NCBI RefSeq assembly: GCF_029945925.1
Contig: NZ_JAQSDN010000065.1
Coordinates: 29,387 to 93,386 of the forward strand
Source: Polaromonas sp.
GTDB lineage: Bacteria > Pseudomonadota > Gammaproteobacteria > Burkholderiales > Burkholderiaceae_C
Direction: 5' to 3'
Length of the DNA stretch: 64,000 nucleotides
Under the pieces are notes generated by a model. It had not been told where the DNA came from, did no database searches, and saw nothing but the letters and a program-made list of their open reading frames with translations. Shown in pieces: positions 1-64,000 of the stretch (position 1 is the stretch's first letter; the number at the start of each line of letters is the position of its first letter). The position numbers were made by a program, and so were the translations under genes.

Positions 1-585
1 TGCGCGAGGTGGCGCTCATGCCGGTGACTGTCACGGCCTTGGGCGTGATGTTGGCGCTGAGTCCTGTCGGCTGGGTCACGCTGTAATTGCCGGCCAGGCC
101 TGTACCATTGCCCAGCGCCAAGCCGGTGACCGTGACAGCCTTGCCATTGCCCACATCCTTGGTGTTGAACTGGCCCGACTGGCCGGAGAAGGCGAGTGTT
201 TCGCCCAGCACCGTGCCGCTGATGGCGCCGCCGGTGAGGGCGGTAGCGGTCGTGCCGTCGTAGGTGCGCGAGGTGGCGCTCATGCCGGTGACTGTCACGG
301 CCTTGGGCGTGATGTTGGCAGTGAGGCCGGTGGGCTGGGCCACGCTGTAGTTGCTGGCCAGGCCCGTGCCGTCGGAAAGCGCCAGCCCGCTGACGGTAAC
401 GGCCTTGCCGTTGCCTGCGTCCTCGGTGTTGAACTGGCCGGACTGGCCGGAGAAGCCAAGGGTCTGACCCAGCACCATGCCCGAGAGCGTGCCGCCTGTA
501 AGCGCGGCGGTGGTCGTGCCATCGTAGTCGCGCGAGGTCGCCGCCAGGCCGGTGAGGGTTACGGCCTTCGGGGTGATCACGGCAT
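1..585 (-). repeat. Tandem YDG-type repeats in the adhesin, 264-base period
   Basis: The translated unit begins ITPKAVT(L/V)TG and contains S-R-x-YDGTT and FSGQSGQFNT. Two full copies and the start of a third are present. The period is 264 bases (88 codons), measured between the two CATGCCGGTG landmarks at 17 and 281. The copies are close to identical at the DNA level over long stretches, so the array is probably recent and expandable. It continues beyond base 1. The motif matches the YDG domain found in large secreted bacterial adhesins. Confidence 0.85.
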
Positions 586-3500
586 TGGCGCCGGTATAGG
601 TTAGCGCGCCATAACCGGTCGGGCCGGCCAGCGTGCCTTGCGTGATGGCATAGATGCCGGCGTTGCTGCCGGCGGCGGTTGCCAGCGCGCCGGACAGCGC
701 ATCCTGCGTGAACACCGTGCCATAGGTCGCCGCATTGACCAGCCCGGTGGTGGTGTAGGTGGCGGTGCCGAAACCGGCGCCGTCGTAGGCCTTGCTTTGC
801 GTATTGGCAGTGACGCCCACGGTGGGCTGCTGCGCAAACACATAACGGTTGCCGCTGGCGATCGTCGCCGGGGCATTGGCTGCGTGGGTGGCATTCCACA
901 CCGCGTTGTTGCCCGATACCAGGCCGCCGAAGGTGTTGCCTGCCGGCGCGTTCGAGTAGACCAGCCAGCGGCCGTTGCTCGCAGTCAGCGCATTGCTGCC
1001 GGCGTTGTTGACGAAGGTGTTGCCGGACAGCACGATGGCGTCGCCGGTGGCGGTGGAGGTGATGGTGCCGCCGGCATTAAGCGTCATCGCGTTGCCGGCC
1101 AGCAGGTTCAGCTTGCCGGCCACGCTGACGGCCGAGTTCACCGTGATGTCATTGCTGGCTTGTAGCGTCACGGTGGCGCCCACGCCCGCTGCATTGGCGA
1201 GCAGCGCCGGGTTCACATTGGCGGTACCGTTGCTGGCGTTGATGCCCGATGTGGCATTCGAAGGGTCGGACACGATCCAGACCCCACCCCGCTCGCCGTT
1301 CAGGCGGTTGCTCACAACCACGTAGTTGCTGTTGGCAAGAGCGACGGTCGTGCCGCTGCCCAGAAATGTGTCGCTCGCCGTGCCGACCAGAGAGTTGGTT
1401 GCCGACACAGCACCCTTCACACCAGTGGTGCCGTTGCCCCAAGTCACGGCGCCGGCATTCAGTAGCGCGCCGTTGCGCCAGTAAACGCTGTTCACCACGT
1501 AGTTGCCGTTGCTCAGTTCCGTGATGTTGCTACCCAGGCCGAGGTTGTCGCCTGCGGTGCTGCCGACCAGCGAATTACCTGCAGCCACGACACCGCTGAC
1601 ACCGGCGGTACCGCTGCCCCAGGTCACGGCGCCCGCATTGGCCACTGTGCCATTGTCCCAGTCCGCGCTGCGTACGACATAGTTGCCGTTGCTGAGCGCG
1701 GTGATGCCGGCGCCGCCGATCGCGTCACCGGTTTTGCTGCCGACCAGCGAGTTAGCGGCCGACACCGTCCCGCTGACGCCAGCGGTGCCGCTGCCCCATG
1801 TCACGGCACCGACATTGGTTTGCGCGCCGTCGCGCCAGTTGGCGGTGCGCACCAGATAGCTGCCATTGTTCAGCGTTGTGATGCCGTTGGTGCCACCCAC
1901 GTTGTCGCCAGCGATGCTGCCAACCAGGGAATTGCTCGCCGAGACCACGCCGCTGATACCGGACGTGCCACTGCCCCAGGTGACGGCTCCCACATTCGTG
2001 GCGGCACCAATACGCCAGTTTGGACTCGCGACCAGATAGTTGCCGTTGCCCAGCTCAGTGATGGTTCCAAACCCCACAGAATCACCCGATGTGCCACCGA
2101 TCAGGGAATTGAGCGAGGTCGCTAGCCCGGTGATGCCCGAGCTTCCATTGCCCCAGGTGACGGCCCCCACATTGGTGGTCGCCCCGTTGTCCCAGCTGGA
2201 CGAACGCACAAGGTAATTGCCATTGCTCAGCGCGGTGATGCCAGAGCTCCCTACACTGTCGGCGGCGGTGCCGCCAACCAGCGAGTTGGCTGATGAGACG
2301 AGGCCTGCGACACCAGCGGTACCACTTCCCCAAGTAACCGCGCCACCGGCGGCAAGGCCGCCATTGCTCCAGTTGTAACTGTTGACAACGTAGTTGCCAT
2401 TGCTCAGCGCTGTCACACCATTAATACCAACACGGTCATTGGTCGTGCCGCCGATCAGGGAGTTAGCCGCAGTGATGACACCACTCACGCCGGTAGTCCC
2501 GTTGCCCCAGGTCACAGCACCCGCATTGCTCGCTGCCCCGTTGTCCCACATGTCGCTATTGACGACGTAATTGCCGTTGTTCAAAGCGGTGACGCCCAGT
2601 CGGCTCACCGTGTCGGAGGCCATGCTGCCGACCAGCGAGTTCGCTGCCGAGACCACACCGGTGGTACCCGTGGCGCCGTCGCCCCATGTGACCGCCCCCG
2701 CATCGCTGATGGCGCCGTTATCCCAGTAGCCACTGCTGACGACGTAATTGCCATTGGTCAGTGCAGTGACGCCGATGTCACCCAGCAGGTCGTTTGCCGT
2801 GCTGCCGATCAGCGAGTTGGCCGAGGAAATGGTTCCCTTGACGCCCGCCGTGCCGCTGCCCCAGGTCACGGCGCCGACATTGGCAACCGCGCCGTTGTCC
2901 CAGCCGCCGCTGCGCACCACGTAGTTGCCATTGGTCAGTGCGGTAACACCATACATCCCGACATAGTCATTGGCGGTTGTTCCCACAAGCGAATTGGCGG
3001 CAGAGACCACGCCCTTCACCCCGGTGCTGCCGCTGCCCCAGGTCACGGCGCCTGCATTCACCAAGCTGGCGTTGTCCCAGTTCTCACTTCTGACGACATA
3101 GTTGTTATTGTTCAGCACGATGATGTCGCTGCCGCCCACAAAATCGTTCGACGTGCTGCCGACCAGTGAGTTGGCGGACGAGATCACACCGCTGACGCCG
3201 GCGGTGCCGCTGCCCCAGGTCACGGCGCCCGCATCGACCGCAGCGCCGTTGTCCCAATTCGCGCTGCGCACAAGATAGTTGCCGTTGTTCAGGAGGGTGA
3301 TGCCATAGCTCCCTACTTGATCGTTCGTGGCGCTCCCGACCAGCGAGTTGGCCGATGAGACGGCACCACTGATCCCGGTGCTGCCGTTGCCCCAGGTCAC
3401 GGCTCCCACATTGGTCGCAGCCCCATTGCGCCAGTTGGCTGTCTTGACGAGGTAATTGCCATTGCTCAGCGTGGTGACGCTGCCGATGCTGCCCACGCCT

Positions 3501-5395
3501 TCGTTAAGGGTAGAGCCGACCAGGGAGTTGCTCGCCGAGACCACACCGCTGACCCCGGTTGCCCCGTTGCCCCAGGTGAGTGCACCTGCATTGGTGGCAG
3601 CGCCGTTGCGCCAATTGGTGCTGCCGACAAGGTAGTTTCCGTTGCTCAGCTTGACGAACCGGCTGCTGCCAACGTTGTCATTGGTTGCGCTGCCGTACAG
3701 CGCGGAAATCAGCGCGCCGGTGGTGCTGTTGTAAAGATATGCCGCGCCGGCATCGGTTCCCCCGCTGTCGTCGCTGATGGAGGCAACCAGGATGTTCCCG
3801 TTGGCAAGTTGTGCGGCTGAAGTGCCATGGTTGTCCCCCGCGGTGGGGGTGGGGTCGGCCAGGTCGATGTAAAACGATGCAGGCGCGGCCGCATCAATCA
3901 CGATATTGGTCGGGTCGTACAAAATCTGCCCGCCGGCGCCGACTTCGGTGGTGCCGCCTAGGTTCAGCGTGCCTTTGGATGAAACCTCAATAAACCCCCG
4001 CTCGCCGGCCTGGGCCTTCCCGAAGTAGCTGGTGGTGTCGTCCGACCAGACCACGATGCTGCCGTCTTTGCCATTGGCCTTCAGTGAGGTGGCTCCGCTG
4101 ACCGTGACCGTGCGGGCGTTGCCGATGTCGGTATCCAGTCCATGCGCGCCGCCGCCCACGCGGATGCGACCGGCCGGATCGGCGGTCGACGCACCGGACG
4201 CATCCAGGCGGGTGGCCGACAGGGTGATGGTCTGGCCGGCCACAGTAATTTGTCCCCCCGCCGCCTTGCCGGCGCCGCCGCTCGCATCCACGGTGCCTGA
4301 CAGGTAGGTGTTCAGCCCGCCGTCCAGCCGGATATTGCCGCCCTCGGCGCGAATGCGCGCATCCTGCGTTTGCACCAGCGCATAAGCGGCGCTCAGGTTC
4401 ACGCTGCCCGCCTCGATCTGACCGGCCTGCAGCACGCTGCGGGCCTGCCCCTGCACGGTGTCGGCGCTCAGTGCGCCGGTGTTGGTGACGATGCCGGCGT
4501 TGTTGTCGCCCAGCAGGCGGATCACGCCGTCTTTGGCGATCACGCCACGCGCCTCGATCACGCCGCGGTTGTTCACCACGGCGCTGACCAGCCGGTCGGC
4601 GGCCTGGGCCGTCATCAGCACCTTGCCGCCTTCGGCCTGGATCAAATGGCTGTTGTCGGCCAAGGCGCCGACCACCCCCTGGTTGACCGTCAGCCCCAGC
4701 AGGCTGCCGTTGTTGAGGTTGAGTGTCACATCGCTGCCCGCGGCCAGCGACACATTGCCGAGCCGGGCCTGGATGACACCTTCATTTTTGGCCTGCGCCG
4801 CCAGCAGCGCCACATAACCGCCATCCGCGGCAGTAAGGCGGCCCTGGTTGACCACGGAGGCCGTGCTGCTGCCGCTGAAGCGGTGGTTGCCGGCCATGAA
4901 GTCGTCGTTGGACAGGCCCAGGGTCGAGGCCACCAGCCCGCCGACGTTGACCTGCGCCGTGCTGCCGAACAGCACACCGTTCGGATTGAGCAGGAAGACC
5001 TGGCCGTTGGACGAGAGCTGCCCCATGATCTGCGACGCGTCCTGTCCCGTCACGCGGTTCAGGGCAATGGCTGCGGCGCTGGGCTGGTTGAAGGTGACGG
5101 CCGCCGCGCCGCCGATATTGAAACTTTGCCAGTCGATGGCGGCGCGGGCGCTGGCCTGGGTGATGGTCATGCTGGCGCCAGACGCCTGGATGCTGGCCTG
5201 CCCGGCACTGACCTGGCCGCCCGCAGGCAAGGCGCCGGGGTTCAACGCCATCGCGTTGAGCGCGCCCAGCAATCCGGCGGCCAGCATGGCGCGCTTGACC
5301 GTGCCCGAGGTTTTGCCGCGACCCCGGGCCGTTTCACAAACGGCGACCCACAGGGACAGGCGGGCGTTCCAGACGAGGCGGTAGGCATGGTTCAT
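1..5395 (-). CDS. Large TPS-type filamentous haemagglutinin-like adhesin (C-terminus off window)
   Basis: The reading frame stays open from an ATG at 5395 down to base 1, about 1,798 codons, so the C-terminus lies outside the window. Residues 1-30 (MNHAYRLVWN, then ARGRGK) match the extended signal peptide region of two-partner-secretion and autotransporter exoproteins, followed by a hydrophobic core (MLAAGLLGALNAMA). Residues ~55-270 resemble the TPS/haemagglutination-activity domain, with the hallmark NPNGVLFG and QVNVGGLVAST. Next comes a beta-helix-like region, then 13 copies of a ~60-residue unit, then MBG-like and YDG-like repeats. The protein is presumably exported by a TpsB pore, but no tpsB gene is in view. 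AGGA lies 6 bases before the ATG. The role as adhesin or biofilm matrix protein is inferred from the family. Confidence 0.9.
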   Translation of the reverse strand, partial: MNHAYRLVWNARLSLWVAVCETARGRGKTSGTVKRAMLAAGLLGALNAMALNPGALPAGGQVSAGQASIQASGASMTITQASARAAIDWQSFNIGGAAAVTFNQPSAAAIALNRVTGQDASQIMGQLSSNGQVFLLNPNGVLFGSTAQVNVGGLVASTLGLSNDDFMAGNHRFSGSSTASVVNQGRLTAADGGYVALLAAQAKNEGVIQARLGNVSLAAGSDVTLNLNNGSLLGLTVNQGVVGALADNSHLIQAEGGKVLMTAQAADRLVSAVVNNRGVIEARGVIAKDGVIRLLGDNNAGIVTNTGALSADTVQGQARSVLQAGQIEAGSVNLSAAYALVQTQDARIRAEGGNIRLDGGLNTYLSGTVDASGGAGKAAGGQITVAGQTITLSATRLDASGASTADPAGRIRVGGGAHGLDTDIGNARTVTVSGATSLKANGKDGSIVVWSDDTTSYFGKAQAGERGFIEVSSKGTLNLGGTTEVGAGGQILYDPTNIVIDAAAPASFYIDLADPTPTAGDNHGTSAAQLANGNILVASISDDSGGTDAGAAYLYNSTTGALISALYGSATNDNVGSSRFVKLSNGNYLVGSTNWRNGAATNAGALTWGNGATGVSGVVSASNSLVGSTLNEGVGSIGSVTTLSNGNYLVKTANWRNGAATNVGAVTWGNGSTGISGAVSSANSLVGSATNDQVGSYGITLLNNGNYLVRSANWDNGAAVDAGAVTWGSGTAGVSGVISSANSLVGSTSNDFVGGSDIIVLNNNNYVVRSENWDNASLVNAGAVTWGSGSTGVKGVVSAANSLVGTTANDYVGMYGVTALTNGNYVVRSGGWDNGAVANVGAVTWGSGTAGVKGTISSANSLIGSTANDLLGDIGVTALTNGNYVVSSGYWDNGAISDAGAVTWGDGATGTTGVVSAANSLVGSMASDTVSRLGVTALNNGNYVVNSDMWDNGAASNAGAVTWGNGTTGVSGVITAANSLIGGTTNDRVGINGVTALSNGNYVVNSYNWSNGGLAAGGAVTWGSGTAGVAGLVSSANSLVGGTAADSVGSSGITALSNGNYLVRSSSWDNGATTNVGAVTWGNGSSGITGLATSLNSLIGGTSGDSVGFGTITELGNGNYLVASPNWRIGAATNVGAVTWGSGTSGISGVVSASNSLVGSIAGDNVGGTNGITTLNNGSYLVRTANWRDGAQTNVGAVTWGSGTAGVSGTVSAANSLVGSKTGDAIGGAGITALSNGNYVVRSADWDNGTVANAGAVTWGSGTAGVSGVVAAGNSLVGSTAGDNLGLGSNITELSNGNYVVNSVYWRNGALLNAGAVTWGNGTTGVKGAVSATNSLVGTASDTFLGSGTTVALANSNYVVVSNRLNGERGGVWIVSDPSNATSGINASNGTANVNPALLANAAGVGATVTLQASNDITVNSAVSVAGKLNLLAGNAMTLNAGGTITSTATGDAIVLSGNTFVNNAGSNALTASNGRWLVYSNAPAGNTFGGLVSGNNAVWNATHAANAPATIASGNRYVFAQQPTVGVTANTQSKAYDGAGFGTATYTTTGLVNAATYGTVFTQDALSGALATAAGSNAGIYAITQGTLAGPTGYGALTYTGANAVITPKAVTLTGLAATSRDYDGTTTAALTGGTLSGMVLGQTLGFSGQSGQFNTEDAGNGKAVTVSGLALSDGTGLASNYSVAQPTGLTANITPKAVTVTGMSATSRTYDGTTATALTGGAISGTVLGETLAFSGQSGQFNTKDVGNGKAVTVTGLALGNGTGLAGNYSVTQPTGLSANITPKAVTVTGMSATSR
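1386..3695 (-). repeat. 13 tandem ~60-residue (about 178-base) repeats in the adhesin
   Basis: Each unit reads approximately GS-x3-D-x-VG, then LSNGNYLV, then W-x-NGA-x2-N-x-GAVTWG, then G(V/I)SG-x-VS-x2-NSLV. Thirteen full copies and one degenerate copy were counted. The conserved GAVTWG coding block recurs every 177-180 bases from ~3575 to ~1420. Copies differ mainly in the D-x-VG-x3 segment and at third codon positions. The unit resembles the DUF5650-type repeat of secreted proteins; that identification is from memory. Confidence 0.85.
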
Positions 5396-5668
5396 GTGAA
5401 TCCTGGGAGCTTGCGCTGCTGATTGGGAAAAAGGCTCTCGCAGTCTAGGAGGAGGGGCTGGCGCAAAGAATCCCATGAACGGGGGATTGCCACGCCTGCG
5501 GCCGGGGCGTACAAACCTCCGGACAAGCAGTTGGGTGCGCTTTCGGGGGTCGGGCTGCCGTCACCTTCAACACTGCGCGCGCGCTGGTCGGCCGTGCCTT
5601 AACCGGTTCTCCACTTGCTCCTGCACTTATCATCAGCTACCGTGGCAGCACTTTCAAAAACTCCGTCC

Positions 5669-6397
5669 ATGCCTGTCTGGCGCGTATTGATAGTTGAAGA
5701 CGATGTCCCCACGCGGGAGTTCTTCGCGGACAGCGTGTCGCGTTGCGCCGAGTTATGCCTGATGGGCAGCGCGGGCACCTTTGAAGAAGCCCGGGCGCTG
5801 ATCAGCGACCGCGCGCTGGCCATCGACATCCTGCTGACCGACCTGGCTTTGCCCGATGGCAACGGGCTGGACCTGATCCGCCTGGCCGGCCAGACGCGAC
5901 CGGAGTGCGAGGCCCTGGTGATCTCGATGTTCGGCGATGAGGACAGCGTGTTGTCAAGTGTCGAGGCTGGCGCGCTCGGGTACATCCACAAGGACTACAC
6001 GCCTGACAATATTGCGAACACGATTCTTGAGATGAAGGCCGGCGCCTCGCCCATCTCGCCCATGATCGCGCGCCGTGTGCTGGCCAAGTACCGCGCCCTG
6101 CAGGCGGAGGAACGCGGCGCGGCGCCCCCTGCGCCGCAGGCACTTGCGTCCCAGCCCGGGGATGCGCGCGGCCCGGCGCGCGCGCTGCTGTCGGCGCGCG
6201 AGCAGGAGGTGCTGGAGCTGATCGCGCGCGGATTTTCCTATGCCGAAATTTCCAGGCTCAATGCCGTGAGCGTGCACACCATCCAGTCGCACATCAAGAA
6301 TTTGTACACCAAGCTGGCGGTTCACTCCAAAAGCGAGGCGGTCTATGAGGCGACCCGGCTGGGCCTGCTCCAGCCGCCGGCCTCGGCGCCCAACTGA
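5669..6397 (+). CDS. NarL/FixJ-family response regulator
   Basis: This is a 242-residue cytoplasmic response regulator. The receiver domain (1-~120) has the acidic pair D11-D12, phospho-acceptor D58 in LLTDLALPDG, S86 and K108. A LuxR-type helix-turn-helix follows (~175-235; LSAREQEVLELIARG, VSVHTIQSHIKNLY). The linker is Ala/Pro/Gly-rich. The start chosen is ATG 5669 just before the VWRVLIVEDD strand; a TTG at 5615 would add 18 residues, and neither has a clear ribosome binding site. The sensor kinase gene starts 19 bases downstream, so the two form an operon. The gene diverges from the adhesin gene, which makes control of adhesin expression plausible but unproven. Confidence 0.9.
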   Translation: MPVWRVLIVEDDVPTREFFADSVSRCAELCLMGSAGTFEEARALISDRALAIDILLTDLALPDGNGLDLIRLAGQTRPECEALVISMFGDEDSVLSSVEAGALGYIHKDYTPDNIANTILEMKAGASPISPMIARRVLAKYRALQAEERGAAPPAPQALASQPGDARGPARALLSAREQEVLELIARGFSYAEISRLNAVSVHTIQSHIKNLYTKLAVHSKSEAVYEATRLGLLQPPASAPN

Positions 6398-6416
6398 TCC
6401 CGGACGGCCTGAGCGC

Positions 6417-8240
6417 ATGATCTGTCGCTGGCTCGGGTGCTTGCTGCTGTGTTGCCTGTGGGGCCAGGGCGTGCTTCATGCTGAGACGATGTCATTGCGT
6501 GAGGCCACGGCAACGCTGACCATTGACGGTGTGTCAGGCGCCAGAAGCGTGAGCCTGCCTTACCACTGGGACCGGCAACACCCCGGCAAGGCTGGGTCGG
6601 CATCGTTTGAAATCGAGTTCGCGTGGCCCGTCACACCATCTGACTCCTACGCGCTGTACATACCGCGGCTGGGCAATGCCTACGAAGTCTGGCTCAACGG
6701 CAACCTGCTCGAGAAAAACGGCAGCCTGACGAAGCCCAATGGCGGTGACTACGCCAAAATCCCGCGCTTCATTCCGCTTGCGGCGGATCTGCTGTTACCC
6801 AACAACAAGCTGCTGATCCACGTGCGGGCCGACGTCGGCCGCCGCGGCGGCCTGGCGGCACCGGTACTGGGCCCGGACCACGAGGTGCGTCCCCTGTATC
6901 TCAAGGACTACCACTGGCGCGTCACCGGCACCCTGGTCGTTGTGGTGCTCAGCCTGATGGTCGCCGCAGTGTCGCTGGCCCTGTGGTTCACGCAGACGCA
7001 TCCGGGCCCCGGCGGCCGGTTTTCCCGGGACCCGCTGTATCTGCTGGGCGGGCTGGCCGAACTGTTCTGGACCTTGCGCATCAGCGACGCACTGATCGAG
7101 GAGCCACCCTTGTTGTGGCCCGGTTGGGGCGTGGTCACCGCCCTGGCGCTGGGCGGCTGGCTGAGCGCCATGGGCAGCTTTTTTGTGATTGTCGCCAACT
7201 GGTCGAAGCGCAAACCGGCGATCTGGTTCAACCGCGTCACCTGGGCCTGGTTTTTTCTCGGCTTTCCCATCGTGGCCTGGGCGCTGGCCGCTTCGGCGCC
7301 ACTGGTGCTGACGGCCTGGTATGGGGTTTATGCCCTGCCCTACCTGACCTTCATTGTGTTTTTTTGCTGGCAGGCAGCCCGGCATGCGACGCCGTCGCAC
7401 CAGGTGGTGGCTGCCGCGCTGCTGGTCAACATGGTGGTGGGCGTGCGCGACTGGTTTGTCTTCCGCATCAGCCCGTCCTATGCCGACAACACACTGCTTC
7501 GCTACTCTTCAGTGCTGTTCGGGCTGGCGTTGGCCTATATCGTGATCACGCGGTTTCGCGAGGTCAGCGCGCAGGCGCGCGACCTGATGGCCAACCTCTC
7601 GGCCCGGATTGCACAGAAAGAGCAGGAGCTGAGCCTGAGCTACCAGAAGGTTGAGCAACTGGCGCGCGAGCAGGAGCGTGTCGGCGAGCGCACCCGCATC
7701 CTGCGCGACATGCACGACGGCGTGGGCGCGCACCTGAGCGCCGCGATACGCCAGCTCCAGTCAGGCAAGGCCAGCACCGACGATGTGCTGCAGACCCTGC
7801 GCCACACCCTGGACCAGCTCAAGCTGTCGATCGACGCCATGCACCTGCAGCCCGGCGACGTCGCCTCGCTGCTGGCCAACCTGCGTTACCGGCTGGAGCC
7901 GCGTTTTGCCGCCTCGGACATCGAGTTGCAGTGGGTGGTCCGCCCGCTGGCGCCGGTCGCCCACGTGGACACCAGCGCCTTGCGCCAGCTGCAGTTCATG
8001 GTGTTTGAAGCGCTGTCCAATGTGCTGCAGCACTCGCAGGCGACCTCGCTGGCCATCGAGGCCGAGATGGACGGCAGCGGTGTCTGCCTGCGCATCATCG
8101 ACAACGGCCGCGGATTCGATGCCGCCGTTCCGCCGCGCAAGGGCCTGCTGGCCATGCGCGAGCGCGCCACGGCCATAGGCGCACAGCTTTCAATCAGCAG
8201 TGCGCCTGGCCGCACCGTGGTGGAGATCCGGATCGTTTGA
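6417..8240 (+). CDS. Membrane sensor histidine kinase (HisKA_3 type), partner of the upstream regulator
   Basis: The protein is 607 residues from ATG 6417, which is followed by a clear signal peptide (CRWLGCLLLCCLWGQGVLHA). A periplasmic sensory region (~25-165, carbohydrate-binding-like fold suggested by YEVWLNGNLLEKNG) precedes about seven membrane helices (~170-385), a 7TMR-DISM-like layout. A coiled coil follows (AQKEQELSLSYQKVEQ), then the HisKA_3 box RDMHDGVGAHLS with H433, and a HATPase with N-box EALSNVLQHS and G-box DNGRGF. An upstream in-frame ATG at 6345 would overlap the regulator gene and bury the signal peptide, so it was rejected. The ligand is unknown. A dispersed repeat begins 10 bases after the stop. 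Confidence 0.88.
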   Translation: MICRWLGCLLLCCLWGQGVLHAETMSLREATATLTIDGVSGARSVSLPYHWDRQHPGKAGSASFEIEFAWPVTPSDSYALYIPRLGNAYEVWLNGNLLEKNGSLTKPNGGDYAKIPRFIPLAADLLLPNNKLLIHVRADVGRRGGLAAPVLGPDHEVRPLYLKDYHWRVTGTLVVVVLSLMVAAVSLALWFTQTHPGPGGRFSRDPLYLLGGLAELFWTLRISDALIEEPPLLWPGWGVVTALALGGWLSAMGSFFVIVANWSKRKPAIWFNRVTWAWFFLGFPIVAWALAASAPLVLTAWYGVYALPYLTFIVFFCWQAARHATPSHQVVAAALLVNMVVGVRDWFVFRISPSYADNTLLRYSSVLFGLALAYIVITRFREVSAQARDLMANLSARIAQKEQELSLSYQKVEQLAREQERVGERTRILRDMHDGVGAHLSAAIRQLQSGKASTDDVLQTLRHTLDQLKLSIDAMHLQPGDVASLLANLRYRLEPRFAASDIELQWVVRPLAPVAHVDTSALRQLQFMVFEALSNVLQHSQATSLAIEAEMDGSGVCLRIIDNGRGFDAAVPPRKGLLAMRERATAIGAQLSISSAPGRTVVEIRIV

Positions 8241-8250
8241 ACGGCTGAAT

Positions 8251-8310
8251 TTGCTATTTAATTGATAGCTGGCCGACCATATTTGGCATGGGCTGGGGGC
8301 TAACTTGGCT
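8251..8310 (+). repeat. Dispersed AGCTAT element, copy 1
   Basis: The copy carries GCTAT and ATAGCT arms separated by a short AT-rich loop (TTAATTG), then a GGGCTGGGGGC core and AACTTG. It starts 10 bases after the sensor kinase stop codon and lies between that gene and convergent mnmA. Confidence 0.65.
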
Positions 8311-8332
8311 TGCAATTGTTGGTGTTCAGGGC

Positions 8333-9484
8333 TCAGACGCCGTTTTGCACGTTGCTGGCCGTGATCACACCGCCGCCCAGGCAGACCTCGCCCTGGTACA
8401 CCACGGCCGACTGGCCCGGCGTAACGGCCCACTGCGGCTGCTCAAAACGCAGGCTGGCTTCGGTCGAAGAAGGCGCAAGCAGTTCGCAGGCAGCGTCAAG
8501 CTGGCGGTAACGTGTCTTGGCGGCCATCGCGCCGGCTTCCGGCGCTGTGCCGGCGACCCAGCTGCAGTCCTGCACCTGCACCTCGGTGGACAGCAGCCAG
8601 GGGTGGTCATGGCCCTGCACCACCCACAGGGTGTTGGTCGCCATGTCCTTGCGCGCCACAAACCAGGGCTCGTGTTCGCCGACACCGCGCTGGCCGAGTG
8701 CCTGCACGGCCTTGAGTTCGGCACCGCGCGCTTTCACGCCGCCTATGCCCAGGCCCTGGCGCTGGCCCAGGGTGTAGAAACTCAGGCCCACATGTTCGCC
8801 CAGCACCCGGCCCTGGTCGTTTTTGATCGGGCCCGGCGCCTTGGCGATGTAGCGGTTCAAAAAGTCACGGAAAGGCCGCTCGCCGATGAAACAGATGCCG
8901 GTCGAGTCCTTTTTCTTCGCGTTCGGCAGGCCGATCTCGTCGGCGATGCGCCGCACCTCGGTCTTCTTCAGCTCACCGACCGGGAACAGCGTTTTGGACA
9001 GCTGCGCCTGGTTCAGGCGGTGCAGGAAATAGCTCTGGTCCTTGGCCGGGTCCAGGCCCTTGAGCAGTTCATGCAGGCCGGTGGCCTCGTTCAGGCGCAC
9101 GCGGGCGTAGTGCCCGGTGGCGATTTTTTCGGCGCCCAGCCGCATCGCGTGGTCCAGGAAGGCCTTGAACTTGATTTCGGCGTTGCACAGGATGTCGGGG
9201 TTGGGCGTGCGGCCGGCCTGGTACTCGCGCAGGAACTCGGCAAACACCCGGTCCTTGTAGTCGGCGGCAAAGTTGACGTGTTCGATGGCGATGCCGATCA
9301 CATCGGCCACCGCCGCGGCGTCCACAAAGTCGACGTTGGACGAGCAGAACTCGCTGTCGTCGTCGTCTTCCCAGTTCTTCATGAAGATGCCGATGACTTC
9401 ATGGCCCTGCTGTTTGAGCAGGTACGCGGTCACCGCGGAGTCCACGCCGCCGCTCAAACCGACAACGATACGTTGCTTGTGCAT
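8333..9484 (-). CDS. mnmA: tRNA-specific 2-thiouridylase MnmA
   Basis: MnmA transfers sulfur to U34 of Lys, Glu and Gln tRNAs, giving the s2U part of mnm5s2U in the cytoplasm. The 383-residue length is normal for the family. The ATP pyrophosphatase P-loop SGGVDS is at residues 11-16, the first catalytic Cys is C100 in [12 protein letters not shown], and the second is C198 in [11 protein letters not shown]. The C-terminal beta-barrel region is intact. The Nudix gene upstream on the same strand ends 38 bases before the start, the same neighbour pair as nudJ-mnmA in enterics. Confidence 0.97.
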
Positions 9485-9522
9485 GGCAGCATTTTAGGTG
9501 GTGACGCAATTGCGCGAGAGGC

Positions 9523-10020
9523 TCAGGGCCTGGCGTCGTAGACGCTGGGGTCGGTGGTCAGTAGGTCCACGGGGTAACGCTTGCCAGCCAGGTAGTCTTC
9601 CATGCAGGTCAGCAACAAGGGACTGCGGTGCAAGTGAGCGCAAGCCCGGATCTCATCGGGGGTCATCCAGAGGGCGCGCACAATGCCTTCGTCCAGCGCC
9701 TGCCCGGCTACTTCCTCGCCCAGCGTGCCGCAAAAGGCAAAACGCAGGTAGGTGATGTCCAGCGGGATGTCCTGGCCAGGCATCGGTTTTTCGAAGCGCG
9801 ACATATAGATGCCCACCAGCGCCTGCGGTGTGAAGTGAAACGCGGTTTCCTCCAGCGTTTCCCGCGCGCAACCCTGGATCGGGTTTTCGCCCGGGTCCAG
9901 GTGGCCGGCCGGGTTGTTCAGGCGCAGGCCGTCCTGCGTGTGTTCCTCCACCAGCAGGAACCGGCCCTCGCGCTCGATGACGGCCGCGACCGTGACACTG
10001 GGTTTCCATCGTGTATTCAT
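9523..10020 (-). CDS. nudJ: Nudix hydrolase, NudJ-like phosphatase
   Basis: The protein has 165 residues and an intact Nudix box (GHLDPGENPIQGCARETLEE, matching G-x5-E-x7-RE-x2-EE). E. coli NudJ cleaves thiamine and nucleotide pyrophosphates, and its gene sits next to mnmA there as here. The start at ATG 10020 gives MNTRWKPSVTVAAVI, typical of the family; the upstream ATG at 10080 adds a Ser/Pro-rich leader without family resemblance. It probably shares a transcript with mnmA. Substrate specificity cannot be read from sequence. Confidence 0.88.
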   Translation of the reverse strand: MNTRWKPSVTVAAVIEREGRFLLVEEHTQDGLRLNNPAGHLDPGENPIQGCARETLEETAFHFTPQALVGIYMSRFEKPMPGQDIPLDITYLRFAFCGTLGEEVAGQALDEGIVRALWMTPDEIRACAHLHRSPLLLTCMEDYLAGKRYPVDLLTTDPSVYDARP

Positions 10021-10168
10021 CGCAGCATTATCCGTGGGCCACCTGTCCGGACTGAAGCCTGCGGGACTTCCAGAGAGCAACGCCCAGAAAAAAGCCGGGG
10101 AAACTCATGTAAGCTCGCTGACAGCTAACAATTTCACGTAGAACTACTTACGCAACGAGGAGACACCC

Positions 10169-11284
10169 ATGCGAATCGGGGTACCGGCCGAAATCACGGC
10201 GGGGGAAACACGCGTTGCCGTCACGCCCGAGACGGCCAAAAAACTCAAGGCCCAGGGCCACACCGTGTGCATCCAGTCGGGTGCCGGTGTGGCTGCCAGC
10301 GTGCCCGATGATGCCTATGTCGCCGCAGGTGCCGAGATCACCGATGCCGCCGGCGCCTATGCGTCCGACATCGTGCTCAAGGTGCGTTGCCCGCTGGACA
10401 GCGAAATTGGCCTGGCCAAGGCCGGCACGGTGCTGGTCGGCATGCTCAACCCGTTTGATGCCGCCGGCCTGCAGCGCCTGGCCGCCGCGCAACTGACGGC
10501 GTTTGCGCTGGAAGCCGCGCCGCGCACCAGCCGCGCGCAAAGCATGGACGTGCTTTCGTCGCAGGCCAACATCGCCGGCTACAAGGCCGTGATGATGGCC
10601 GCCGACAGCTACCAGCGCTTTTTCCCGATGCTGATGACCGCCGCCGGCACCGTCAAGGCCGCCCGCGTGGTGATTCTGGGCGTTGGCGTGGCCGGCCTGC
10701 AGGCGATTGCCACGGCCAAGCGCCTGGGCGCGGTGATCGAGGCCAGCGACGTGCGCCCCAGCGTCAAGGAGCAGGTCGAGTCGCTGGGCGGCAAGTTCAT
10801 CGACGTGCCCTATGAAACCGACGAAGAGCGCGAAGCGGCCGTCGGTGTCGGCGGGTATGCCAAACCGATGCCGCCAAGCTGGCTGGAGCGGCAAAAGGCC
10901 GAGGTCGCCAAACGCGTGGCCCAGGCCGATGTCGTGATCACTACCGCGCTGATTCCGGGCCGCGCCGCACCGGTGCTGGTGACCGAAGACATGGTCAAGG
11001 CCATGAAACCCGGCAGCGTGATTGTCGATCTGGCCGCGCCGCAAGGCGGCAACTGCCCGCTGACCGAACCCGGCAAAACCGTGGTCAAACACGGCGTCAC
11101 GCTGATCGGCGAGACCAATGTGCCCGCGCTGGTTGCCGCCGACGCCAGTGCGCTGTATGCGCGCAACCTGCTGGACTTCCTCAAGCTGGTCATCAGCAAG
11201 GAAGGCACGCTCAACATCGACCTGGAAGACGACATCGTGGCGGCCTGCCTGATGACGCAGTCCGGCGAAGTCAAGAAGAAATAA
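10169..11284 (+). CDS. pntAA: NAD(P) transhydrogenase subunit alpha part 1 (soluble NAD domain)
   Basis: This is the NAD(H)-binding domain I of the proton-pumping transhydrogenase, which reduces NADP+ with NADH at the expense of proton-motive force. The protein is 371 residues, starts [20 protein letters not shown] and has the dinucleotide fold [18 protein letters not shown] and mobile-loop region GGYAKPM. The membrane helices present in E. coli PntA are absent and are encoded by the next gene, so this is the three-gene form (AA, AB, B). GAGGAG lies 7-8 bases before the ATG. Confidence 0.96.
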
Positions 11285-11330
11285 CCATTCCAGGGCTGGC
11301 TGCCGAGCCGCCCGACCAGGAGAACAGACC

Positions 11331-11666
11331 ATGGATGCCGTGTCACCCACCATCATCAACCTCATCATTTTTGTGTTGGCCATTTACGTGGGTTACCACG
11401 TGGTCTGGACCGTCACGCCCGCCCTGCACACGCCGCTGATGGCGGTGACCAATGCGATTTCGGCGATTGTCATCGTCGGCGCCATGCTGGCCGCCGCGTT
11501 GACCGTCACGCCGCTGGGAAAAACCATGGGTGTGCTCGCCGTGGCGCTGGCTGCGGTCAATGTTTTCGGTGGTTTCCTGGTCACACGCCGCATGCTGGAG
11601 ATGTTCCGCAAGAAGGAAAAGAAAACCGTTGCGGCTGACGCAGCCGGCTCGGGAGCCGCCAAATGA
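11331..11666 (+). CDS. pntAB: NAD(P) transhydrogenase subunit alpha part 2 (membrane)
   Basis: The 111-residue protein consists almost wholly of three or four hydrophobic helices ([51 protein letters not shown]) and ends in a Lys-rich cytoplasmic tail. It supplies part of the proton channel. It starts 46 bases after pntAA, and its last codons overlap pntB by four bases (ATGA), indicating translational coupling. Confidence 0.95.
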
Positions 11667-13096
11667 GCATGAACCTTGTCACGCTGCTGTACCTGGTGGC
11701 TTCCGTCTGTTTCATCCAGGCGCTCAAGGGCCTGTCGCATCCGACCACTTCGATCCGCGGCAACCTGTTCGGCATGGTGGGCATGGCGATCGCCATCCTG
11801 ACCACCGGCGCCCTGATCGTGGAGCTCTCCGGCGGCAAGGCCTTCGGCATGGTGTACGTCCTGGGCGCCTTGCTGGTCGGTGGCACCGCCGGCACGATCA
11901 TGGCCAAACGTGTCGAGATGACCAAGATGCCCGAGCTGGTGGCCTTCATGCACAGCATGATCGGCCTGGCCGCGGTGTTCATCGCGGTCGCGGCCATGGC
12001 CGAGCCCGACGCCTTTGGCATCGTGGCGGCGGGCCTGCCCACGGCGGCGATTCCGGCCGGCAACCGGCTGGAGCTGTTTCTCGGCGCCGCCATCGGCGCG
12101 ATCACCTTCAGCGGCTCGGTGATTGCCTTCGGCAAGCTCAGCGGCAAATACAAGTTCCGCCTGTTCCAGGGCGCGCCGGTGACGTTTGCCGGCCAGCACA
12201 TGGTCAACCTGGTGCTGGGCATTGCCACGCTGGCGCTGGGCCTGGTCTTCATGTTCACCGGCAACTGGACGGCCTTTTTTGCGATGCTGGCCCTGTCCTT
12301 CGTGCTGGGCGTGCTGATCATCATCCCGATCGGCGGCGCCGACATGCCGGTCGTCGTGTCCATGCTCAACAGCTACTCGGGCTGGGCCGCGGCCGGCATC
12401 GGCTTTTCGCTGAACAACGCGATGCTGATTGTTGCCGGTTCGCTGGTGGGTTCGTCGGGCGCCATCCTGTCCTACATCATGTGCAAGGCGATGAACCGCT
12501 CCTTCTTCAACGTGATCCTGGGCGGCTTCGGCGGCGAGGCGGGCACGGCAGCCGCCGGTGCCAAGGAGCAGCGTCCGGTCAAGTCCGGCTCGGCCGACGA
12601 CGCGGCCTTCATCCTGGGCAATGCCGAAACCGTGATCATCGTGCCGGGTTATGGCCTGGCGGTGGCGCGTGCCCAGCATTCGGTCAAGGAACTCGCGCAA
12701 AAACTCACCGACCGTGGTGTCAACGTCAAGTACGCGATCCACCCGGTGGCCGGGCGCATGCCCGGCCACATGAACGTGCTGCTGGCCGAGGCCGAGGTGC
12801 CTTACGACCAGGTGTTTGAGATGGAAGACATCAACGCCGAGTTCGGCCAGGCCGACGTGGCCATCATTCTGGGCGCCAACGACGTGGTCAACCCGGCCGC
12901 CCACGTCAAGGGCAGCGCGATCTACGGCATGCCCATCCTCGAAGCCTACAAGGCCAAGACCGTCATCGTCAACAAACGTTCGATGGCCGCCGGGTATGCC
13001 GGCCTGGACAACGAGCTGTTCTACATGGACAAGACCATGATGGTCTTCGGCGACGCCAAGAAGGTCATTGAGGACATGGGCAAGGCGATTGAGTAA
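11663..13096 (+). CDS. pntB: NAD(P) transhydrogenase subunit beta
   Basis: The protein has 477 residues. About nine membrane helices (residues ~1-265) form the rest of the proton channel, and the C-terminal domain III (~300-477) binds NADP(H) ([49 protein letters not shown]). All features fit a complete PntB. Together with pntAA and pntAB it makes the NADPH-generating transhydrogenase of the inner membrane. Confidence 0.97.
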
Positions 13097-13146
13097 TCCG
13101 TTGACCTTCGACCGTTGACGGTTTTTTCCGCGCAAAAGACATGAAC

Positions 13147-13189
13147 CAGAGGGGCTTTCCCTCTGATTTGGCCGTTTCCTAGGGAAAAC
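13147..13189. promoter_or_regulatory. Two adjacent inverted repeats between pntB and fadD
   Basis: CAGAGGG-GCTTT-CCCTCTG (13147-13165) is a perfect 7-bp inverted repeat, and GTTTCCTAGGGAAAAC (13174-13189) is a near-palindrome with GTTT and AAAC arms. They lie about 75-115 bases upstream of fadD. The first could be part of a pntB terminator and the second an operator for a TetR-type fatty-acid regulator. The role is not established. Confidence 0.35.
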
Positions 13190-13262
13190 GCAATAGCCCC
13201 GCAGAGGGTCGCGCCACGACAATCCGTGGCAGTTGTTCAATCGTCATCTGGAGAAGACAAGC

Positions 13263-14951
13263 ATGAATGCATCCACCATAGACCGACCCTGGCTGAGCGC
13301 CTACCCCCCGGGCGTTCCTGCCGACATCGATGCGTCCCAGTACGCCTCGCTGGTGGCCCTGATGGAAGAAAGCTTCGCCAAGAACGCCAGCGCCGTCGCC
13401 TACAGCTTCATGGGCAAGGAGGTCACCTTCGGCCAGACCGACAGCCTGTCGCAGGCGTTCGCGGCTTACCTGCAGGGGCTGGGGCTGGTCAAGGGCGACC
13501 GTGTGGCCATCATGATGCCCAATGTGCCGCAATACCCGGTGACGGTGGCCGCCATCCTGCGCGCCGGCTTTGTGGTGGTCAATGTCAATCCGCTGTACAC
13601 CCCGCGCGAGCTCGAGCACCAGCTCAAGGACTCCGGCGCCAAGGCGATTGTCATCATCGAAAACTTCGCCAACACGCTGGAACAGTGCATTGCGAATACG
13701 CCGGTCAAACATGTGGTGCTCACGGCCATGGGTGACCAGCTTGGCGTGCTCAAGGGCGCGCTGGTCAATTACGTGGTTCGCAACGTCAAGAAAATGGTGC
13801 CGGCCTTCAATCTGCCGGGTGCCGTGCGTTTCAATGACGCGGTGGCCCAGGGCACGCGCGGCAGCCTCAAGCGGCCCGACATCAAGCCCGACGACGTGGC
13901 CGTGCTGCAGTACACCGGCGGCACCACCGGTGTTTCCAAGGGCGCCGTGCTGCTGCACCGCAATGTGATTGCCAACGTGCTGCAGTCCGAAGCCTGGAAC
14001 GGCCCGGCCATGGGCGGCATGGCGCCGGGTGTGCAGCCGACCTATGTCTGCGCGCTGCCGCTTTACCACATCTTCGCGTTCACCGTGAACATGATGCTGG
14101 GCATGCGCACCGGCGGCAAGAACATCCTGATCCCGAACCCACGCGACCTGCCGGCCGTGCTCAAGGAGCTGTCCAAACACAAGGTGCACAGCTTCCCGGC
14201 GGTCAACACGCTGTTCAACGGCTTGGCCAACCACCCCGACTTCAACACTGTGGACTGGTCGCACCTCAAGGTCTCGCTGGGCGGCGGCATGGCGGTGACC
14301 GGCGCCGTCGCCAAGCTGTGGCTGGAAAAAACCGGCTGCCCGATCTGTGAAGGTTACGGCCTGTCCGAGACCTCGCCATCGGCCAGCTGCAACCCGACCA
14401 ACAGCAAGGCCTTCACCGGCACCATCGGCGTGCCGATTCCCGGCACCTACTTCAAGCTGCTCGACGACGACGGCAACGAAGTGCCGGCGGGCCAGCCCGG
14501 CGAGATCGCCATCAAGGGCCCGCAGGTGATGGCCGGCTACTGGCAGCGTCCCGACGAAACCGCCAAGGTCATGACGCCCGACGGCTACTTCAAGTCCGGC
14601 GACATCGGCATCGTCGATGAGCGCGGCTTCTTCAAAATCGTGGACCGCAAGAAGGACATGATTCTCGTCAGCGGTTTCAATGTCTACCCGAACGAGGTCG
14701 AAGACGTGGTCTCCGGCATGGAAGGCGTGATGGAATGCGCCTGCGTCGGCGTGGCGGACGACAAGTCGGGCGAGGCCGTCAAGCTGGTCATCGTCAAGAA
14801 GAACCCCGACCTGACCGAAGCCCAGGTGCGCGAGTTCTGCAAGACCAACCTGACCGGCTACAAGCAGCCCAAGGTGGTGGAGTTCCGCACGGACCTGCCC
14901 AAAACCCCGGTCGGCAAGATCTTGCGCCGGGAGCTGCGCGACAAGAAGTGA
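13263..14951 (+). CDS. fadD: Long-chain fatty acid-CoA ligase
   Basis: The enzyme activates fatty acids to acyl-CoA through an acyl-adenylate. It has 562 residues and the AMP-binding P-loop-like motif YTGGTTGVSKGAVL at ~residue 219, followed by VNTLFNGLANHPDF, the adenylate motif GYGLSETSP, the hinge DIGIVDERGFFKIVDRKKDM and the C-terminal catalytic Lys region PKTPVGKILRRELR. The start at ATG 13263 has GGAGA nearby; an in-frame ATG 30 bases upstream lacks a site. It is followed by a strong intrinsic terminator and is probably monocistronic. Confidence 0.94.
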   Translation: MNASTIDRPWLSAYPPGVPADIDASQYASLVALMEESFAKNASAVAYSFMGKEVTFGQTDSLSQAFAAYLQGLGLVKGDRVAIMMPNVPQYPVTVAAILRAGFVVVNVNPLYTPRELEHQLKDSGAKAIVIIENFANTLEQCIANTPVKHVVLTAMGDQLGVLKGALVNYVVRNVKKMVPAFNLPGAVRFNDAVAQGTRGSLKRPDIKPDDVAVLQYTGGTTGVSKGAVLLHRNVIANVLQSEAWNGPAMGGMAPGVQPTYVCALPLYHIFAFTVNMMLGMRTGGKNILIPNPRDLPAVLKELSKHKVHSFPAVNTLFNGLANHPDFNTVDWSHLKVSLGGGMAVTGAVAKLWLEKTGCPICEGYGLSETSPSASCNPTNSKAFTGTIGVPIPGTYFKLLDDDGNEVPAGQPGEIAIKGPQVMAGYWQRPDETAKVMTPDGYFKSGDIGIVDERGFFKIVDRKKDMILVSGFNVYPNEVEDVVSGMEGVMECACVGVADDKSGEAVKLVIVKKNPDLTEAQVREFCKTNLTGYKQPKVVEFRTDLPKTPVGKILRRELRDKK

Positions 14952-15057
14952 GACAAAGTCTTGCCTCTTTCAGCGCAGGCTGACAACTGCCCTGCTGGCA
15001 GGGCTTGTCATGCCGGAGCTACAAGAAGTAAGCCCGGCCTGGCCGGTGCAGATCAAG

Positions 15058-15079
15058 GGCGGCTCGGGCCGCCTTTTTT
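15058..15079 (+). terminator. Intrinsic terminator after fadD
   Basis: A GGCGGC / GCCGCC stem with a TCGG tetraloop is followed directly by six T residues. It lies about 105 bases after the fadD stop and just before mtnN. Confidence 0.85.
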
Positions 15080-15112
15080 CATGTGTGCTCCGGTTCAGGC
15101 AAACTCGCAGCC

Positions 15113-15871
15113 ATGAACCGCACCGCCATCCTCAGCGCCCTTCCTGACGAGCAGCAGGGCCTGCTCGAACTGCTGCAACAGGCACAGAAAACCAGCCATG
15201 CCGGCCGTGACTTCTGGCAGGGCGTGCTGCATGGCCAGCCCGTCGTGCTGGCATTGTCGAAAATCGGCAAGGTCGCCGCCGCCACCACGGCCACCGCGCT
15301 GATCGAGCGCTTCGGTGTGCAGCGCATGGTGTTCACCGGTGTGGCCGGGGGGCTGGGCGCCGGTGTGCGGGTGGGCGACGTCGTGATCGCCACCGATTTT
15401 TTGCAGCACGACCTGGATGTGTCGCCGCTGTTTCCCCGCTACGAGGTGCCGTTCTACGGCAAGGCGTGTTTCGGCAGCGACACGGCCCTGACGGCCCGTC
15501 TTCACGCGGCGGCCTGTGATGCGCTGGCTGCGGCGGAAACGCACCGGCCGGCGCGGCAGTTTGCGGACGCCCGCGTTCATAGCGGGCTGCTGGCCAGTGG
15601 CGACCGCTTTGTTTCCGGGGCCGCTGAATCGTCCTCCTTGCGGGCCACGCTGGCCGGGGCCGGGCATGAGGTGCTGGCCGTCGAAATGGAGGGTGCTGCG
15701 GTCGCCCAGGTCTGCCTGGACTACGGCGTGCCGTTTGCCGCCATGCGCACCATTTCCGACCGGGCCGATGACAGCGCGCATGTTGATTTTTCAAGCTTTG
15801 TCGAGCAGGTGGCCAGCCAGTATGCGCGGGCGATCATGGAGCGGTTTTTACTTTCGCTATCAATAAAGTAG
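15113..15871 (+). CDS. mtnN: 5'-methylthioadenosine/S-adenosylhomocysteine nucleosidase
   Basis: The enzyme cleaves adenine from MTA, SAH and 5'-deoxyadenosine. The protein has 252 residues. It starts MNRTAILSALPDEQ, contains the phosphorylase-fold glycine-rich motif FTGVAGGLGAGVRVGDVVIA, the nucleoside-binding VEMEGAAVAQV and the catalytic-Asp motif ISDRADDSA. The start at ATG 15113 gives the canonical N-terminus; CAAACT 7 bases upstream could be a -10 box of a nearly leaderless transcript. Oddly, the last codons and the TAG stop (LSIK-stop) lie inside a dispersed repeat element. Confidence 0.93.
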   Translation: MNRTAILSALPDEQQGLLELLQQAQKTSHAGRDFWQGVLHGQPVVLALSKIGKVAAATTATALIERFGVQRMVFTGVAGGLGAGVRVGDVVIATDFLQHDLDVSPLFPRYEVPFYGKACFGSDTALTARLHAAACDALAAAETHRPARQFADARVHSGLLASGDRFVSGAAESSSLRATLAGAGHEVLAVEMEGAAVAQVCLDYGVPFAAMRTISDRADDSAHVDFSSFVEQVASQYARAIMERFLLSLSIK

Positions 15872-15911
15872 CTGTCGGCGCCCGCAGTGTAAGGGCGCGT
15901 TGCCGATTTGA
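15856..15911 (+). repeat. Dispersed AGCTAT element, copy 2, supplies the mtnN stop codon
   Basis: GCTATCAATAAAGTAGCTG is followed by a GGCGCCCGC stretch, AAGGGCGCG and a GATTTGACT end. The TAG at 15869-15871 that ends mtnN lies within the AAGTAGCTG arm. Confidence 0.7.
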
Positions 15912-15921
15912 CTGGAAAGCA

Positions 15922-16186
15922 CAGCTTCCTCGGGGGGGCAGGGAGCTACATGCCGTGAGCAACCCTGGGCGCTCTTCAGACCAGCCGGGGCCGCGGATCT
16001 GGCTCTGCCAGTCCGCAGGCGCAGCGGCCCCCTCGGTGAGGGAGTTACATGCAGTGGGGCGAGCGTGGGGACTCTTCATACCAGCCGGGGCCGCGGATCT
16101 GGCTCTGCCAGTCCGCAGGCGCAGCGGCCCCCCCCGGGGGGCAGGGAGCTACACGCAGTGAGCGACCGTGGGGGCCTTATTTCAAC
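15922..16186. repeat. GC-rich ~100 bp repeat, two and a half tandem copies
   Basis: Units starting CCAGCCGGGGCCGCGGATCT occur at 15981 and again exactly 100 bases later at 16081, with more than 50 consecutive identical bases. A partial unit precedes them. Related copies occur at 22331-22423 and 59399-59502. The stretch lies between the convergent mtnN and corA genes and contains no gene. Confidence 0.8.
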
Positions 16187-17163
16187 CAGCCGCGCCGCCG
16201 GAAGTACCACATCGGCAGCACGGCGCTTGCGGCCATCAGCGCCAGCGCATAGGGGTAGCCCAGGGCCCAGTCGAGTTCGGGCATGAGTTTGAAGTTCATG
16301 CCGTACACGCTGGCAATCAGCGTGGGCGGCAGCAGGGCAACGCTGGCCACCGAGAAGATCTTGATGATCTTGTTCTGGTTGATGTTGATGAAACCAACCG
16401 TGGCATCCATCAGGAAGTTGATCTTGTCGAAGAGAAAAGCCGTGTGGGAGTCCAGCGAGTCGATGTCACGCAGAATCTGGCGCGCCTCCTCGAACTGTTC
16501 GCTGCTCAGCATCTTGCTGCGCATCATGAAACTCACGGCGCGGCGCGTGTCCATCACATTGCGGCGGATGCGTCCGCTCAGGTCCTCGTGCCTGGCGATG
16601 GCGCCCAGCACCTCGCCGGCCATCACGTCCGTCACATCGCCGGACAGCACCTTGGTGCTGACTTTTTCAAGGTCGATGTAAATGCCTTCGAGGGTGTCGG
16701 CCGAGTATTCGGCATCGGCGTCGAACAGCTTGAGCAGCACTTCCTTGGCGTCTTCGATCAGGCCCGGCGCCCGGCGCGCGCGCATGCGCAGCAGGCGGAA
16801 CACCGGCACGTCCTCGTCGTGGATCGAAAACAGCACGCCCTTGCTCTTGAGGTTGTCATTGACCAGGTTCAGGATGAAGGCGACCCGCACGGTGCGGGGC
16901 TCCTCGTCGTCGGCAATCAGGAAGTCCGAGCGGATGTGCAGCTCGCCGTTGTCTTCCTCGTAAAAGCGCGCGGACTCCTCGATGTCCTCGTCCATCACGT
17001 CTTCGGGAATCGACAGGCCGTAATACTGCTTGATCCAGCGTTTTTCTTCCAGCGTGGGTGATTCGAGGTCGACCCAGATCGGCTGGAACCGGGAGAGTTC
17101 CTCCAGGGATTCGATCTCTTCCTGGAACAGGCGCCCGTTGGCGAGCGTGAAAATATTGAGCAT
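16177..17163 (-). CDS. corA: Magnesium/cobalt transport protein CorA
   Basis: This is a pentameric inner-membrane Mg2+ channel of 328 residues. The large cytoplasmic domain is rich in acidic and charged residues. Two C-terminal membrane helices are joined by the signature loop: ASVYGMNFKLMPELDWALGYP holds the GMN motif with an acidic loop after it. It ends in RRRGWLK. The start MLNIFTLANGRLFQEE at 17163 fits the family. Confidence 0.95.
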   Translation of the reverse strand: MLNIFTLANGRLFQEEIESLEELSRFQPIWVDLESPTLEEKRWIKQYYGLSIPEDVMDEDIEESARFYEEDNGELHIRSDFLIADDEEPRTVRVAFILNLVNDNLKSKGVLFSIHDEDVPVFRLLRMRARRAPGLIEDAKEVLLKLFDADAEYSADTLEGIYIDLEKVSTKVLSGDVTDVMAGEVLGAIARHEDLSGRIRRNVMDTRRAVSFMMRSKMLSSEQFEEARQILRDIDSLDSHTAFLFDKINFLMDATVGFININQNKIIKIFSVASVALLPPTLIASVYGMNFKLMPELDWALGYPYALALMAASAVLPMWYFRRRGWLK

Positions 17164-17572
17164 GACTGGCTCCCAATCGGTTTGGGGGCGCCGGCACCGG
17201 GCAGGCGTCTGCCCGGCATTGGCGGGGTTGTGGATGGTGGCATCGCTTTCAACCCCGGGATGACGCTGGCGTCAGTCTGCGGTGTTGAAAGCTAGCGACT
17301 GGGGCTGCTTTCCAAGGATTTCTCCGTATTGACCAAGCTGCGATTATGGCATTTTGGCCCGGATTTCACTACCTGTTCCGGCCTGCCGCCTGGTTCCCGC
17401 CGCAGGGTCAAGGACCATTCCCGACCGTTTCATTTTTTGTTGCGATGCACGGTTGCGTTTGCCCCGGTTCGGGCGCATAGTGAAAACAAGAGAGTTGTCC
17501 GTCCGCCGCCCGGCAGGCCTGCCAAAGCGGTGTTTTTAACCCCCCCTCCAGCCATGGAAAAGGAGTCTCTTT
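17164..17572. other. 409-base intergenic region between divergent corA and hpf
   Basis: No gene is supported here. It must carry the promoters for corA (leftward) and hpf (rightward). A weak sigma70-like pair, TTGCGT (17453) and CATAGT (17476), has 17-base spacing. A perfect 12-base palindrome GGCAGGCCTGCC lies at 17512-17523. In many betaproteobacteria rpoN precedes hpf, but no rpoN is present here. Confidence 0.4.
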
Positions 17573-17902
17573 ATGAATTTGACGATCAGCGGTCACCACC
17601 TTGAAGTTACCCCCGCCTTGCGCGGTTATGTGACCAGCAAACTGGATCGGATTACGCGGCATTTTGATCAGGTGGTGGATGTCAAGGTTCTGTTGACGGT
17701 GGATAACATGAAGGAAAAGGAGTTGCGCCAGAGAGCCGAGTGCAATGTCCATGTCAAGGGACGGGACCTGTTCGCCGAAAGTTCGCATGCTGACCTGTAT
17801 GCAGCGGTTGATGAACTCGCTGACAAGCTGGACCGTCAGGTCGGCCGCTACAAGACCAAAACCCAGGATCACCACCACGCGACTGCCAAGCGGGAGATGT
17901 AA
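17573..17902 (+). CDS. hpf: Ribosome hibernation promoting factor, short form
   Basis: The 109-residue protein starts [20 protein letters not shown] and is of the short HPF/RaiA type that binds 30S subunits in stationary phase. The beta-alpha fold region ([31 protein letters not shown]) and the Asp/Glu-rich helix [17 protein letters not shown] are present. There is no C-terminal dimerisation domain, so 100S formation would need RMF or a second factor. A strong AAGGAG lies upstream of the ATG. An intrinsic terminator separates it from ptsN. Confidence 0.94.
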
Positions 17903-17971
17903 GCGACGCCGCAGACGGCGGCTGGCGCAACATGCCACCCCGTGCTGCCTCCAGTCCTCCCCTTCCGGAAG

Positions 17972-17999
17972 GCCGCCTGTGCCCTCAGGCGGCTTTTTT
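17972..17999 (+). terminator. Intrinsic terminator after hpf
   Basis: A perfect 8-bp stem GCCGCCTG / CAGGCGGC with a six-base loop is followed by six T residues. It lies 70 bases after the hpf stop and 60 before ptsN. Confidence 0.88.
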
Positions 18000-18058
18000 A
18001 TGGCCCGGATGGCCGCCATGCACACGAAAGTGCATAATTCGGCGACTCCAACCTTGTT

Positions 18059-18532
18059 ATGAACCGTCTTTCGCAAATATTGCCCCCTACCCAGGTTCTG
18101 GTCAGTGTCGAGGCCACCAGCAAGAAGCGTGCTTTTGAAGAAGCCGGTCTGCTGTTTGAGAACCTGCATGGCCTGAACCGGGCGCTGATCACCGACAGCC
18201 TCTTCGCGCGTGAGCGTCTGGGCTCGACCGGGCTGGGCCATGGCGTGGCGATTCCGCACGGACGCATCAAGGGTTTAAAGGCCCCGATGGCGGCTGTGTT
18301 CCAGTTGCACGCCCCGATCGGCTTTGATGCCCCTGACGAGCAGGCCGTGGGCCTGCTGATTTTCCTGCTGGTGCCCGAAGCGGCCACCCAGAAACACCTC
18401 GAGATCCTGTCCGAAATTGCCGAACTGCTCAGCGACAGCGCCCTGCGCGAGCGGCTCAAGGCCAGCACCGACGCGGCTGCGCTGCACCAGCTGATTGCCT
18501 CCTGGCAGTCCAGCCACGCTGTCAGCCCCTGA
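18059..18532 (+). CDS. ptsN: PTS IIA-like nitrogen-regulatory protein PtsN (EIIA-Ntr)
   Basis: The cytoplasmic regulator has 157 residues and the phosphorylated His67 in [14 protein letters not shown]. The fold continues through [20 protein letters not shown] and [18 protein letters not shown]. It acts at the end of the PTS-Ntr phosphorelay and in other bacteria modulates potassium uptake and nitrogen metabolism. hprK follows after 44 bases. CATAAT (18031) may be the -10 box of its promoter. Confidence 0.95.
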
Positions 18533-18576
18533 CCCGCGCGCGTGACCGTGACGCAGATTTTCCCCTCCCCAGCGGC

Positions 18577-19527
18577 ATGAAGCCCACCGTCGTCAGCGCC
18601 GACGTCCTGTTTGAGGACCACCGCGCCGCGCTGAAGTGGGAATGGGTGGCCGGGCTGGGTGCCTCGGAACGGCGCTTCGACGAGGTCGCCGTGCGTGCGG
18701 CCCGTTCCGGCGCCGACCTGGTCGGTTACCTCAATTACATCCACCCCTACCGCGTGCAGCTGCTCGGCGAACGCGAAGTCGCGTATTTGAGTACCGGCAG
18801 CCCGGAGGATTGCGCCCGCCGCATTTCGCGCATAGTCACGCTGGAGCCGCCGGTGCTGATCATTGCCGACGGCCAGGTGGCGCCCGACACGCTGCTGTCC
18901 ATGTGCGAGCGGGCCCAGATACCCATGTTTGCCACGAAGGAATCGGCTGCGTTTGTGATCGACGTGCTGCGGGCCTACCTGTCCAAACATTTTGCCGACC
19001 GCACCTCCATGCACGGTGTGTTCATGGACATTCTCGGTGTGGGCCTGATGATCACCGGCGAATCGGGCCTGGGCAAAAGCGAGCTGGGCCTGGAGCTGAT
19101 CTCGCGCGGGCACGGCCTGGTGGCCGACGACGCGGTGGACCTGTACCGCATCAACCAGACCACCATCGAAGGGCGCTGCCCGGAACTGCTGCAGAACCTG
19201 CTCGAAGTGCGCGGCATCGGCCTGCTCGACATCAAGGCGATTTTTGGCGAGACGGCGGTGCGGCGCAAGATGCGGCTCAAGCTCATCGTGCACCTGGTGC
19301 GGCGCGAAACGCTGGAGCGCGAGTACGAGCGCATCCCCTATGAGCCGCTGACCCAGGACGTGCTGGGCATTCCGGTGCGCAAGGTGATCATCCAGGTGGT
19401 GGCCGGGCGCAACATCGCGGTGCTGGTCGAGGCCGCGGTGCGCAATGTCATCCTGCAGCTGCGCGGCATCGACACCTACCAGGAGTTTGTTGAGCGCCAT
19501 CGCCAGGCCATGGAGCGGGGTGGCTAG
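18577..19527 (+). CDS. hprK: HPr kinase/phosphorylase
   Basis: HprK phosphorylates and dephosphorylates a seryl residue of HPr. The protein has 316 residues. The Walker A motif GESGLGKS is at residues 161-168, the catalytic His146 is in [11 protein letters not shown], and the signature [21 protein letters not shown] and C-terminal capsid-like [17 protein letters not shown] follow. It is encoded downstream of ptsN as in other betaproteobacteria, where it regulates the PTS-Ntr rather than sugar catabolism. Confidence 0.96.
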
Positions 19528-19536
19528 CTCGGCCTG

Positions 19537-19597
19537 TTTTTGCTATTTATTTGATAGCTATTGGCGCAATAACCACGGGCCCTGAGGCCTGTTTTTG
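19537..19597 (+). repeat. Dispersed AGCTAT element, copy 3
   Basis: It shows GCTATTTATTTGATAGCT, then GGCGC, then GGGCCCTGAGGCC and a T-rich end. It starts 9 bases after the hprK stop and sits in the gap to convergent fur. Confidence 0.7.
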
Positions 19598-19634
19598 TTG
19601 AAATGACAAGCGCGCCAGCTGCCCCCGGCGTGGT

Positions 19635-20087
19635 TCAGCCGTGGTGCGGATGCCGCGGCGACACGGGACGGTTCGGGCACTTGTCCTTGGTGCAGTTGGC
19701 ATACATCGACAGCGAATGGTCGGCAATCGCAAAACCCTTGGCCTTGGCGACCGCGTGCTGGCGCTTTTCGATTTCCGCGTCGTAAAACTCCTCGACCTTG
19801 CCGCAATCGAGGCACACCAGGTGGTCATGGTGCTGGCCTTCGTTGATTTCGTAGACGGCCTTGCCGGATTCAAAATTGCTGCGGTTGAGCAGGCCGGCCT
19901 GCTCAAACTGGGGCAACACGCGGTACACCGTGGCCAGCCCGATGTCGGACCGGTCTTCCAGCAGGACCCGAAACACATCTTCCGCCGTCATGTGCCGCTG
20001 CTTGCCGGCCTGGAAAATCTCCAGGATCTTCAGGCGCGGCAGGGTGGCTTTCAGTCCGGTGTTCTTGAGTTCGTCGATGTTGCTCAT
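19635..20087 (-). CDS. fur: Ferric uptake regulator Fur
   Basis: This Fe2+-dependent repressor has 150 residues from ATG 20087 (MSNIDELKNTGLKATLPRLK). The winged-helix recognition region is DIGLATVYRVLPQFEQAGLL. Metal ligands are seen in HHDHLVCLDCGKVEEF (first Cys pair) and CTKDKC (second pair). The upstream ATG at 20144 adds an Arg/Pro-rich leader and was rejected. fur is divergent from bamE, the usual betaproteobacterial arrangement. Confidence 0.96.
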   Translation of the reverse strand: MSNIDELKNTGLKATLPRLKILEIFQAGKQRHMTAEDVFRVLLEDRSDIGLATVYRVLPQFEQAGLLNRSNFESGKAVYEINEGQHHDHLVCLDCGKVEEFYDAEIEKRQHAVAKAKGFAIADHSLSMYANCTKDKCPNRPVSPRHPHHG

Positions 20088-20183
20088 GGGGGAGGCTCTC
20101 CTGAGGAAAAGGGGCCGCGGTCGGGGCCTGTGCAGGCTCGGCATTCAGGGGCGGGAGGCGCGTACGCGGCGGCACCCTGCCGC

Positions 20184-20189
20184 TACAAT
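20184..20189 (+). promoter_or_regulatory. Probable -10 box for bamE
   Basis: TACAAT within CCGCTACAATGG lies 29 bases before the bamE ATG in the fur-bamE divergent gap. No good -35 was found, so this is only a candidate. Confidence 0.35.
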
Positions 20190-20218
20190 GGCCAATCATA
20201 TCGCTACACCCCCCTACT

Positions 20219-20809
20219 ATGTCAGCCATGCGTGCAAATTACCGTCGCGGTCTCCACACCGCTTTCGCCGTCCTGGCCTGCGCCGGACTGGCTGCCTGCG
20301 GCAGCGGCAAAGGCATGACCGGGGGCTTGAGCGAAAGCAGGATCAACCCCGTCAACTGGATCACGCCTTACAAGATCGAGATTGTCCAGGGCAACTTTGT
20401 CTCCAGGGAGCAGGTTGAACTGCTCAAGCCCGGCATGACCCGGGACCAGGTGCGCCAGGTGCTGGGCACGCCGCTGCTGGCGAGCGTGTTCCATGCGGAC
20501 CGGTGGGACTATGTGTTTACCTTGAAGCGCCAGGGCGTGGAGCCGCAGGCGCTCAGGCTCACCGTCTTTTTCAAGGGTGAGGCCCTCGAGCGGTTTGAGG
20601 GCGACGCCATGCCCAGCGAATCGGACTTCGTCGCCAAACTGGACTCCCGCCGCAAGCTCGGCAAGGTGCCGGTGCTGGAGCTGACCGAAGAGCAGCTCCG
20701 GGCCGCCGAAAAGAAACCGGCCGCGACGGCCGCCACCACCCCGGTGACACCCCCCGTGACTGCGCCGTCGGCCACCAGCTATCCCCCGCTGGAAAGCCCG
20801 GCCCGGTGA
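20219..20809 (+). CDS. bamE: Outer membrane assembly lipoprotein BamE
   Basis: This is a component of the beta-barrel assembly machine. The 196-residue precursor has a lipoprotein signal ending LAGLAAC, with the lipidated Cys at ~residue 27. The SmpA/OmlA domain ([28 protein letters not shown], then VLGTPLL and [11 protein letters not shown]) follows. The C-terminal tail is Thr/Pro/Ala-rich and longer than in E. coli. ATG 20219 or ATG 20228 could be the start. The last bases overlap the GTG of dapB. Confidence 0.93.
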
Positions 20810-21627
20810 GCGCACTGCAGCAGGCCCCTCTTCGCATCGCGGTGGCCGGCGCCAGCGGCCGCATGGGCCAGATGCTGGTCGAGGCCGTGCGTAGCAGCGG
20901 CGACTGCCAGCTGACCGGCGCGCTGGACCTGGCCACCAGCCTGGGTCTGGGAGCCGATGCCGCGGCCTTCCTCGGACAGGCCAGCGGTGTTTTGATCACC
21001 GCCGACCTGGCCGCCGGCCTGGGCGGCTCCCAGGTGCTGATCGACTTCACCCGTCCGGAAGGCACGATGGCCCACCTGGCCATCTGCCGCGAACTCGGCG
21101 TCAAGCTGGTGATAGGCACGACCGGGTTTTCCGATGCGCAAAAGGCCGAGATTGCTGCCGCCGCCAAAGACATCGCCATCATGATGGCGCCCAACATGAG
21201 CGTGGGCGTCAACGTGACGCTCAAGCTGCTCGAGATGGCCGCCAAGGCCCTGAACACCGGCTACGACATCGAAATCATTGAAGCCCACCACCGCCACAAG
21301 GTCGATGCGCCGTCCGGCACCGCGCTGAAAATGGGTGAAGTGATCGCCGGCGCGCTGGGCCGCGACCTCAAGGATTGCGCGGTGTACGCCCGCGAAGGCG
21401 TGACCGGCGAACGTGACCCCTCGTCCATTGGTTTTGCGACGATTCGCGGCGGCGACATCGTCGGCGACCACACAGTGCTGTTTGCCGGTACCGGCGAACG
21501 GATTGAAATCACCCACAAGTCCTCCAGCCGCGTTACTTACGCCCAGGGCAGCCTGCGGGCTGCGCGTTTTCTGGCCGGCAAACCGGCCGGCCTGTACGAC
21601 ATGTTCGATGTGCTGAACCTAAAGTGA
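20806..21627 (+). CDS. dapB: 4-hydroxy-tetrahydrodipicolinate reductase
   Basis: DapB is a lysine/diaminopimelate biosynthesis enzyme. The 273-residue protein starts at GTG 20806, overlapping the bamE stop (GTGA). The nucleotide-binding motif is [10 protein letters not shown], followed by GTTGF, the catalytic [16 protein letters not shown] and the C-terminal [17 protein letters not shown]. The overlap argues for translational coupling with bamE. Confidence 0.96.
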
Positions 21628-21635
21628 GCACCTGA

Positions 21636-22280
21636 GTGAACGTGCTCGCGTTGATGACTCAAAGCGACGCCGTGACCGGCCTGGTGGCGGCGCTGCTGCT
21701 GCTGATGTCGGTGGCCAGCTGGGTCGTGATTGTCTGGAAAACCTGGCTGCTCAAACGCGCGGTCGGCGACGTGGCGCGCAGCACGGCGGTGTTCTGGCAG
21801 TCCGCCTCCGTCGAGGAGGCCCAGCCCAAGGTGGCGGCTTTCGACCGCGAGGCACTGGTGTTGCCCCTGATCGCCGCCACCCGGCTCCAGGCCGGCGGCA
21901 CGCTGGCCTCGGCCGGCGACAGGTCCCAGCAGCTGACGCGGGTCCTGCGCGATGCGCTGCATGCGGTGCTGCACAAGCTGCAGTACGGGCAGGTCCTGCT
22001 GGCCACCGTCGGTTCCACCGCGCCCTTTGTCGGCCTGCTGGGCACCGTCTGGGGCATTTACCACGCGCTGACCGGCATTGCCGCGGACGGCCAGATCACC
22101 ATTGACAAGGTGTCCGGCCCGGTCGGCGAGGCACTGATCATGACCGCCGCCGGCCTGGCCGTGGCCATCCCGGCCGTGCTGGCCTACAACATCTTCGGCC
22201 GCAACATCGGCCGCATCGAGGCCGATCTGGAAGGGTTCGCCTACGATTTGCGCGAGCTGTTGCTCAGTCGCAAAGACTGA
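21636..22280 (+). CDS. exbB: MotA/TolQ/ExbB proton channel family protein
   Basis: The 214-residue inner-membrane protein has three hydrophobic segments: ~residues 10-30 (VAALLLLMSVASWVVIVW), ~115-140 (LLATVGSTAPFVGLLGTVWGIYHAL) and ~165-185 (EALIMTAAGLAVAIPAVLAYN). The GLLGTVWG motif is typical of ExbB/TolQ. A GTG start lies 8 bases after dapB. With ExbD it should energise a TonB-type system; no tonB gene is nearby, and TolQ identity is less likely because TolA and TolB are absent. Confidence 0.9.
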   Translation: MNVLALMTQSDAVTGLVAALLLLMSVASWVVIVWKTWLLKRAVGDVARSTAVFWQSASVEEAQPKVAAFDREALVLPLIAATRLQAGGTLASAGDRSQQLTRVLRDALHAVLHKLQYGQVLLATVGSTAPFVGLLGTVWGIYHALTGIAADGQITIDKVSGPVGEALIMTAAGLAVAIPAVLAYNIFGRNIGRIEADLEGFAYDLRELLLSRKD

Positions 22281-22330
22281 CCATGTGCACCAAAGCCTGC
22301 AAAGCGACCGGCGTGGGAATTCCCTCTCCA

Positions 22331-22423
22331 CCAGCCGGGGCCGCGGAACCGGCTTCGCCGGGCCGCAGGCGCAGCGCCCCCTCGGGGGGCAGCGCAGTAC
22401 GCGAAGCGACAAGCGTGGGGGCC
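22331..22423. repeat. GC-rich ~100 bp repeat between exbB and exbD
   Basis: It begins CCAGCCGGGGCCGCGGAACC, contains a GGCTTCGCC hairpin and a CCCCCTCGGGGGG palindrome, and ends in AAGCGTGGGGG. It is the same family as 15922-16186 and 59399-59502. It widens the exbB-exbD gap to 150 bases. Confidence 0.8.
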
Positions 22424-22430
22424 AGTTAAC

Positions 22431-22877
22431 ATGACTTTCGGCCGCCTTGAACGCACCCAGGGCGCGCAGCCCATGAGCGAGATCAATGTCACCCCGCTGG
22501 TGGACGTGATGCTGGTGCTGGTGGTCATCTTCATCATCACCGCGCCCTTGCTGGCCAGTTCGATCAAGCTGGACCTGCCCAGAAGTGATGCCGCCCGGCC
22601 GAACGAAGCGCCGCAATTTGTCACGCTGGTGGTCGACAAGGCCGGCCAGGCCTTTCTGAACGACCAGCCGGTTTCCGGCGACCAGCTGGACCAGCGCCTG
22701 CGGCAAAACGCGGCGCTGAACCCCGACACGGAAGTGCAACTGCGTGCCGACGAAGCCGTGCCTTATGGTCGCATCGTCGAGGTTATGGGCATCGCGCAAA
22801 AAGCCGGCCTGAACCGCATCGGCTTCGTCGCGAACGCCCCCGCCACCGCAACGCCAGCCCCTGCGACCCGGCCCTGA
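22431..22877 (+). CDS. exbD: Biopolymer transport protein ExbD
   Basis: This 148-residue protein has a single N-terminal membrane anchor with the proton-carrying Asp in MSEINVTPLVDVMLVLVVIF. A periplasmic ExbD/TolR domain (FVTLVVDKAGQAFLNDQ, VQLRADEAVPYGRIVEVMGI) and an Ala/Pro/Thr-rich tail follow. It partners ExbB. An intrinsic terminator lies downstream, just before leuS. Confidence 0.93.
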   Translation: MTFGRLERTQGAQPMSEINVTPLVDVMLVLVVIFIITAPLLASSIKLDLPRSDAARPNEAPQFVTLVVDKAGQAFLNDQPVSGDQLDQRLRQNAALNPDTEVQLRADEAVPYGRIVEVMGIAQKAGLNRIGFVANAPATATPAPATRP

Positions 22878-22928
22878 AGGCGCTCCAGCGGGGCCAGCCC
22901 GCTCCAGCGCCTAAAATCCCTGCAACCG

Positions 22929-22955
22929 GCAGCCAGGGGCTGCTTCATTTTTTTT
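22929..22955 (+). terminator. Intrinsic terminator between exbD and leuS
   Basis: A GCAGCC-AGG-GGCTGC hairpin is followed by a T-rich tract with eight or nine T in a row. It ends 17 bases before the leuS ATG, so the leuS transcript must start very close to its coding region or read through. Confidence 0.75.
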
Positions 22956-22971
22956 CCATTTTCCGTGCGCC

Positions 22972-25641
22972 ATGCAAGACAAATACAACCACCTCGACGT
23001 TGAGCGCAGTGCGCAAACCCACTGGACCGCCGCGGATGCCTACCGCGTCACCGAAGACTCGTCCAAAAAGAAGTATTACGCCTGCTCCATGCTGCCTTAC
23101 CCCAGCGGCAAGCTGCACATGGGCCATGTGCGCAACTACACCATCAACGACATGCTCACGCGTTACCTGCGCATGAAGGGCTACAACGTGCTGATGCCCA
23201 TGGGCTGGGACGCGTTCGGCCTGCCGGCCGAAAATGCCGCGATGAAAAACGGCGTGCCGCCGGCGCAGTGGACCTACGACAACATCGCCTACATGAAAAA
23301 GCAGATGCAGGCGATGGGGCTGGCGATCGACTGGAGCCGCGAAGTCGCCACCTGCGACCCGAGTTACTACAAATGGAACCAGTGGCTGTTCCTGAAGATG
23401 CTGGACAAGGGCATTGCCTACCGCAAGACCCAGGTCGTGAACTGGGACCCGGTGGACCAGACCGTGCTGGCCAACGAGCAGGTGATTGATGGCAAGGGCT
23501 GGCGCACCGGCGCGGTGGTGGAAAAGCGCGAGATCCCGGGCTACTACCTGAAGATCACCGACTACGCCGAAGAACTGCTCGACAGCGTGAGCAACAAGCT
23601 GCCGGGCTGGCCCGAACGCGTCAAGCTGATGCAGGAAAACTGGATAGGCAAAAGCGAAGGTGTGCGGTTTGCGTTCACGCACGACATCCAGGGCGCAGAC
23701 GGTGCGCTGATCGGCGACGGGAAGATGTACGTCTTCACCACCCGCGCCGACACCATCATGGGCGTAACCTTCTGCGCCGTGGCACCCGAACACCCCCTGG
23801 CCGTCCATGCGGCGGCGGCTAACCCCCAACTTGCCGCCTTCATCGAAGAGTGCAAGTCCGGCGGCACGACCGAGGCCGAACTCGCCACGCAGGAGAAAAA
23901 AGGCGAGCGCACCGGCCTGTCGGTCACGCACCCGCTGACCGGCGAGAAGGTCGAGGTCTGGGTCGGCAACTACGTGCTCATGAGTTACGGCGACGGCGCG
24001 GTCATGGGTGTGCCGGCGCACGACGAACGCGACTTCGAGTTCGCGAAGAAATACGGTTTGCCGATCCAGCAGGTGGTCTCACTCCCTCTCATTCCGGGAG
24101 AGGGGGAGGAAAGAGCCTTCTCGAGCACAGTGTGGCAAGACTGGTACACCGACAAGCAGCAGGGCGTGGCCATCAACTCCGGCAAGTACGATGGCCTGGC
24201 TTTCAAGGCCGCGGTCGATGCCGTGGCCGCCGACCTGGCAGCCAAGGGCCTGGGCGAGAAAAAAACCACCTGGCGCCTTCGCGACTGGGGCGTGAGCCGC
24301 CAGCGTTACTGGGGCACGCCGATTCCCATCATCCACTGCGAGGAACACGGCGCAGTGCCGGTGCCGGAGAAAGACCTGCCGGTGGTGCTGCCGCAGGACT
24401 GCGTGCCCGACGGCTCCGGCAACCCGCTGCACAAACACGAGGGCTTTCACGCTGGTGTGGTCTGCCCGGTCTGCGGTAAACCGGCGCGGCGCGAGACCGA
24501 CACCATGGACACCTTCGTCGATTCGTCCTGGTACTACATGCGTTACTGCGACCCGAAGAACGACGACAAAATGGTGGCCGAGGGCGCGGCCTACTGGATG
24601 CCGATGGACCAGTACATAGGCGGCATCGAACACGCCATCCTGCACCTGCTGTATGCACGTTTCTGGACCAAGGTCATGCGCGACATGGGCCTCGTCAAGG
24701 TGGACGAGCCTTTCACCAAGCTGCTGACCCAGGGCATGGTGCTCAACCACATCTACTCGCGCAAGGGCGAGAAAGGCGGCGTCGAATACTTCTGGCCGGC
24801 CGATGTGGACGACGTGCATGACGAACAGGGCAAGGTCATTGGCGCCAAGCTGCGCAAGGACGGCTCTCTGGTGAACTACGAAGGCGTGGGCACCATGAGC
24901 AAAAGCAAGAACAACGGCGTCGATCCGCAGGACCTGATCGAGAAATACGGCGCCGATACCGCGCGCCTGTACACCATGTTCACCTCCCCGCCGGAGGCCA
25001 CGCTGGAGTGGAACGACGCGGGCGTCGAGGGCTCCTACCGTTTCCTGCGCCGCGTCTGGAACTTCGGCGTCAAGCTCGATGCTATGCAATTGGGAGCTGC
25101 TGGCGCCCGTCCCCAAAAGGCTGGAGCCGTATTTGACAAGGAAACGCAGGCGCTGCGGCGCGAGATCCACACGGTGCTCAAGCAGATCGACTACGACTAC
25201 CAGCGCATGCAGTACAACACCGTGGTGTCGGGCGCCATGAAGCTGCTCAATGCGCTGGAAGACTTCAAGGGCCAGATGTCGGCCGGCGCGGCGTTTGCCC
25301 TGCGCGACGGCATGGGCATCCTGCTGCGTTGCCTGTACCCCGCCACGCCGCATGTGGCGCACGCCCTGTGGGACGATCTCGGTTTTGTCAAAGACCATGG
25401 CGGTCTGCTCGATGCGCCCTGGCCGGAGGTGGATGCCTCCGCGCTGGTGCAGGACGAGATCGAGCTGGTGCTGCAGATCAACGGCAAGCTGCGCGGGTCG
25501 GTGACCGTGCCCGCCGGTGCCGGCAAGGCCGCGATCGAGGCGGCGGCGCTGGCCTCCGATGCGTTTGTCAAGCAGGCCGCCGGCGCCCCGGCCAAAAAAG
25601 TCATCGTTGTGCCGGGCCGCCTGGTCAACATCGTCGTCTGA
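22972..25641 (+). CDS. leuS: Leucyl-tRNA synthetase
   Basis: This class I synthetase has 889 residues, a little longer than E. coli LeuS (860). HIGH-like motif: [20 protein letters not shown]-like motif: [14 protein letters not shown]. Editing domain: [16 protein letters not shown]. The C-terminal domain ends [11 protein letters not shown]. Two segments look like repeat DNA read in frame: [12 protein letters not shown] (about 24079-24114), where the DNA is an inverted repeat, and [18 protein letters not shown] (25081-25137), a copy of the dispersed AGCTAT element. Both lie in length-variable loops, so the enzyme should be active. lptE follows after 11 bases. Confidence 0.97.
25081..25137 (+). 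repeat. Dispersed AGCTAT element, copy 4, in frame inside leuS
   Basis: The sequence GCTATGCAATTGGGAGCTGC is followed by GGCGCCCGTC, AAAAGGCTGGAGCC and ATTTGAC, matching the intergenic family in order and spacing. It is read as part of LeuS, between the KMSKS region and the anticodon-binding domain. Confidence 0.7.
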
Positions 25642-25652
25642 AGGAAGCCACC

Positions 25653-26153
25653 ATGCAACGTCGCGTTTTCCTGTTGTCCGCCGCTGCGGCCTGGGGCCTG
25701 AGTGCCTGCGGTTTTGCCTTGCGCAAGGCTCCCAACTATGCGTTCAAGACCATTTACAGCGGTGCGGCCGAAACCTCGACGCTGGGCACCGAGCTCAACC
25801 GCAACCTAGAAGCCGGCGGCACGGTGAAGGTGATCCGCGACGCCCGCCTGATCGCTCAGGCGGACGTGATTCTCGACGTGTTGCTCGACCAGCGCGAAAA
25901 AACCGTGGTCGGCATCAACGCCTCGGGCCAGGTGCGCGAGTTCCAGCTGCGCACGCGTTTCAGGTTCCAGCTGCGCACGCTCAAGGGCAAGTTGCTGATT
26001 CCGCCCGCCGAAATTGTGCTGCAGCGCGACATCAGCTTCAACGAGTCTGCGGTGCTGGCCAAGGAAACCGAAGAGGCGCTGCTGTACCGCGACATGCAGA
26101 GCGACATCGTCCAGCAGATCCTGCGCCGCTTGGCTGCCGTCAAGGAGATTTGA
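25653..26153 (+). CDS. lptE: LPS-assembly lipoprotein LptE
   Basis: This 166-residue protein forms the plug of the LptD outer-membrane translocon. The lipoprotein signal is MQRRVFLLSAAAAWGLSACG with the acylated Cys at ~19. The LptE fold follows (FALRKAPNYAFKTIYSG, SGQVREFQLRTRFRFQLR, IVLQRDISFNESAVLAKETEE, VQQILRRLAAV). It lies directly downstream of leuS as in most proteobacteria. The start at ATG 25653 follows AAGGAAG. Confidence 0.93.
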   Translation: MQRRVFLLSAAAAWGLSACGFALRKAPNYAFKTIYSGAAETSTLGTELNRNLEAGGTVKVIRDARLIAQADVILDVLLDQREKTVVGINASGQVREFQLRTRFRFQLRTLKGKLLIPPAEIVLQRDISFNESAVLAKETEEALLYRDMQSDIVQQILRRLAAVKEI

Positions 26154-26158
26154 CGCGG

Positions 26159-26177
26159 CGGCCTGCGCCGCAGGCCG
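26159..26177. other. Hairpin after lptE
   Basis: CGGCCTGCG and CGCAGGCCG form a perfect 9-bp inverted repeat with a one-base loop, 6 bases after the lptE stop. It lacks a T tract, so it may be a 3' stabiliser or part of a rho-dependent end. Confidence 0.45.
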
Positions 26178-26189
26178 GAATACATGATG

Positions 26190-26244
26190 AAATCGGGTGT
26201 GAGCCCAATAGGGACGGGCGCAAGCAGCTATTAATTCAGTAGCA
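26190..26244 (-). repeat. Dispersed AGCTAT element, copy 5
   Basis: Read on the minus strand it shows GCTACTGAATTAATAGCTGC, then TTGCGCCCGTC, then GGGCT and ATTT. It lies between the convergent ends of lptE and the arginase gene. Confidence 0.7.
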
Positions 26245-26278
26245 CGAACAGCGCCGGTGCAGCCCGGTCTCTTGAAGC

Positions 26279-27190
26279 TCAGCGCATCAGCGTGCTTTTG
26301 CCGAACAGGCTGTCGATCAGTTCCAGCACCACCTCGGCCGTGCCGTTGCGCACATCCAGGGCCGGGTTGAGTTCCATCACGTCCAGCGAGGCCAGGCGGC
26401 CGGTGTCGGCGATCATTTCCATGCACAGCTGGGCTTCGCGGTAAGTCGGGCCGCCCTTGACGGCCGTGCCCACACCGGGCGCAATCATCGCATCGAGGAA
26501 ATCCACATCGAAACTCACATGCAGGTGGGTCTGCGCGTCCATGCCGGCCAGCGCCGCTTCCATGGTGTGCCGCATGCCCCGCTCGTCGATGTAACGCATG
26601 TCGAACACTTCCAGGCCCGACTGCCGGATGAAGTGCTTTTCGCCCTCGTCGACGCTGCGGATGCCGATCTGCCGGACGGCCGAGGCCTGGATCGCCGGGA
26701 CCACACCGCCAATGCCGGTCAGCTCGGCCGGGCCGTGCCCGCACAACACGGCCACGGGCATGCCGTGGGTGTTGCCGGTGGGGGTCAGGCTGTTGGTGTT
26801 GAAGTCGGCATGCGCGTCCAGCCACAACACACGCAGCGCCTGGCCGGTCTGGCGGCAGCGGCGTGCCACCGCGCTGATGGAGCCGATCGCCAGGCAGTGG
26901 TCACCGCCCAACAGGATGGGCAAGTCGCCCTCGCTGAGGGCCGAGAACACGGCCTCGTGCACCGATCGGTTCCAGGCGGCCACCTCGGCCAGGTGGCGGT
27001 AACCCTGCACGGGCGCTTGCCACGGGTTGGGCGGGCCGTTCAGGTTGCCGTCGTCCTTCACTTGCAGGCCGCGGCCTTCCAGCATGGCTTGCAGGCCGGC
27101 CACGCGCAGCGCCTCGGGGCCCATCGACGCGCCGCGGGTGCCGGCGCCGATGTCGGTGGGCGCGCCAATCAGGCGAATGCGTTGTGTCAT
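26279..27190 (-). CDS. rocF: Arginase
   Basis: Arginase hydrolyses arginine to ornithine and urea. The 303-residue protein carries all the binuclear manganese motifs: GGDHCLAIG, WLDAHADFNT and SFDVDFLDA. GNTHGMPVA contributes to substrate binding, as does ELNPALD. The gene sits on the opposite strand between lptE and holA, which are neighbours in the usual leuS-lptE-holA cluster, so it looks like a local insertion. Agmatinase is less likely given the overall RocF-type N-terminus (GAPTDIGAGTRGASMGP). Confidence 0.94.
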   Translation of the reverse strand: MTQRIRLIGAPTDIGAGTRGASMGPEALRVAGLQAMLEGRGLQVKDDGNLNGPPNPWQAPVQGYRHLAEVAAWNRSVHEAVFSALSEGDLPILLGGDHCLAIGSISAVARRCRQTGQALRVLWLDAHADFNTNSLTPTGNTHGMPVAVLCGHGPAELTGIGGVVPAIQASAVRQIGIRSVDEGEKHFIRQSGLEVFDMRYIDERGMRHTMEAALAGMDAQTHLHVSFDVDFLDAMIAPGVGTAVKGGPTYREAQLCMEMIADTGRLASLDVMELNPALDVRNGTAEVVLELIDSLFGKSTLMR

Positions 27191-27275
27191 GGGAAGGAGT
27201 ATGCCGTCAGCAGTCCGCGTCTGCCAAGGCAGGAGGGCTTGCTGCCAAACCCCCAGCCGCTAAACTTGGGTCACC

Positions 27276-28376
27276 ATGAATCTGGCGCCCGCCCAACTTT
27301 CCGACCACCTCAAGCGCGGGCTCAAGAGCCTGTACACCCTGCACGGCGACGAGCCGCTGCTGGTGCAGGAGTTCGCCGATGCGCTGCGCGCAGCCGCGCG
27401 GGAGCGGGGTTACACCGAACGCACGGTGCACACCGTGGCCGGTGCCCATTTCGACTGGAGCGAGGTGCTGGCCAGCGGCGGCTCCCTGAGCCTGTTTGCC
27501 GACAAGCAGATCGTGGAGATCCGCATTCCCAGCGGCAAGCCCGGCAAGGACGGCTCGGTCGCGCTGCAGCAGATTGCCGAACGCGCGCAGGGCGACGACA
27601 GCACGCTGACCCTGGTGCTGCTGCCGCGCCTGGACAGCATGACGACCAAGGGTGCGTGGTTTGGCGCGCTGGAAAGTTTTGGCACCACGGTCAAGTTCGA
27701 CCCGATTGACCGCCGCAACCTGCCGCAGTGGATCGCGCAGCGCCTGCAGCAGCAGGGCCAGCGGGTGGCGCCAGGCGAGGAGGGGCAGCGCACACTGCAG
27801 TTTTTTGCCGACCGGGTGGAAGGCAACCTGCTGGCCGCGCACCAGGAGATCCAGAAGCTGGGCCTGCTCTATCCCCCCGGCGCGGGGGCGTCGGCAGAAC
27901 TGGGTTTCGACCAGGTCGAAAACGCCGTGCTCAATGTCGCGCGATACGACGTGTTCAAGCTGTCCGAAGCGGTGCTCGGCGGCCAGGCCCTGCGCGTGCA
28001 GCGCATGCTCGACGGCCTGCAGTCCGAGGGTGAGTCCGAGGTGCTGGTGCACTGGGCCCTGAGTGAGGACATCCGCAGCATGAAGCGGGTCAAGGACGCC
28101 CTGGGCGCCGGCCGTCCCATGCCGATGGCCCTGCGCGAGAACCGCGTCTGGGGTGTCAAGGAAAAGCTGTTTGAACGTGTGCTTCCGCACATGGGCGACA
28201 CCACGCTGGCCAATTTACTGCATGCCGCGCACAAGGTCGACGGCATCGTCAAAGGCCTGAAGCAGCCCGACTGGCCGGCCGACGGCTGGCAGGCACTGCA
28301 GCGCCTGGCCGGCATGGTGTGCAGCGCCTGTGCGGCGCCGGCCGCCGCCCGCGGCGCGCGCCCGCCTCGGGGCTAG
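27276..28376 (+). CDS. holA: DNA polymerase III subunit delta
   Basis: HolA is the clamp-loader delta subunit that opens the beta clamp. The 366-residue protein has the family N-terminus (AQLSDHLKRGLKSLYTLHGDEPLLVQEFADALR) and the beta-interaction region SLSLFADKQIVEIRIPSGKPG. The C-terminal collar helices end in an Ala/Arg-rich tail that is longer than usual. TAAACT lies 9 bases before the ATG, suggesting a short or absent leader. The narX start is one base after the stop, so narX may be read from this promoter as well as from one inside holA. Confidence 0.94.
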   Translation: MNLAPAQLSDHLKRGLKSLYTLHGDEPLLVQEFADALRAAARERGYTERTVHTVAGAHFDWSEVLASGGSLSLFADKQIVEIRIPSGKPGKDGSVALQQIAERAQGDDSTLTLVLLPRLDSMTTKGAWFGALESFGTTVKFDPIDRRNLPQWIAQRLQQQGQRVAPGEEGQRTLQFFADRVEGNLLAAHQEIQKLGLLYPPGAGASAELGFDQVENAVLNVARYDVFKLSEAVLGGQALRVQRMLDGLQSEGESEVLVHWALSEDIRSMKRVKDALGAGRPMPMALRENRVWGVKEKLFERVLPHMGDTTLANLLHAAHKVDGIVKGLKQPDWPADGWQALQRLAGMVCSACAAPAAARGARPPRG

Positions 28377-28377
28377 C

Positions 28378-30309
28378 ATGCAGCACACCGCCTCACTCTC
28401 CAAAAAACTCATGCGGATCGGGGTCAGCCTGCTGGTGGTGGCCCTGGTCTCCATCGGGCTGACCCTGTGGGTGACCTGGCAGCTCGAAGGCGGCGCCGCG
28501 GCCGTCAATGAAGCCGGACGCATGCGCATGCAGACCTGGCGCCTGGCCAGCGCCGTGCAGGCCGGCGTGGAACGCACCGAACTGGAGGCGCTGGTGGCCC
28601 GGTTCGACGAGAGCCTGGCCTTGCTGCGCGAGGGGGACCCTTCCAGGCCGCTGTTCGTGCCCTGGGACGACCAGGTGCGGGCGCGTTTCAACGATGTCGA
28701 GTCCCTGTGGCGCACCCAGCGGCCGCTGTGGCTGGCCGAGCCGGCGCCGGCGGCGCCGGACCTGCTGAAGGCGGGGGGTGCGTTTGTGGACGCCAGCGAC
28801 CGGCTGGTGCTGGTGATCGAGCAGCACCTGTCCCGGCTGACCGCCATCCTGAACCTGTTCCAGTTCCTGATGATGGTGCTGGCCATCGGCGGGGCGGTCA
28901 TCATGCTTTTCACCGGCTACATGTACGTGATCAATCCCCTGGTCCAACTCCGGGAGGGCTTGCGCAAGCTGGAGTCCGGGGATTTCAGGACACGCATCGA
29001 GGTCGATACCGTGGACGAGTTCGGCCAGGTGGCGGCCGGCTTCAACCACATGACGGCGACCCTGCAGTCGCTTTATGAAGGGCTGGAAGCCAAGGTCGAG
29101 GCCAAGACGCGGCGCATCGAGGCGCAGCGCGCGCGGCTGGAGGCGCTGTACAAGGTCAGCGCCTTTCTGGCCCAGGCCGGCAGCATCGACGAGCTGGCAC
29201 GCGGCTTTGCCCAGCGCGTGCGCGCCGTGATGAAGGCCGACGCCGCCGCCGTCCGCTGGTCCGATGACGCCAACCAGCGCTACCTGATGCTGGCCTCCGA
29301 CTGTTTCCCGCAGGAGCTGGTGGAGGAAGAGCGCAGCCTGCTGGCCGGCGCCTGCGCCTGCGGCAACCTGCGGCCGGACGCGCGCACCCGCGTGATTCCC
29401 ATCCTCAGCCACGACGAAGCGACCGTGCGCCACTGCGCCAAGGCGGGCTACGAAAGTGTCGTCACGGTGCCGATACGCCTGCAGCAGCGCCTGCTCGGCG
29501 AGTTCAACCTGTTCTTTCGCACGCCCGTCCTGCTGAGTGCCGACGAGATCGAACTGCTGGACGCGCTGGCCAGCCACCTGGCCAGTTCGCTGGAAGGTTT
29601 GCGCGCCGATGCCCTGGACCGGGAGGCGGCGGTGGCGGAGGAGCGCGCGCTGCTGGCGCGCAACCTGCATGACTCGATTGCGCAATCCCTGGCCTTTCTC
29701 AAGATCCAGGTGCAGCTGCTGCGGGCGGCCGTGCAGAAGGGGCAGGCGCCCCAGGTGCAGGGTGCGCTCGATGAACTGGACGTCGGGCTGCGCGAAAGTA
29801 TCAGCGATGTCCGGGAGTTGCTGGTGCACTTCCGCACGCGCACCAATACCGACGACATCGAGCAGGCCCTGCAGGAAACCCTGCAGAAGTTCCAGAGCCA
29901 GACGGGCCTTCCTGCCCAGTTGCAGGTGCAGGGGCAGGGGCTGCCGCTGCCTTCAGACGTGCAGGTGCAGGTGCTGCATGTGCTCCAGGAAGCGCTGTCC
30001 AATATACGAAAACATGCGGGCGCCACGCAGGTCGGCCTCGAAGTGCACAAGGGCGCGCGCTGGCGTTTTGTGGTGCGCGACAACGGCGCCGGCTTCGACA
30101 CCGCCAAGCATCCCGGACAGTCCCATGTCGGCCTGAACATCATGCGCGAGCGTGCCGGGCGCATAGGCGCCGAGGTCGAGATCGTTTCCGCGGCCGGCCA
30201 GGGAACCACCGTGACATTGAGGCTGCCACCCCATCCGGAGGTCGGCAGCGGCGTCGCCGCCAAGACCCCGGCCGTCGCGGCCCTGACCGCGGGCGCGCAC
30301 GGCGACTGA
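28378..30309 (+). CDS. narX: Nitrate/nitrite sensor histidine kinase NarX
   Basis: The protein has 643 residues. A first membrane helix (~13-33) is followed by the nitrate-binding P-box NEAGRMRMQTWRL at 44-56, a periplasmic four-helix region, a second helix (~160-182), HAMP (~183-235), a coiled coil, a GAF-like domain with a Cys cluster (ACACGNL) and the HisKA_3/HATPase module with H431 in ARNLHDSIAQSL. The last part has DNGAGF and GLNIMRERAGRIGAEVEI. This is the classical NarX/NarQ layout. It signals nitrate to NarL encoded 9 bases downstream. Confidence 0.95.
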   Translation: MQHTASLSKKLMRIGVSLLVVALVSIGLTLWVTWQLEGGAAAVNEAGRMRMQTWRLASAVQAGVERTELEALVARFDESLALLREGDPSRPLFVPWDDQVRARFNDVESLWRTQRPLWLAEPAPAAPDLLKAGGAFVDASDRLVLVIEQHLSRLTAILNLFQFLMMVLAIGGAVIMLFTGYMYVINPLVQLREGLRKLESGDFRTRIEVDTVDEFGQVAAGFNHMTATLQSLYEGLEAKVEAKTRRIEAQRARLEALYKVSAFLAQAGSIDELARGFAQRVRAVMKADAAAVRWSDDANQRYLMLASDCFPQELVEEERSLLAGACACGNLRPDARTRVIPILSHDEATVRHCAKAGYESVVTVPIRLQQRLLGEFNLFFRTPVLLSADEIELLDALASHLASSLEGLRADALDREAAVAEERALLARNLHDSIAQSLAFLKIQVQLLRAAVQKGQAPQVQGALDELDVGLRESISDVRELLVHFRTRTNTDDIEQALQETLQKFQSQTGLPAQLQVQGQGLPLPSDVQVQVLHVLQEALSNIRKHAGATQVGLEVHKGARWRFVVRDNGAGFDTAKHPGQSHVGLNIMRERAGRIGAEVEIVSAAGQGTTVTLRLPPHPEVGSGVAAKTPAVAALTAGAHGD

Positions 30310-30318
30310 GGGAAACAC

Positions 30319-31032
30319 ATGACGATGCCCATTGCCCTGCTGGTGGTCGATGACCACACCCTGTTTCGCCGCGGTCTGGTCGCTTTGCTGTCGCAGGATG
30401 AACGTTTCCGCGTGGCCGGCGAGGCCGGCGACATCGGCGAGGCGCTGCGCTGCGTGGAACGCAGCAAGCCGGACCTGATCCTGCTGGACAACCACCTGCC
30501 GGGCGTTCTGGGCGTGGACGGCATCGGGACGCTCAAGGAGGCGGCACCCGGCACCCGCATCCTGATGCTGACGGTGAGCGAGAACGAGGACGACCTGTCC
30601 GCAGCGCTGCAGGCCGGCGCCGACGGCTACCTGCTGAAAACCGTGGAACTGGACCGCCTGTCGGAATCCATCATCAAGGTGCTGGACGGGGAGTCGGTGG
30701 TCAGCCCGGAAATGATGACCAAGCTGGTGGCTGCTTTCCGGTCCAAGGCTCCGCCGACCTCCCATGGCGAGGCCGCTGCGGTCAATGGCGGCCGCAACGG
30801 GGACGCCCCGGTGCCGGGCCTGCAGGATGAGTCGGCCATCGCGCTGCTGTCGGCGCGCGAGCGCGAGGTGCTGGCGCTGATCGCGCGCGGCGACAGCAAC
30901 AAGGTGATTGCCCGCAAGCTCGACATCGCGGAGACGACGGTGAAGATTCACGTCCAGCACATCCTGCGCAAGCTGCAGCTTAGTTCACGGGTGCAGGCAG
31001 CTGTATACGCGGCCGGCCGGGAGCTTGGTTGA
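30319..31032 (+). CDS. narL: Nitrate/nitrite response regulator NarL
   Basis: The 237-residue regulator has an acidic pair D11-D12, phospho-acceptor D57 in LILLDNHLPG, T85 and K107. The LuxR-type DNA-binding domain (LSAREREVLALIARGDSNKVIARKL, ETTVKIHVQHILRKL) follows a long Ala/Gly-rich linker. It should activate the nar genes downstream in response to nitrate. An FNR-type box overlaps its stop codon. Confidence 0.95.
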   Translation: MTMPIALLVVDDHTLFRRGLVALLSQDERFRVAGEAGDIGEALRCVERSKPDLILLDNHLPGVLGVDGIGTLKEAAPGTRILMLTVSENEDDLSAALQAGADGYLLKTVELDRLSESIIKVLDGESVVSPEMMTKLVAAFRSKAPPTSHGEAAAVNGGRNGDAPVPGLQDESAIALLSAREREVLALIARGDSNKVIARKLDIAETTVKIHVQHILRKLQLSSRVQAAVYAAGRELG

Positions 31033-31042
31033 CAAAGATCAA
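31029..31042 (+). promoter_or_regulatory. Predicted FNR/Anr binding site upstream of narK1
   Basis: TTGAC-AAAG-ATCAA matches the FNR consensus TTGAT-N4-ATCAA at nine of ten positions. It overlaps the narL stop codon and lies 150 bases before the narK1 start, at the head of the nitrate respiration genes. It could also bind a CRP-family NO sensor such as Dnr. Confidence 0.6.
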
Positions 31043-31192
31043 GTCCGGGGCAGCTTGACCGGGCAGTAGTTCTTCAGAACGATGGCCGCGCGGGCCGCCA
31101 TCGCTTTTCCGGCCCCATCACCACGTTCCAAAGGAGGATATTCAAAGGGGCGAAAAAGGCCGACAGTCATGCCATGTGTCTGGAGAAACAAC

Positions 31193-32455
31193 ATGGCCTC
31201 TGAACTGGGCAATTCAAGAAAAGCATGGTCGGTGCTGATTGTCAGCACGCTGGCGTTCACCGTCTGCTTCATGGTCTGGATGATGTTCGGCGTGATCGGC
31301 ATCCCGATCAAGAAGATGCTCAACCTCAATGCCACCGAGTTCGGCCTGCTCGCGGCCACGCCGGTGTTGACGGGCTCGCTGATCCGCGTCCCGCTGGGCA
31401 TCTGGACCGACCGCTACGGCGGACGCATCGTCATGGCGATCCTGATGGCCATCACCGTGCCCGCGATCTGGCTCATGAGTTACGCCACGGCCTACTGGCA
31501 TTTTCTGGTGATCGGCCTGTTTGTCGGCCTGGCCGGCGGCTCCTTCTCGGTGGGCACGCCCTATGTGGCGCGCTGGTTCCCGAAAAACCGCCAGGGCATG
31601 GCGATGGGTGTGTACGGCGCCGGCAACTCGGGTGCCGCTGTCAACAAGTTTGTGGCGCCGGTGCTGCTGGTGGCCTTTGGCTGGGCCATGGTGCCGCAGG
31701 TGTATGCGGTCATCATGCTGGCTGCGCTGGTGCTGTTCTGGATGTTCAGCTACAGCGACCCGTCGCACCTGGTGCCCAGCCACGTCAAGTTCAGCGATCA
31801 GCTCAAGGCCCTGAAAGACCCGAAAGTCCTCAAGTACTGCCAGTACTACAGCATCGTGTTCGGTGGTTATGTGGCCCTGTCGCTCTGGATGGTGCAGTAC
31901 TACGTGGGTGAATTCGGCCTCGACATCCGCGTGGCGGCGCTGCTGGCGGCGTGTTTCTCATTGCCGGGCGGTGTGCTGCGCGCCTTCGGCGGCATCCTGT
32001 CCGACAAGTATGGCGCGCACAGCGTGACCTGGTGGGTGATGTGGGTGAGCTGGGTCTGCCTGTTCCTGCTGTCCTACCCGCAGACCGACTTCACCATTCT
32101 CACGGTCAATGGCCCGGCAACCTTTCACATCGGCCTGAACGTCTACACCTTCACGGCGCTGATGTTCATTCTCGGCATCGCCTGGGCCTTCGGCAAGGCC
32201 AGCGTCTTCAAGTACATCAGCGACGACTACGGCGCCAACATCGGCGCGATCAGCGGCATTGTCGGGCTGGCCGGCGGCCTGGGCGGTTTTGTGCTGCCCA
32301 TCATCTTCGGCGGCCTGATGGACCTGACCGGCATCCGCTCCAGCGCCTTCATGTTCATGTACGGCATCGTCTGGGTCTCGCTGATCTGGATGTACTGGAC
32401 CGAGGTGCGCCGCACTGAAGTCATGGGCAAGAACGCGTCCGGCGCGCAAGCCTGA
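31193..32455 (+). CDS. narK1: NarK1-type nitrate transporter (MFS)
   Basis: The 420-residue permease has 12 predicted membrane helices. The first is VLIVSTLAFTVCFMVWMMFGV. The nitrate-signature glycine-rich segment is GAGNSGAAVNKFVAPV, and GIWTDRYGGR is the MFS A-motif after helix 2. Type 1 NarK proteins act as proton/nitrate symporters that start respiration. The start at ATG 31193 has GGAGA upstream; the longer frame from 31082 adds 37 residues without family resemblance. narK2 follows after 26 bases. Confidence 0.9.
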   Translation: MASELGNSRKAWSVLIVSTLAFTVCFMVWMMFGVIGIPIKKMLNLNATEFGLLAATPVLTGSLIRVPLGIWTDRYGGRIVMAILMAITVPAIWLMSYATAYWHFLVIGLFVGLAGGSFSVGTPYVARWFPKNRQGMAMGVYGAGNSGAAVNKFVAPVLLVAFGWAMVPQVYAVIMLAALVLFWMFSYSDPSHLVPSHVKFSDQLKALKDPKVLKYCQYYSIVFGGYVALSLWMVQYYVGEFGLDIRVAALLAACFSLPGGVLRAFGGILSDKYGAHSVTWWVMWVSWVCLFLLSYPQTDFTILTVNGPATFHIGLNVYTFTALMFILGIAWAFGKASVFKYISDDYGANIGAISGIVGLAGGLGGFVLPIIFGGLMDLTGIRSSAFMFMYGIVWVSLIWMYWTEVRRTEVMGKNASGAQA

Positions 32456-32481
32456 AACAGACCCTTTTTCGAGGAAGCACC

Positions 32482-34110
32482 ATGAATACCAAAACCAGTT
32501 CCAGCGTTGACATCACCGACTGGCGTCCCGAGGACGAGCAGTTCTGGGAAAGCACCGGCAAGCGTATTGCCTATCGCAATCTCTGGATCTCCGTGCCCAG
32601 CCTGCTGTGCGGCTTTGCCGTCTGGGGAATGTGGGGCATCATCACGGTGCAGATGCTCAACCTGGGCTTTCCCTTCACCCAGGCCGAACTCTTCACGCTG
32701 ACGGCCATCGCAGGCCTGGCCGGCGCCACCATGCGCATTCCGGCCTCCTTCCTGATCCGGCTGGCCGGCGGGCGCAACACCATCTTCCTGACGACGTCGA
32801 TGCTGCTGGCGCCGGCCATCGGCACCGGCATCGTGCTGCAGCACCCCGAATGGCCGCTCTGGTCCTTCCAGCTGATGGCGCTGTGGTCGGGCGTGGGTGG
32901 CGGCAACTTCGCCAGTTCGATGTCCAACATCAGCACCTTCTTTCCCAAGCGGCTGCAGGGCACGGCGCTCGGCCTCAATGCAGGCCTGGGCAACTTCGGC
33001 GTCACCGCCATGCAGGTCGTCATTCCCCTGGTGATGACCGTCGGCCTCTTCGGCAGTTTCGGAGGCGAATCGATGACGCTGGTCAAGGACAGCGGCTGGA
33101 TCCTCGGGAAAATCACGGCCGGAACGCCGACCTGGATCCAGAACGCTGGCTTCGCCTGGGTGCTTTCGCTGGTGCCGCTGTCGGTCATCTGCTTCTTCGG
33201 CATGAACAACCTGACGACCGTTTCGCCCGCCATCGGCGGCACGATCCCGGCCTTCCTCAAGATCATCTGGCTGTACACCCTGTCGTTTGTGCCGGCCGGT
33301 GTCGGGCTGTACCTCTACCTGCCCAAACCCACGGGGCTGGGCCTGCTCAACATGTGGATCGCCATGCCATTGATTGTGGTGAGCACCCTGATGGTGCTGA
33401 AGGTGACGGCCTTCGGCCCGATGAAGGAAGCCATTGCCAAACAGTTCTCCATTTTCAGCAACAAGCACACCTGGTCGCTGACCATGCTGTACATCGTGAC
33501 CTTCGGTTCCTTCATCGGTTTTTCGATGGCCCTGCCGCTGGCCATCACGGTGATTTTCGGCATCAGCCACGTGCCGGACGCCGCCGGCGTCATGCAGCAC
33601 ACGCTGAAAAACCCGAACGCACCGTCGGCACTGACCTTTGCCTGGATAGGTCCCTTTGTCGGGGCGCTGATCCGGCCCGTGGGCGGCTGGGTCTCGGACA
33701 AGGTCGGCGGTTCCATCGTGACGCAAATCATCTCCGCCATCATGGTGGTGGCCTCCGTGGCGGTGGGTTACGTCATGCTGCTGGCCTACAAGTCGGCCAC
33801 GCCCGAGCAGTACTTCCTGATTTTCATGGTGCTGTTCGTCGTGCTGTTTGCCGCCAGCGGCATCGGCAACGGTTCCACCTTCCGCACGATTGGCGTCATC
33901 TTCGACCGCCAGCAGGCCGGCCCGGTGCTGGGCTGGACCTCGGCCATTGCCGCCTACGGCGCTTTCATCGCCCCGGTGGTGATCGGCGCGCAGATCAAGG
34001 CCGGCACGCCGGAAAACGCCATGTACGGCTTTGCCATCTTTTATGCCCTGTGCCTGGTGCTCAACTGGTGGTTTTACCTGCGCCGCGGCGCCGAGATCAA
34101 AAACCCCTGA
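32482..34110 (+). CDS. narK2: NarK2-type nitrate/nitrite antiporter (MFS)
   Basis: The protein has 542 residues, larger than NarK1, with 12 or more helices and the nitrate signature GLNAGLGNFGVTAMQVVIP. The extended loop between helices (GGESMTLVKDSGWILG) is typical of type 2 NarK, which exchanges nitrate for nitrite. The second nitrate signature corresponds to GIGNGSTFRTIGVIF. NarK1 and NarK2 are separate genes here, while in Paracoccus they are fused. narG follows 42 bases downstream. Confidence 0.9.
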   Translation: MNTKTSSSVDITDWRPEDEQFWESTGKRIAYRNLWISVPSLLCGFAVWGMWGIITVQMLNLGFPFTQAELFTLTAIAGLAGATMRIPASFLIRLAGGRNTIFLTTSMLLAPAIGTGIVLQHPEWPLWSFQLMALWSGVGGGNFASSMSNISTFFPKRLQGTALGLNAGLGNFGVTAMQVVIPLVMTVGLFGSFGGESMTLVKDSGWILGKITAGTPTWIQNAGFAWVLSLVPLSVICFFGMNNLTTVSPAIGGTIPAFLKIIWLYTLSFVPAGVGLYLYLPKPTGLGLLNMWIAMPLIVVSTLMVLKVTAFGPMKEAIAKQFSIFSNKHTWSLTMLYIVTFGSFIGFSMALPLAITVIFGISHVPDAAGVMQHTLKNPNAPSALTFAWIGPFVGALIRPVGGWVSDKVGGSIVTQIISAIMVVASVAVGYVMLLAYKSATPEQYFLIFMVLFVVLFAASGIGNGSTFRTIGVIFDRQQAGPVLGWTSAIAAYGAFIAPVVIGAQIKAGTPENAMYGFAIFYALCLVLNWWFYLRRGAEIKNP

Positions 34111-34152
34111 GCCGCCGCTGGGCCCGTTTTTACCGCTTTACCGGAGAATCAA

Positions 34153-37100
34153 ATGAGTCATTTTCTTGATCGACTGAGCCACTTTTCCAACCCCAGGGAG
34201 TCCTTTTCCGGGGAGCACGGCGTCACCACCGCCGAAGACCGGACCTGGGAAGACGCCTACCGCAACCGCTGGGCGCACGACAAGATCGTGCGCAGCACCC
34301 ATGGCGTGAACTGCACGGGATCGTGTTCGTGGAAGATTTATGTCAAGGGTGGCATCGTCACCTGGGAAACCCAGCAGACCGACTACCCGCGCACGCGCTG
34401 GGACATGCCCAACCACGAGCCGCGCGGCTGTTCGCGCGGTGCCAGCTACAGCTGGTACCTGTACAGCGCCAACCGCGTCAAGTACCCCATGGTGCGCGCG
34501 CGCCTGCTCAAGCACTGGCGTGAGGCGCGTTTGACGCTGCCGCCGGTCGAGGCCTGGGCGGCCGTGGTGCAGGATGATGCCAAGCGGCGCGACTACCAGA
34601 GTGTGCGCGGTCTTGGCGGTTTTGTCCGTTCCAGCTGGGACGAGGTCAACGAGATCATTGCGGCCTCCAACGTCCACACGATCAAGAAGCACGGCGCCGA
34701 CCGCATCATCGGTTTCTCGCCGATCCCGGCGATGTCCATGGTCAGCTACGCCTCCGGTTCGCGTTACCTGTCGCTGATAGGTGGCGTGTGCATGAGTTTT
34801 TACGACTGGTATTGCGACCTGCCTCCGTCCAGCCCCCAGGTCTGGGGCGAGCAGACCGACGTGCCGGAGTCGGCCGACTGGTACAACTCGGGTTTCATCA
34901 TTGCCTGGGGCTCCAACGTGCCGCAGACGCGCACCCCTGATGCACACTTCTTCACCGAAGTCCGTTACAAGGGCACCAAGACCGTCGCGATCACGCCCGA
35001 CTATTCCGAGGTCGCCAAACTCTCCGACCTGTGGCTGCACCCCAAGCAGGGCACCGATGCTGCAGTCGCCATGGCCATGGGCCATGTGATCCTGAAAGAC
35101 TTCTACTTCGGCGGCAACGGCAAGCCGCGTTCGGCCTACTTCGACGACTACGCACGCCGCTACACCGACCTGCCCATGCTGGTCATGCTCAAGGAGCACC
35201 AGCTGGAAAACGGCGAAACCGTCATGGTGCCGGACCGTTATGTGCGCGCGTCCGACTTCAACGGCAAGCTGGGCCAGGCGAACAACCCGGAGTGGAAAAC
35301 CGTGGCCTTCGACGCGCAGGGCAAGGTCGTTCTGCCGCACGGCGCCATCGGCTTTCGCTGGGGCCCGGATGGCCGTGCCGACGCCGGGCAGTGGAACCTG
35401 GAGTCCAAAGAGGCCCGCCAGGGTGACGAGGTCACGCTCAAGCTGTCGGTGATGGAAGGTGATGCACCTGGTTCCGACAGCGCCAAGGTCGGCTTTCCGT
35501 ACTTCGGCGGCATCCCTCATGAGCATTTCCAGAACAACGAGCAGGGCGATGTGCTGGTGCGCACGGTACCGGTGCAGCGCATTTCGCTCGGCAAGGCCGG
35601 TGAGGAGCGCTCGGCCCTGGTGGCGACGGTGTTCGACCTGCAGGTCGCGCAATACGGCATTCCCCGCGGCTTGCCCGGTGAGCTGGCCGCCGCCGACTTT
35701 GACGACAACACCCCCTACACCCCGGCCTGGCAGGAGCAGATCACCGGTGTGCCGCGCGACCAGATCATCGCCGTCGCACGCCAGTTTGCCGACAATGCCG
35801 ACAAGACCGAGGGCCGGTCCATGGTCATCATCGGCGCCGGCATGAACCACTGGTACCACAGTGACATGAACTACCGCAGCGTCATCAACATGCTGATGAT
35901 GTGCGGCTGCATCGGCAAGAGCGGTGGCGGCTGGGCGCACTACGTGGGCCAGGAAAAACTGCGGCCGCAGACCGGCTGGACGCCGCTGGCCTTCGCGCTC
36001 GACTGGATCCGCCCACCCCGGCAGATGAACTCCACCAGCTTCTTTTATGCTCACACCGACCAGTGGCGCTACGAGAAGCTCGGCGTGGACGAGGTGTTGT
36101 CCCCACTGGCCGACAAAAAGCTCTACGGCGGCAGCATGATCGACTACAACGTGCGCGCCGAGCGCATGGGCTGGTTGCCGAGCGCGCCGCAATTGCAGAC
36201 CCACCCGATGCAGGTGGTCAAGGACGCGCAGGCCGCGGGCCTGGATGCCAAGGACTATGTCGTCAAGTCGCTGAAGGACGGCTCGCTCAGGATGAGCTGC
36301 GAGGACCCGGACCATCCGGATAACTGGCCGCGCAACATGTTTGTCTGGCGCTCCAACATCATCGGTTCATCGGGCAAGGGCCACGAGTACTTCCTCAAGC
36401 ATCTGCTGGGTACGGACAACGGCGTTCAGGGCAAGGACCTGGGGGCCGAAGAAGGCAAGCCCGAGGAAGTGGTCTGGCACGACAAGGCGCCCGAGGGCAA
36501 GCTGGACCTGCTGGTCACGCTCGACTTCCGCATGAGCACAACCTGCCTGTACTCCGACATCGTGCTACCGACCGCAACCTGGTACGAAAAGAACGACCTC
36601 AACACCAGCGACATGCACCCCTTCATCCATCCGCTGTCCACCGCGGTGGACCCGGTGTGGCAATCGAAAAGCGACTGGGAAATCTACAAGGGCTTCGCGA
36701 AAAAATTCAGCGAGCTGTGCGAAGGCCATCTCGGTGTCGAGAAGGAAATGGTGCTGACTCCGGTGATGCACGATACCCCGGGCGAGCTGGCCCAGCCTTT
36801 TGAAGTCAAGGACTGGAAGCGTGGCGAGTGCGAACTGGTGCCCGGCAAGACGGCGCCCCAGATGCAGGTGGTCGAACGCGACTATCCCAACGTCTACAAA
36901 CGTTTCACGGCCGTCGGCCCCCTGCTCAACAAGGTGGGCAACGGCGGCAAGGGAATTGCCTGGAACACCGAAACCGAAGTGCGGCAGCTCGGCGAACTCA
37001 ACGGCCTGGTGACCGAGCCCGGCGTGACCCAGGGCATGCCGCGTATCAACAGCGACATCGACGCCTGCGAAATGGTTCTGCAGCTTGCGCCTGAAACCAA

Positions 37101-37971
37101 CGGCCATGTGGCGGTCAAGGCCTGGGCGGCCTTGGGCAAGCAGACCGGCCGTGAGCACACCCACCTGGCGCTGCACCGCGAGGACGAGAAAATCCGCTTT
37201 CGCGACATCCAGGCGCAACCGCGCAAGATCATCAGCTCGCCGACCTGGAGCGGCATCGAATCGGAAACCGTGTCGTACAACGCCGGCTACACCAATGTGC
37301 ATGAACTGATCCCATGGCGCACCCTCACGGGCCGCCAGCAGTTCTACCAGGACCACCCGTGGATGCTGGCTTTCGGCGAGGGCCTGGCCAGCTACCGGCC
37401 GCCGGTGAACCTGAAGGCCACCGCCGGGGTGCACGGTATTCGCACCAACGGCAACACCGAGATCTTGCTGAACTTCATCACGCCGCACCAGAAGTGGGGC
37501 ATCCACTCGACGTACACCGACAACCTGTTGATGCTGACGCTGAGCCGGGGCGGGCCCATCATCTGGCTCAGTGAAGATGACGCCAAACTCATCGGCGTGG
37601 AGGACAACGACTGGATCGAGGCCTACAACGTCAACGGCGCGATTGCCGCGCGGGCTGTCGTCAGCCAGCGCGTCAAGCCCGGCATGGTGATGATGTACCA
37701 CGCGCAGGAAAAAATCGTCAACACCCCGGGTTCGGAGATCACCGGCCAGCGCGGCGGCATCCACAACTCGGTGACGCGCATCGTGCTCAAGCCGACGCAC
37801 ATGATCGGCGGCTACGCACAGCTTTCCTACGGCTTCAACTACTACGGGACCATAGGCACCAACCGCGACGAATTCGTCGTGGTGCGCAAGATGGACAAGG
37901 TGGACTGGCTGGACACGCCGCGCGATGACGACAAAGCGTTTGCCGTGCAACAAATGGGAGAGGCAGCATGA
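34153..37971 (+). CDS. narG: Respiratory nitrate reductase alpha subunit
   Basis: NarG is the catalytic molybdenum-bisMGD subunit and faces the cytoplasm. It has 1,272 residues. The N-terminal [4Fe-4S] site FS0 has the His/Cys pattern HGVNCTGSCSW, and the downstream RGCSRGASYSWYLY is typical. The Mo ligand Asp lies in the SFYDWYCDLPPSSP region. No Tat signal with a cleavage site is seen, as expected for NarG. The four-base overlap with narH indicates coupled translation. Confidence 0.97.
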   Translation: MSHFLDRLSHFSNPRESFSGEHGVTTAEDRTWEDAYRNRWAHDKIVRSTHGVNCTGSCSWKIYVKGGIVTWETQQTDYPRTRWDMPNHEPRGCSRGASYSWYLYSANRVKYPMVRARLLKHWREARLTLPPVEAWAAVVQDDAKRRDYQSVRGLGGFVRSSWDEVNEIIAASNVHTIKKHGADRIIGFSPIPAMSMVSYASGSRYLSLIGGVCMSFYDWYCDLPPSSPQVWGEQTDVPESADWYNSGFIIAWGSNVPQTRTPDAHFFTEVRYKGTKTVAITPDYSEVAKLSDLWLHPKQGTDAAVAMAMGHVILKDFYFGGNGKPRSAYFDDYARRYTDLPMLVMLKEHQLENGETVMVPDRYVRASDFNGKLGQANNPEWKTVAFDAQGKVVLPHGAIGFRWGPDGRADAGQWNLESKEARQGDEVTLKLSVMEGDAPGSDSAKVGFPYFGGIPHEHFQNNEQGDVLVRTVPVQRISLGKAGEERSALVATVFDLQVAQYGIPRGLPGELAAADFDDNTPYTPAWQEQITGVPRDQIIAVARQFADNADKTEGRSMVIIGAGMNHWYHSDMNYRSVINMLMMCGCIGKSGGGWAHYVGQEKLRPQTGWTPLAFALDWIRPPRQMNSTSFFYAHTDQWRYEKLGVDEVLSPLADKKLYGGSMIDYNVRAERMGWLPSAPQLQTHPMQVVKDAQAAGLDAKDYVVKSLKDGSLRMSCEDPDHPDNWPRNMFVWRSNIIGSSGKGHEYFLKHLLGTDNGVQGKDLGAEEGKPEEVVWHDKAPEGKLDLLVTLDFRMSTTCLYSDIVLPTATWYEKNDLNTSDMHPFIHPLSTAVDPVWQSKSDWEIYKGFAKKFSELCEGHLGVEKEMVLTPVMHDTPGELAQPFEVKDWKRGECELVPGKTAPQMQVVERDYPNVYKRFTAVGPLLNKVGNGGKGIAWNTETEVRQLGELNGLVTEPGVTQGMPRINSDIDACEMVLQLAPETNGHVAVKAWAALGKQTGREHTHLALHREDEKIRFRDIQAQPRKIISSPTWSGIESETVSYNAGYTNVHELIPWRTLTGRQQFYQDHPWMLAFGEGLASYRPPVNLKATAGVHGIRTNGNTEILLNFITPHQKWGIHSTYTDNLLMLTLSRGGPIIWLSEDDAKLIGVEDNDWIEAYNVNGAIAARAVVSQRVKPGMVMMYHAQEKIVNTPGSEITGQRGGIHNSVTRIVLKPTHMIGGYAQLSYGFNYYGTIGTNRDEFVVVRKMDKVDWLDTPRDDDKAFAVQQMGEAA

Positions 37972-39500
37972 AGGTACGCGCACAAATCGGCATGGTGCTG
38001 AACCTGGACAAGTGCATCGGTTGCCACACCTGTTCGGTCACCTGCAAAAACGTCTGGACCAGCCGGCCCGGCATGGAATACGCCTGGTTCAACAACGTCG
38101 AAACCAAGCCCGGCATCGGTTACCCCAAGGAGTGGGAAAACCAGGACAAATGGAACGGCGGCTGGGTGCGCAAGGCCGACGGCTCCATCGAGCCGCGCCA
38201 GGGCGGCAAGTGGAAGCTGCTGATGCGCATCTTCTCCAACCCGAACATGCCGCAGATCGATGACTACTACGAGCCCTTCACATTCGACTACGACCATCTG
38301 CAGTCGGCGCCGGAAATGAAGGCTACACCGACGGCGCGGCCACGCAGCCTGATCACCGGCAAGCGCATGGAAAAAATCGAGTGGGGCCCGAACTGGGAAG
38401 AGATCCTCGGCGGCGAGTTTTCCAAGCGCAGCAAGGACGCCAACCTGGCGAACTTTGACCAGGTTCAGAAAGACATGGTCGGCCAGTTCGAAAACACCTT
38501 CATGATGTATTTGCCGCGCCTGTGCGAGCACTGCCTGAACCCGGCCTGTGTGGCGTCCTGCCCCTCGGGCTCGATCTACAAGCGCGAGGAAGACGGCATC
38601 GTGCTGATCGACCAGGACAAATGCCGCGGCTGGCGCATGTGTGTCTCGGGCTGTCCGTACAAGAAAATCTATTACAACTGGAAAAGCGGCAAGGCCGAGA
38701 AATGCACTTTCTGCTACCCGCGTATTGAAGCCGGCCAGCCGACCGTCTGCAGCGAAACCTGTGTGGGCCGCATCCGTTACCTCGGTGTGGTGCTGTATGA
38801 CGCCGACCGCATCCAGGAAGCGGCCAGCGTGGAAGACGACAAGGACCTGTACCAGGCCCAGCTCGACATTTTCCTGGACCCGAACGATCCGAAAGTGATT
38901 GAACAGGCGCGCAAGGACGGCATTCCCGAAGCCTGGCTGGAAGGCGCCCGCCGCAGCCCGGTCTACAAGATGGCTGTGGAGTGGAAGGTGGCGCTGCCGC
39001 TGCACCCCGAGTACCGCACGCTGCCCATGGTCTGGTATGTGCCACCGCTGTCGCCGATCACCTCGGCGGCCAACGCTGGCCAGATCGGCATCAACGGCGA
39101 ACTGCCCGACATCGCGCAGATGCGCATTCCCGTGCAGTACCTGGCCAACCTGCTGACTGCCGGTGACACGGCACCGGTGATCCGCTCACTGCAGCGCATG
39201 CTGGCGATGCGGTCCTACCAGCGCAGCAAACATGTGGACCAGGTGCAGAACCTGGCGGTGCTGGAGCAGGCTGGGCTCACTGTGGCCGAAGTCGAGGAGA
39301 TGTACCACATCATGGCGATTGCCAACTACGAAGACCGCTTCGTGATCCCGAGCACCCACCGCGAATACGCCGAGAACGCATTCGACATGCGCGGCGGCTG
39401 CGGCTTTACCTTCGGCAACGGTTGCTCCGACGGCGCCAGCGACGTCAGCCTGTTCGGCGGCAACAAGAAACGCACTATTCCCATCAAGGTGGAGGTCTGA
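37968..39500 (+). CDS. narH: Respiratory nitrate reductase beta subunit
   Basis: This 510-residue electron-transfer subunit has four Cys clusters: CIGCHTCSVTCKNVW, CEHCLNPACVASCP, CRGWRMCVSGCPYKK and CTFCYPRIEAGQPTVCSETC. The Trp in CRGWRMC replaces a Cys and marks the [3Fe-4S] cluster. It shuttles electrons from NarI hemes to NarG. narJ begins three bases after the stop. Confidence 0.97.
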   Translation: MKVRAQIGMVLNLDKCIGCHTCSVTCKNVWTSRPGMEYAWFNNVETKPGIGYPKEWENQDKWNGGWVRKADGSIEPRQGGKWKLLMRIFSNPNMPQIDDYYEPFTFDYDHLQSAPEMKATPTARPRSLITGKRMEKIEWGPNWEEILGGEFSKRSKDANLANFDQVQKDMVGQFENTFMMYLPRLCEHCLNPACVASCPSGSIYKREEDGIVLIDQDKCRGWRMCVSGCPYKKIYYNWKSGKAEKCTFCYPRIEAGQPTVCSETCVGRIRYLGVVLYDADRIQEAASVEDDKDLYQAQLDIFLDPNDPKVIEQARKDGIPEAWLEGARRSPVYKMAVEWKVALPLHPEYRTLPMVWYVPPLSPITSAANAGQIGINGELPDIAQMRIPVQYLANLLTAGDTAPVIRSLQRMLAMRSYQRSKHVDQVQNLAVLEQAGLTVAEVEEMYHIMAIANYEDRFVIPSTHREYAENAFDMRGGCGFTFGNGCSDGASDVSLFGGNKKRTIPIKVEV

Positions 39501-39503
39501 ACC

Positions 39504-40211
39504 ATGGCACTTTTCAACAACACCCCCGCTGTGGCTTCAAAAAGCCTGCGTGTGCTGGCCCGGCTGCTCGCTTATCCCGACGCTGAGCTGCGCGGCCATC
39601 TGGGTGCGCTGCGCGAGGCACTGCACGAAGAGCGTGCGCTGGAGCCGTTGCGACTGGCCGAGCTGGATGTCCTGATCGAAGCACTCGCGCTTGCGCCGGC
39701 GCTCGAGACCGAGGCGGCTTATGTCGAGTTGTTCGACCGGGGCCGCGCCACATCGCTGCACCTGTTCGAACACGTGCACGGCGACTCGCGTGACCGCGGA
39801 CCGGCCATGATTGACCTGGCGCAGACCTACGAGAAGGCCGGCATGTACCTGGCAGAAGGCGAGATGCCGGACTTCCTGCCGGTGGTGCTCGAATTCACCT
39901 CGACCCAGCCGCCGCGCGAGGCACGCGAATTTCTCGCCGAGATGGCGCATATCTTCAATGCGATTTTCGCGGCCCTGCAGCAGCGCGAAAGTGGCTACGC
40001 CTCGGTGCTGGGAGCCTTGCTGGAGCTTGCCGGGGAGAAGGCTCAGCCGGTGCAGATCGCGGCGGAAGAACCTGTCGACGCGGTCTGGGAGGAGCCGGTC
40101 GTCTTTGACGGCTGTTCGTCCAAGGGCCAGGCCCGGCCGGACCAGCCGCAACCGATTCACATCGTGCCTCACGTACGCAAGGCACAGCCCACCCAAGGAG
40201 TACAAGCATGA
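39504..40211 (+). CDS. narJ: Nitrate reductase molybdenum cofactor assembly chaperone
   Basis: The protein has 235 residues and a TorD/NarJ-type all-helical fold (SLRVLARLLAYPDAELRGHLGALREAL, YVELFDRGRATSLHLFEHVHGDSRDRGPAM). It binds apo-NarG and is needed for cofactor insertion. A Pro/Gln-rich C-terminal tail is present. The last four bases overlap narI. Confidence 0.94.
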   Translation: MALFNNTPAVASKSLRVLARLLAYPDAELRGHLGALREALHEERALEPLRLAELDVLIEALALAPALETEAAYVELFDRGRATSLHLFEHVHGDSRDRGPAMIDLAQTYEKAGMYLAEGEMPDFLPVVLEFTSTQPPREAREFLAEMAHIFNAIFAALQQRESGYASVLGALLELAGEKAQPVQIAAEEPVDAVWEEPVVFDGCSSKGQARPDQPQPIHIVPHVRKAQPTQGVQA

Positions 40212-40930
40212 GCCCCGGACTGCACGGATTTCTTTTTGGTGTCTACCCCTACATCTGCCTGACCGTGTTCCTGCTCGGCAGCCTGATCCGCTTCGACCGC
40301 GACCAGTACACCTGGAAAAGCGACTCCTCGCAGCTGCTGCGCACCGGCCTGCTGCGCTGGGGCAGCAACCTGTTCCACGTGGGCATCCTGTTCCTGTTCT
40401 TCGGCCATCTGGTCGGCCTGCTGACACCCCACGCGGTGTATGGCTTTTTCATGGACGCCGCGACCAAGCAGCGCATGGCGATCTACGCGGGGGGCATTGC
40501 CGGCATCATCTGTTTCATCGGCCTGTCGATGCTGATCTACCGCCGCATGTTTGACCCGCGCATCCGTTACACCAGCCACAAGACCGATCTCGCGATCCTG
40601 CTGATCCTGTGGGTACAGCTGGTGGTGGGGCTGATTACCCTGCCGTATTCGTGGGGACACGCCGACGGCAGCGTGATGCTGATCCTGGCCGATTGGGCGC
40701 AGCGCATTCTCACCCTGCGCGAGGTGGACTCTGCAGCGCTGGCCGTCCTGCCCTGGCCCTACCGTTTCCACATCGTGTTCGGCATGACCATCTTCCTGCT
40801 GTTCCCCTTCAGCCGCCTGGTTCATGTATGGAGCGGCTTCGGATCGGTCGCTTACATTTTCCGTCCCTACCAGGTCGTGCGCAGCCGCCGCCTTGGCGTT
40901 CCCCGGGCCAAGTCGCCCGGTGCTCCCTGA
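40208..40930 (+). CDS. narI: Respiratory nitrate reductase gamma subunit (cytochrome b)
   Basis: This is the quinol-oxidising membrane subunit of 240 residues. Five helices are seen. Heme-ligating histidines lie in LFHVGILFLFFGHLVGLL and in YRFHIVFGMTIFLLFPFSRLVHVW. The arrangement matches E. coli NarI. The overlap with narJ and the short gap to the next gene keep the operon continuous. Confidence 0.96.
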   Translation: MSPGLHGFLFGVYPYICLTVFLLGSLIRFDRDQYTWKSDSSQLLRTGLLRWGSNLFHVGILFLFFGHLVGLLTPHAVYGFFMDAATKQRMAIYAGGIAGIICFIGLSMLIYRRMFDPRIRYTSHKTDLAILLILWVQLVVGLITLPYSWGHADGSVMLILADWAQRILTLREVDSAALAVLPWPYRFHIVFGMTIFLLFPFSRLVHVWSGFGSVAYIFRPYQVVRSRRLGVPRAKSPGAP

Positions 40931-40957
40931 CCCCTCACAATGAACCAGGGACCCTCC

Positions 40958-41818
40958 ATGACCACACAGACGCTTTCTTCACCCGCCGCCGCCCAGGGCT
41001 GCGGCAGCGGTTCCTGCCAGTGCGGCCCTGCAGCCGACCAGCCAGTTCAGCCAACGGCCTGCGTCAACGGCATCGCCCTGCATGCGACCGGGCAGCGTCC
41101 GGACACGGCCACGCTGCGCGAACTGGCCTACACTGAACTGCTGCGTCAGCAGGCGGTGTTGCACGGCCTGCTGCCGCGCCACACCGGCTTGACCACCCCG
41201 GAACTGGGCCAGGCCGAACGCGACATCATCGAAGCCATGGTGGACCGGCAGGTGGTCAGCCCCCAGCCAAGCGACGACGAAGGCCGGCGTTATTACGAAG
41301 CCCACAAGGCGCAGTTTCTGGTGGGCCAGGCGCTGCACGTGCGGCACATCCTGTTTGCCGTCACGCCCGGTGTCAACGTCCAGGCACTCACCGTGCATGC
41401 CGAACGCGCCTTGCTGGAGCTGTCGCACAAGGGGGTGTCCCCGGAGCGGTTTGCCCAGCTGGCTGCCGAGCTGTCCAACTGCCCGAGCAGCACCCAGGGC
41501 GGGGATCTCGGCTGGATCACGCCGGACGACTGCGCGCCCGAACTGGCAACAGAGCTGTTTCACCTCCAGCATGCGCAAACCGGCACCGGTGTGCATCCGC
41601 GCCTGTTCCACACGCGTTTCGGTTTTCACATCATCGACGTGCTGGAGCGCCGCAGTGGCACCCAGCCCGCCTATGAGGAAGTGCGCGAGCGCATTGCGGC
41701 CCTGCTGACCATGCAGTCGCGCGCCCGGGCCCTGCACCAGTACATGACCCTGCTGGTGGGGGAGGCGGAAGTCGAAGGCGTTGCCCTGGAAGGGGCTGAT
41801 TCGCCGCTGGTCCAATGA
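40958..41818 (+). CDS. Parvulin-type peptidyl-prolyl isomerase (NifM/PpiC-like)
   Basis: The 286-residue protein has a parvulin core at ~125-225 (LHVRHILFAVTPG, then SNCPSSTQGGDLGWI and HTRFGFHIIDVLE). The N-terminal part is SurA/NifM-like helical. No signal peptide is seen, so it is likely cytoplasmic and may help fold nitrate reductase, as such genes commonly follow narI. The N-terminus has a compact Cys cluster (GCGSGSCQCG) of unknown role. ATG 40940 is an alternative start; 40958 has an upstream AGGGAC. It overlaps the next gene by four bases. Confidence 0.88.
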   Translation: MTTQTLSSPAAAQGCGSGSCQCGPAADQPVQPTACVNGIALHATGQRPDTATLRELAYTELLRQQAVLHGLLPRHTGLTTPELGQAERDIIEAMVDRQVVSPQPSDDEGRRYYEAHKAQFLVGQALHVRHILFAVTPGVNVQALTVHAERALLELSHKGVSPERFAQLAAELSNCPSSTQGGDLGWITPDDCAPELATELFHLQHAQTGTGVHPRLFHTRFGFHIIDVLERRSGTQPAYEEVRERIAALLTMQSRARALHQYMTLLVGEAEVEGVALEGADSPLVQ

Positions 41819-42507
41819 CCGAAGACGTCGCAAGCGCGGACGAGTTGCTGCTTCGCTTGCGGCGTTTTCACTCCGACTATTTTCCGCTGCACCAGCAGCG
41901 TTTCCAGGACCTGGTGGCGCAGGGGCAGCATCCCAAGACCCTGTTCATAGGCTGCTCGGACTCGCGCGTGGTGCCCTACCTGCTGACGGGGGCCGGCCCG
42001 GGGGAGCTTTTCATCGTGCGCAATGTGGGGGCCTTCGTTCCGCCGTATGACGGTTCCCACGGATTGCACGGCACCACGGCGGCGATCGAGTTCGCCGTGC
42101 TCAGCCTGCATGTGGAGCGCATCATTGTCTGCGGCCACAGCCACTGCGGCGCCATCCGCGCCGCTTATGAAGGCGTGCCCGAAGAAGCCGTGGCCCTGCA
42201 GGCCTGGCTCAAGCTGGCCAGCGAAGCCTTGCTGCCGGTCCAGGCCAGCCCCGAAGCCCTGCGCCGCACCGAGCAGCGCGTCGTGGTGCTGCAGCTCGAG
42301 CGCCTGATGGCCTACCCCATGGTGCGGCGTGAAGTCGAGAAGGGCACCTTGACGCTGCATGGCTGGCATTACGTGATTGAGGACGGTGAAATCCACATCT
42401 TTGATGTACGGCAAGGAAGTTTTGTGCCCGCTGCGATAGCCTCCAACAGCGGCACTGGCCCGTACCAACCTTATGTGGAGCACGATGGACAAATCATTAG
42501 CAGCTGA
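41815..42507 (+). CDS. Beta-class carbonic anhydrase
   Basis: This 230-residue enzyme interconverts CO2 and bicarbonate. Zinc ligands are C47 in GCSDSR (with D49 and R51 as the catalytic dyad), H108 and C111 in CGHSHCGA. The 3' end overlaps the next gene by 23 bases. Its place in the nar cluster is unusual; it may balance bicarbonate supply or cytoplasmic pH during nitrate reduction. Confidence 0.93.
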   Translation: MTEDVASADELLLRLRRFHSDYFPLHQQRFQDLVAQGQHPKTLFIGCSDSRVVPYLLTGAGPGELFIVRNVGAFVPPYDGSHGLHGTTAAIEFAVLSLHVERIIVCGHSHCGAIRAAYEGVPEEAVALQAWLKLASEALLPVQASPEALRRTEQRVVVLQLERLMAYPMVRREVEKGTLTLHGWHYVIEDGEIHIFDVRQGSFVPAAIASNSGTGPYQPYVEHDGQIISS

Positions 42508-43753
42508 CCTGGCCGCCAAGGCAAGTGTCGATTCGGCGGCGGCCGCCGCGATACTGCAGACACTAGCCCGTGATTCGGGCCTGCGGTCCTGGCGGCTGGG
42601 CGGCAAGGAGCTGGTGCCGGTGGTGCAGGGCGGCATGGGCGTGTGTGTGTCGGCCGGTGGTCTGGCTGGCGCGGTGGCCCGCCTTGGCGGGGTGGGCACG
42701 GTGTCTTCCGTGGACTTGCGGCGCCTGCATCCGGACCTGATGGCCAAAACGGGCCACCTGGACAAGGAACCCGATGCGAAAGCCCTGATCAACGCGGCCA
42801 ATCTCGAGGCGCTGGACCGCGAAATCCGCCGGGCGCGCGAGCTGGCACAGGGCCGCGGCCTGATTGCCGTGAACATCATGAAGGCACTCGGCGCCTACGA
42901 AGATTACGTGCGCCAGGCGCTGGCCAGCGGCGCCGATGCGCTGGTGGTCGGCGCCGGCCTGCCGCTGGATTTGCCGGAGCTGGCGCGTGACCATCCCGAC
43001 ACCGCCCTGATTCCCATCCTGTCGGACGCGCGGGGCGTGCAATTGCTGGTGCGCAAGTGGCAGAAAAAGGGCCGCCTGCCCGATGCCATCGTCATCGAAC
43101 ACCCGGGCCTGGCCGGCGGTCATCTGGGCGCGGCGAAGGTCGCGGACCTGCATGACCCGCGTTTTGACTTCGAGGTGGTTATTCCCCAGGTGCTGGAATT
43201 TTTCAAGACGGCGGGCATCGAGCGCGAGATTCCGCTGATTGCCGCTGGCGGCATCAACTGCCGGGACGACATCCTGCGCCTGCAGGCTCTGGGCGCCTCG
43301 GCCGTGCAGCTCGGAACGGCTTTTGCCGTGACCCAGGAGTGTGATGCCGACCCCGCCTTCAAGAAGGTGCTGGCCGAAGCCAAACCGGAAGACATGGTGG
43401 AGTTCGTCAGCGTGGCCGGCCTGCCGGCGCGTGCGGTGCGCACACCCTGGCTGGACAAATACATCCGACTCGAGCCCAAACTCCAGGCGGCGGCCCATGT
43501 CAAGGCCAAATGCAACATGTCGTTTGACTGCCTCGCCCACTGCGGCCTGCGCGACGGCGTGGCCAGCATGGGCCAGTTCTGCATCGACCAGCAGCTCGGC
43601 CATGCGTTTGACGGCAATGCGCGTAAAGGCCTCTTCTTCCGTGGTGCTGCCCGCCTGCCGTTTGGCGATCAGATCCGTTCGGTGCAAGAATTGATGCAAT
43701 GGCTGCTCGGTGGCATTCAGCCGTCAGCGTCCATCGCAGGAGCACAAGCATGA
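42485..43753 (+). CDS. Nitronate monooxygenase-type flavoprotein
   Basis: The 422-residue TIM-barrel flavoprotein of the NPD/2-nitropropane dioxygenase family has the FMN-binding N-terminal motif VQGGMGVCVSAGGLAGAVA and the phosphate-binding region LIAAGGINCRDDIL with GASAVQLGTAFA. HPGLAGGHLG is the HGGxxGGH-like catalytic stretch. The C-terminus carries the Cys motif CNMSFDCLAHCG not expected in fungal nitronate monooxygenase. Physiological substrate is unknown. The start at ATG 42485 overlaps the carbonic anhydrase gene, and the stop overlaps nrdJ (ATGA). Confidence 0.85.
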   Translation: MDKSLAADLAAKASVDSAAAAAILQTLARDSGLRSWRLGGKELVPVVQGGMGVCVSAGGLAGAVARLGGVGTVSSVDLRRLHPDLMAKTGHLDKEPDAKALINAANLEALDREIRRARELAQGRGLIAVNIMKALGAYEDYVRQALASGADALVVGAGLPLDLPELARDHPDTALIPILSDARGVQLLVRKWQKKGRLPDAIVIEHPGLAGGHLGAAKVADLHDPRFDFEVVIPQVLEFFKTAGIEREIPLIAAGGINCRDDILRLQALGASAVQLGTAFAVTQECDADPAFKKVLAEAKPEDMVEFVSVAGLPARAVRTPWLDKYIRLEPKLQAAAHVKAKCNMSFDCLAHCGLRDGVASMGQFCIDQQLGHAFDGNARKGLFFRGAARLPFGDQIRSVQELMQWLLGGIQPSASIAGAQA

Positions 43754-46700
43754 AACGCGATCAGTTCGGCCGGCCTCAGGACCTGACGGCCACCCAGCCC
43801 ATCAGCCAGGATGTGCTGAAGGAAAAATACCTCAAGCCCGGCGAGTCGGGTGTGGAAGACCTGTACCGGCGCGTGGCGCGGGCCCTGGCTTCGGTCGAGC
43901 CGGAAGCGGAGCGCGCCAGACACGAGGCGCTGTTCCTCGAGAACCTGCACGCCGGCGCAATAGGCGCCGGCCGCATCATGAGTGCCGCGGGCACGGCCAT
44001 CCAGGCGACCCTGATCAACTGCTTTGTGCAGCCCGTGGGCGACTGTATCCAGGGCGTCGATGACGGCGGCTACCCCGGCATTTACGAGGCCCTGCGCGAA
44101 GCGGCCGAAACCATGCGGCGCGGCGGCGGCGTGGGTTACGATTTTTCACGCATCCGGCCGCGCGGCGCGGAGGTCAAGGCCACGGCCTCCATGGCTTCCG
44201 GTCCGTGCAGCTACATCAATGTGTTTGACCAGTCCTGTTCCACGGTGGAGAGCGCGGGTTCGCGGCGCGGGGCGCAGATGGGCGTGCTTCGCATCGACCA
44301 CCCGGATGTGCACGAGTTCATCACCGCCAAGCGCACACCCGGGCGCTGGAACAACTTCAATGTGTCGGTCGGCATGCCGGACGCGTTCATGCACGCCCTG
44401 GCCGAAGACCAGCCCTGGGAGCTGGTGCACAAGGCCAAACCCGGCGCCCCGCTGATCGCGCAAGGCGCGTTCCAGCGTGCCGACGGCCTGTGGGTCTACC
44501 AGACGGTCGCGGCGCGCGAGTTGTGGGACACCGTGATGCATTCGGCCTACGACTTTGCCGAGCCCGGCATCCTGTTCCTGGACCACATCAACCAGGACAA
44601 CAACCTGCGTTACTGCGAAGAAATTGCGGCGACCAATCCCTGCGTGACGGCCGACACCTGGGTAATGACGACGGATGGACCGGCGCAGGTATCGGACCTC
44701 GTGGGGCGGCCCTTCAGTGCGGTGGTTGATGGCAAGTCCTACGCGGTGAAAAGCGACGGTTTTTTCAAAACAGGACACAAACCCGTGTTCGTTTTGCGCA
44801 CGCTCGAAGGGCAGGCCTTGCGCCTCACCGCCGACCACCGGGTGCGTCGTGTGGCGCGCAGAACCCGGTTCGCGCTGGAGGCCGGGTGGACTGAAGCTGC
44901 GCAACTGAAGGCGGGCGACGAAATCCTGCTGCACGATCACCGCGCACTGGGCGGGTGGGAGGGGGCCGGTACGCAGGCCGAAGGTTATTTGCTGGGGCTG
45001 CTGATCGGCGATGGCACCCTCAAGAGCGACAAGGCGGTAATTTCGGTGTGGGCGCCTGAACTCAAATTGGCGGCAAATGGTGCGGTGGCCTATGCGCAGA
45101 CAGGTGCTGCCGGTATCGTGCACGCCGCCGAGGCCGCAGCCGCCACTTTGTCGCACCGGTCCGACTTCCGGGGCTTTCAGCGGCCCGTGGCTGGACGGGG
45201 CGAGGCGCGCATGGCCTCAGGTGCTGTGCGGCGCCTGGCTCTGGACATGGGCATGCGTCCCGGTCACAAGACAATTACCGCCGCCATGGAAAAGGCGTCG
45301 TCCGTCTTTGCAGAGGGGCTTCTGCGTGGCTTGTTTGATGCCGATGGTTCTGTGCAGGGTTCGCAGGAAAAAGGCGTCAGCCTGAGGTTGTCCCAAAGCG
45401 ATCCGGGTTTGCTTCAGACGGCGCAGCGCATGTTGCTGCGTCTGGGCATTGTCTCCACCATTTACCCCAACCGGCGTCTGGCACAGGCACGGCCACTTCC
45501 CAACGGGCGCGGTGGTTTGACGGTTTATGAGACGGCTTCGCAGCATGAGCTGGTCATCAGCGGGGACAACCTGAGGATGTATGCGGAGCGCGTCGGGTTT
45601 GCCGATACCGACAAGGCCGAGCGGCTGGACCATGCGCTCGGCAGCTACAAACGCAGCCTCAACCGCGAGCGCTTCACGGCCACGGTCGAGTCGCTGACCG
45701 AGGACGGCTGCGAGGACGTTTTCGATGTGACCGTGGCTGACATCCATGCCTTTGACGCCAACGGCCTGTACGTGCACAACTGCGGCGAGCAACCGCTTCC
45801 GCCCTACGGCTGCTGCGACCTTGGGCCCATCATCCTCACGCGTTTTGTGCGCCACCCCTTCGGCTTCAATGGCGCGCCGGACTTTGATTTCCAGGCTTTT
45901 GCGAAATCGGTGACCACCCAGGTGCGTGCGCTTGACAACGTGCTCGACGTGACCTTCTGGCCGCTGCCGCAGCAGCAGGCCGAGTCGGCCGCCAAGCGCC
46001 GCATCGGCGTCGGTTTCACCGGCCTGGGCAATGCGCTGGCCATGTTGTGCCTGCGTTACGACGCGCCCGAGGGCCGCGAGATGGCGGCGCGTATCGCCGT
46101 CGCCATGCGCGATGCGGCCTACGCTGCGTCGGTCGCGCTGGCGAAAGAAAAAGGCGCGTTCCCGAAGTTCGACGCCGACGGCTATCTCGCCTCAGGCACC
46201 TTTGCCAGCAGGCTGCCGGCCGCCCTGCAGCAATCCATACGCGCCAACGGCATCCGCAACAGCCACCTGCTGTCGATTGCACCGACCGGCACGGTCAGCC
46301 TGGCGTTTGCCGACAACGCGTCCAACGGCATCGAGCCGCCGTTTTCGTGGATGTACCGGCGCAAGAAACGCGAGTCTGACGGCAGCACCACCGAATACGC
46401 GGTGGAAGACCATGCCTGGCGCCTGTACCGCGAACTCGGCGGCAACGTGGACAAACTGCCGGGCTACTTTGTTTCGGCGCTCGAGATGTCGGCGGACAGC
46501 CACATTGGCATGATGGAAGCGGTGCAGCCCTTTGTGGACACGGCGATCTCCAAAACCGTCAATGTGCCGGCCGATTACGCCTACGAGGATTTCAAGAGCC
46601 TGTACCAGCAAGCCTGGCGCGCCAGACTCAAGGGCCTGGCCACCTACCGGCCCAATGCGATTCTGGGTTCGGTGCTGGAGACCCATGCTCCCGCCGCCGC

Positions 46701-47313
46701 GCCGGCCGCGGCGGTGCCCATGGATCCGATGCGCACGGTGATCGAGAGCCGTCCCAAGGGCGCCTTGTCGGCGGTGGCCGAAAAGGTCGACTACTGGACG
46801 CAGGAAGGGCACAAGACGCTGTACATCGTGGTGTCTTTCCTGCCGGTGCCGTCGGCCAGCGGCGAGGGCACGGTTGAACGTGCCATCGAGTTTTTCATGC
46901 CGGTGGGGCAAAGCGGCGAGTCGCAGCAGTGGATCACCTCCAGCATGCGCATGCTGTCGCTGGCCGCGCGCGGCGGTTTCCTCGAGCGTGCGCTCAGCGA
47001 CATGCGCAAGGTCGCCTGGGACCGTGGCCCGGTGCGGCTGGGCACCTATGAGAAAACCGACGGCACACGCGTGCCGTTGTGGCACGACTCGGAAGTCGCC
47101 GCCATTGCCTATGCGGTGCAGAACATCATTGCGCGGCGCGCCCGACAGGGCGTTGCCAGCGCAGCACCGGTCGTGGATCCCCAGGTCGACATGGCGCTCG
47201 CGCCGCCGGTGATGGCGGGCAAGAAGTGCAGCGAATGTGGCGCCCACGCGGTGATCCGCAAGGATGGTTGCGACTATTGCACCCAGTGTGGCCACCTGGG
47301 CGTTTGCGGATGA
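43750..47313 (+). CDS. nrdJ: Adenosylcobalamin-dependent (class II) ribonucleotide reductase with intein
   Basis: The precursor has 1,187 residues, of which 380 (298-677) are an intein, leaving an enzyme of ~807. It reduces ribonucleotides to deoxyribonucleotides with a B12-generated thiyl radical and needs no oxygen. Extein motifs: VGYDFSRIRPRG, the split CEEIAATNP / CGEQPLPPYGCC, FTGLGNALAM and SIAPTGTVSLAF. The C-terminus has a zinc-ribbon-like CSECG-CDYCTQCG-CG array. ATG 43750 overlaps the previous stop (ATGA), and the stop overlaps nnrS. Its place in the nar operon fits dNTP supply in anaerobic growth. Confidence 0.95.
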   Translation: MKRDQFGRPQDLTATQPISQDVLKEKYLKPGESGVEDLYRRVARALASVEPEAERARHEALFLENLHAGAIGAGRIMSAAGTAIQATLINCFVQPVGDCIQGVDDGGYPGIYEALREAAETMRRGGGVGYDFSRIRPRGAEVKATASMASGPCSYINVFDQSCSTVESAGSRRGAQMGVLRIDHPDVHEFITAKRTPGRWNNFNVSVGMPDAFMHALAEDQPWELVHKAKPGAPLIAQGAFQRADGLWVYQTVAARELWDTVMHSAYDFAEPGILFLDHINQDNNLRYCEEIAATNPCVTADTWVMTTDGPAQVSDLVGRPFSAVVDGKSYAVKSDGFFKTGHKPVFVLRTLEGQALRLTADHRVRRVARRTRFALEAGWTEAAQLKAGDEILLHDHRALGGWEGAGTQAEGYLLGLLIGDGTLKSDKAVISVWAPELKLAANGAVAYAQTGAAGIVHAAEAAAATLSHRSDFRGFQRPVAGRGEARMASGAVRRLALDMGMRPGHKTITAAMEKASSVFAEGLLRGLFDADGSVQGSQEKGVSLRLSQSDPGLLQTAQRMLLRLGIVSTIYPNRRLAQARPLPNGRGGLTVYETASQHELVISGDNLRMYAERVGFADTDKAERLDHALGSYKRSLNRERFTATVESLTEDGCEDVFDVTVADIHAFDANGLYVHNCGEQPLPPYGCCDLGPIILTRFVRHPFGFNGAPDFDFQAFAKSVTTQVRALDNVLDVTFWPLPQQQAESAAKRRIGVGFTGLGNALAMLCLRYDAPEGREMAARIAVAMRDAAYAASVALAKEKGAFPKFDADGYLASGTFASRLPAALQQSIRANGIRNSHLLSIAPTGTVSLAFADNASNGIEPPFSWMYRRKKRESDGSTTEYAVEDHAWRLYRELGGNVDKLPGYFVSALEMSADSHIGMMEAVQPFVDTAISKTVNVPADYAYEDFKSLYQQAWRARLKGLATYRPNAILGSVLETHAPAAAPAAAVPMDPMRTVIESRPKGALSAVAEKVDYWTQEGHKTLYIVVSFLPVPSASGEGTVERAIEFFMPVGQSGESQQWITSSMRMLSLAARGGFLERALSDMRKVAWDRGPVRLGTYEKTDGTRVPLWHDSEVAAIAYAVQNIIARRARQGVASAAPVVDPQVDMALAPPVMAGKKCSECGAHAVIRKDGCDYCTQCGHLGVCG
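44641..45780 (+). mobile_element. Intein with LAGLIDADG homing endonuclease inside nrdJ
   Basis: This in-frame 380-residue insert starts with Cys (CVTADTWV) and ends VHN directly before the extein Cys of CGEQPL, so both splice junctions are canonical. Block B shows TADHRVRRV (TxxH). The two LAGLIDADG motifs are YLLGLLIGDGTL at ~115 and LLRGLFDADGSV at ~227 of the intein. Block F is EDVFDVTVADIHAF. The residue after the intein is the presumed thiyl-radical Cys of the reductase, a classic highly conserved insertion point. Confidence 0.95.
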
Positions 47314-48632
47314 GTGAGCGCCCGGTCATCGCCCTGCGGGTGAGGCCGGGCAAACCCACGGCCAGCGAGCGGGCCAGGGTGGATCGCCGCTGGCGCGCCA
47401 GCCATCTGCTGCTGGCGCCGCACCGGCTGGGTTTTTTCTTGGCCATGGTGGTGCTGGTGGCCGCAGGCAGCTGGTGGGCGCTGGTGCAGCTGGACCGCAT
47501 CAGTCCGGTGCTGAGCCTGCCCTATGCGCTGTCGCCTTCGCTGGCCCATGGTGCGGTCATGACCTTTGGTTTTATTCCTCTGTTCTTCGCGGGTTTCCTG
47601 TTCACGGCCGGGCCGAAATGGCTGGGCGTGCAGCCCTTGGTGCCCCGGCAGCTTCGCGTGCCACTGCTGCTGCAGGCAACGGGCTGGCTGCTGTGCCTGG
47701 CCGGCGCGCACCTGCATGGCCTGACGGCATTGGCCGGGCTGGTGCTGGCCTGTGCGGGGCTATCCTGGGTAACGGCCCTGTTCTGGGGGCTGATCCGGCG
47801 CAGCCATGCCGACGACCAGGTGCATGCGCGCACGGCAGGCGCGGCCTGCATCGTGGGTTGCGTGAGTCTGGCCGGTCTGGCACTCGGTCTGTTTCTGGGC
47901 AAGCCCGACGTGGCGCGCGCCTGCGTGCTCACCGGCTTGTGGGGGTTTGTGGTGGTGGTCTACGTCTCGGTGGCACACCGCATGATTCCGTTTTTCACCT
48001 CCAGTGCCATGCCGCGCATCGACGCCTGGCGCCCGTTCTGGGTGTTGTGGCTGATGCTGGCCGTCGCGGCGGCCGAGGTCGTGGCGGTGTGGGTCGAGCT
48101 GGAGGGCCCCCTGCAAGGCACGGCGGGCACGGTCTGGAGCGTGGCGCGCGGTGCCTTCGAGCTGGCCGCGGGCGGCGTGCTGCTCTGGCTCGCTGTTGTC
48201 TGGGGGCTGGTGCAAAGCCTCAAGAACCGTTTGCTGGCCATGCTGCACATCGGGTTTTTCTGGCTCGGCCTGGCGCTGGTGCTCGGGGGTCTTGCGCAGT
48301 GGCTGGGTCTGGTGCAGGACGCGCCGGTGCTGGCCCTTGGGTCGCTGCATGCGCTGACCATGGGTTGCCTGGCGTCGCTGATGCTGGCCATGGTCACGCG
48401 GGTGTCCTGTGGCCACAGCGGCCGCGCGCTGGTGGCCGACAACATGATCTGGACGCTGTTCTGGCTGCTGCAGGCCGCGACGCTGCTGCGCATTGCGGCT
48501 GCCGCGCAAACGGCCCTCGCGGGCTGGCTGCTGCTGGCGGCGGCGCTGTTGTGGGCGGGTGTCATGGGGGTGTGGGGTGTGCGGCTGGGCAACTGGTATG
48601 GCCGCCTGCGTGCTGACGCGCGGCCCGGTTGA
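47310..48632 (+). CDS. nnrS: NnrS family heme-copper membrane protein
   Basis: This 440-residue protein has about 12 hydrophobic helices and conserved His residues in AHGAVMTFGFIPLFFAGF, YVSVAHRMIPFFTSSAMP and LHALTMGCLASLMLAMVTRVSCGHSGR. NnrS proteins protect against nitrosative stress and are found with denitrification genes. The ATG overlaps the nrdJ stop by four bases. Direct metal binding is inferred from the family. Confidence 0.92.
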   Translation: MSERPVIALRVRPGKPTASERARVDRRWRASHLLLAPHRLGFFLAMVVLVAAGSWWALVQLDRISPVLSLPYALSPSLAHGAVMTFGFIPLFFAGFLFTAGPKWLGVQPLVPRQLRVPLLLQATGWLLCLAGAHLHGLTALAGLVLACAGLSWVTALFWGLIRRSHADDQVHARTAGAACIVGCVSLAGLALGLFLGKPDVARACVLTGLWGFVVVVYVSVAHRMIPFFTSSAMPRIDAWRPFWVLWLMLAVAAAEVVAVWVELEGPLQGTAGTVWSVARGAFELAAGGVLLWLAVVWGLVQSLKNRLLAMLHIGFFWLGLALVLGGLAQWLGLVQDAPVLALGSLHALTMGCLASLMLAMVTRVSCGHSGRALVADNMIWTLFWLLQAATLLRIAAAAQTALAGWLLLAAALLWAGVMGVWGVRLGNWYGRLRADARPG

Positions 48633-48642
48633 GGGCGTACTG

Positions 48643-49323
48643 ATGAACCTGCTTGCCGTCCCGCCCCCGTTGCCACTATCCACCGCGCCAGACAACGATC
48701 CGGCCAGCCTGGCGGCGACGCTGATGCAGTCACGCCAGACCATTTTGCCCAAGCGCCTGCTGGCGCCCGGTCCCGACGCGAAGCAGCTCGGCATGATCCT
48801 GAACGCGGCGGCCACGGCGCCTGACCACGGGCAGCTGCAACCCTGGCGCCTGGTGTTTGTTCCGCAGGCGGCGCGCGCGCGGCTGGCCGAGGTGTTCGGC
48901 GCGGCGCTGATGGCGCGCGACGCCCAGGCCACTGCGGAACAGCTGGCGCAGGCGCAGGAAAAAGCGCACCGGGCCCCCTTGCTGATGCTGGTGGTTGTCG
49001 ATGGCCAGCGCGGCGATGCGGAGATTGACCTGGCCGAACGCACCGTGTCCGCCGGTTGCGCGATCCAGAACATGCTGCTGATGGCCACCGCATTGGGGTA
49101 TGGTTCGGCATTGACCAGCGGCAAGGCGCTGAAGTCCGCCGGCCTGCGCGCCCTGTTTGGCCTGGCGGCTGGCGAACAGGCGCTGTGTTTTGTCAGCATC
49201 GGCACGGCACAGTCGCGCAAGCCCGCGCGCCTGCGCCCTGCGCCGCCGGATTTTACAAGCAGCCTTTCGGCCGACGGGCACGCACCGGGGCGCGAACCGG
49301 CGGATTCTTTTTATTCCCTGTGA
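48643..49323 (+). CDS. Nitroreductase family protein (YdjA-like)
   Basis: The 226-residue FMN-dependent oxidoreductase has an N-terminal SRQTILPKRLLAPGPDAKQL, then AAATAPDHGQLQPWRLVFV (FMN-binding Arg/Asn region) and the GYGSALTSGKAL helix near the C-terminus. It resembles the short YdjA-like subclass. The start at ATG 48643 is 10 bases after nnrS; the longer frame from 48493 lies inside nnrS and reads as low-complexity Arg/Cys. The substrate is unknown. Confidence 0.87.
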   Translation: MNLLAVPPPLPLSTAPDNDPASLAATLMQSRQTILPKRLLAPGPDAKQLGMILNAAATAPDHGQLQPWRLVFVPQAARARLAEVFGAALMARDAQATAEQLAQAQEKAHRAPLLMLVVVDGQRGDAEIDLAERTVSAGCAIQNMLLMATALGYGSALTSGKALKSAGLRALFGLAAGEQALCFVSIGTAQSRKPARLRPAPPDFTSSLSADGHAPGREPADSFYSL

Positions 49324-49334
49324 CTGGATGATTC

Positions 49335-49739
49335 ATGGACATTCTGAGTTTTGACGACCTGCTGCAGGCAGCCCGGGCCCAGCCCGAGCCGCAGCGCCTG
49401 CTGTTTGTGTTCACCGGTGTGGAGCTGCCCGAGGACAGCACGCCGGTGCAGCGCGAACGTTTTGAAGCCGGCCAGGGTGGTGCGCTGGTGCCGCTGATGT
49501 GTGTGGACAAGCGGCCGGAAGATCTGAGCTCGTTTGCGGCGCTTGTGCAGGAGTCCAGCCAGTTCGGCCACCACTGGGGCCTGGTGTTCGCCGCCGCGCT
49601 GGGGGGCTCGGTGAACCGCGCGCCCACCACCGAAGATGCCGAGGAGCCGCTGCAACGCATGGTCGAGTCCATCAAGCAGGGGCAGATTGGCGCTTTCATC
49701 CCGTTTGACCCGCAGGGCCAACCGGTGCAGTTCGGCTGA
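49335..49739 (+). CDS. Small conserved-looking protein of unknown function
   Basis: This 134-residue soluble acidic protein starts MDILSFDDLLQAARAQPEPQ and contains LLFVFTGVELPED, GGALVPLMCVDKRPEDL and RMVESIKQGQIGAFIPFD. I recall similar proteins being labelled ribonucleotide reductase subunit alpha in betaproteobacterial genomes, but it has no visible catalytic motif of such an enzyme. It begins 11 bases after the nitroreductase and 1 base before the hemerythrin-like gene, so it belongs to the operon. Function is open. Confidence 0.85.
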   Translation: MDILSFDDLLQAARAQPEPQRLLFVFTGVELPEDSTPVQRERFEAGQGGALVPLMCVDKRPEDLSSFAALVQESSQFGHHWGLVFAAALGGSVNRAPTTEDAEEPLQRMVESIKQGQIGAFIPFDPQGQPVQFG

Positions 49740-49740
49740 C

Positions 49741-50322
49741 ATGGGCACGGTGCGCCGCACTGAACGGCCTGATGCCGTGCCCGGCTTTCAAGCGCCTGGG
49801 GCCGGTTTTGAAGCGCCTTTCGAGATGCTGGGTGCTTGCCACGAGCGGGTCGAGCGCATGCTGGCCTTGTTGGCACGCCTGCAGCAGCATCTGCTGGAGC
49901 GCGGCTGCGACGATGCCGCGCGGCAGGCCGCGCGTGACGTGATGCGTTACTTCGACCTCGCCGCGCCGCTGCACCACCAGGACGAGGAGATGCACGTGTT
50001 CCCGCCGCTGCTGGCCGGACCGGACGCCGGCCTGCGCGCCCTGGTGCAGCGCCTGCTGCAGGACCACCGCGACATGGAAGCCGCCTGGCCCCTGGCGCGC
50101 AGTGTGCTGCAGGCCATCACCGACAGCCCGGCTGCGGACTGGACGCCGCTGGACCCTGCCCGGACCGCTGCGCTGAGCCGGTTTGCCGCACTGTACGTGC
50201 GCCACCTGGCGGACGAGGACCAGCTGGCCTATCCCGCAGCGCAGGCCACGCTGACGGGCGACGCCCTGCGGGCCATGAGCCAGGACATGATGCAACGCCG
50301 CGGCGTGCCCGCCCGGAAGTGA
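49741..50322 (+). CDS. Hemerythrin-like (HHE) cation-binding protein
   Basis: The 193-residue helical protein has likely di-iron ligands in LGACHERVERML, LHHQDEEMHVFPPLL, LLQDHRDMEAAW and RHLADEDQLAYP. HHE proteins bind oxygen, NO or repair iron-sulfur centres (RIC type). The start at ATG 49741 has only one base between it and the previous stop. A role in NO handling fits its position in the nar cluster but is not proven. Confidence 0.88.
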   Translation: MGTVRRTERPDAVPGFQAPGAGFEAPFEMLGACHERVERMLALLARLQQHLLERGCDDAARQAARDVMRYFDLAAPLHHQDEEMHVFPPLLAGPDAGLRALVQRLLQDHRDMEAAWPLARSVLQAITDSPAADWTPLDPARTAALSRFAALYVRHLADEDQLAYPAAQATLTGDALRAMSQDMMQRRGVPARK

Positions 50323-50364
50323 CGGCCGTGCTCCCCGCCGCATGAATACGGGCAAAATAGGGGC

Positions 50365-51687
50365 ATGAACGCGCCTGATCTTTCCAACACGCTGACCCGA
50401 AGCAGCGAAGCCGACGCCGAACTGGCAGGCCTGATGGCGGTCATGGGTTCCAAGGCAAAATCGGCCTCAGCCCAGACGGCGCGCGCGCCGGCAGCTATCA
50501 AAAACAGAGCGCTTTTGACGCTGGCCGGCTTGCTGCGGCAAAACGTTGCGCCTTTGCAGGCGGCCAACCAGCGTGACCTCGAACGGGCGGCCGCGGCCGG
50601 CCTGGCCGGCCCCATGCTGGACCGCCTCAAGCTCGGGGCCAAGGACATCGCCACGGTGGCCGCGGGTTGCGAGCAACTCGCCGCCATGCCCGACGTGATC
50701 GGCGAGATCATCGGCATGAAGCAGCAGCCCAGCGGCATCCGCGTCGGCCAGATGCGTGTGCCCATCGGCGTGTTCGGCATGATTTACGAAAGCCGGCCCA
50801 ACGTCACGATCGAAGCCGCGTCGCTGGCCATCAAAAGCGGCAACGCCTGCATCCTGCGCGGCGGCTCCGAAGCGATCGAGTCGAACAAGGCGCTGGCGGC
50901 CCTGGTGCATCAGGCGCTGCAGGACGCCGGCCTGCCGGCAGAGGCCGTGCAGCTGGTGCCCACCATCGACCGTGCGGCGGTGGGTCTTTTGATCACCATG
51001 CCGCAGTATGTGGACGTCATCATTCCGCGCGGCGGCAAGGGCCTGATCGAGCGCATCAGCCGCGACGCGAAAGTGCCGGTCATCAAGCACCTGGACGGCA
51101 ACTGCCATGTCTATGTGGACGACCCCTGCGACATGGCCATGGCCGTGGCCGTGGCCGACAACGCCAAGACCAGCAAATACAGCCCCTGCAACGCCAGCGA
51201 AGGACTGCTGGTGGCGCGCGGCATCGCGGCTGACTTCCTGCCGAAAATCGGCGCCATCTACGCCGCCAAGGGGGTGGAGATGCGCTGCGACGCCGAAGCC
51301 CGGGCCCTGCTGGCCCCGGTGCCAAACGCCATCGTCCAGCCCGCCAGCGAGCAGGACTGGTATGAGGAATACCTGGCGCCGGTGATCAGCATCAAGGTGG
51401 TGGCCGGTGTGGACGAAGCAATTGCCCACATCAACCAGTACTCCAGCCACCACACCGACGCCATCCTCACGCGCGACCACATGCATGCCCAGCAATTCCT
51501 GCGCGAGGTCGATTCGGCCAGTGTCATGGTGAATGCGAGCACCCGCTTCGCCGACGGTTTCGAGTTTGGCCTGGGCGCTGAAATCGGCATCTCCACGGAC
51601 AAGTTCCATGCCCGCGGCCCGGTCGGCATCGAGGGCCTGACCTCGCTGAAATACGTGGTGCTGGGCAACGGGGAAGTGAGGCTGTGA
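50365..51687 (+). CDS. proA: Gamma-glutamyl phosphate reductase
   Basis: ProA performs the second step of proline biosynthesis. The 440-residue protein is of aldehyde dehydrogenase fold with the catalytic C275 in [15 protein letters not shown], and [38 protein letters not shown] and [14 protein letters not shown] are typical. Residues ~32-50 ([19 protein letters not shown]) are encoded by a full copy of the dispersed AGCTAT element in reverse. CAAAAT ends 6 bases before the ATG, so it may have its own leaderless transcript. Confidence 0.95.
50457..50512 (-). repeat. Dispersed AGCTAT element, copy 6, inside proA
   Basis: On the minus strand it reads GCTCTGTTTTTGATAGCTGC, then CGGCGC and GCCGTC, then GGGCTGAGGCCGATTTTGC, matching the family in order and spacing. 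AGCTATCAAAAACAGAGCG is identical to the copy at 53596-53614. Confidence 0.75.
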
Positions 51688-51689
51688 TC

Positions 51690-52019
51690 ATGTCTTTCCG
51701 GATTTTTGACAGCCGTTTCGCGCCGGCCGGTCTGTTTCTCGCGGCCTTGGCACTGCCGCTGGCGGGCCAGGCCGCTTCACCGTCGGCCGTCGACATGGGT
51801 TGCTACAACTGCCGCGGCGCCTACCCGCGCGGCGAGGCGCCGGGTTTTCCGCAGATCGCGGCCAAATACGCCGAGCGCAAGCCTGACGCGGCGGCCGAGC
51901 AGCGGCTGGCCGACAAGCTGCGCCCGGGCGAATGGCTGGAGCACATCGATGCTCACGAAAGGCTCAGCCCCGAAACCGCCAGGGCCCTGATCCTCTGGCT
52001 GGTCGAAGGCGCGAAATAG
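51690..52019 (+). CDS. Degenerate periplasmic cytochrome c-like protein
   Basis: The 109-residue precursor has a signal peptide (LFLAALALPLAGQAA). The heme-attachment site reads MGCYNCRGAYPRG, with C38, C41 and Arg42 where a His is required in CxxCH. The rest (FPQIAAKYAER, WLEHIDAHERLSPETARALILWLVEGA) looks like a small class I cytochrome c. The codon is CGC, one transition from CAC. The start could also be GTG 51684, overlapping proA. Confidence 0.8.
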   Translation: MSFRIFDSRFAPAGLFLAALALPLAGQAASPSAVDMGCYNCRGAYPRGEAPGFPQIAAKYAERKPDAAAEQRLADKLRPGEWLEHIDAHERLSPETARALILWLVEGAK

Positions 52020-52131
52020 CCGTCACGAGCCGCGTGCCGGGCTTCTTCGGGGAAGGGCAGCTTGCCTTGAATGCGGCGTGATCGCCTCCACCTCCTAGAA
52101 TTCGCTTCCAATACTTATAAAAGAGGGCCGC

Positions 52132-53427
52132 ATGGTTCCGCATCTCATTACGGCCCTGAACGGCCCGATCAACGAACTCGAGCAGCGCATCCTGGACACC
52201 ACGCCGGCGATCGAGCGCTGGTTCCGTCTCGAGTGGATGGAGCACACGCCGCCGTTTTACAGCTCGGTCGACGTGCGCAACGCCGGCTTCAAGCTGGCAC
52301 CGGTGGACACCAACCTCTACCCCGCCGGCTGGAACAACCTGACGCCCGAGATGCTGCCGCTGGCCGTCCAGGCGGCGATGGCGGCAATTGAAAAAATCTG
52401 CCCCGAGGCGCGCAACCTGCTGGTCATTCCCGAGAACCACACGCGCAACACCTTTTATCTGGCCAACATCCTGCAGCTCAAGCGCATTTTTCACCAGGCC
52501 GGGCTCAACGTGCGTTTCGGCTCGCTCAGTCCCGACATCACCGAGCCGACCACGCTGACCCTGCCCACCGGCGAGCAGATCACGCTGGAGCCGCTGGTGC
52601 GCACAGACCGGCGCCTGGGGCTGAAAAATTTCGACCCCTGCACCATCCTGCTCAACAACGACCTGTCGGCCGGCATTCCCGGCATGCTGGAAGACCTGCA
52701 CGAGCAGTATTTGCTGCCGCCGCTGCATGCGGGCTGGTCGGTGCGGCGCAAGTCGCGCCATTTCCAGGCTTATGAAGAGGTGTCCAAGCGTTTCGGCAAG
52801 CTGCTGGGCGTGGACCCCTGGCTGATCAACCCGATGTTTGCCAAGTGCGGCGAGATCAACTTTGCCGAAGGCACGGGCATGGACTGCCTGACCACCAACG
52901 TTGATGCGCTGCTGACCAAGATCAGGCGCAAATACAAGGAATACGGCATCAACGAAAAGCCGTTTGTCATCGTCAAGGCCGACAACGGCACCTACGGCAT
53001 GGGCATCATGACGGTGCGCGACGTGAAAGACCTCGACGAGCTCAACGGCAAGACCAAAAACAAGATGAGCACCACCGAGGACGGCCGGCCGCTGTCCGAG
53101 GTCATCATCCAGGAGGGGGTCCAGACCCACGAGCGCATCAACGACGCGGTGGCCGAGCCCGTGGTCTACATGATGGACCGTTATGTGGTGGGCGGCTTTT
53201 ACCGCGTGCACGCCGACCGCGGCATCGACGAGAACCTCAACGCCCCCGGCGCCAGCTTCGTGCCGCTGGCTTTTGCCGACAGCGGCCGGCTGCCGCAGCC
53301 GGGTGTGCCGCCGGGCGCCAGCGGGCCCAACCGTTTCTACATGTATGGGGTGATCGGCCGGCTGGCCATGCTGGCCGCCAGTTACGAGCTGGAAGCCACC
53401 GACCCGGACGCCGAGGTTTACGACTAG
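52132..53427 (+). CDS. gshA: Glutamate-cysteine ligase (proteobacterial single-domain type)
   Basis: This is the first enzyme of glutathione synthesis. The 431-residue protein resembles the GshA type of thiobacilli and betaproteobacteria, not the E. coli type. Recognisable stretches are ERWFRLEWMEHTPPFYSSVD, LLVIPENHTRNTFYL, FAKCGEINFAEGTGMDC, VIVKADNGTYGMGIMTV and YMMDRYVVGGFYRVH. TAGAAT (52096) may be the -10 box. gshB lies 4 kb downstream on the same strand, separated by kup and a transporter. Confidence 0.94.
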   Translation: MVPHLITALNGPINELEQRILDTTPAIERWFRLEWMEHTPPFYSSVDVRNAGFKLAPVDTNLYPAGWNNLTPEMLPLAVQAAMAAIEKICPEARNLLVIPENHTRNTFYLANILQLKRIFHQAGLNVRFGSLSPDITEPTTLTLPTGEQITLEPLVRTDRRLGLKNFDPCTILLNNDLSAGIPGMLEDLHEQYLLPPLHAGWSVRRKSRHFQAYEEVSKRFGKLLGVDPWLINPMFAKCGEINFAEGTGMDCLTTNVDALLTKIRRKYKEYGINEKPFVIVKADNGTYGMGIMTVRDVKDLDELNGKTKNKMSTTEDGRPLSEVIIQEGVQTHERINDAVAEPVVYMMDRYVVGGFYRVHADRGIDENLNAPGASFVPLAFADSGRLPQPGVPPGASGPNRFYMYGVIGRLAMLAASYELEATDPDAEVYD

Positions 53428-53733
53428 AGGCTTGTTCACCCCTATCCCCTTGCAGGGGACGCCGCGAGGTATCCGGCAAAGCCGGCCGCCCGCGGCGGCT
53501 GACGAAGTCGGGGAAGGCGCTGCGGACCCTGGGCGCTCAAAACCATTCACTTGCGGGCCTTTTTGGCCCCCGGCCCTTGATGGGTGGTCGCTGACAGCTA
53601 TCAAAAACAGAGCGGTTTTTTTCGCCCTTTCAGTTGGACAAAAAAACCGACCGCTTCGCGTCGTTGTTACAAGTTGTTGCGGTGCAACAAAATACCGGAT
53701 TCTCGTGATTAGAGGTTTGCTCTGACTTGCCGA
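53428..53733. other. 306-base intergenic region with hairpins and a repeat copy
   Basis: No gene is seen. The left part (53440-53520) has several short inverted repeats (CCCCTTGCAGGGG; CCGGCAAAGCCGG; GCCGCCCGCGGCGGC), probably the gshA transcript end. A copy of the AGCTAT element occupies 53560-53614 in reverse. The right part should carry the kup promoter. Confidence 0.55.
53560..53614 (-). repeat. Dispersed AGCTAT element, copy 7
   Basis: Read on the minus strand: GCTCTGTTTTTGATAGCTGT, then CAGCGACC, then GGGCCGGGGGCC and AAAAA. It shares 19 identical bases with the proA copy. Confidence 0.7.
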
Positions 53734-55692
53734 ATGCGGGACCGGGCGCAAAATAGCACTCCCCAAGACAACCTTTCTCGCCGTGGCGGCCAGCCTGACC
53801 CGGGCCCCCGCGAGAATTTTTTTGTGTCCAGAAAAAAATCATCTCTTGCGGCGCTCACCCTGGGCGCCATCGGCATTGTTTACGGCGACATTGGCACCAG
53901 CGTGCTGTATGCACTCAAGGTCGTCTTCAACTCGGGCCTTGTGCCGCTCACTCCGGACAACGTCTACGGCGTCCTGTCCATGGTCTTCTGGACCGTGACC
54001 ATCATTGTTTCGCTGAAGTACGTCACGCTGATCCTGCGCGCCGACAACAACGGTGAAGGCGGCCTGATCGCGATGCTGGCGCTGGCCACCAATGCGGTCA
54101 ACGACAAGCCCAAGCTGCGGCGCTGGTTGTTGGGCGTGGGCATCTTCGGCACCGCGATTTTCTACGGCGACGGCGTCATCACGCCGGCCATTTCGGTGCT
54201 TTCCGCGGTTGAGGGGCTGGAGCTGCTCTCGCCAGCCTTCCACGCCTACATCATGCCGATTGCGCTGGTGGTCATCTTCGGGCTGTTTTATGTCCAGAAG
54301 AACGGCACGTCCGGCATTGGCCGCCTGTTCGGGCCGATCTGCGCCGTCTGGTTCGTCACCATTGCCGTGCTCGGCATCCCGCACATCTGGGCCCACCCGG
54401 AGGTGCTGGGCGCCGTCAGCCCGCACCATGCGCTGCGGTTTATCTTCCAGCATCCGGGGATCACCTTTGTGCTGCTGGGCGCGCTGGTGTTGTGTGTCAC
54501 CGGCACCGAAGCCCTGTATGCCGACCTGGGCCACTTCGGCAAGAAGCCGATACGCATGGCCTGGTTTGCACTGGTCATGCCGGCGCTGCTGATCAACTAT
54601 TTCGGCCAGGGCGCGATGCTGATCTACACGCCCGAGGCGGTGACCAACCCGTTTTACCTGATGGCGCCCAAGTGGGCGCTGGTGCCGCTGGTGATCCTGG
54701 CGACCGCCGCCACGGTGATTGCCTCCCAGGCGCTGCTGTCGGCGGCGTTTTCGGTCAGCAAACAGGCGATCCAGCTCGGCTACCTGCCGCGCATGCAGAT
54801 CCGCCACACCTCGGTGCATGAAACCGGCCAGGTCTACATCCCGGCGGTGAACTGGTCGCTGTTTGCGGCCATCGTGGTGGCGGTTGCCCTGTTCAAGAAC
54901 TCCACCAACCTGGCTTCGGCCTATGGCATTGCGGTGACCACCGACATGCTGATCACCACGGTGCTGACCTTTTTTGTGATCCGCTACGCCTGGAAGCTGC
55001 CGCTGGCGTTGTGTGTCGCGGCCACAGGGGTTTTCTTTGTGGTCGACCTGATGTTTTTTGCGTCCAACGCGCTCAAGTTCATTGAAGGCGGCTGGTTCCC
55101 GGTGCTGATCGGCATGGGCATGTTCACCGTCATGATGACGTGGAAGCAGGGCCGCGCGTTGCTCAATCAGAAACTGCGTGCCGACGCGATCGACCTGCCC
55201 GGCTTCCTGGAAGCGGTTTTCATCAGCCCGCCCGCCCGCGTGGAAGGCACGGCGGTGTTCCTGACCGCCGAGCCGGGCGCCGTGCCCAATGCGCTGCTGC
55301 ACAACCTCAAACACAACAAGGTGCTGCACGAGCAGAACCTGTTTGTCACGGTGCGCAACCATGAGGTGCCATGGATAGGCATGGACAAGCGCCTGGCGAT
55401 CGAGTCGCTGGGCCACAACTGCTGGCAGGTTGTCGTTCACTATGGTTTCAAGAACGACCCCGATCTGCCCAAGGCGCTGCAGCAGATGCGCACGCGCGGC
55501 TGCGAACTGGACGTCATGACGACCAGCTACTTCCTCTCGCGTGACGTGGTGGTGCCCACCATAGGCAGCGGCATGGCGCCGTGGCGCGAAAAGCTGTTTG
55601 CGCAGATGCACCACAACGCCAGCGGCGCGGCGGACTTTCTCAACCTGCCGAACAACTCGGTGGTGGAGCTGGGTAGCAAGATCGAGATTTGA
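53734..55692 (+). CDS. kup: Low-affinity potassium transport system protein Kup
   Basis: This K+/H+ symporter is 652 residues long from ATG 53734. About 12 helices span ~35-465; signature [21 protein letters not shown] starts the first, followed by a C-terminal cytoplasmic domain of about 180 residues ([26 protein letters not shown]). The family usually begins near the KKSSLAALT stretch, so GTG 53824 is a serious alternative start; the 30 extra residues are polar and not conserved in my recollection. Neither has a strong ribosome binding site. Confidence 0.93.
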
Positions 55693-55700
55693 TCTTGGTG

Positions 55701-55755
55701 TTTTATGGCTGCAGCCCAATGAATTTGGGCGCAAGCAGCTATGAAATTTATAGCT
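55701..55755 (-). repeat. Dispersed AGCTAT element, copy 8
   Basis: On the minus strand: AGCTATAAATTTCATAGCTG, then CTTGCGCCC, then TTGGGCTGCAGCC. It starts 8 bases after the kup stop. Confidence 0.75.
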
Positions 55756-55839
55756 GACGTTTCCTCGTGCTTGTCATCCCGGACTTGAGGAGCCTGTCCC
55801 GGACTCCGATCCGGGGGGATCCATGTTTGCCGACTACCG

Positions 55840-56160
55840 ACTGTGTTTTTGACCGTATGGTTCGCCTGCTGGCCGGGTCTCGCCCCGGCGGGCGACTTAC
55901 TTTTCTTTGCTTCGCCAAAGAAACCTAAGGAAAAGAAAGGCGACCCGATGGTCTGGGTCCCTCCGCTTCGCTACGGGCAGCCTCCGGTGCTCGGTAAAAG
56001 CGGGGTCAGGCACAAACTCGGCTGCGCCTCAAACAAGTGCCTGCCCTGATCCGCTTTTGCCTGCGCTCCTCGGCCCAGCCCGACGGGAGGGGGAACAAAT
56101 ACGGGTTCGGGTGCGGGGAGACATGGCGCGCGAAGCGCGTCATGTCGGACTCAACAGTCC
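55840..56160. repeat. Long dispersed intergenic repeat (about 300 bases, single copy here)
   Basis: The segment contains GGCGGGCGACTTACTTTTCT, an inverted pair TTTCTTTGCTTCG-CCAAAGAAA, GAAAGGCGACCCGATGGTCT and TCCGCTTCGCTACGGGCAGC. From memory this sequence is a very common intergenic repeat in Comamonadaceae and other proteobacteria that produces false ORFs. Only one copy is in this window. Confidence 0.5.
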
Positions 56161-56346
56161 GTCATTCATGCACGTGGACGCAGCACACGCGGCCAAATGA
56201 AGCTCCCCGCCATCGCCCAGCGGGGCGAGGGGCGGGGGGAGGGAGTGGGGAGTTGCGCCTACTGTCCAAGGCAAACCGCAGGCGCAGCGTGACGCCGGCG
56301 CTTCAGGCCAGCAACGTACGAGACATAACCCTGCCAAAATCCCCGA

Positions 56347-57546
56347 ATGCAATTTTTCAGAGACCTCAACCTCTCCGCATTCACCGCCGGCTTCGTCGCC
56401 GTGCTGGTCGGCTTCACAAGTTCGGTGGCGATTGTTTTCCAGGCAGCGCAGGCCTTCAACGCCACGCCGGAACAGATCAGCTCCTGGATGTGGGCGTTGG
56501 GCTGGGGCATGGGCTTGTGTTCGGCGATTCCTTCGCTGTGGCTGAAAAAGCCGGTCATGGTGGCCTGGTCCACGCCGGGCGCGGCGGTGCTGGCGACGGC
56601 GGGGCTGGCCGGTGGGTTTTCGATGGGTGAGGCGGTGGCGGCCTTCATGGTCAGTGCGGCGCTGATCACGCTGTTCGGCGTCACCGGGTGGTTTGAGAAA
56701 GTCATGAACCGCATTCCGATGGCGATTGCGTCGGCGCTGCTGGCCGGCGTGCTCGCGCGTTTTGGCCTGCAGGCCTTTGCCGCGGCGCAGACGGCCTTGC
56801 CGCTGGTGCTGCTGATGCTGGCGATCTACCTGCTCGGCAAACGTTTCATGCCGCGTTACGCGGTGGTGCTGACTTTGTTCGGCGCGATTGTGTTTGTGGC
56901 CGCGCGCGGCGAGATGGCCTGGACGGCCATGAACTTCTCATTTGCATTGCCCGTGTTTGTCGCGCCGCAGTTCACGCTGGCGGCGATTGTCAGCCTGGCG
57001 CTGCCGCTGTTTGTGGTGACCATGGCCTCGCAAAACCTGCCCGGCGTGGCGGCCATTCGTGCCGCGGGGTACGGGCCGGATGCACCGGACGGCGGCATCC
57101 CGGTGTCCAAGGTCATCACGCTCACCGGCCTGGCGACGCTGGTGCTCGCACCTTTTGGCGCGTTTGCGCTGAACCTCAGCGCCATCACGGCCGCCATCTG
57201 CATGGGCCCCGAGGCGCACGAAGACCCGCGCAAGCGCTACACCGCGGCCGTGGCCTGCGGCGCGATTTATGTCGTGATCGGCATCTTCGGCGCTGCCGTG
57301 ACCGGTTTGCTCACGGCTTTTCCCAAGGAACTGGTCGTCGCGATTGCCGGGCTTGCCTTGCTGGGCACGATAGGCAGCGGCCTGGCGCAGGCCGTGCGCG
57401 ACGAATCGCACCGCGAGGCCGCGCTGATCACTTTTCTGGTCACGCTGTCGGGCGTGGCCCTTGCCGGCATCGGCTCGGCCTTCTGGGGCGTGGTGGCCGG
57501 CGCGATGGCGCTATTTGTACAACAATACCGGCAGCGCGCTGCCTGA
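56347..57546 (+). CDS. benE: BenE-family transporter (benzoate/H+ symporter type)
   Basis: The protein has 399 residues and about 12 membrane helices. It starts MQFFRDLNLSAFTAGFVAVLVGFTSSVAIVFQAAQA and has the family region PVMVAWSTPGAAVLATAG, then TMASQNLPGVAAIRAAGYG and INGP-like LNLSAITAAICMGPEAHEDP. Homologues are annotated as benzoate transporters or YdcO, but no benzoate catabolic genes are near, so the substrate is uncertain. CAAAAT ends 6 bases before the ATG, suggesting a leaderless start. gshB follows after 35 bases. Confidence 0.9.
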   Translation: MQFFRDLNLSAFTAGFVAVLVGFTSSVAIVFQAAQAFNATPEQISSWMWALGWGMGLCSAIPSLWLKKPVMVAWSTPGAAVLATAGLAGGFSMGEAVAAFMVSAALITLFGVTGWFEKVMNRIPMAIASALLAGVLARFGLQAFAAAQTALPLVLLMLAIYLLGKRFMPRYAVVLTLFGAIVFVAARGEMAWTAMNFSFALPVFVAPQFTLAAIVSLALPLFVVTMASQNLPGVAAIRAAGYGPDAPDGGIPVSKVITLTGLATLVLAPFGAFALNLSAITAAICMGPEAHEDPRKRYTAAVACGAIYVVIGIFGAAVTGLLTAFPKELVVAIAGLALLGTIGSGLAQAVRDESHREAALITFLVTLSGVALAGIGSAFWGVVAGAMALFVQQYRQRAA

Positions 57547-57581
57547 GCAGTCACCACCCCTTTTACTGACGGACCCCGTTC

Positions 57582-58523
57582 ATGAATATTCTTTTTATTG
57601 CCGACCCGCTGGCCTCTTTCAAGATCTACAAGGACACCACCTTCGCGATGATGCGTGAAGCGCAGCGGCGCGGCCACCAGATCAGCGCCTGCGAGCAGCA
57701 GGACCTGATGTGGCAACGCGGCGCCCCCGTGATGGCCCATGTGCGCGACATCACGCTGACGGGCGATACGCAGGACTGGTTCGCCGAGCGCGGCACGCGC
57801 CAGGTCGCGCTGAAAGACTTCGACGCCATCCTGATGCGCAAGGACCCGCCATTCGACAGCGAGTATTTCTACGCCACGCACCTGCTGGAGCAGGCCGAGC
57901 GCGACGGTGCCCGGGTCTACAACAAGCCGCGCGCGCTGCGCGACCACCCTGAAAAACTGGCCATCATGGAGTTTCCGCAGTTCATCGGCCCCACGCTGGT
58001 GACGCGCGACCCCGAGGACATCAAGCGTTTTCATGCCGAACACCAGGACATCATCCTCAAGCCGCTCGACGGCATGGGCGGCATGGGCATCTTCCGCGTC
58101 GGACCCGACGGCCTGAACCTGGGCTCCATCACCGAAACGCTGAACCGCCACGGCGCGCAAAGCCTGATGGTGCAGAAGTTCCTGCCCGAGATCGTCAAGG
58201 GCGACAAGCGCGTGCTCATCATCGGTGGCCGGCCCGTGCCGCACAGCCTGGCGCGCATCCCGCAGGGCAGCGAGGTGCGCGGCAACCTGGCGGCCGGCGG
58301 CCTGGGTGTGGCGCTGCCCTTGTCGGCGCGCGACCGCGAGATCGCCGAGGCGCTGGGCCCCATCCTGCACAGCCGCGGCCTGCTGCTGGCCGGTGTGGAC
58401 GTGATCGGTGACTGCGTGACCGAAATCAACGTGACCAGCCCAACCTGCTTCCAGGAAATTTTCGACCAGACCGGGTTCGATGTGGCGGCGATGTTTGTGG
58501 ATGCGCTCGAAGCCGCTCTCTGA
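57582..58523 (+). CDS. gshB: Glutathione synthetase
   Basis: GshB is an ATP-grasp ligase joining glycine to gamma-glutamylcysteine. The 313-residue protein begins MNILFIADPLASFKIYKDTTFAMMREA; substrate and ATP-binding stretches are MRKDPPFDSEYFYAT, IILKPLDGMGGMGIFRV and QKFLPEIVKGDKRVLIIGG; the metal-binding end is EINVTSPTCFQEI. It completes the pathway begun by gshA upstream. Confidence 0.97.
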   Translation: MNILFIADPLASFKIYKDTTFAMMREAQRRGHQISACEQQDLMWQRGAPVMAHVRDITLTGDTQDWFAERGTRQVALKDFDAILMRKDPPFDSEYFYATHLLEQAERDGARVYNKPRALRDHPEKLAIMEFPQFIGPTLVTRDPEDIKRFHAEHQDIILKPLDGMGGMGIFRVGPDGLNLGSITETLNRHGAQSLMVQKFLPEIVKGDKRVLIIGGRPVPHSLARIPQGSEVRGNLAAGGLGVALPLSARDREIAEALGPILHSRGLLLAGVDVIGDCVTEINVTSPTCFQEIFDQTGFDVAAMFVDALEAAL

Positions 58524-58531
58524 ATTTAATC

Positions 58532-58586
58532 AAACAAGCCTTTAGCCCAGCAATGACGGGCGCCAAAAGCTCCTCTTTTTATAGCA
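58532..58586 (-). repeat. Dispersed AGCTAT element, copy 9
   Basis: On the minus strand: GCTATAAAAAGAGGAGCTTT, then GGCGCCCGTCATTG, then CTGGGCTAAAGGC. It begins 8 bases after the gshB stop. Confidence 0.7.
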
Positions 58587-58588
58587 AA

Positions 58589-59392
58589 TCAGGGGTGCAG
58601 CGCACCGCCGACAAAAACCTTGAGCTCGCCCGGTGCAAAGGCGACCCAGTGTTCATTGGTGGTCAGCGGCGCCGTCACCACCACCGCGACCCGGTCGGTG
58701 GGCTGCGTGTGTTCGGCAAAGTTCACGCTGAGGTCTTCATCGCTGAGCGTGGCGTGCGCAAACGGGTGTTTGCGCTCGACGTAGTACAGGCTGGTCGAGG
58801 CATGGGCCCACAGGGCCTGGCCGTTGCCGAGTAAAAAGTTGAAGGTGCCGTGGGGTGCGATCTGCGCCGCCAGTTCGCGCAGGGTCAGGGTCAGCTCGCC
58901 CACGCTGGGCACACCGGCGTGCGATTTGGCCAGCTCCTGCATGATCCAGCAAAACGCGCGTTCGCTGTCGGTCGTGCCCACCGGCCGGAAGCTGCCGTGC
59001 AGGCGCGGCGAAAAGTCCTTGAGATCGCCGTTGTGCGCGAACACCCAGTAGCGTCCCCACAGCTCGCGCACGAAGGGGTGGCAGTTTTCCAGCGCGACCC
59101 GGCCCTGCGTGGCCTTGCGGATGTGGGCAATGACGTTGCGGCTCTTGATCGGGTAGCGCCGTATCAGTTCGGCCACGGGCGAGGCGCACGCCGACTGGTG
59201 GTCGACAAAATGGCGCAGGCCCTTGTCGCTGCCATCGCTGCCGCCGTTGCTGGCGTCGCCGTTGCCTTCAAAAAAGGCGATACCCCAGCCGTCCGTGTGT
59301 TCGCCGGTGTTGCCGCCGCGTTGCGCAAAACCGCTGAAGCTGAAGGTCACGTCGGTCGGCGTGTTGCAGTTCATTCCGAGCAGCTGGCACAT
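58589..59392 (-). CDS. Class II glutamine amidotransferase (YafJ-like)
   Basis: The 267-residue enzyme has the N-terminal nucleophile Cys2 after Met removal (MCQLLGMNCNTP), which fixes the start at 59392; the longer frame from 59533 overlaps the MFS gene. Ntn-hydrolase motifs: HTDGWGIAFFEG, IAHIRKATQGRVALENCHPF and FAHNGDLKDF with TDSERAFCWIM. YafJ-type proteins lack a known acceptor domain, so substrate is unknown. It starts 4 bases after the MFS stop. Confidence 0.92.
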   Translation of the reverse strand: MCQLLGMNCNTPTDVTFSFSGFAQRGGNTGEHTDGWGIAFFEGNGDASNGGSDGSDKGLRHFVDHQSACASPVAELIRRYPIKSRNVIAHIRKATQGRVALENCHPFVRELWGRYWVFAHNGDLKDFSPRLHGSFRPVGTTDSERAFCWIMQELAKSHAGVPSVGELTLTLRELAAQIAPHGTFNFLLGNGQALWAHASTSLYYVERKHPFAHATLSDEDLSVNFAEHTQPTDRVAVVVTAPLTTNEHWVAFAPGELKVFVGGALHP

Positions 59393-59396
59393 GGCA

Positions 59397-60965
59397 TCAA
59401 TCCTTGGCCGCAGGAGGGCGCGGGTCGCCGCCGGGCCGCCCCAAGGCGGACCCAGCCCCCTCGGGGGGCAGCGAGGACACATCGTGCCGAGCGTGGGGGC
59501 GCAATCTCCAGGCGGCGAACAGCGCCAGCACACACAGCGCGGCCAGCATCATGAAGGACTCGTTGAACGCCGCCAGCCGCGCCGGGCTGGTCGCGGCCTG
59601 CGTCAGCGAGTCGCCATGCGCCGCGAGCCGCCATTCCAGCACGATGCCGCACAGGCTCACGCCGATGGCGCCGCCCAGCATGCGCACGAAGTTGATGGCA
59701 CTTGACCCTTGTGAAATCAGGCTGTGGTCCAGCGCCCGCAAGGAGCCGAGGTTGAGCGACGGAAGAATGAAGCCCAGCCCGATGCGGCCCAGGATGGCCC
59801 AGAGCACCAGCACCCAGATGGCGCTGGTCAGCGTCACGGTCAGCATCAGCGCAAACGACAGTGCCAGCAGTGCCAGCCCGATGCTCACCAGCAGCCAGGT
59901 CGGATGGCGGTCGGCCAGCCGCCCCACCAGCGCGATCGTGACCGCCAGCACAAACCCGGCGGGCAGCAGGATGGTGCCGACATAAGAGGCCGACAGGCCC
60001 AGCCCGAGCTGCATGTAGACCGGCAGCAGATAGGTCGAGCCGAACAGCGCCGTGCCGTAGATGAAGGCGACGATGCTGCCCATCGCGAAAGTCCGGTAGC
60101 CGAACAGCGCCAGGTTCATCAGCGGTTCGCGCCCGGTGGCGGCCATGCGCCGCTGCCAGGCCAGAAAGAGCACCAGCGCCAGCGCCGCGCCGCCCAGCAG
60201 CAAGGCGGCTTGCAGCGCCGAACCGCCATGCAGGGCCACCATGCCGTTAAGCAGGCACAGGGTGCCGGCGCCGCCCAGCAGCAGGCCACGCCAGTCCAGG
60301 GTGGCGCCCTTGCGGTTCGGCGCCACACCGCCCGGGGAGGTGACCGGCACATAGCGGTAAGCCATCCACAGCGAAGCCAGGCAAAAGGGGATCACCATGA
60401 AAAAAATCGAGCGCCAGCCGAACAGGTCGACCAGCACACCGCCCAGGCTGGGGCCGATGGCCGGTGCCAGCACCACACCCATGCCGAAGATGCCGCTGGC
60501 GCGCCCTTGTTCGTGCGGCGCAAAAGCCCGCATGATGATGATGGCCGGAATCGGCTGCACCACGCCGGCCGCCAGGCCCTCGGCCACGCGCGCGCCCAGC
60601 ACCAGCGCAAAGCTGTTGGCAAAGCCGCCGACGATGCCGCCGGCCAGCAGCAGCAGCATGGTGCCCACATAGGTGCGGCGGTAGCCGTAACGTGCCAGCA
60701 GCCAGGGCGTGGTCAGCATGGAGACCGTCATGGCCACCATGAAGCCTGATGTGACCCATTGCGCGCGCTCCTGGCCCAGGGTGAAGTGCTGGCTCATGTC
60801 GGGAATCGCCACGTTGACGATGGTCGAGGACATGATGGAGGCCATCGTGCCTGTCATCACCGACAGCAGCAGCAGCCAGCGGTAACGCGCGCCGTAACGC
60901 GCCTGCATCTCGTCCAGCGTGGAGGGGCTGCTCAAGGCCGGCTTTGTTCTGTCGCGGCGGGGCAA
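59397..60965 (-). CDS. DHA2-type MFS efflux transporter (EmrB-like)
   Basis: The 522-residue protein has 14 predicted helices and a long N-terminal cytoplasmic stretch. Motifs: MSSTIVNVAIPDMSQHF, WLLARYGYRRTYVG (motif A) and FGMGVVLAPAIGPSLGGVLVD (motif C of drug:H+ antiporters). The last ~34 residues (after RLRPHARHD, a Pro/Gly/Ser-rich tail) are encoded by a GC-rich dispersed repeat. No emrA-like partner is adjacent. It is followed by the amidotransferase and preceded by the tautomerase on the same strand. Confidence 0.9.
   Translation of the reverse strand: MPRRDRTKPALSSPSTLDEMQARYGARYRWLLLLSVMTGTMASIMSSTIVNVAIPDMSQHFTLGQERAQWVTSGFMVAMTVSMLTTPWLLARYGYRRTYVGTMLLLLAGGIVGGFANSFALVLGARVAEGLAAGVVQPIPAIIIMRAFAPHEQGRASGIFGMGVVLAPAIGPSLGGVLVDLFGWRSIFFMVIPFCLASLWMAYRYVPVTSPGGVAPNRKGATLDWRGLLLGGAGTLCLLNGMVALHGGSALQAALLLGGAALALVLFLAWQRRMAATGREPLMNLALFGYRTFAMGSIVAFIYGTALFGSTYLLPVYMQLGLGLSASYVGTILLPAGFVLAVTIALVGRLADRHPTWLLVSIGLALLALSFALMLTVTLTSAIWVLVLWAILGRIGLGFILPSLNLGSLRALDHSLISQGSSAINFVRMLGGAIGVSLCGIVLEWRLAAHGDSLTQAATSPARLAAFNESFMMLAALCVLALFAAWRLRPHARHDVSSLPPEGAGSALGRPGGDPRPPAAKD
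59399..59502. repeat. GC-rich ~100 bp repeat at the 3' end of the MFS gene
   Basis: CGGGCCGCCCCAAGGCGGAC is followed by the CCCCCTCGGGGGGCAGCGAG palindrome and CGAGCGTGGGGGCG, as in the copies at 15922-16186 and 22331-22423. It is translated as the tail of the transporter on the minus strand. Confidence 0.7.
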
Positions 60966-60981
60966 AAGGAGCGAAAGGGCA

Positions 60982-61173
60982 TCAGTCGCGCGGTTCGGAC
61001 CAGAGCTTGCCGCCGGTGGACCAGTTCTCGCGCTTGATGTCGGTGATGATCACATCCACCGAATCGGGCGCGCCGCCCAGGATGTCGACACTGACGCGGG
61101 TGATCTCGGCGACCAGCTTTTTCTTCTGCTCGAGGGTGCGGCCTTCCATCATTTCGACGTGGTAGGTGGGCAT
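60982..61173 (-). CDS. 4-oxalocrotonate tautomerase family protein
   Basis: This 63-residue protein has the catalytic Pro directly after Met (MPTYHVEMMEGRTLEQKKKLV), followed by ITRVSVDILGGAPDSVDVII and the C-terminal IKRENWSTGGKLWSE. The length is that of 4-OT monomers. The start at 61173 is fixed by the need for Pro2. It lies 16 bases upstream of the MFS gene in the same direction. No meta-cleavage genes are nearby, so substrate is unknown. Confidence 0.9.
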   Translation of the reverse strand: MPTYHVEMMEGRTLEQKKKLVAEITRVSVDILGGAPDSVDVIITDIKRENWSTGGKLWSEPRD

Positions 61174-61377
61174 GGTTTTCCTTTGAATTGATGTGAACCG
61201 GTGCCCCGATGATAAAAGCCCGGCGGGGGCATGCCATTTTTGTCGGCAAAGACTGACAGAAGAACAAGGCGGGCGGCCCCCGGGCGGCGCGACAAACATG
61301 GGAAACTCCGAAGGAAACGGACCCCCCGGCCCATCGCCTTTTTTTGCCCGCCGCGCCAGGCGCTTTGAGAAATTCCC

Positions 61378-62595
61378 TTGTTCAACGACAGCCCTTCCTC
61401 CGCCCCTGCCCATTTGCCGCGCCTGGCCGGCCGTGCTTACCACTGTCAGTGCGGCAGCCCCGTTTTTTTCAGGAACAGCACCTGCCTGGCCTGCGGCACG
61501 GCGCTGGGCTACGACCCGGCGCAGGCCCGCCTCCTGCCCCTGATGCCCGGCGAGCAGCCCGACACCTGGGTCGCCTGGCAGCCCGAGGGCGGCGCCGCGC
61601 AGCCGGACACACCGGCGGCGGTTTACCTTCGCTGCGCCAACCTGCAGACCCCGGCGGCCTGCAACTGGCTGGTGCCGGTCAGCCAGGACGGACCGCCGCA
61701 GCTGCTGTGCCAGGCCTGCCGCCTCAACCGCACGATTCCCGACCTGAACGACCCGGCGCACCCGGACAACGGCGAGCTGTGGGGCAACATCGAGCTGGCC
61801 AAGCGGCGCCTGGTGTCGGCGTTGCTCGTGCTGGGCCTGCCGGTGGCGTCGCGGGCGAGTGAAGATACCGAACACGGCCTGATGTTCGACTTCCTGCGTT
61901 CACCCGACTTCGGCCCGCACATCATGACCGGGCACGACACCGGGCTGATCACCCTCAACCTCAACGAAGCCGACGACGCCACGCGCGAGGCCACGCGCAA
62001 GGCCATGCATGAGCCCTACCGCACCTTGCTGGGGCACCTGCGCCACGAGGTCGGCCACTACTACTGGGACCGCCTGGTCGCCGGCACGTCCTGGCAGCAA
62101 GGTTTCCGGGATCTGTTCGGCGATGAAAGCCAGGACTACCTGGCCAGCCTGCAGGCCAATTACGAGCAGGGGCCGCGCCCGGACTGGGCGCTGCACTACG
62201 TGAGCGCCTACGCCAGCGTGCACCCGTGGGAAGACTGGGCCGAGTGCTGGGCCCACTACCTGCACATGCGCGACACCGTCGACACGGCCCTGAGTTTTGG
62301 CCTGTCGGCCGAAAGCGCGCAGCTGGAATTCACGCCCTTCACGCTGGATGCCTTGTACCAGCCGGACCACCCCGAGGCCCAGGTGTTCCTGGACTTCCTG
62401 AACCAGTGGACACGGCTGACCACGCTGCTCAATGAAATGTCACGCGCCATGGGACAGCCTGACTTTTACCCCTTTGTGCTGCCGCGCGAAGTGGTGGCCA
62501 AGCTGCATTTCATCCACCTGGTGGTGACGTCCGTCCGTGACGGGGCAGACCATGGACAGGGGCAGGCGCAAGGCCAGCGTCAACGTCAGTTCTGA
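61378..62595 (+). CDS. Putative zinc-binding metallopeptidase-like protein
   Basis: The 405-residue protein has an N-terminal zinc ribbon (C23, C25, C36 and C39), a second Cys set (C86, C95, C111, C114) and the gluzincin motif HEVGHYYW with H223 and H227; WEDWAECWAHYLH (~280) would give the third ligand Glu. I recall this family as DUF2248/putative zinc-binding metallopeptidase. A TTG start at 61378 is the only candidate near the N-terminus, because a TGA lies four codons upstream in frame. The C-terminal tail is Gln/Gly/Arg-rich. Confidence 0.83.
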   Translation: MFNDSPSSAPAHLPRLAGRAYHCQCGSPVFFRNSTCLACGTALGYDPAQARLLPLMPGEQPDTWVAWQPEGGAAQPDTPAAVYLRCANLQTPAACNWLVPVSQDGPPQLLCQACRLNRTIPDLNDPAHPDNGELWGNIELAKRRLVSALLVLGLPVASRASEDTEHGLMFDFLRSPDFGPHIMTGHDTGLITLNLNEADDATREATRKAMHEPYRTLLGHLRHEVGHYYWDRLVAGTSWQQGFRDLFGDESQDYLASLQANYEQGPRPDWALHYVSAYASVHPWEDWAECWAHYLHMRDTVDTALSFGLSAESAQLEFTPFTLDALYQPDHPEAQVFLDFLNQWTRLTTLLNEMSRAMGQPDFYPFVLPREVVAKLHFIHLVVTSVRDGADHGQGQAQGQRQRQF

Positions 62596-62597
62596 TC

Positions 62598-62652
62598 AAA
62601 AATCGGCCCCAGCCCAATAAACACGGGCGAGAGCAGCTCCTGATTTCATAGC
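62598..62652 (-). repeat. Dispersed AGCTAT element, copy 10
   Basis: On the minus strand: GCTATGAAATCAGGAGCTGC, then TCTCGCCCGTG, then GGGCTGGGGCCGATTTTT. It starts 2 bases after the metallopeptidase stop. Confidence 0.75.
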
Positions 62653-62695
62653 GAATGGGTGGAGGGCCGGTCTGACCGGCGCGGCCCGGGGCTGC

Positions 62696-62974
62696 TTATT
62701 CGAGCGCCTGCACGGACAGACCGTGTTGTTCGGAAAACGCCTGAAGGATGGCGGCAATCTGCATGTCCTGCAAGGTGGTCACCAGCTCGACCATCTTGTG
62801 GCCGCTGCCCTTGTGGCTGTCGCTGATGACCACCGTGGCCGCGCTGTCGCCGGCGGCAAACAGCGCCTGCAGCGTCGGGCCCAGCGCGGCCATCAGCTGC
62901 GCGCGTTGTGCTTCGGGCGCGCGGGTCGCTGCCGGGTAGTGCATCTCAAACGAAAAATTGGTTTTCTGGCTCAT
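62696..62974 (-). CDS. Small protein of unknown function
   Basis: This 92-residue protein starts MSQKTNFSFEMHYPAATRAP and contains an Ala/Leu-rich amphipathic part (QLMAALGPTLQALFAAGD) then TVVISDSHKGSGHKMVELVTTLQD. It has no signal peptide or membrane helix. I do not recognise the family. Codon use is like the neighbours, and it lies 111 bases downstream of the spermidine-synthase-like gene on the same strand. Confidence 0.65.
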   Translation of the reverse strand: MSQKTNFSFEMHYPAATRAPEAQRAQLMAALGPTLQALFAAGDSAATVVISDSHKGSGHKMVELVTTLQDMQIAAILQAFSEQHGLSVQALE

Positions 62975-63085
62975 CCTGATCTTCCATGTCCGTCGGGAAG
63001 CTTCCAGTGTGCCTGCACGCCGGACCGCTGGCGTGGGACAGGGGCGCGCAATGCCGTCGGCGGCCTGGTACCCCAAGCACAAGTT

Positions 63086-63856
63086 CTAAACATCCCCGGC
63101 GAGGTCCTTCATTTCCCAGGCGATGCGCCCCAGCTCGGTTTTGAGCTGCAGGCGCCCCGCGTCGTCCAGACCGGCCAGGCTTCGGGCCAGGTTCACGCGG
63201 CGCGGTGAAATGGCCGGCCCGCGGGAGGCAAACACAATCGCATTGCTTTTTTCTGCGGCCATGACTTCAACCGCGTTGCCGCTGAAGCTGCGGTGGATGC
63301 GGCCGGCCAGCACCGGGTAGTCGGGGTGGTCGTGGTGCAGGTTGACCACCAGCACGCCGTGCTCGCCCAGGGCGGCGAAGCAGTCGTCGTAAAAACGCTG
63401 GGAGCACAGCGCCGCGGGCTGGCCGTCGTGGTCAAAACCGTCGACCAGCAGCACATCGAAGACCGGCGCGGCGGCCTGCAGGTAGAGCGCGCCGTCGGCG
63501 GCGATCACTGCAAACCGTTCGTCGTCGTCGGGGATCTGGAACTCGCGCCGCAGGGCGATCACATGTGGGTTGATCTCGAGCACGGTCATGCGCGAGGCGG
63601 GCAACTGCCGGTGGCAGAATTTGGCCAGCGAGCCGCCGCCCAGCCCGATCATGCCGATGTGGGCCGGCGCGGGCTGGAACAGCAGAAAACCCATCATGGT
63701 CCGGGTGTAGTCCACGTCCAGCCGCCAGGGCTGGTGCATGAGCATGCGGCTTTGCAGCTCGCCCAGCGTGAAATGCAGCGACTTCGATGCGCCGTCCTCC
63801 CGCACGAAAGGCTTGGTGTACTGCAGCGACTGGAAAGCGTCGGGCGCCAGCGTCAC
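63086..63856 (-). CDS. Spermidine synthase-like protein
   Basis: The 256-residue protein has the Rossmann methyltransferase-like core of SpeE relatives: IGMIGLGGGSLAKF, then MTVLEINPHVIALRREF and VFDVLLVDGFDHDGQP. The N-terminal DGASKSLHFTLGELQSRM matches the beta-hairpin region. It starts with GTG at 63856, overlapping the TGA of the upstream gene. The polyamine-binding residues of true SpeE are not clearly conserved, so the activity is uncertain. Confidence 0.82.
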   Translation of the reverse strand: MTLAPDAFQSLQYTKPFVREDGASKSLHFTLGELQSRMLMHQPWRLDVDYTRTMMGFLLFQPAPAHIGMIGLGGGSLAKFCHRQLPASRMTVLEINPHVIALRREFQIPDDDERFAVIAADGALYLQAAAPVFDVLLVDGFDHDGQPAALCSQRFYDDCFAALGEHGVLVVNLHHDHPDYPVLAGRIHRSFSGNAVEVMAAEKSNAIVFASRGPAISPRRVNLARSLAGLDDAGRLQLKTELGRIAWEMKDLAGDV

Positions 63857-64000
63857 AGCGACCTCGCGAGCTTGCGCAGGTCCATCGCGACGGCCGGCAG
63901 GGCCATCGCCACCAGCAGCAGGGCAATCGGCAGCGTGGCGCTGAAGCCCATGGCCTTGAAGGCGACGGCGCCAAACAGGCCGCCCGAAAAAAACAGCCCG
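63853..64000 (-). CDS. C-terminal end of a membrane protein (partial)
   Basis: The frame is open from the right window edge to a TGA at 63855-63853. The last 48 residues are hydrophobic (GLFFSGGLFGAVAFKAMGF, then PIALLLVAMALPAVA) and end DLRKLARSL. The stop overlaps the GTG of the next gene. The end resembles YoaK/DUF1275 family proteins, but too little is present to be sure. Confidence 0.6.
   Translation of the reverse strand, partial: GLFFSGGLFGAVAFKAMGFSATLPIALLLVAMALPAVAMDLRKLARSL

Follow-up and report, generated by a model that had tools for sequence, protein, structure and literature searches.

What is a ribonucleotide reductase doing amid the genes of nitrate respiration, and would it be made together with them? 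The question is raised by a window of DNA from Polaromonas sp., the window being the whole stretch analysed (64,000 nucleotides). A preliminary description drawn from its letters reported sixteen genes on one strand between 31193 and 52019. Families assigned by Pfam and NCBIfam bear this out, all sixteen genes lying on the + strand, although the fifteenth gene, left unnamed there, is proA, and an intein within nrdJ had been missed. The order is narK1, narK2, narG, narH, narJ, narI, ppi, carbonic anhydrase, NMO, nrdJ, nnrS, nitroreductase, a 134-aa protein, hemerythrin, proA and a 111-aa protein. The run is more than chance, because the same order recurs in relatives.

Extent and address of the block

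The borders first proposed, narK1 and a cytochrome-like gene, are not natural ones, since co-directional holA, narX and narL precede the run and gshA and kup succeed it. The natural unit is a nitrate-respiration block of ~22 kb extending from narX to the hemerythrin gene, about 28377–50345, between holA and proA. Its borders are marked by the following features.

27276–28376, + strand: holA (DNA polymerase III delta), left host flank; aligned to locus L038, where the gene scores DNA_pol3_delta
28378–30309, + strand: narX sensor kinase; PilJ, HAMP, HisKA_3 and HATPase, start set by inspection
30319–31032, + strand: narL response regulator; Response_reg and GerE
50365–51687, + strand: proA, right host flank, outside the unit; NF001221, 583.7 bits against a cut-off of 289
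51684–52019, + strand: 111-aa cytochrome-like protein with CXXCR, outside the unit; motif inspection

By inspection the narX ATG is placed one base past the holA stop. Comparison within the genus finds the block present or absent at one fixed address; in the empty-site relatives JS666 (L072) and CF318 (L071) holA abuts proA with no block between them. Among 17 relatives fetched upstream of narG, holA directly precedes narX in 11, the other 6 not reaching or showing holA. On gene order, proA and the 111-aa gene are assigned to an older neighbourhood, with the host order holA-proA-gshA-kup, and not to the block.

Genes of the block and their junctions

The remaining members of the block, apart from nrdJ, are as follows.

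31193–32455, + strand: narK1; MFS_1, TIGR00886 201.0 bits
32482–34110, + strand: narK2; MFS_1, TIGR00886 265.2 bits
34153–37971, + strand: narG; Molybdopterin, Nitr_red_alph_N
37968–39500, + strand: narH; Fer4_11, Nitr_red_bet_C
39504–40211, + strand: narJ; Nitrate_red_del
40208–40930, + strand: narI; Nitrate_red_gam
40940–41818, + strand: parvulin-type peptidyl-prolyl isomerase (ppi); Rotamase
41815–42507, + strand: beta-type carbonic anhydrase (can); Pro_CA
42473–43753, + strand: nitronate monooxygenase-like (nmo), start uncertain; NMO
47310–48632, + strand: nnrS; NnrS 204.5 bits
48643–49323, + strand: nitroreductase; Nitroreductase
49335–49739, + strand: 134-aa protein, linked to nar/nrdJ; predicted model, pLDDT 90.3
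49741–50322, + strand: hemerythrin-like protein, final gene of the block; Hemerythrin 67.5 bits, start ATG 49741 by inspection

All four subunits of the membrane-bound nitrate reductase NarGHJI match their Pfam families over cut-off. Both NarK proteins score below the curated TIGR00886 cut-off of 311.7, this family still being among the best for each. A regulator pair, two NarK-type transporters, GHJI and a PPIase make up the Pseudomonas-type narXL-narK1K2GHJI arrangement, and all are common to the window. What the window adds after the PPIase is carbonic anhydrase, NMO, nrdJ, nnrS, nitroreductase, the 134-aa protein and hemerythrin.

The genes are closely spaced. Gaps (in bases) are +26 for narK1-narK2, +42 for narK2-narG, +3 for narH-narJ, +9 for narI-ppi, +10 for nnrS-nitroreductase, +11 from nitroreductase to the 134-aa gene, +1 from there to hemerythrin and +42 for hemerythrin-proA. 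Junctions of -4 occur at narG/narH, narJ/narI, ppi/can, nmo/nrdJ, nrdJ/nnrS and proA/111 aa, and can and nmo overlap by up to 35 bases, the nmo start being uncertain. The gaps of 1–42 bases and the first five of these four-base overlaps had been correctly described; narI-ppi, also given as an overlap, is a gap, and the can/nmo overlap had been omitted.

The reductase

Three features make up nrdJ, which encodes 1187 aa from the ATG at 43750, intein included.

43750–44640, + strand: N-extein, ending ...EEIAATNP; Ribonuc_red_lgC/lgN, TIGR02504 538.5 bits (whole protein)
44641–45780, + strand: intein, 380 aa, CVTADTW...LYVHN, LAGLIDADG type; LAGLIDADG_3, boundaries by comparison with relatives, solved-intein matches
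45781–47313, + strand: C-extein, opening with the presumed catalytic cysteine (CGEQ); alignment to 1xje

Class II NrdJ proteins have an active-site NxCxE motif and a cysteine-rich tail at the C-terminus. Here the motif reads NP/CGEQ across the intein, its cysteine matching residue 322 in the alignment with T. maritima NrdJ (1xje), a residue that we take to be catalytic, and the tail is present as KKCSECG...CDYCTQCGHLGVCG. The whole protein matches the class II model TIGR02504 in two stretches at 538.5 bits against a cut-off of 399.95; some class I genes of the family approach that cut-off, far under the NrdJ score. By model and motifs we assign the product as a class II, cobalamin-dependent ribonucleotide reductase. 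Elsewhere the genome carries CobS and one cobalamin riboswitch. A class III reductase match (NRDD) is absent from the source genome (G000), and found in 5 of the 61 genus genomes.

Inteins are recognized by Cys1, a TxxH block, a C-terminal HN and Cys+1. The insertion in nrdJ has C1, an LTADHR block, the LYVHN end and CGEQ supplying Cys+1, and its insertion point is directly before the catalytic cysteine. The endonuclease motifs LLGLLIGDG at 117 and LRGLFDADG at 228 carry acidic residues. LAGLIDADG_3 scores 83.9 bits, over its cut-off of 22.5, and Intein_splicing 33.6, narrowly under 35.8 (E 4e-8). Removal of the intein would be a prerequisite of NrdJ activity.

Linkage of nar and nrdJ among relatives

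How general is the association? By hand tally narG and nrdJ are linked in 18 of the 21 genus genomes that carry both, in 14 as read from narG coordinates, in the other 4 from narI, narJ or narH beside nrdJ close to contig ends. In the three others the genes are ~37 kb apart (G016) or on different contigs (G029, G035). The sample was 61 genomes, 31 with full NrdJ (31/31 confirmed by tblastn) and 23 with narG, 21 of these with NrdJ; G021, with narHJI at its locus L052, was nonetheless scored as lacking narG, and incomplete reductase matches (e.g. G056) were uncounted. Lack of conservation, which the preliminary description had named as evidence against its proposal, is not what we find, because the neighbourhood is kept.

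Among the matches listed for 200 family genomes, nrdJ is present in 76/83 with narG versus 51/117 without (Fisher odds ratio 14, p 5e-13, uncorrected for phylogeny). In 31 of the 76 with both, again among the matches listed, the two genes are no more than 16 kb apart; of the other 45, 9 have them farther apart on one contig, and 36 have them on separate contigs, from which linkage can mostly not be read. A genome was scored nrdJ-positive by an uninterrupted TIGR02504 match of at least 480 bits (at least 105 genomes) or an intein match (24), with 2 shared and a union of at least 127; the next TIGR02504 matches, at ~406 bits and below, are seemingly class I genes. The narG count keeps 83 of 84 genomes (G092, below cut-off, was dropped), and G102, G160, G174, G177, G195 and G212 were counted as linked, with only short nrdJ loci read for them. 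Besides the window, 24 linked loci were read, with nrdJ downstream of narGHJI in 16 and directly upstream of narXL in 8.

The reductase also occurs alone. Loci L038, L039, L040, L049 and L050 have nrdJ but no nar. They represent at least three lineages, in two of which nar was evidently lost, since remnants remain: fragments of narK1, narI, ppi and can lie beside an intact nrdJ in L039, and of narK1 and can in L040. About 100 bases in L038 resemble the 3′ end of nmo. The holA-proA interval holds nrdJ and no nar genes in P. jejuensis NBRC 106434 (L038/L074) and in L050/L079. NapA was sought in G005, G019, G046 and G060 and not found, and together with the nar-less lineages this indicates that nrdJ is not tied to nitrate. 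Such lineages are natural controls.

These observations would suit a general low-oxygen or stress reductase with expression of its own, its position between holA and proA being historical and its closeness to nar not regulatory. L050 agrees with this: 5′ of its nrdJ match are two Anr/Dnr-type sites with a single mismatch, at 97 and 43 bases, and one with none at 1576. Yet nar and nrdJ are neighbours in many genera, in two orders and on the same strand, which a history at one address does not explain, and we consider independent expression unlikely.

Regulatory sites and expression of the block

31029–31042, no strand assigned: Anr/Dnr/FNR-type box TTGACAAAGATCAA, overlapping the narL stop; sole zero-mismatch TTGAYNNNNRTCAA in the 64-kb window

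Of 16 readable relatives, 12 have a box of this type 163–192 bases 5′ of narK1, its N4 centre varying, and the other 4 lack one near narK1; L194, additional to the 12, has it at the narL end, 0.8 kb 5′ of narK1. Within 600 bases 5′ of the window nrdJ there is no match to TTGAYNNNNRTCAA with one mismatch or fewer, and the window contains no NrdR-box-like site, both of which argue against a separate nrdJ promoter. In L034, a relative with nar linked to nrdJ, a box without mismatches lies 839 bases 5′ of nrdJ, and L025 has a one-mismatch box at 385 bases. Allowing two mismatches, the looser TTGATN4ATCAA occurs more often across the window than expected (20 versus 8.8), so little weight attaches to weak matches. 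Between 36000 and 55000 there are no sigma-70-type sites (mean of shuffles 2.6), while terminator-like sites are near chance (19 versus 14.6, sd 4.4). An Rfam scan of the window gave no match. A Crp/FNR-family protein (L200) has the cysteine cluster CSTCHLRDLCLPC, which we take to be an FNR-like motif.

We favour as probable a reading in which the nar and nrdJ block is co-expressed from one promoter, giving an intein-bearing NrdJ precursor and ultimately an oxygen-independent supply of dNTPs. Low oxygen with nitrate or NO would activate the single Anr/Dnr-type promoter before narK1, which would drive NarK and NarGHJI. Read-through of the closely spaced genes, spanning ~12.6 kb from narK1 to nrdJ, would provide NrdJ, NnrS, nitroreductase, the 134-residue protein and hemerythrin, and the block may thereby afford protection against NO. 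Co-induction of nrdJ with nitrate respiration is likely on this arrangement. NrdJ would first appear as a precursor, presumably inactive, with a selfish intein immediately before the catalytic cysteine; splicing would remove the intein and free that cysteine, itself the C+1 nucleophile of splicing. The mature cobalamin-dependent enzyme could then make dNTPs without oxygen in a genome where no class III enzyme was found.

Might the cluster be kept because it travels as a block, in the manner of a selfish operon, joint expression being unimportant? Its presence or absence at a fixed address, with the empty sites of JS666 and CF318, is consistent with this, as is the occurrence of similar sets of genes in further genera of the family (compared by gene content). 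However, the promoter box is conserved and gene starts are close or overlapping, and travelling as a block is compatible with joint expression; we regard the idea as improbable.

Relation to known systems

A study by Siedow in 1999 reportedly lies behind the comparison of plasmid nrdDG and nrdJ in Cupriavidus eutrophus H16. In the excerpts available from PMC2864759, denitrifying growth of H16 requires an oxygen-independent reductase, and added B12 replaces NrdDG, most likely through NrdJ, so that class II substitutes; H16 differs in having class III nrdDG, on a megaplasmid. The same excerpts place narGHJI of C. metallidurans CH34 at Rmet_2074-2077, narXL at Rmet_2086/7 and NrdJ, not adjacent, at Rmet_2130. 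In P. aeruginosa, according to the portion available of PMC4860495, nrdJ likewise encodes a class II reductase, known to be induced by nitrate and NO without oxygen through an Anr/Dnr box, TTGA(T/C)N4(A/G)TCAA, narL being without effect. There the box is in the nrdJ promoter, whereas the sole zero-mismatch box of the window precedes narK1, with nrdJ ~12.7 kb downstream. The block is a cis-encoded form of a link between nitrate respiration and oxygen-independent dNTP synthesis that is described in trans in the literature compared here, nar and nrdJ standing in a single closely spaced run that recurs in two gene orders across the family.

The intein as a mobile element

By hand tally the catalytic-cysteine site is occupied in 10 of the 31 nrdJ-bearing genus genomes, 8 with the window type, and two different alleles occupy the one site. 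Polaromonas strain OV174 is a nar-positive isolate that has the intein. The intein tree conflicts with that of the extein, where ten presence/absence changes are counted over 32 rows (after removal of duplicate genomes and of two long rows, L042 and L047). Both intein domains are under purifying selection, with dN/dS of 0.07–0.17 over 36 pairs for the endonuclease part. The intein is a mobile element, because its tree disagrees with that of the host gene and both domains are under such selection.

The family search matched 25 genomes, of which G211 (33%, partial) was dropped, as were weaker second matches of G111 and G068. Of the 24 retained, 10 (G000 and the genomes of L139–L147) are confirmed inside nrdJ, and four of the other 14 are at 28–31% identity. 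Further afield, the annotated intein of SPbeta phage bnrdE (NC_001884.1, L178) has 26.1% identity and the Miltoncostaea NrdE intein (L179) 30.2%. Both start CVTGET... and lie directly before the first cysteine of the C-extein (SNL/C...TGN/CSE), in a class Ib alpha chain; they differ in host, NrdE rather than class II NrdJ, and in ending GN where the window intein ends HN.

We think it very improbable that the intein goes beyond parasitism and acts as a switch through which redox, NO or metal state delays or licenses the activity of NrdJ. Cysteines serve as both nucleophiles of splicing, C+1 being the presumed catalytic one, and the available part of PMC8772380 describes higher iron occupancy and activity for an Aquifex class I R2 construct with its intein. 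Against this, the same operon is retained in intein-less relatives, and this, with the gains and losses, the conflicting trees, the two alleles and the selection on the endonuclease, fits a homing parasite. A version with a domesticated or exploited switch, in which oxidation or nitrosylation of Cys1/Cys+1 holds NrdJ inactive in an oxic-anoxic shift or NO burst, is a shade less credible still. It is suggested because C+1 serves as thiyl-radical cysteine in NrdJ, for which no second oxygen-independent reductase was found in the genome; were it true, nitrate-respiring cells would have their dNTP synthesis, and with it replication, licensed post-translationally. Polymorphic among close relatives and placed on the catalytic cysteine, the intein offers a compact setting in which to ask if ribonucleotide reduction is limited, or gated, by splicing.

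Two small proteins

The 134-aa protein has no Pfam or NCBIfam match up to E 1, and is found in 52 of the 200 family genomes, 48 of them narG-positive. Plasmid records name it a ribonucleotide reductase alpha subunit, a name we reject as the same searches to E 1 reveal no reductase domain. As a conserved neighbour with no function assigned, it is a concrete target.

The 111-aa protein, earlier called cytochrome-like, lacks the c-type haem motif CXXCH and has CYNCRG instead. Homologues lie 3′ of proA in L100, L109 and L111, loci that showed no nar gene, and CXXCH is present in 7/7 homologue rows, which represent 5 distinct genomes because two were fetched twice.

The gene run and its genome

The genome (4.78 Mb in 71 contigs) has named Polaromonas as its nearest relatives by ProA. 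The preliminary description had reported a run of sixteen nitrate-respiration genes, and this observation was for the most part right: all sixteen are present on the + strand, with families assigned by Pfam and NCBIfam. The narI/ppi overlap that it had claimed is in fact a 9-base gap, and the fifteenth gene of the run is proA. The main addition is an intein at the catalytic cysteine of the class II ribonucleotide reductase, NrdJ.

31193-52019, + strand, sixteen-gene run from narK1 to the cytochrome-like gene
44641-45780, + strand, intein within nrdJ
49335-49739, + strand, gene for a 134-residue protein
51684-52019, + strand, cytochrome-like gene (111 residues)

The intein in NrdJ

The insert comprises residues 315-694 of the long nrdJ ORF, between NP and CGEQ. 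With Pfam it matches LAGLIDADG_3 at 83.9 bits and Intein_splicing just under the cut-off, and solved inteins give weak matches. The first residue of the C-extein aligns to residue 322 of T. maritima NrdJ, which we take to be the thiyl-radical cysteine. Related inteins precede the corresponding cysteine in the NrdE proteins of phage SPbeta and of a Miltoncostaea plasmid, so that both the kind of intein and its site were already known. The plasmid protein (L179) also seems to contain another and smaller intein-like insert, which lies upstream of the matched one. Inteins sit in conserved sites as a rule, according to PMC2814812.

Besides the window, 20 rows have the insert at the identical site; 19 of them are distinct, as two genomes are represented twice. 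In two loci from relatives, L029 and L044 (genomes G024 and G020), this site is occupied by another intein, which is about 30% identical and ends in Gly-Gln, not His-Asn; by eye it is nearer the SPbeta NrdE intein. Genome G021 has intein-less and intein-bearing nrdJ on different contigs (L052, L053), which could be two copies or a mixed bin.

The trees of exteins and intein disagree. Between the window and relative L023, DNA identity is 95 and 94% in the two exteins and only 80% in the intein; the C-extein has a synonymous divergence of 0.25, the intein one of 0.87. The exteins place the window with the intein-less L030, L032 and L035 (support 89/92), and L023 with the intein-less L037 (95/92); in the tree of the inteins the window's partners are L062 (99/95) and L034 (100/100). 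AU tests, made on clades picked after the trees were seen, reject a clade of the window plus L023 for the intein (p = 4e-4). For the exteins they reject a clade of the window with L034 and L062 (p = 2e-5) and one of all carriers of the window's intein type (p = 1e-4). Presence and absence of the intein require 10 changes on 32 rows, and over 36 pairs dN/dS ranges from 0.07 to 0.17 for the endonuclease part and from 0.07 to 0.19 for the splicing part. The picture, as drawn from sequence comparison, is that of an active homing parasite.

A block between holA and proA

Among the best 80 of 579 ProA loci in a scan of named genomes, holA was seen in 47, and in 26 it lay no more than 250 bases from proA; such neighbours include loci of Polaromonas JS666 and CF318 and several of Rhodoferax, Limnohabitans and Curvibacter. 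In 16 of these 80 nrdJ is found upstream of proA instead, and in most loci proA is succeeded by gshA and kup. Alignment against the empty sites places one border near the holA stop (28376) and the other immediately before proA (about 50345), so that narX to the hemerythrin gene forms an inserted or lost block. The proA and cytochrome-like genes are host neighbours outside it. In nar-bearing genomes of the genus, narX is directly preceded by holA in 11 of 17 stretches taken upstream of narG, and holA is not visible in the other six, partly at least since the stretches are too short. The cytochrome-like gene reads CYNCRG, against CYSCHG or CYNCHG in its homologues, with arginine in place of the haem-binding histidine, reflecting either real decay or an assembly error.

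Linkage of nar and nrdJ

Within the genus, narG occurs in 23 of 61 genomes and full NrdJ in 31 (a hand tally confirmed by tblastn). NrdJ is present in 21 of the 23 narG genomes, and the genes are linked in 18 of these 21; the exceptions are G016, where they lie about 37 kb apart, and G029 and G035, where they are on different contigs. G016 has narGHJI-ppi-can and nmo-nrdJ on one contig (L026, L027), which looks like a cluster interrupted near can by an insertion.

The family sample of 200 genomes (mostly one or two per genus) has narG in 83, and nrdJ in 76 of these 83 versus 51 of the 117 genomes lacking narG, a comparison uncorrected for phylogeny. Of the 76 genomes with both genes, 31 have nrdJ no more than 16 kb from narG; simple arithmetic with a genome of about 4.5 Mb gives a chance expectation of less than one case. 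Neighbourhoods were read for 24 of the 31 linked loci, the window aside: nrdJ is downstream of narGHJI in 16 and immediately before narXL, in the same orientation, in eight, and six (L152, L160-L163, L166) carry a more divergent NrdJ, about 59-69% identical. Extra, distant NrdJ-like genes (47-54% identical) are found on other contigs of G043 (L056) and G026 (L057). The accessible text of the literature matches listed, subscription papers being mostly outside them, yielded no description of a nar-nrdJ cluster, which is weak evidence of absence.

nrdJ without nitrate reductase

Rows with nrdJ and without nar occupy at least three places on the extein tree. P. jejuensis (L038) has holA, then about 100 bases resembling the nmo 3′ end (gapped), then nrdJ; a protein-level search found no credible nmo there. 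L039 has fragments of narK1, narI, ppi and can, followed by asparaginase and BLUF genes and an intact nrdJ, and its sister on the extein tree (100/98), L040, has kept narK1 and can fragments. L049 and L050 have holA and nrdJ, and the stretch read shows neither nar genes nor remnants of them; completeness of the two genomes is 81 and 86%, but the loci are contiguous. A search for NapA found none in G005, G019, G046 or G060 and gave a weak partial match in G001. In G057, a single contig, neither narG nor NapA was found, and its two nrdJ copies (L041, L042) have equal scores and lie 43 kb apart.

The preliminary description had read the run as co-induced during anaerobic growth on nitrate. This interpretation is plausible, and the comparative evidence strengthens it, but the presence of nrdJ in lineages without nitrate reductase limits it and weakens dependence on nitrate. 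The genes may be co-transcribed.

The 134-residue protein

This protein is encoded in 52 of the 200 family genomes, 48 with narG and 48 with nrdJ, and its gene lies within 16 kb of narG or nrdJ in 38 of the 52. An alignment of 25 sequences, including that of the window, has 42 invariant columns; the predicted structure is a confident model with no clear structural relative in the PDB. Seven plasmid records match the protein: five label it 'ribonucleotide reductase subunit alpha', among them a distant match of 30% identity, and two have no feature there. No domain support was found for the name. In L047, L152, L160 and L161 the gene stands divergently beside an NrdJ that is both longer and divergent (about 60-65% identical), an adjacency that hints that the two may be directly linked.

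Regulation

The sole zero-mismatch TTGAYNNNNRTCAA of the window (31029-31042) overlaps the narL stop, about 165 bases upstream of narK1. Seventeen relatives were taken for comparison, of which one is cut by a contig end. In 12 of the 16 readable ones narK1 is preceded, at a distance of 163-192 bases, by a zero-mismatch box whose four-base centre varies; in L194 the box lies at the narL end, 0.8 kb before narK1, and none was found in the stretch before narK1 in L182, L193 and L195. The 600 bases upstream of nrdJ in the window contain no site with one mismatch or fewer, and an Rfam search of the window gave no match. Among relatives, one-mismatch sites occur within 600 bases upstream of nrdJ in L025, L039, L047, L050, L053 and L055, and zero-mismatch sites at 839 (L034) and 1576 (L050).

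A search of the genome for NRDD gave no match; one further reductase alpha gene, presumably class I, is on contig C70. Among the Crp/FNR-family proteins that the genome encodes, one has an FNR-like cysteine cluster. PMC1274295 places nnrS among NO-responsive regulon members, and a search of its main text showed no nrdJ, nrdD or 'ribonucleotide'. In P. aeruginosa, according to PMC4860495, nrdJ is induced by nitrate and NO, and this needs Anr, Dnr and the box, not NarL.
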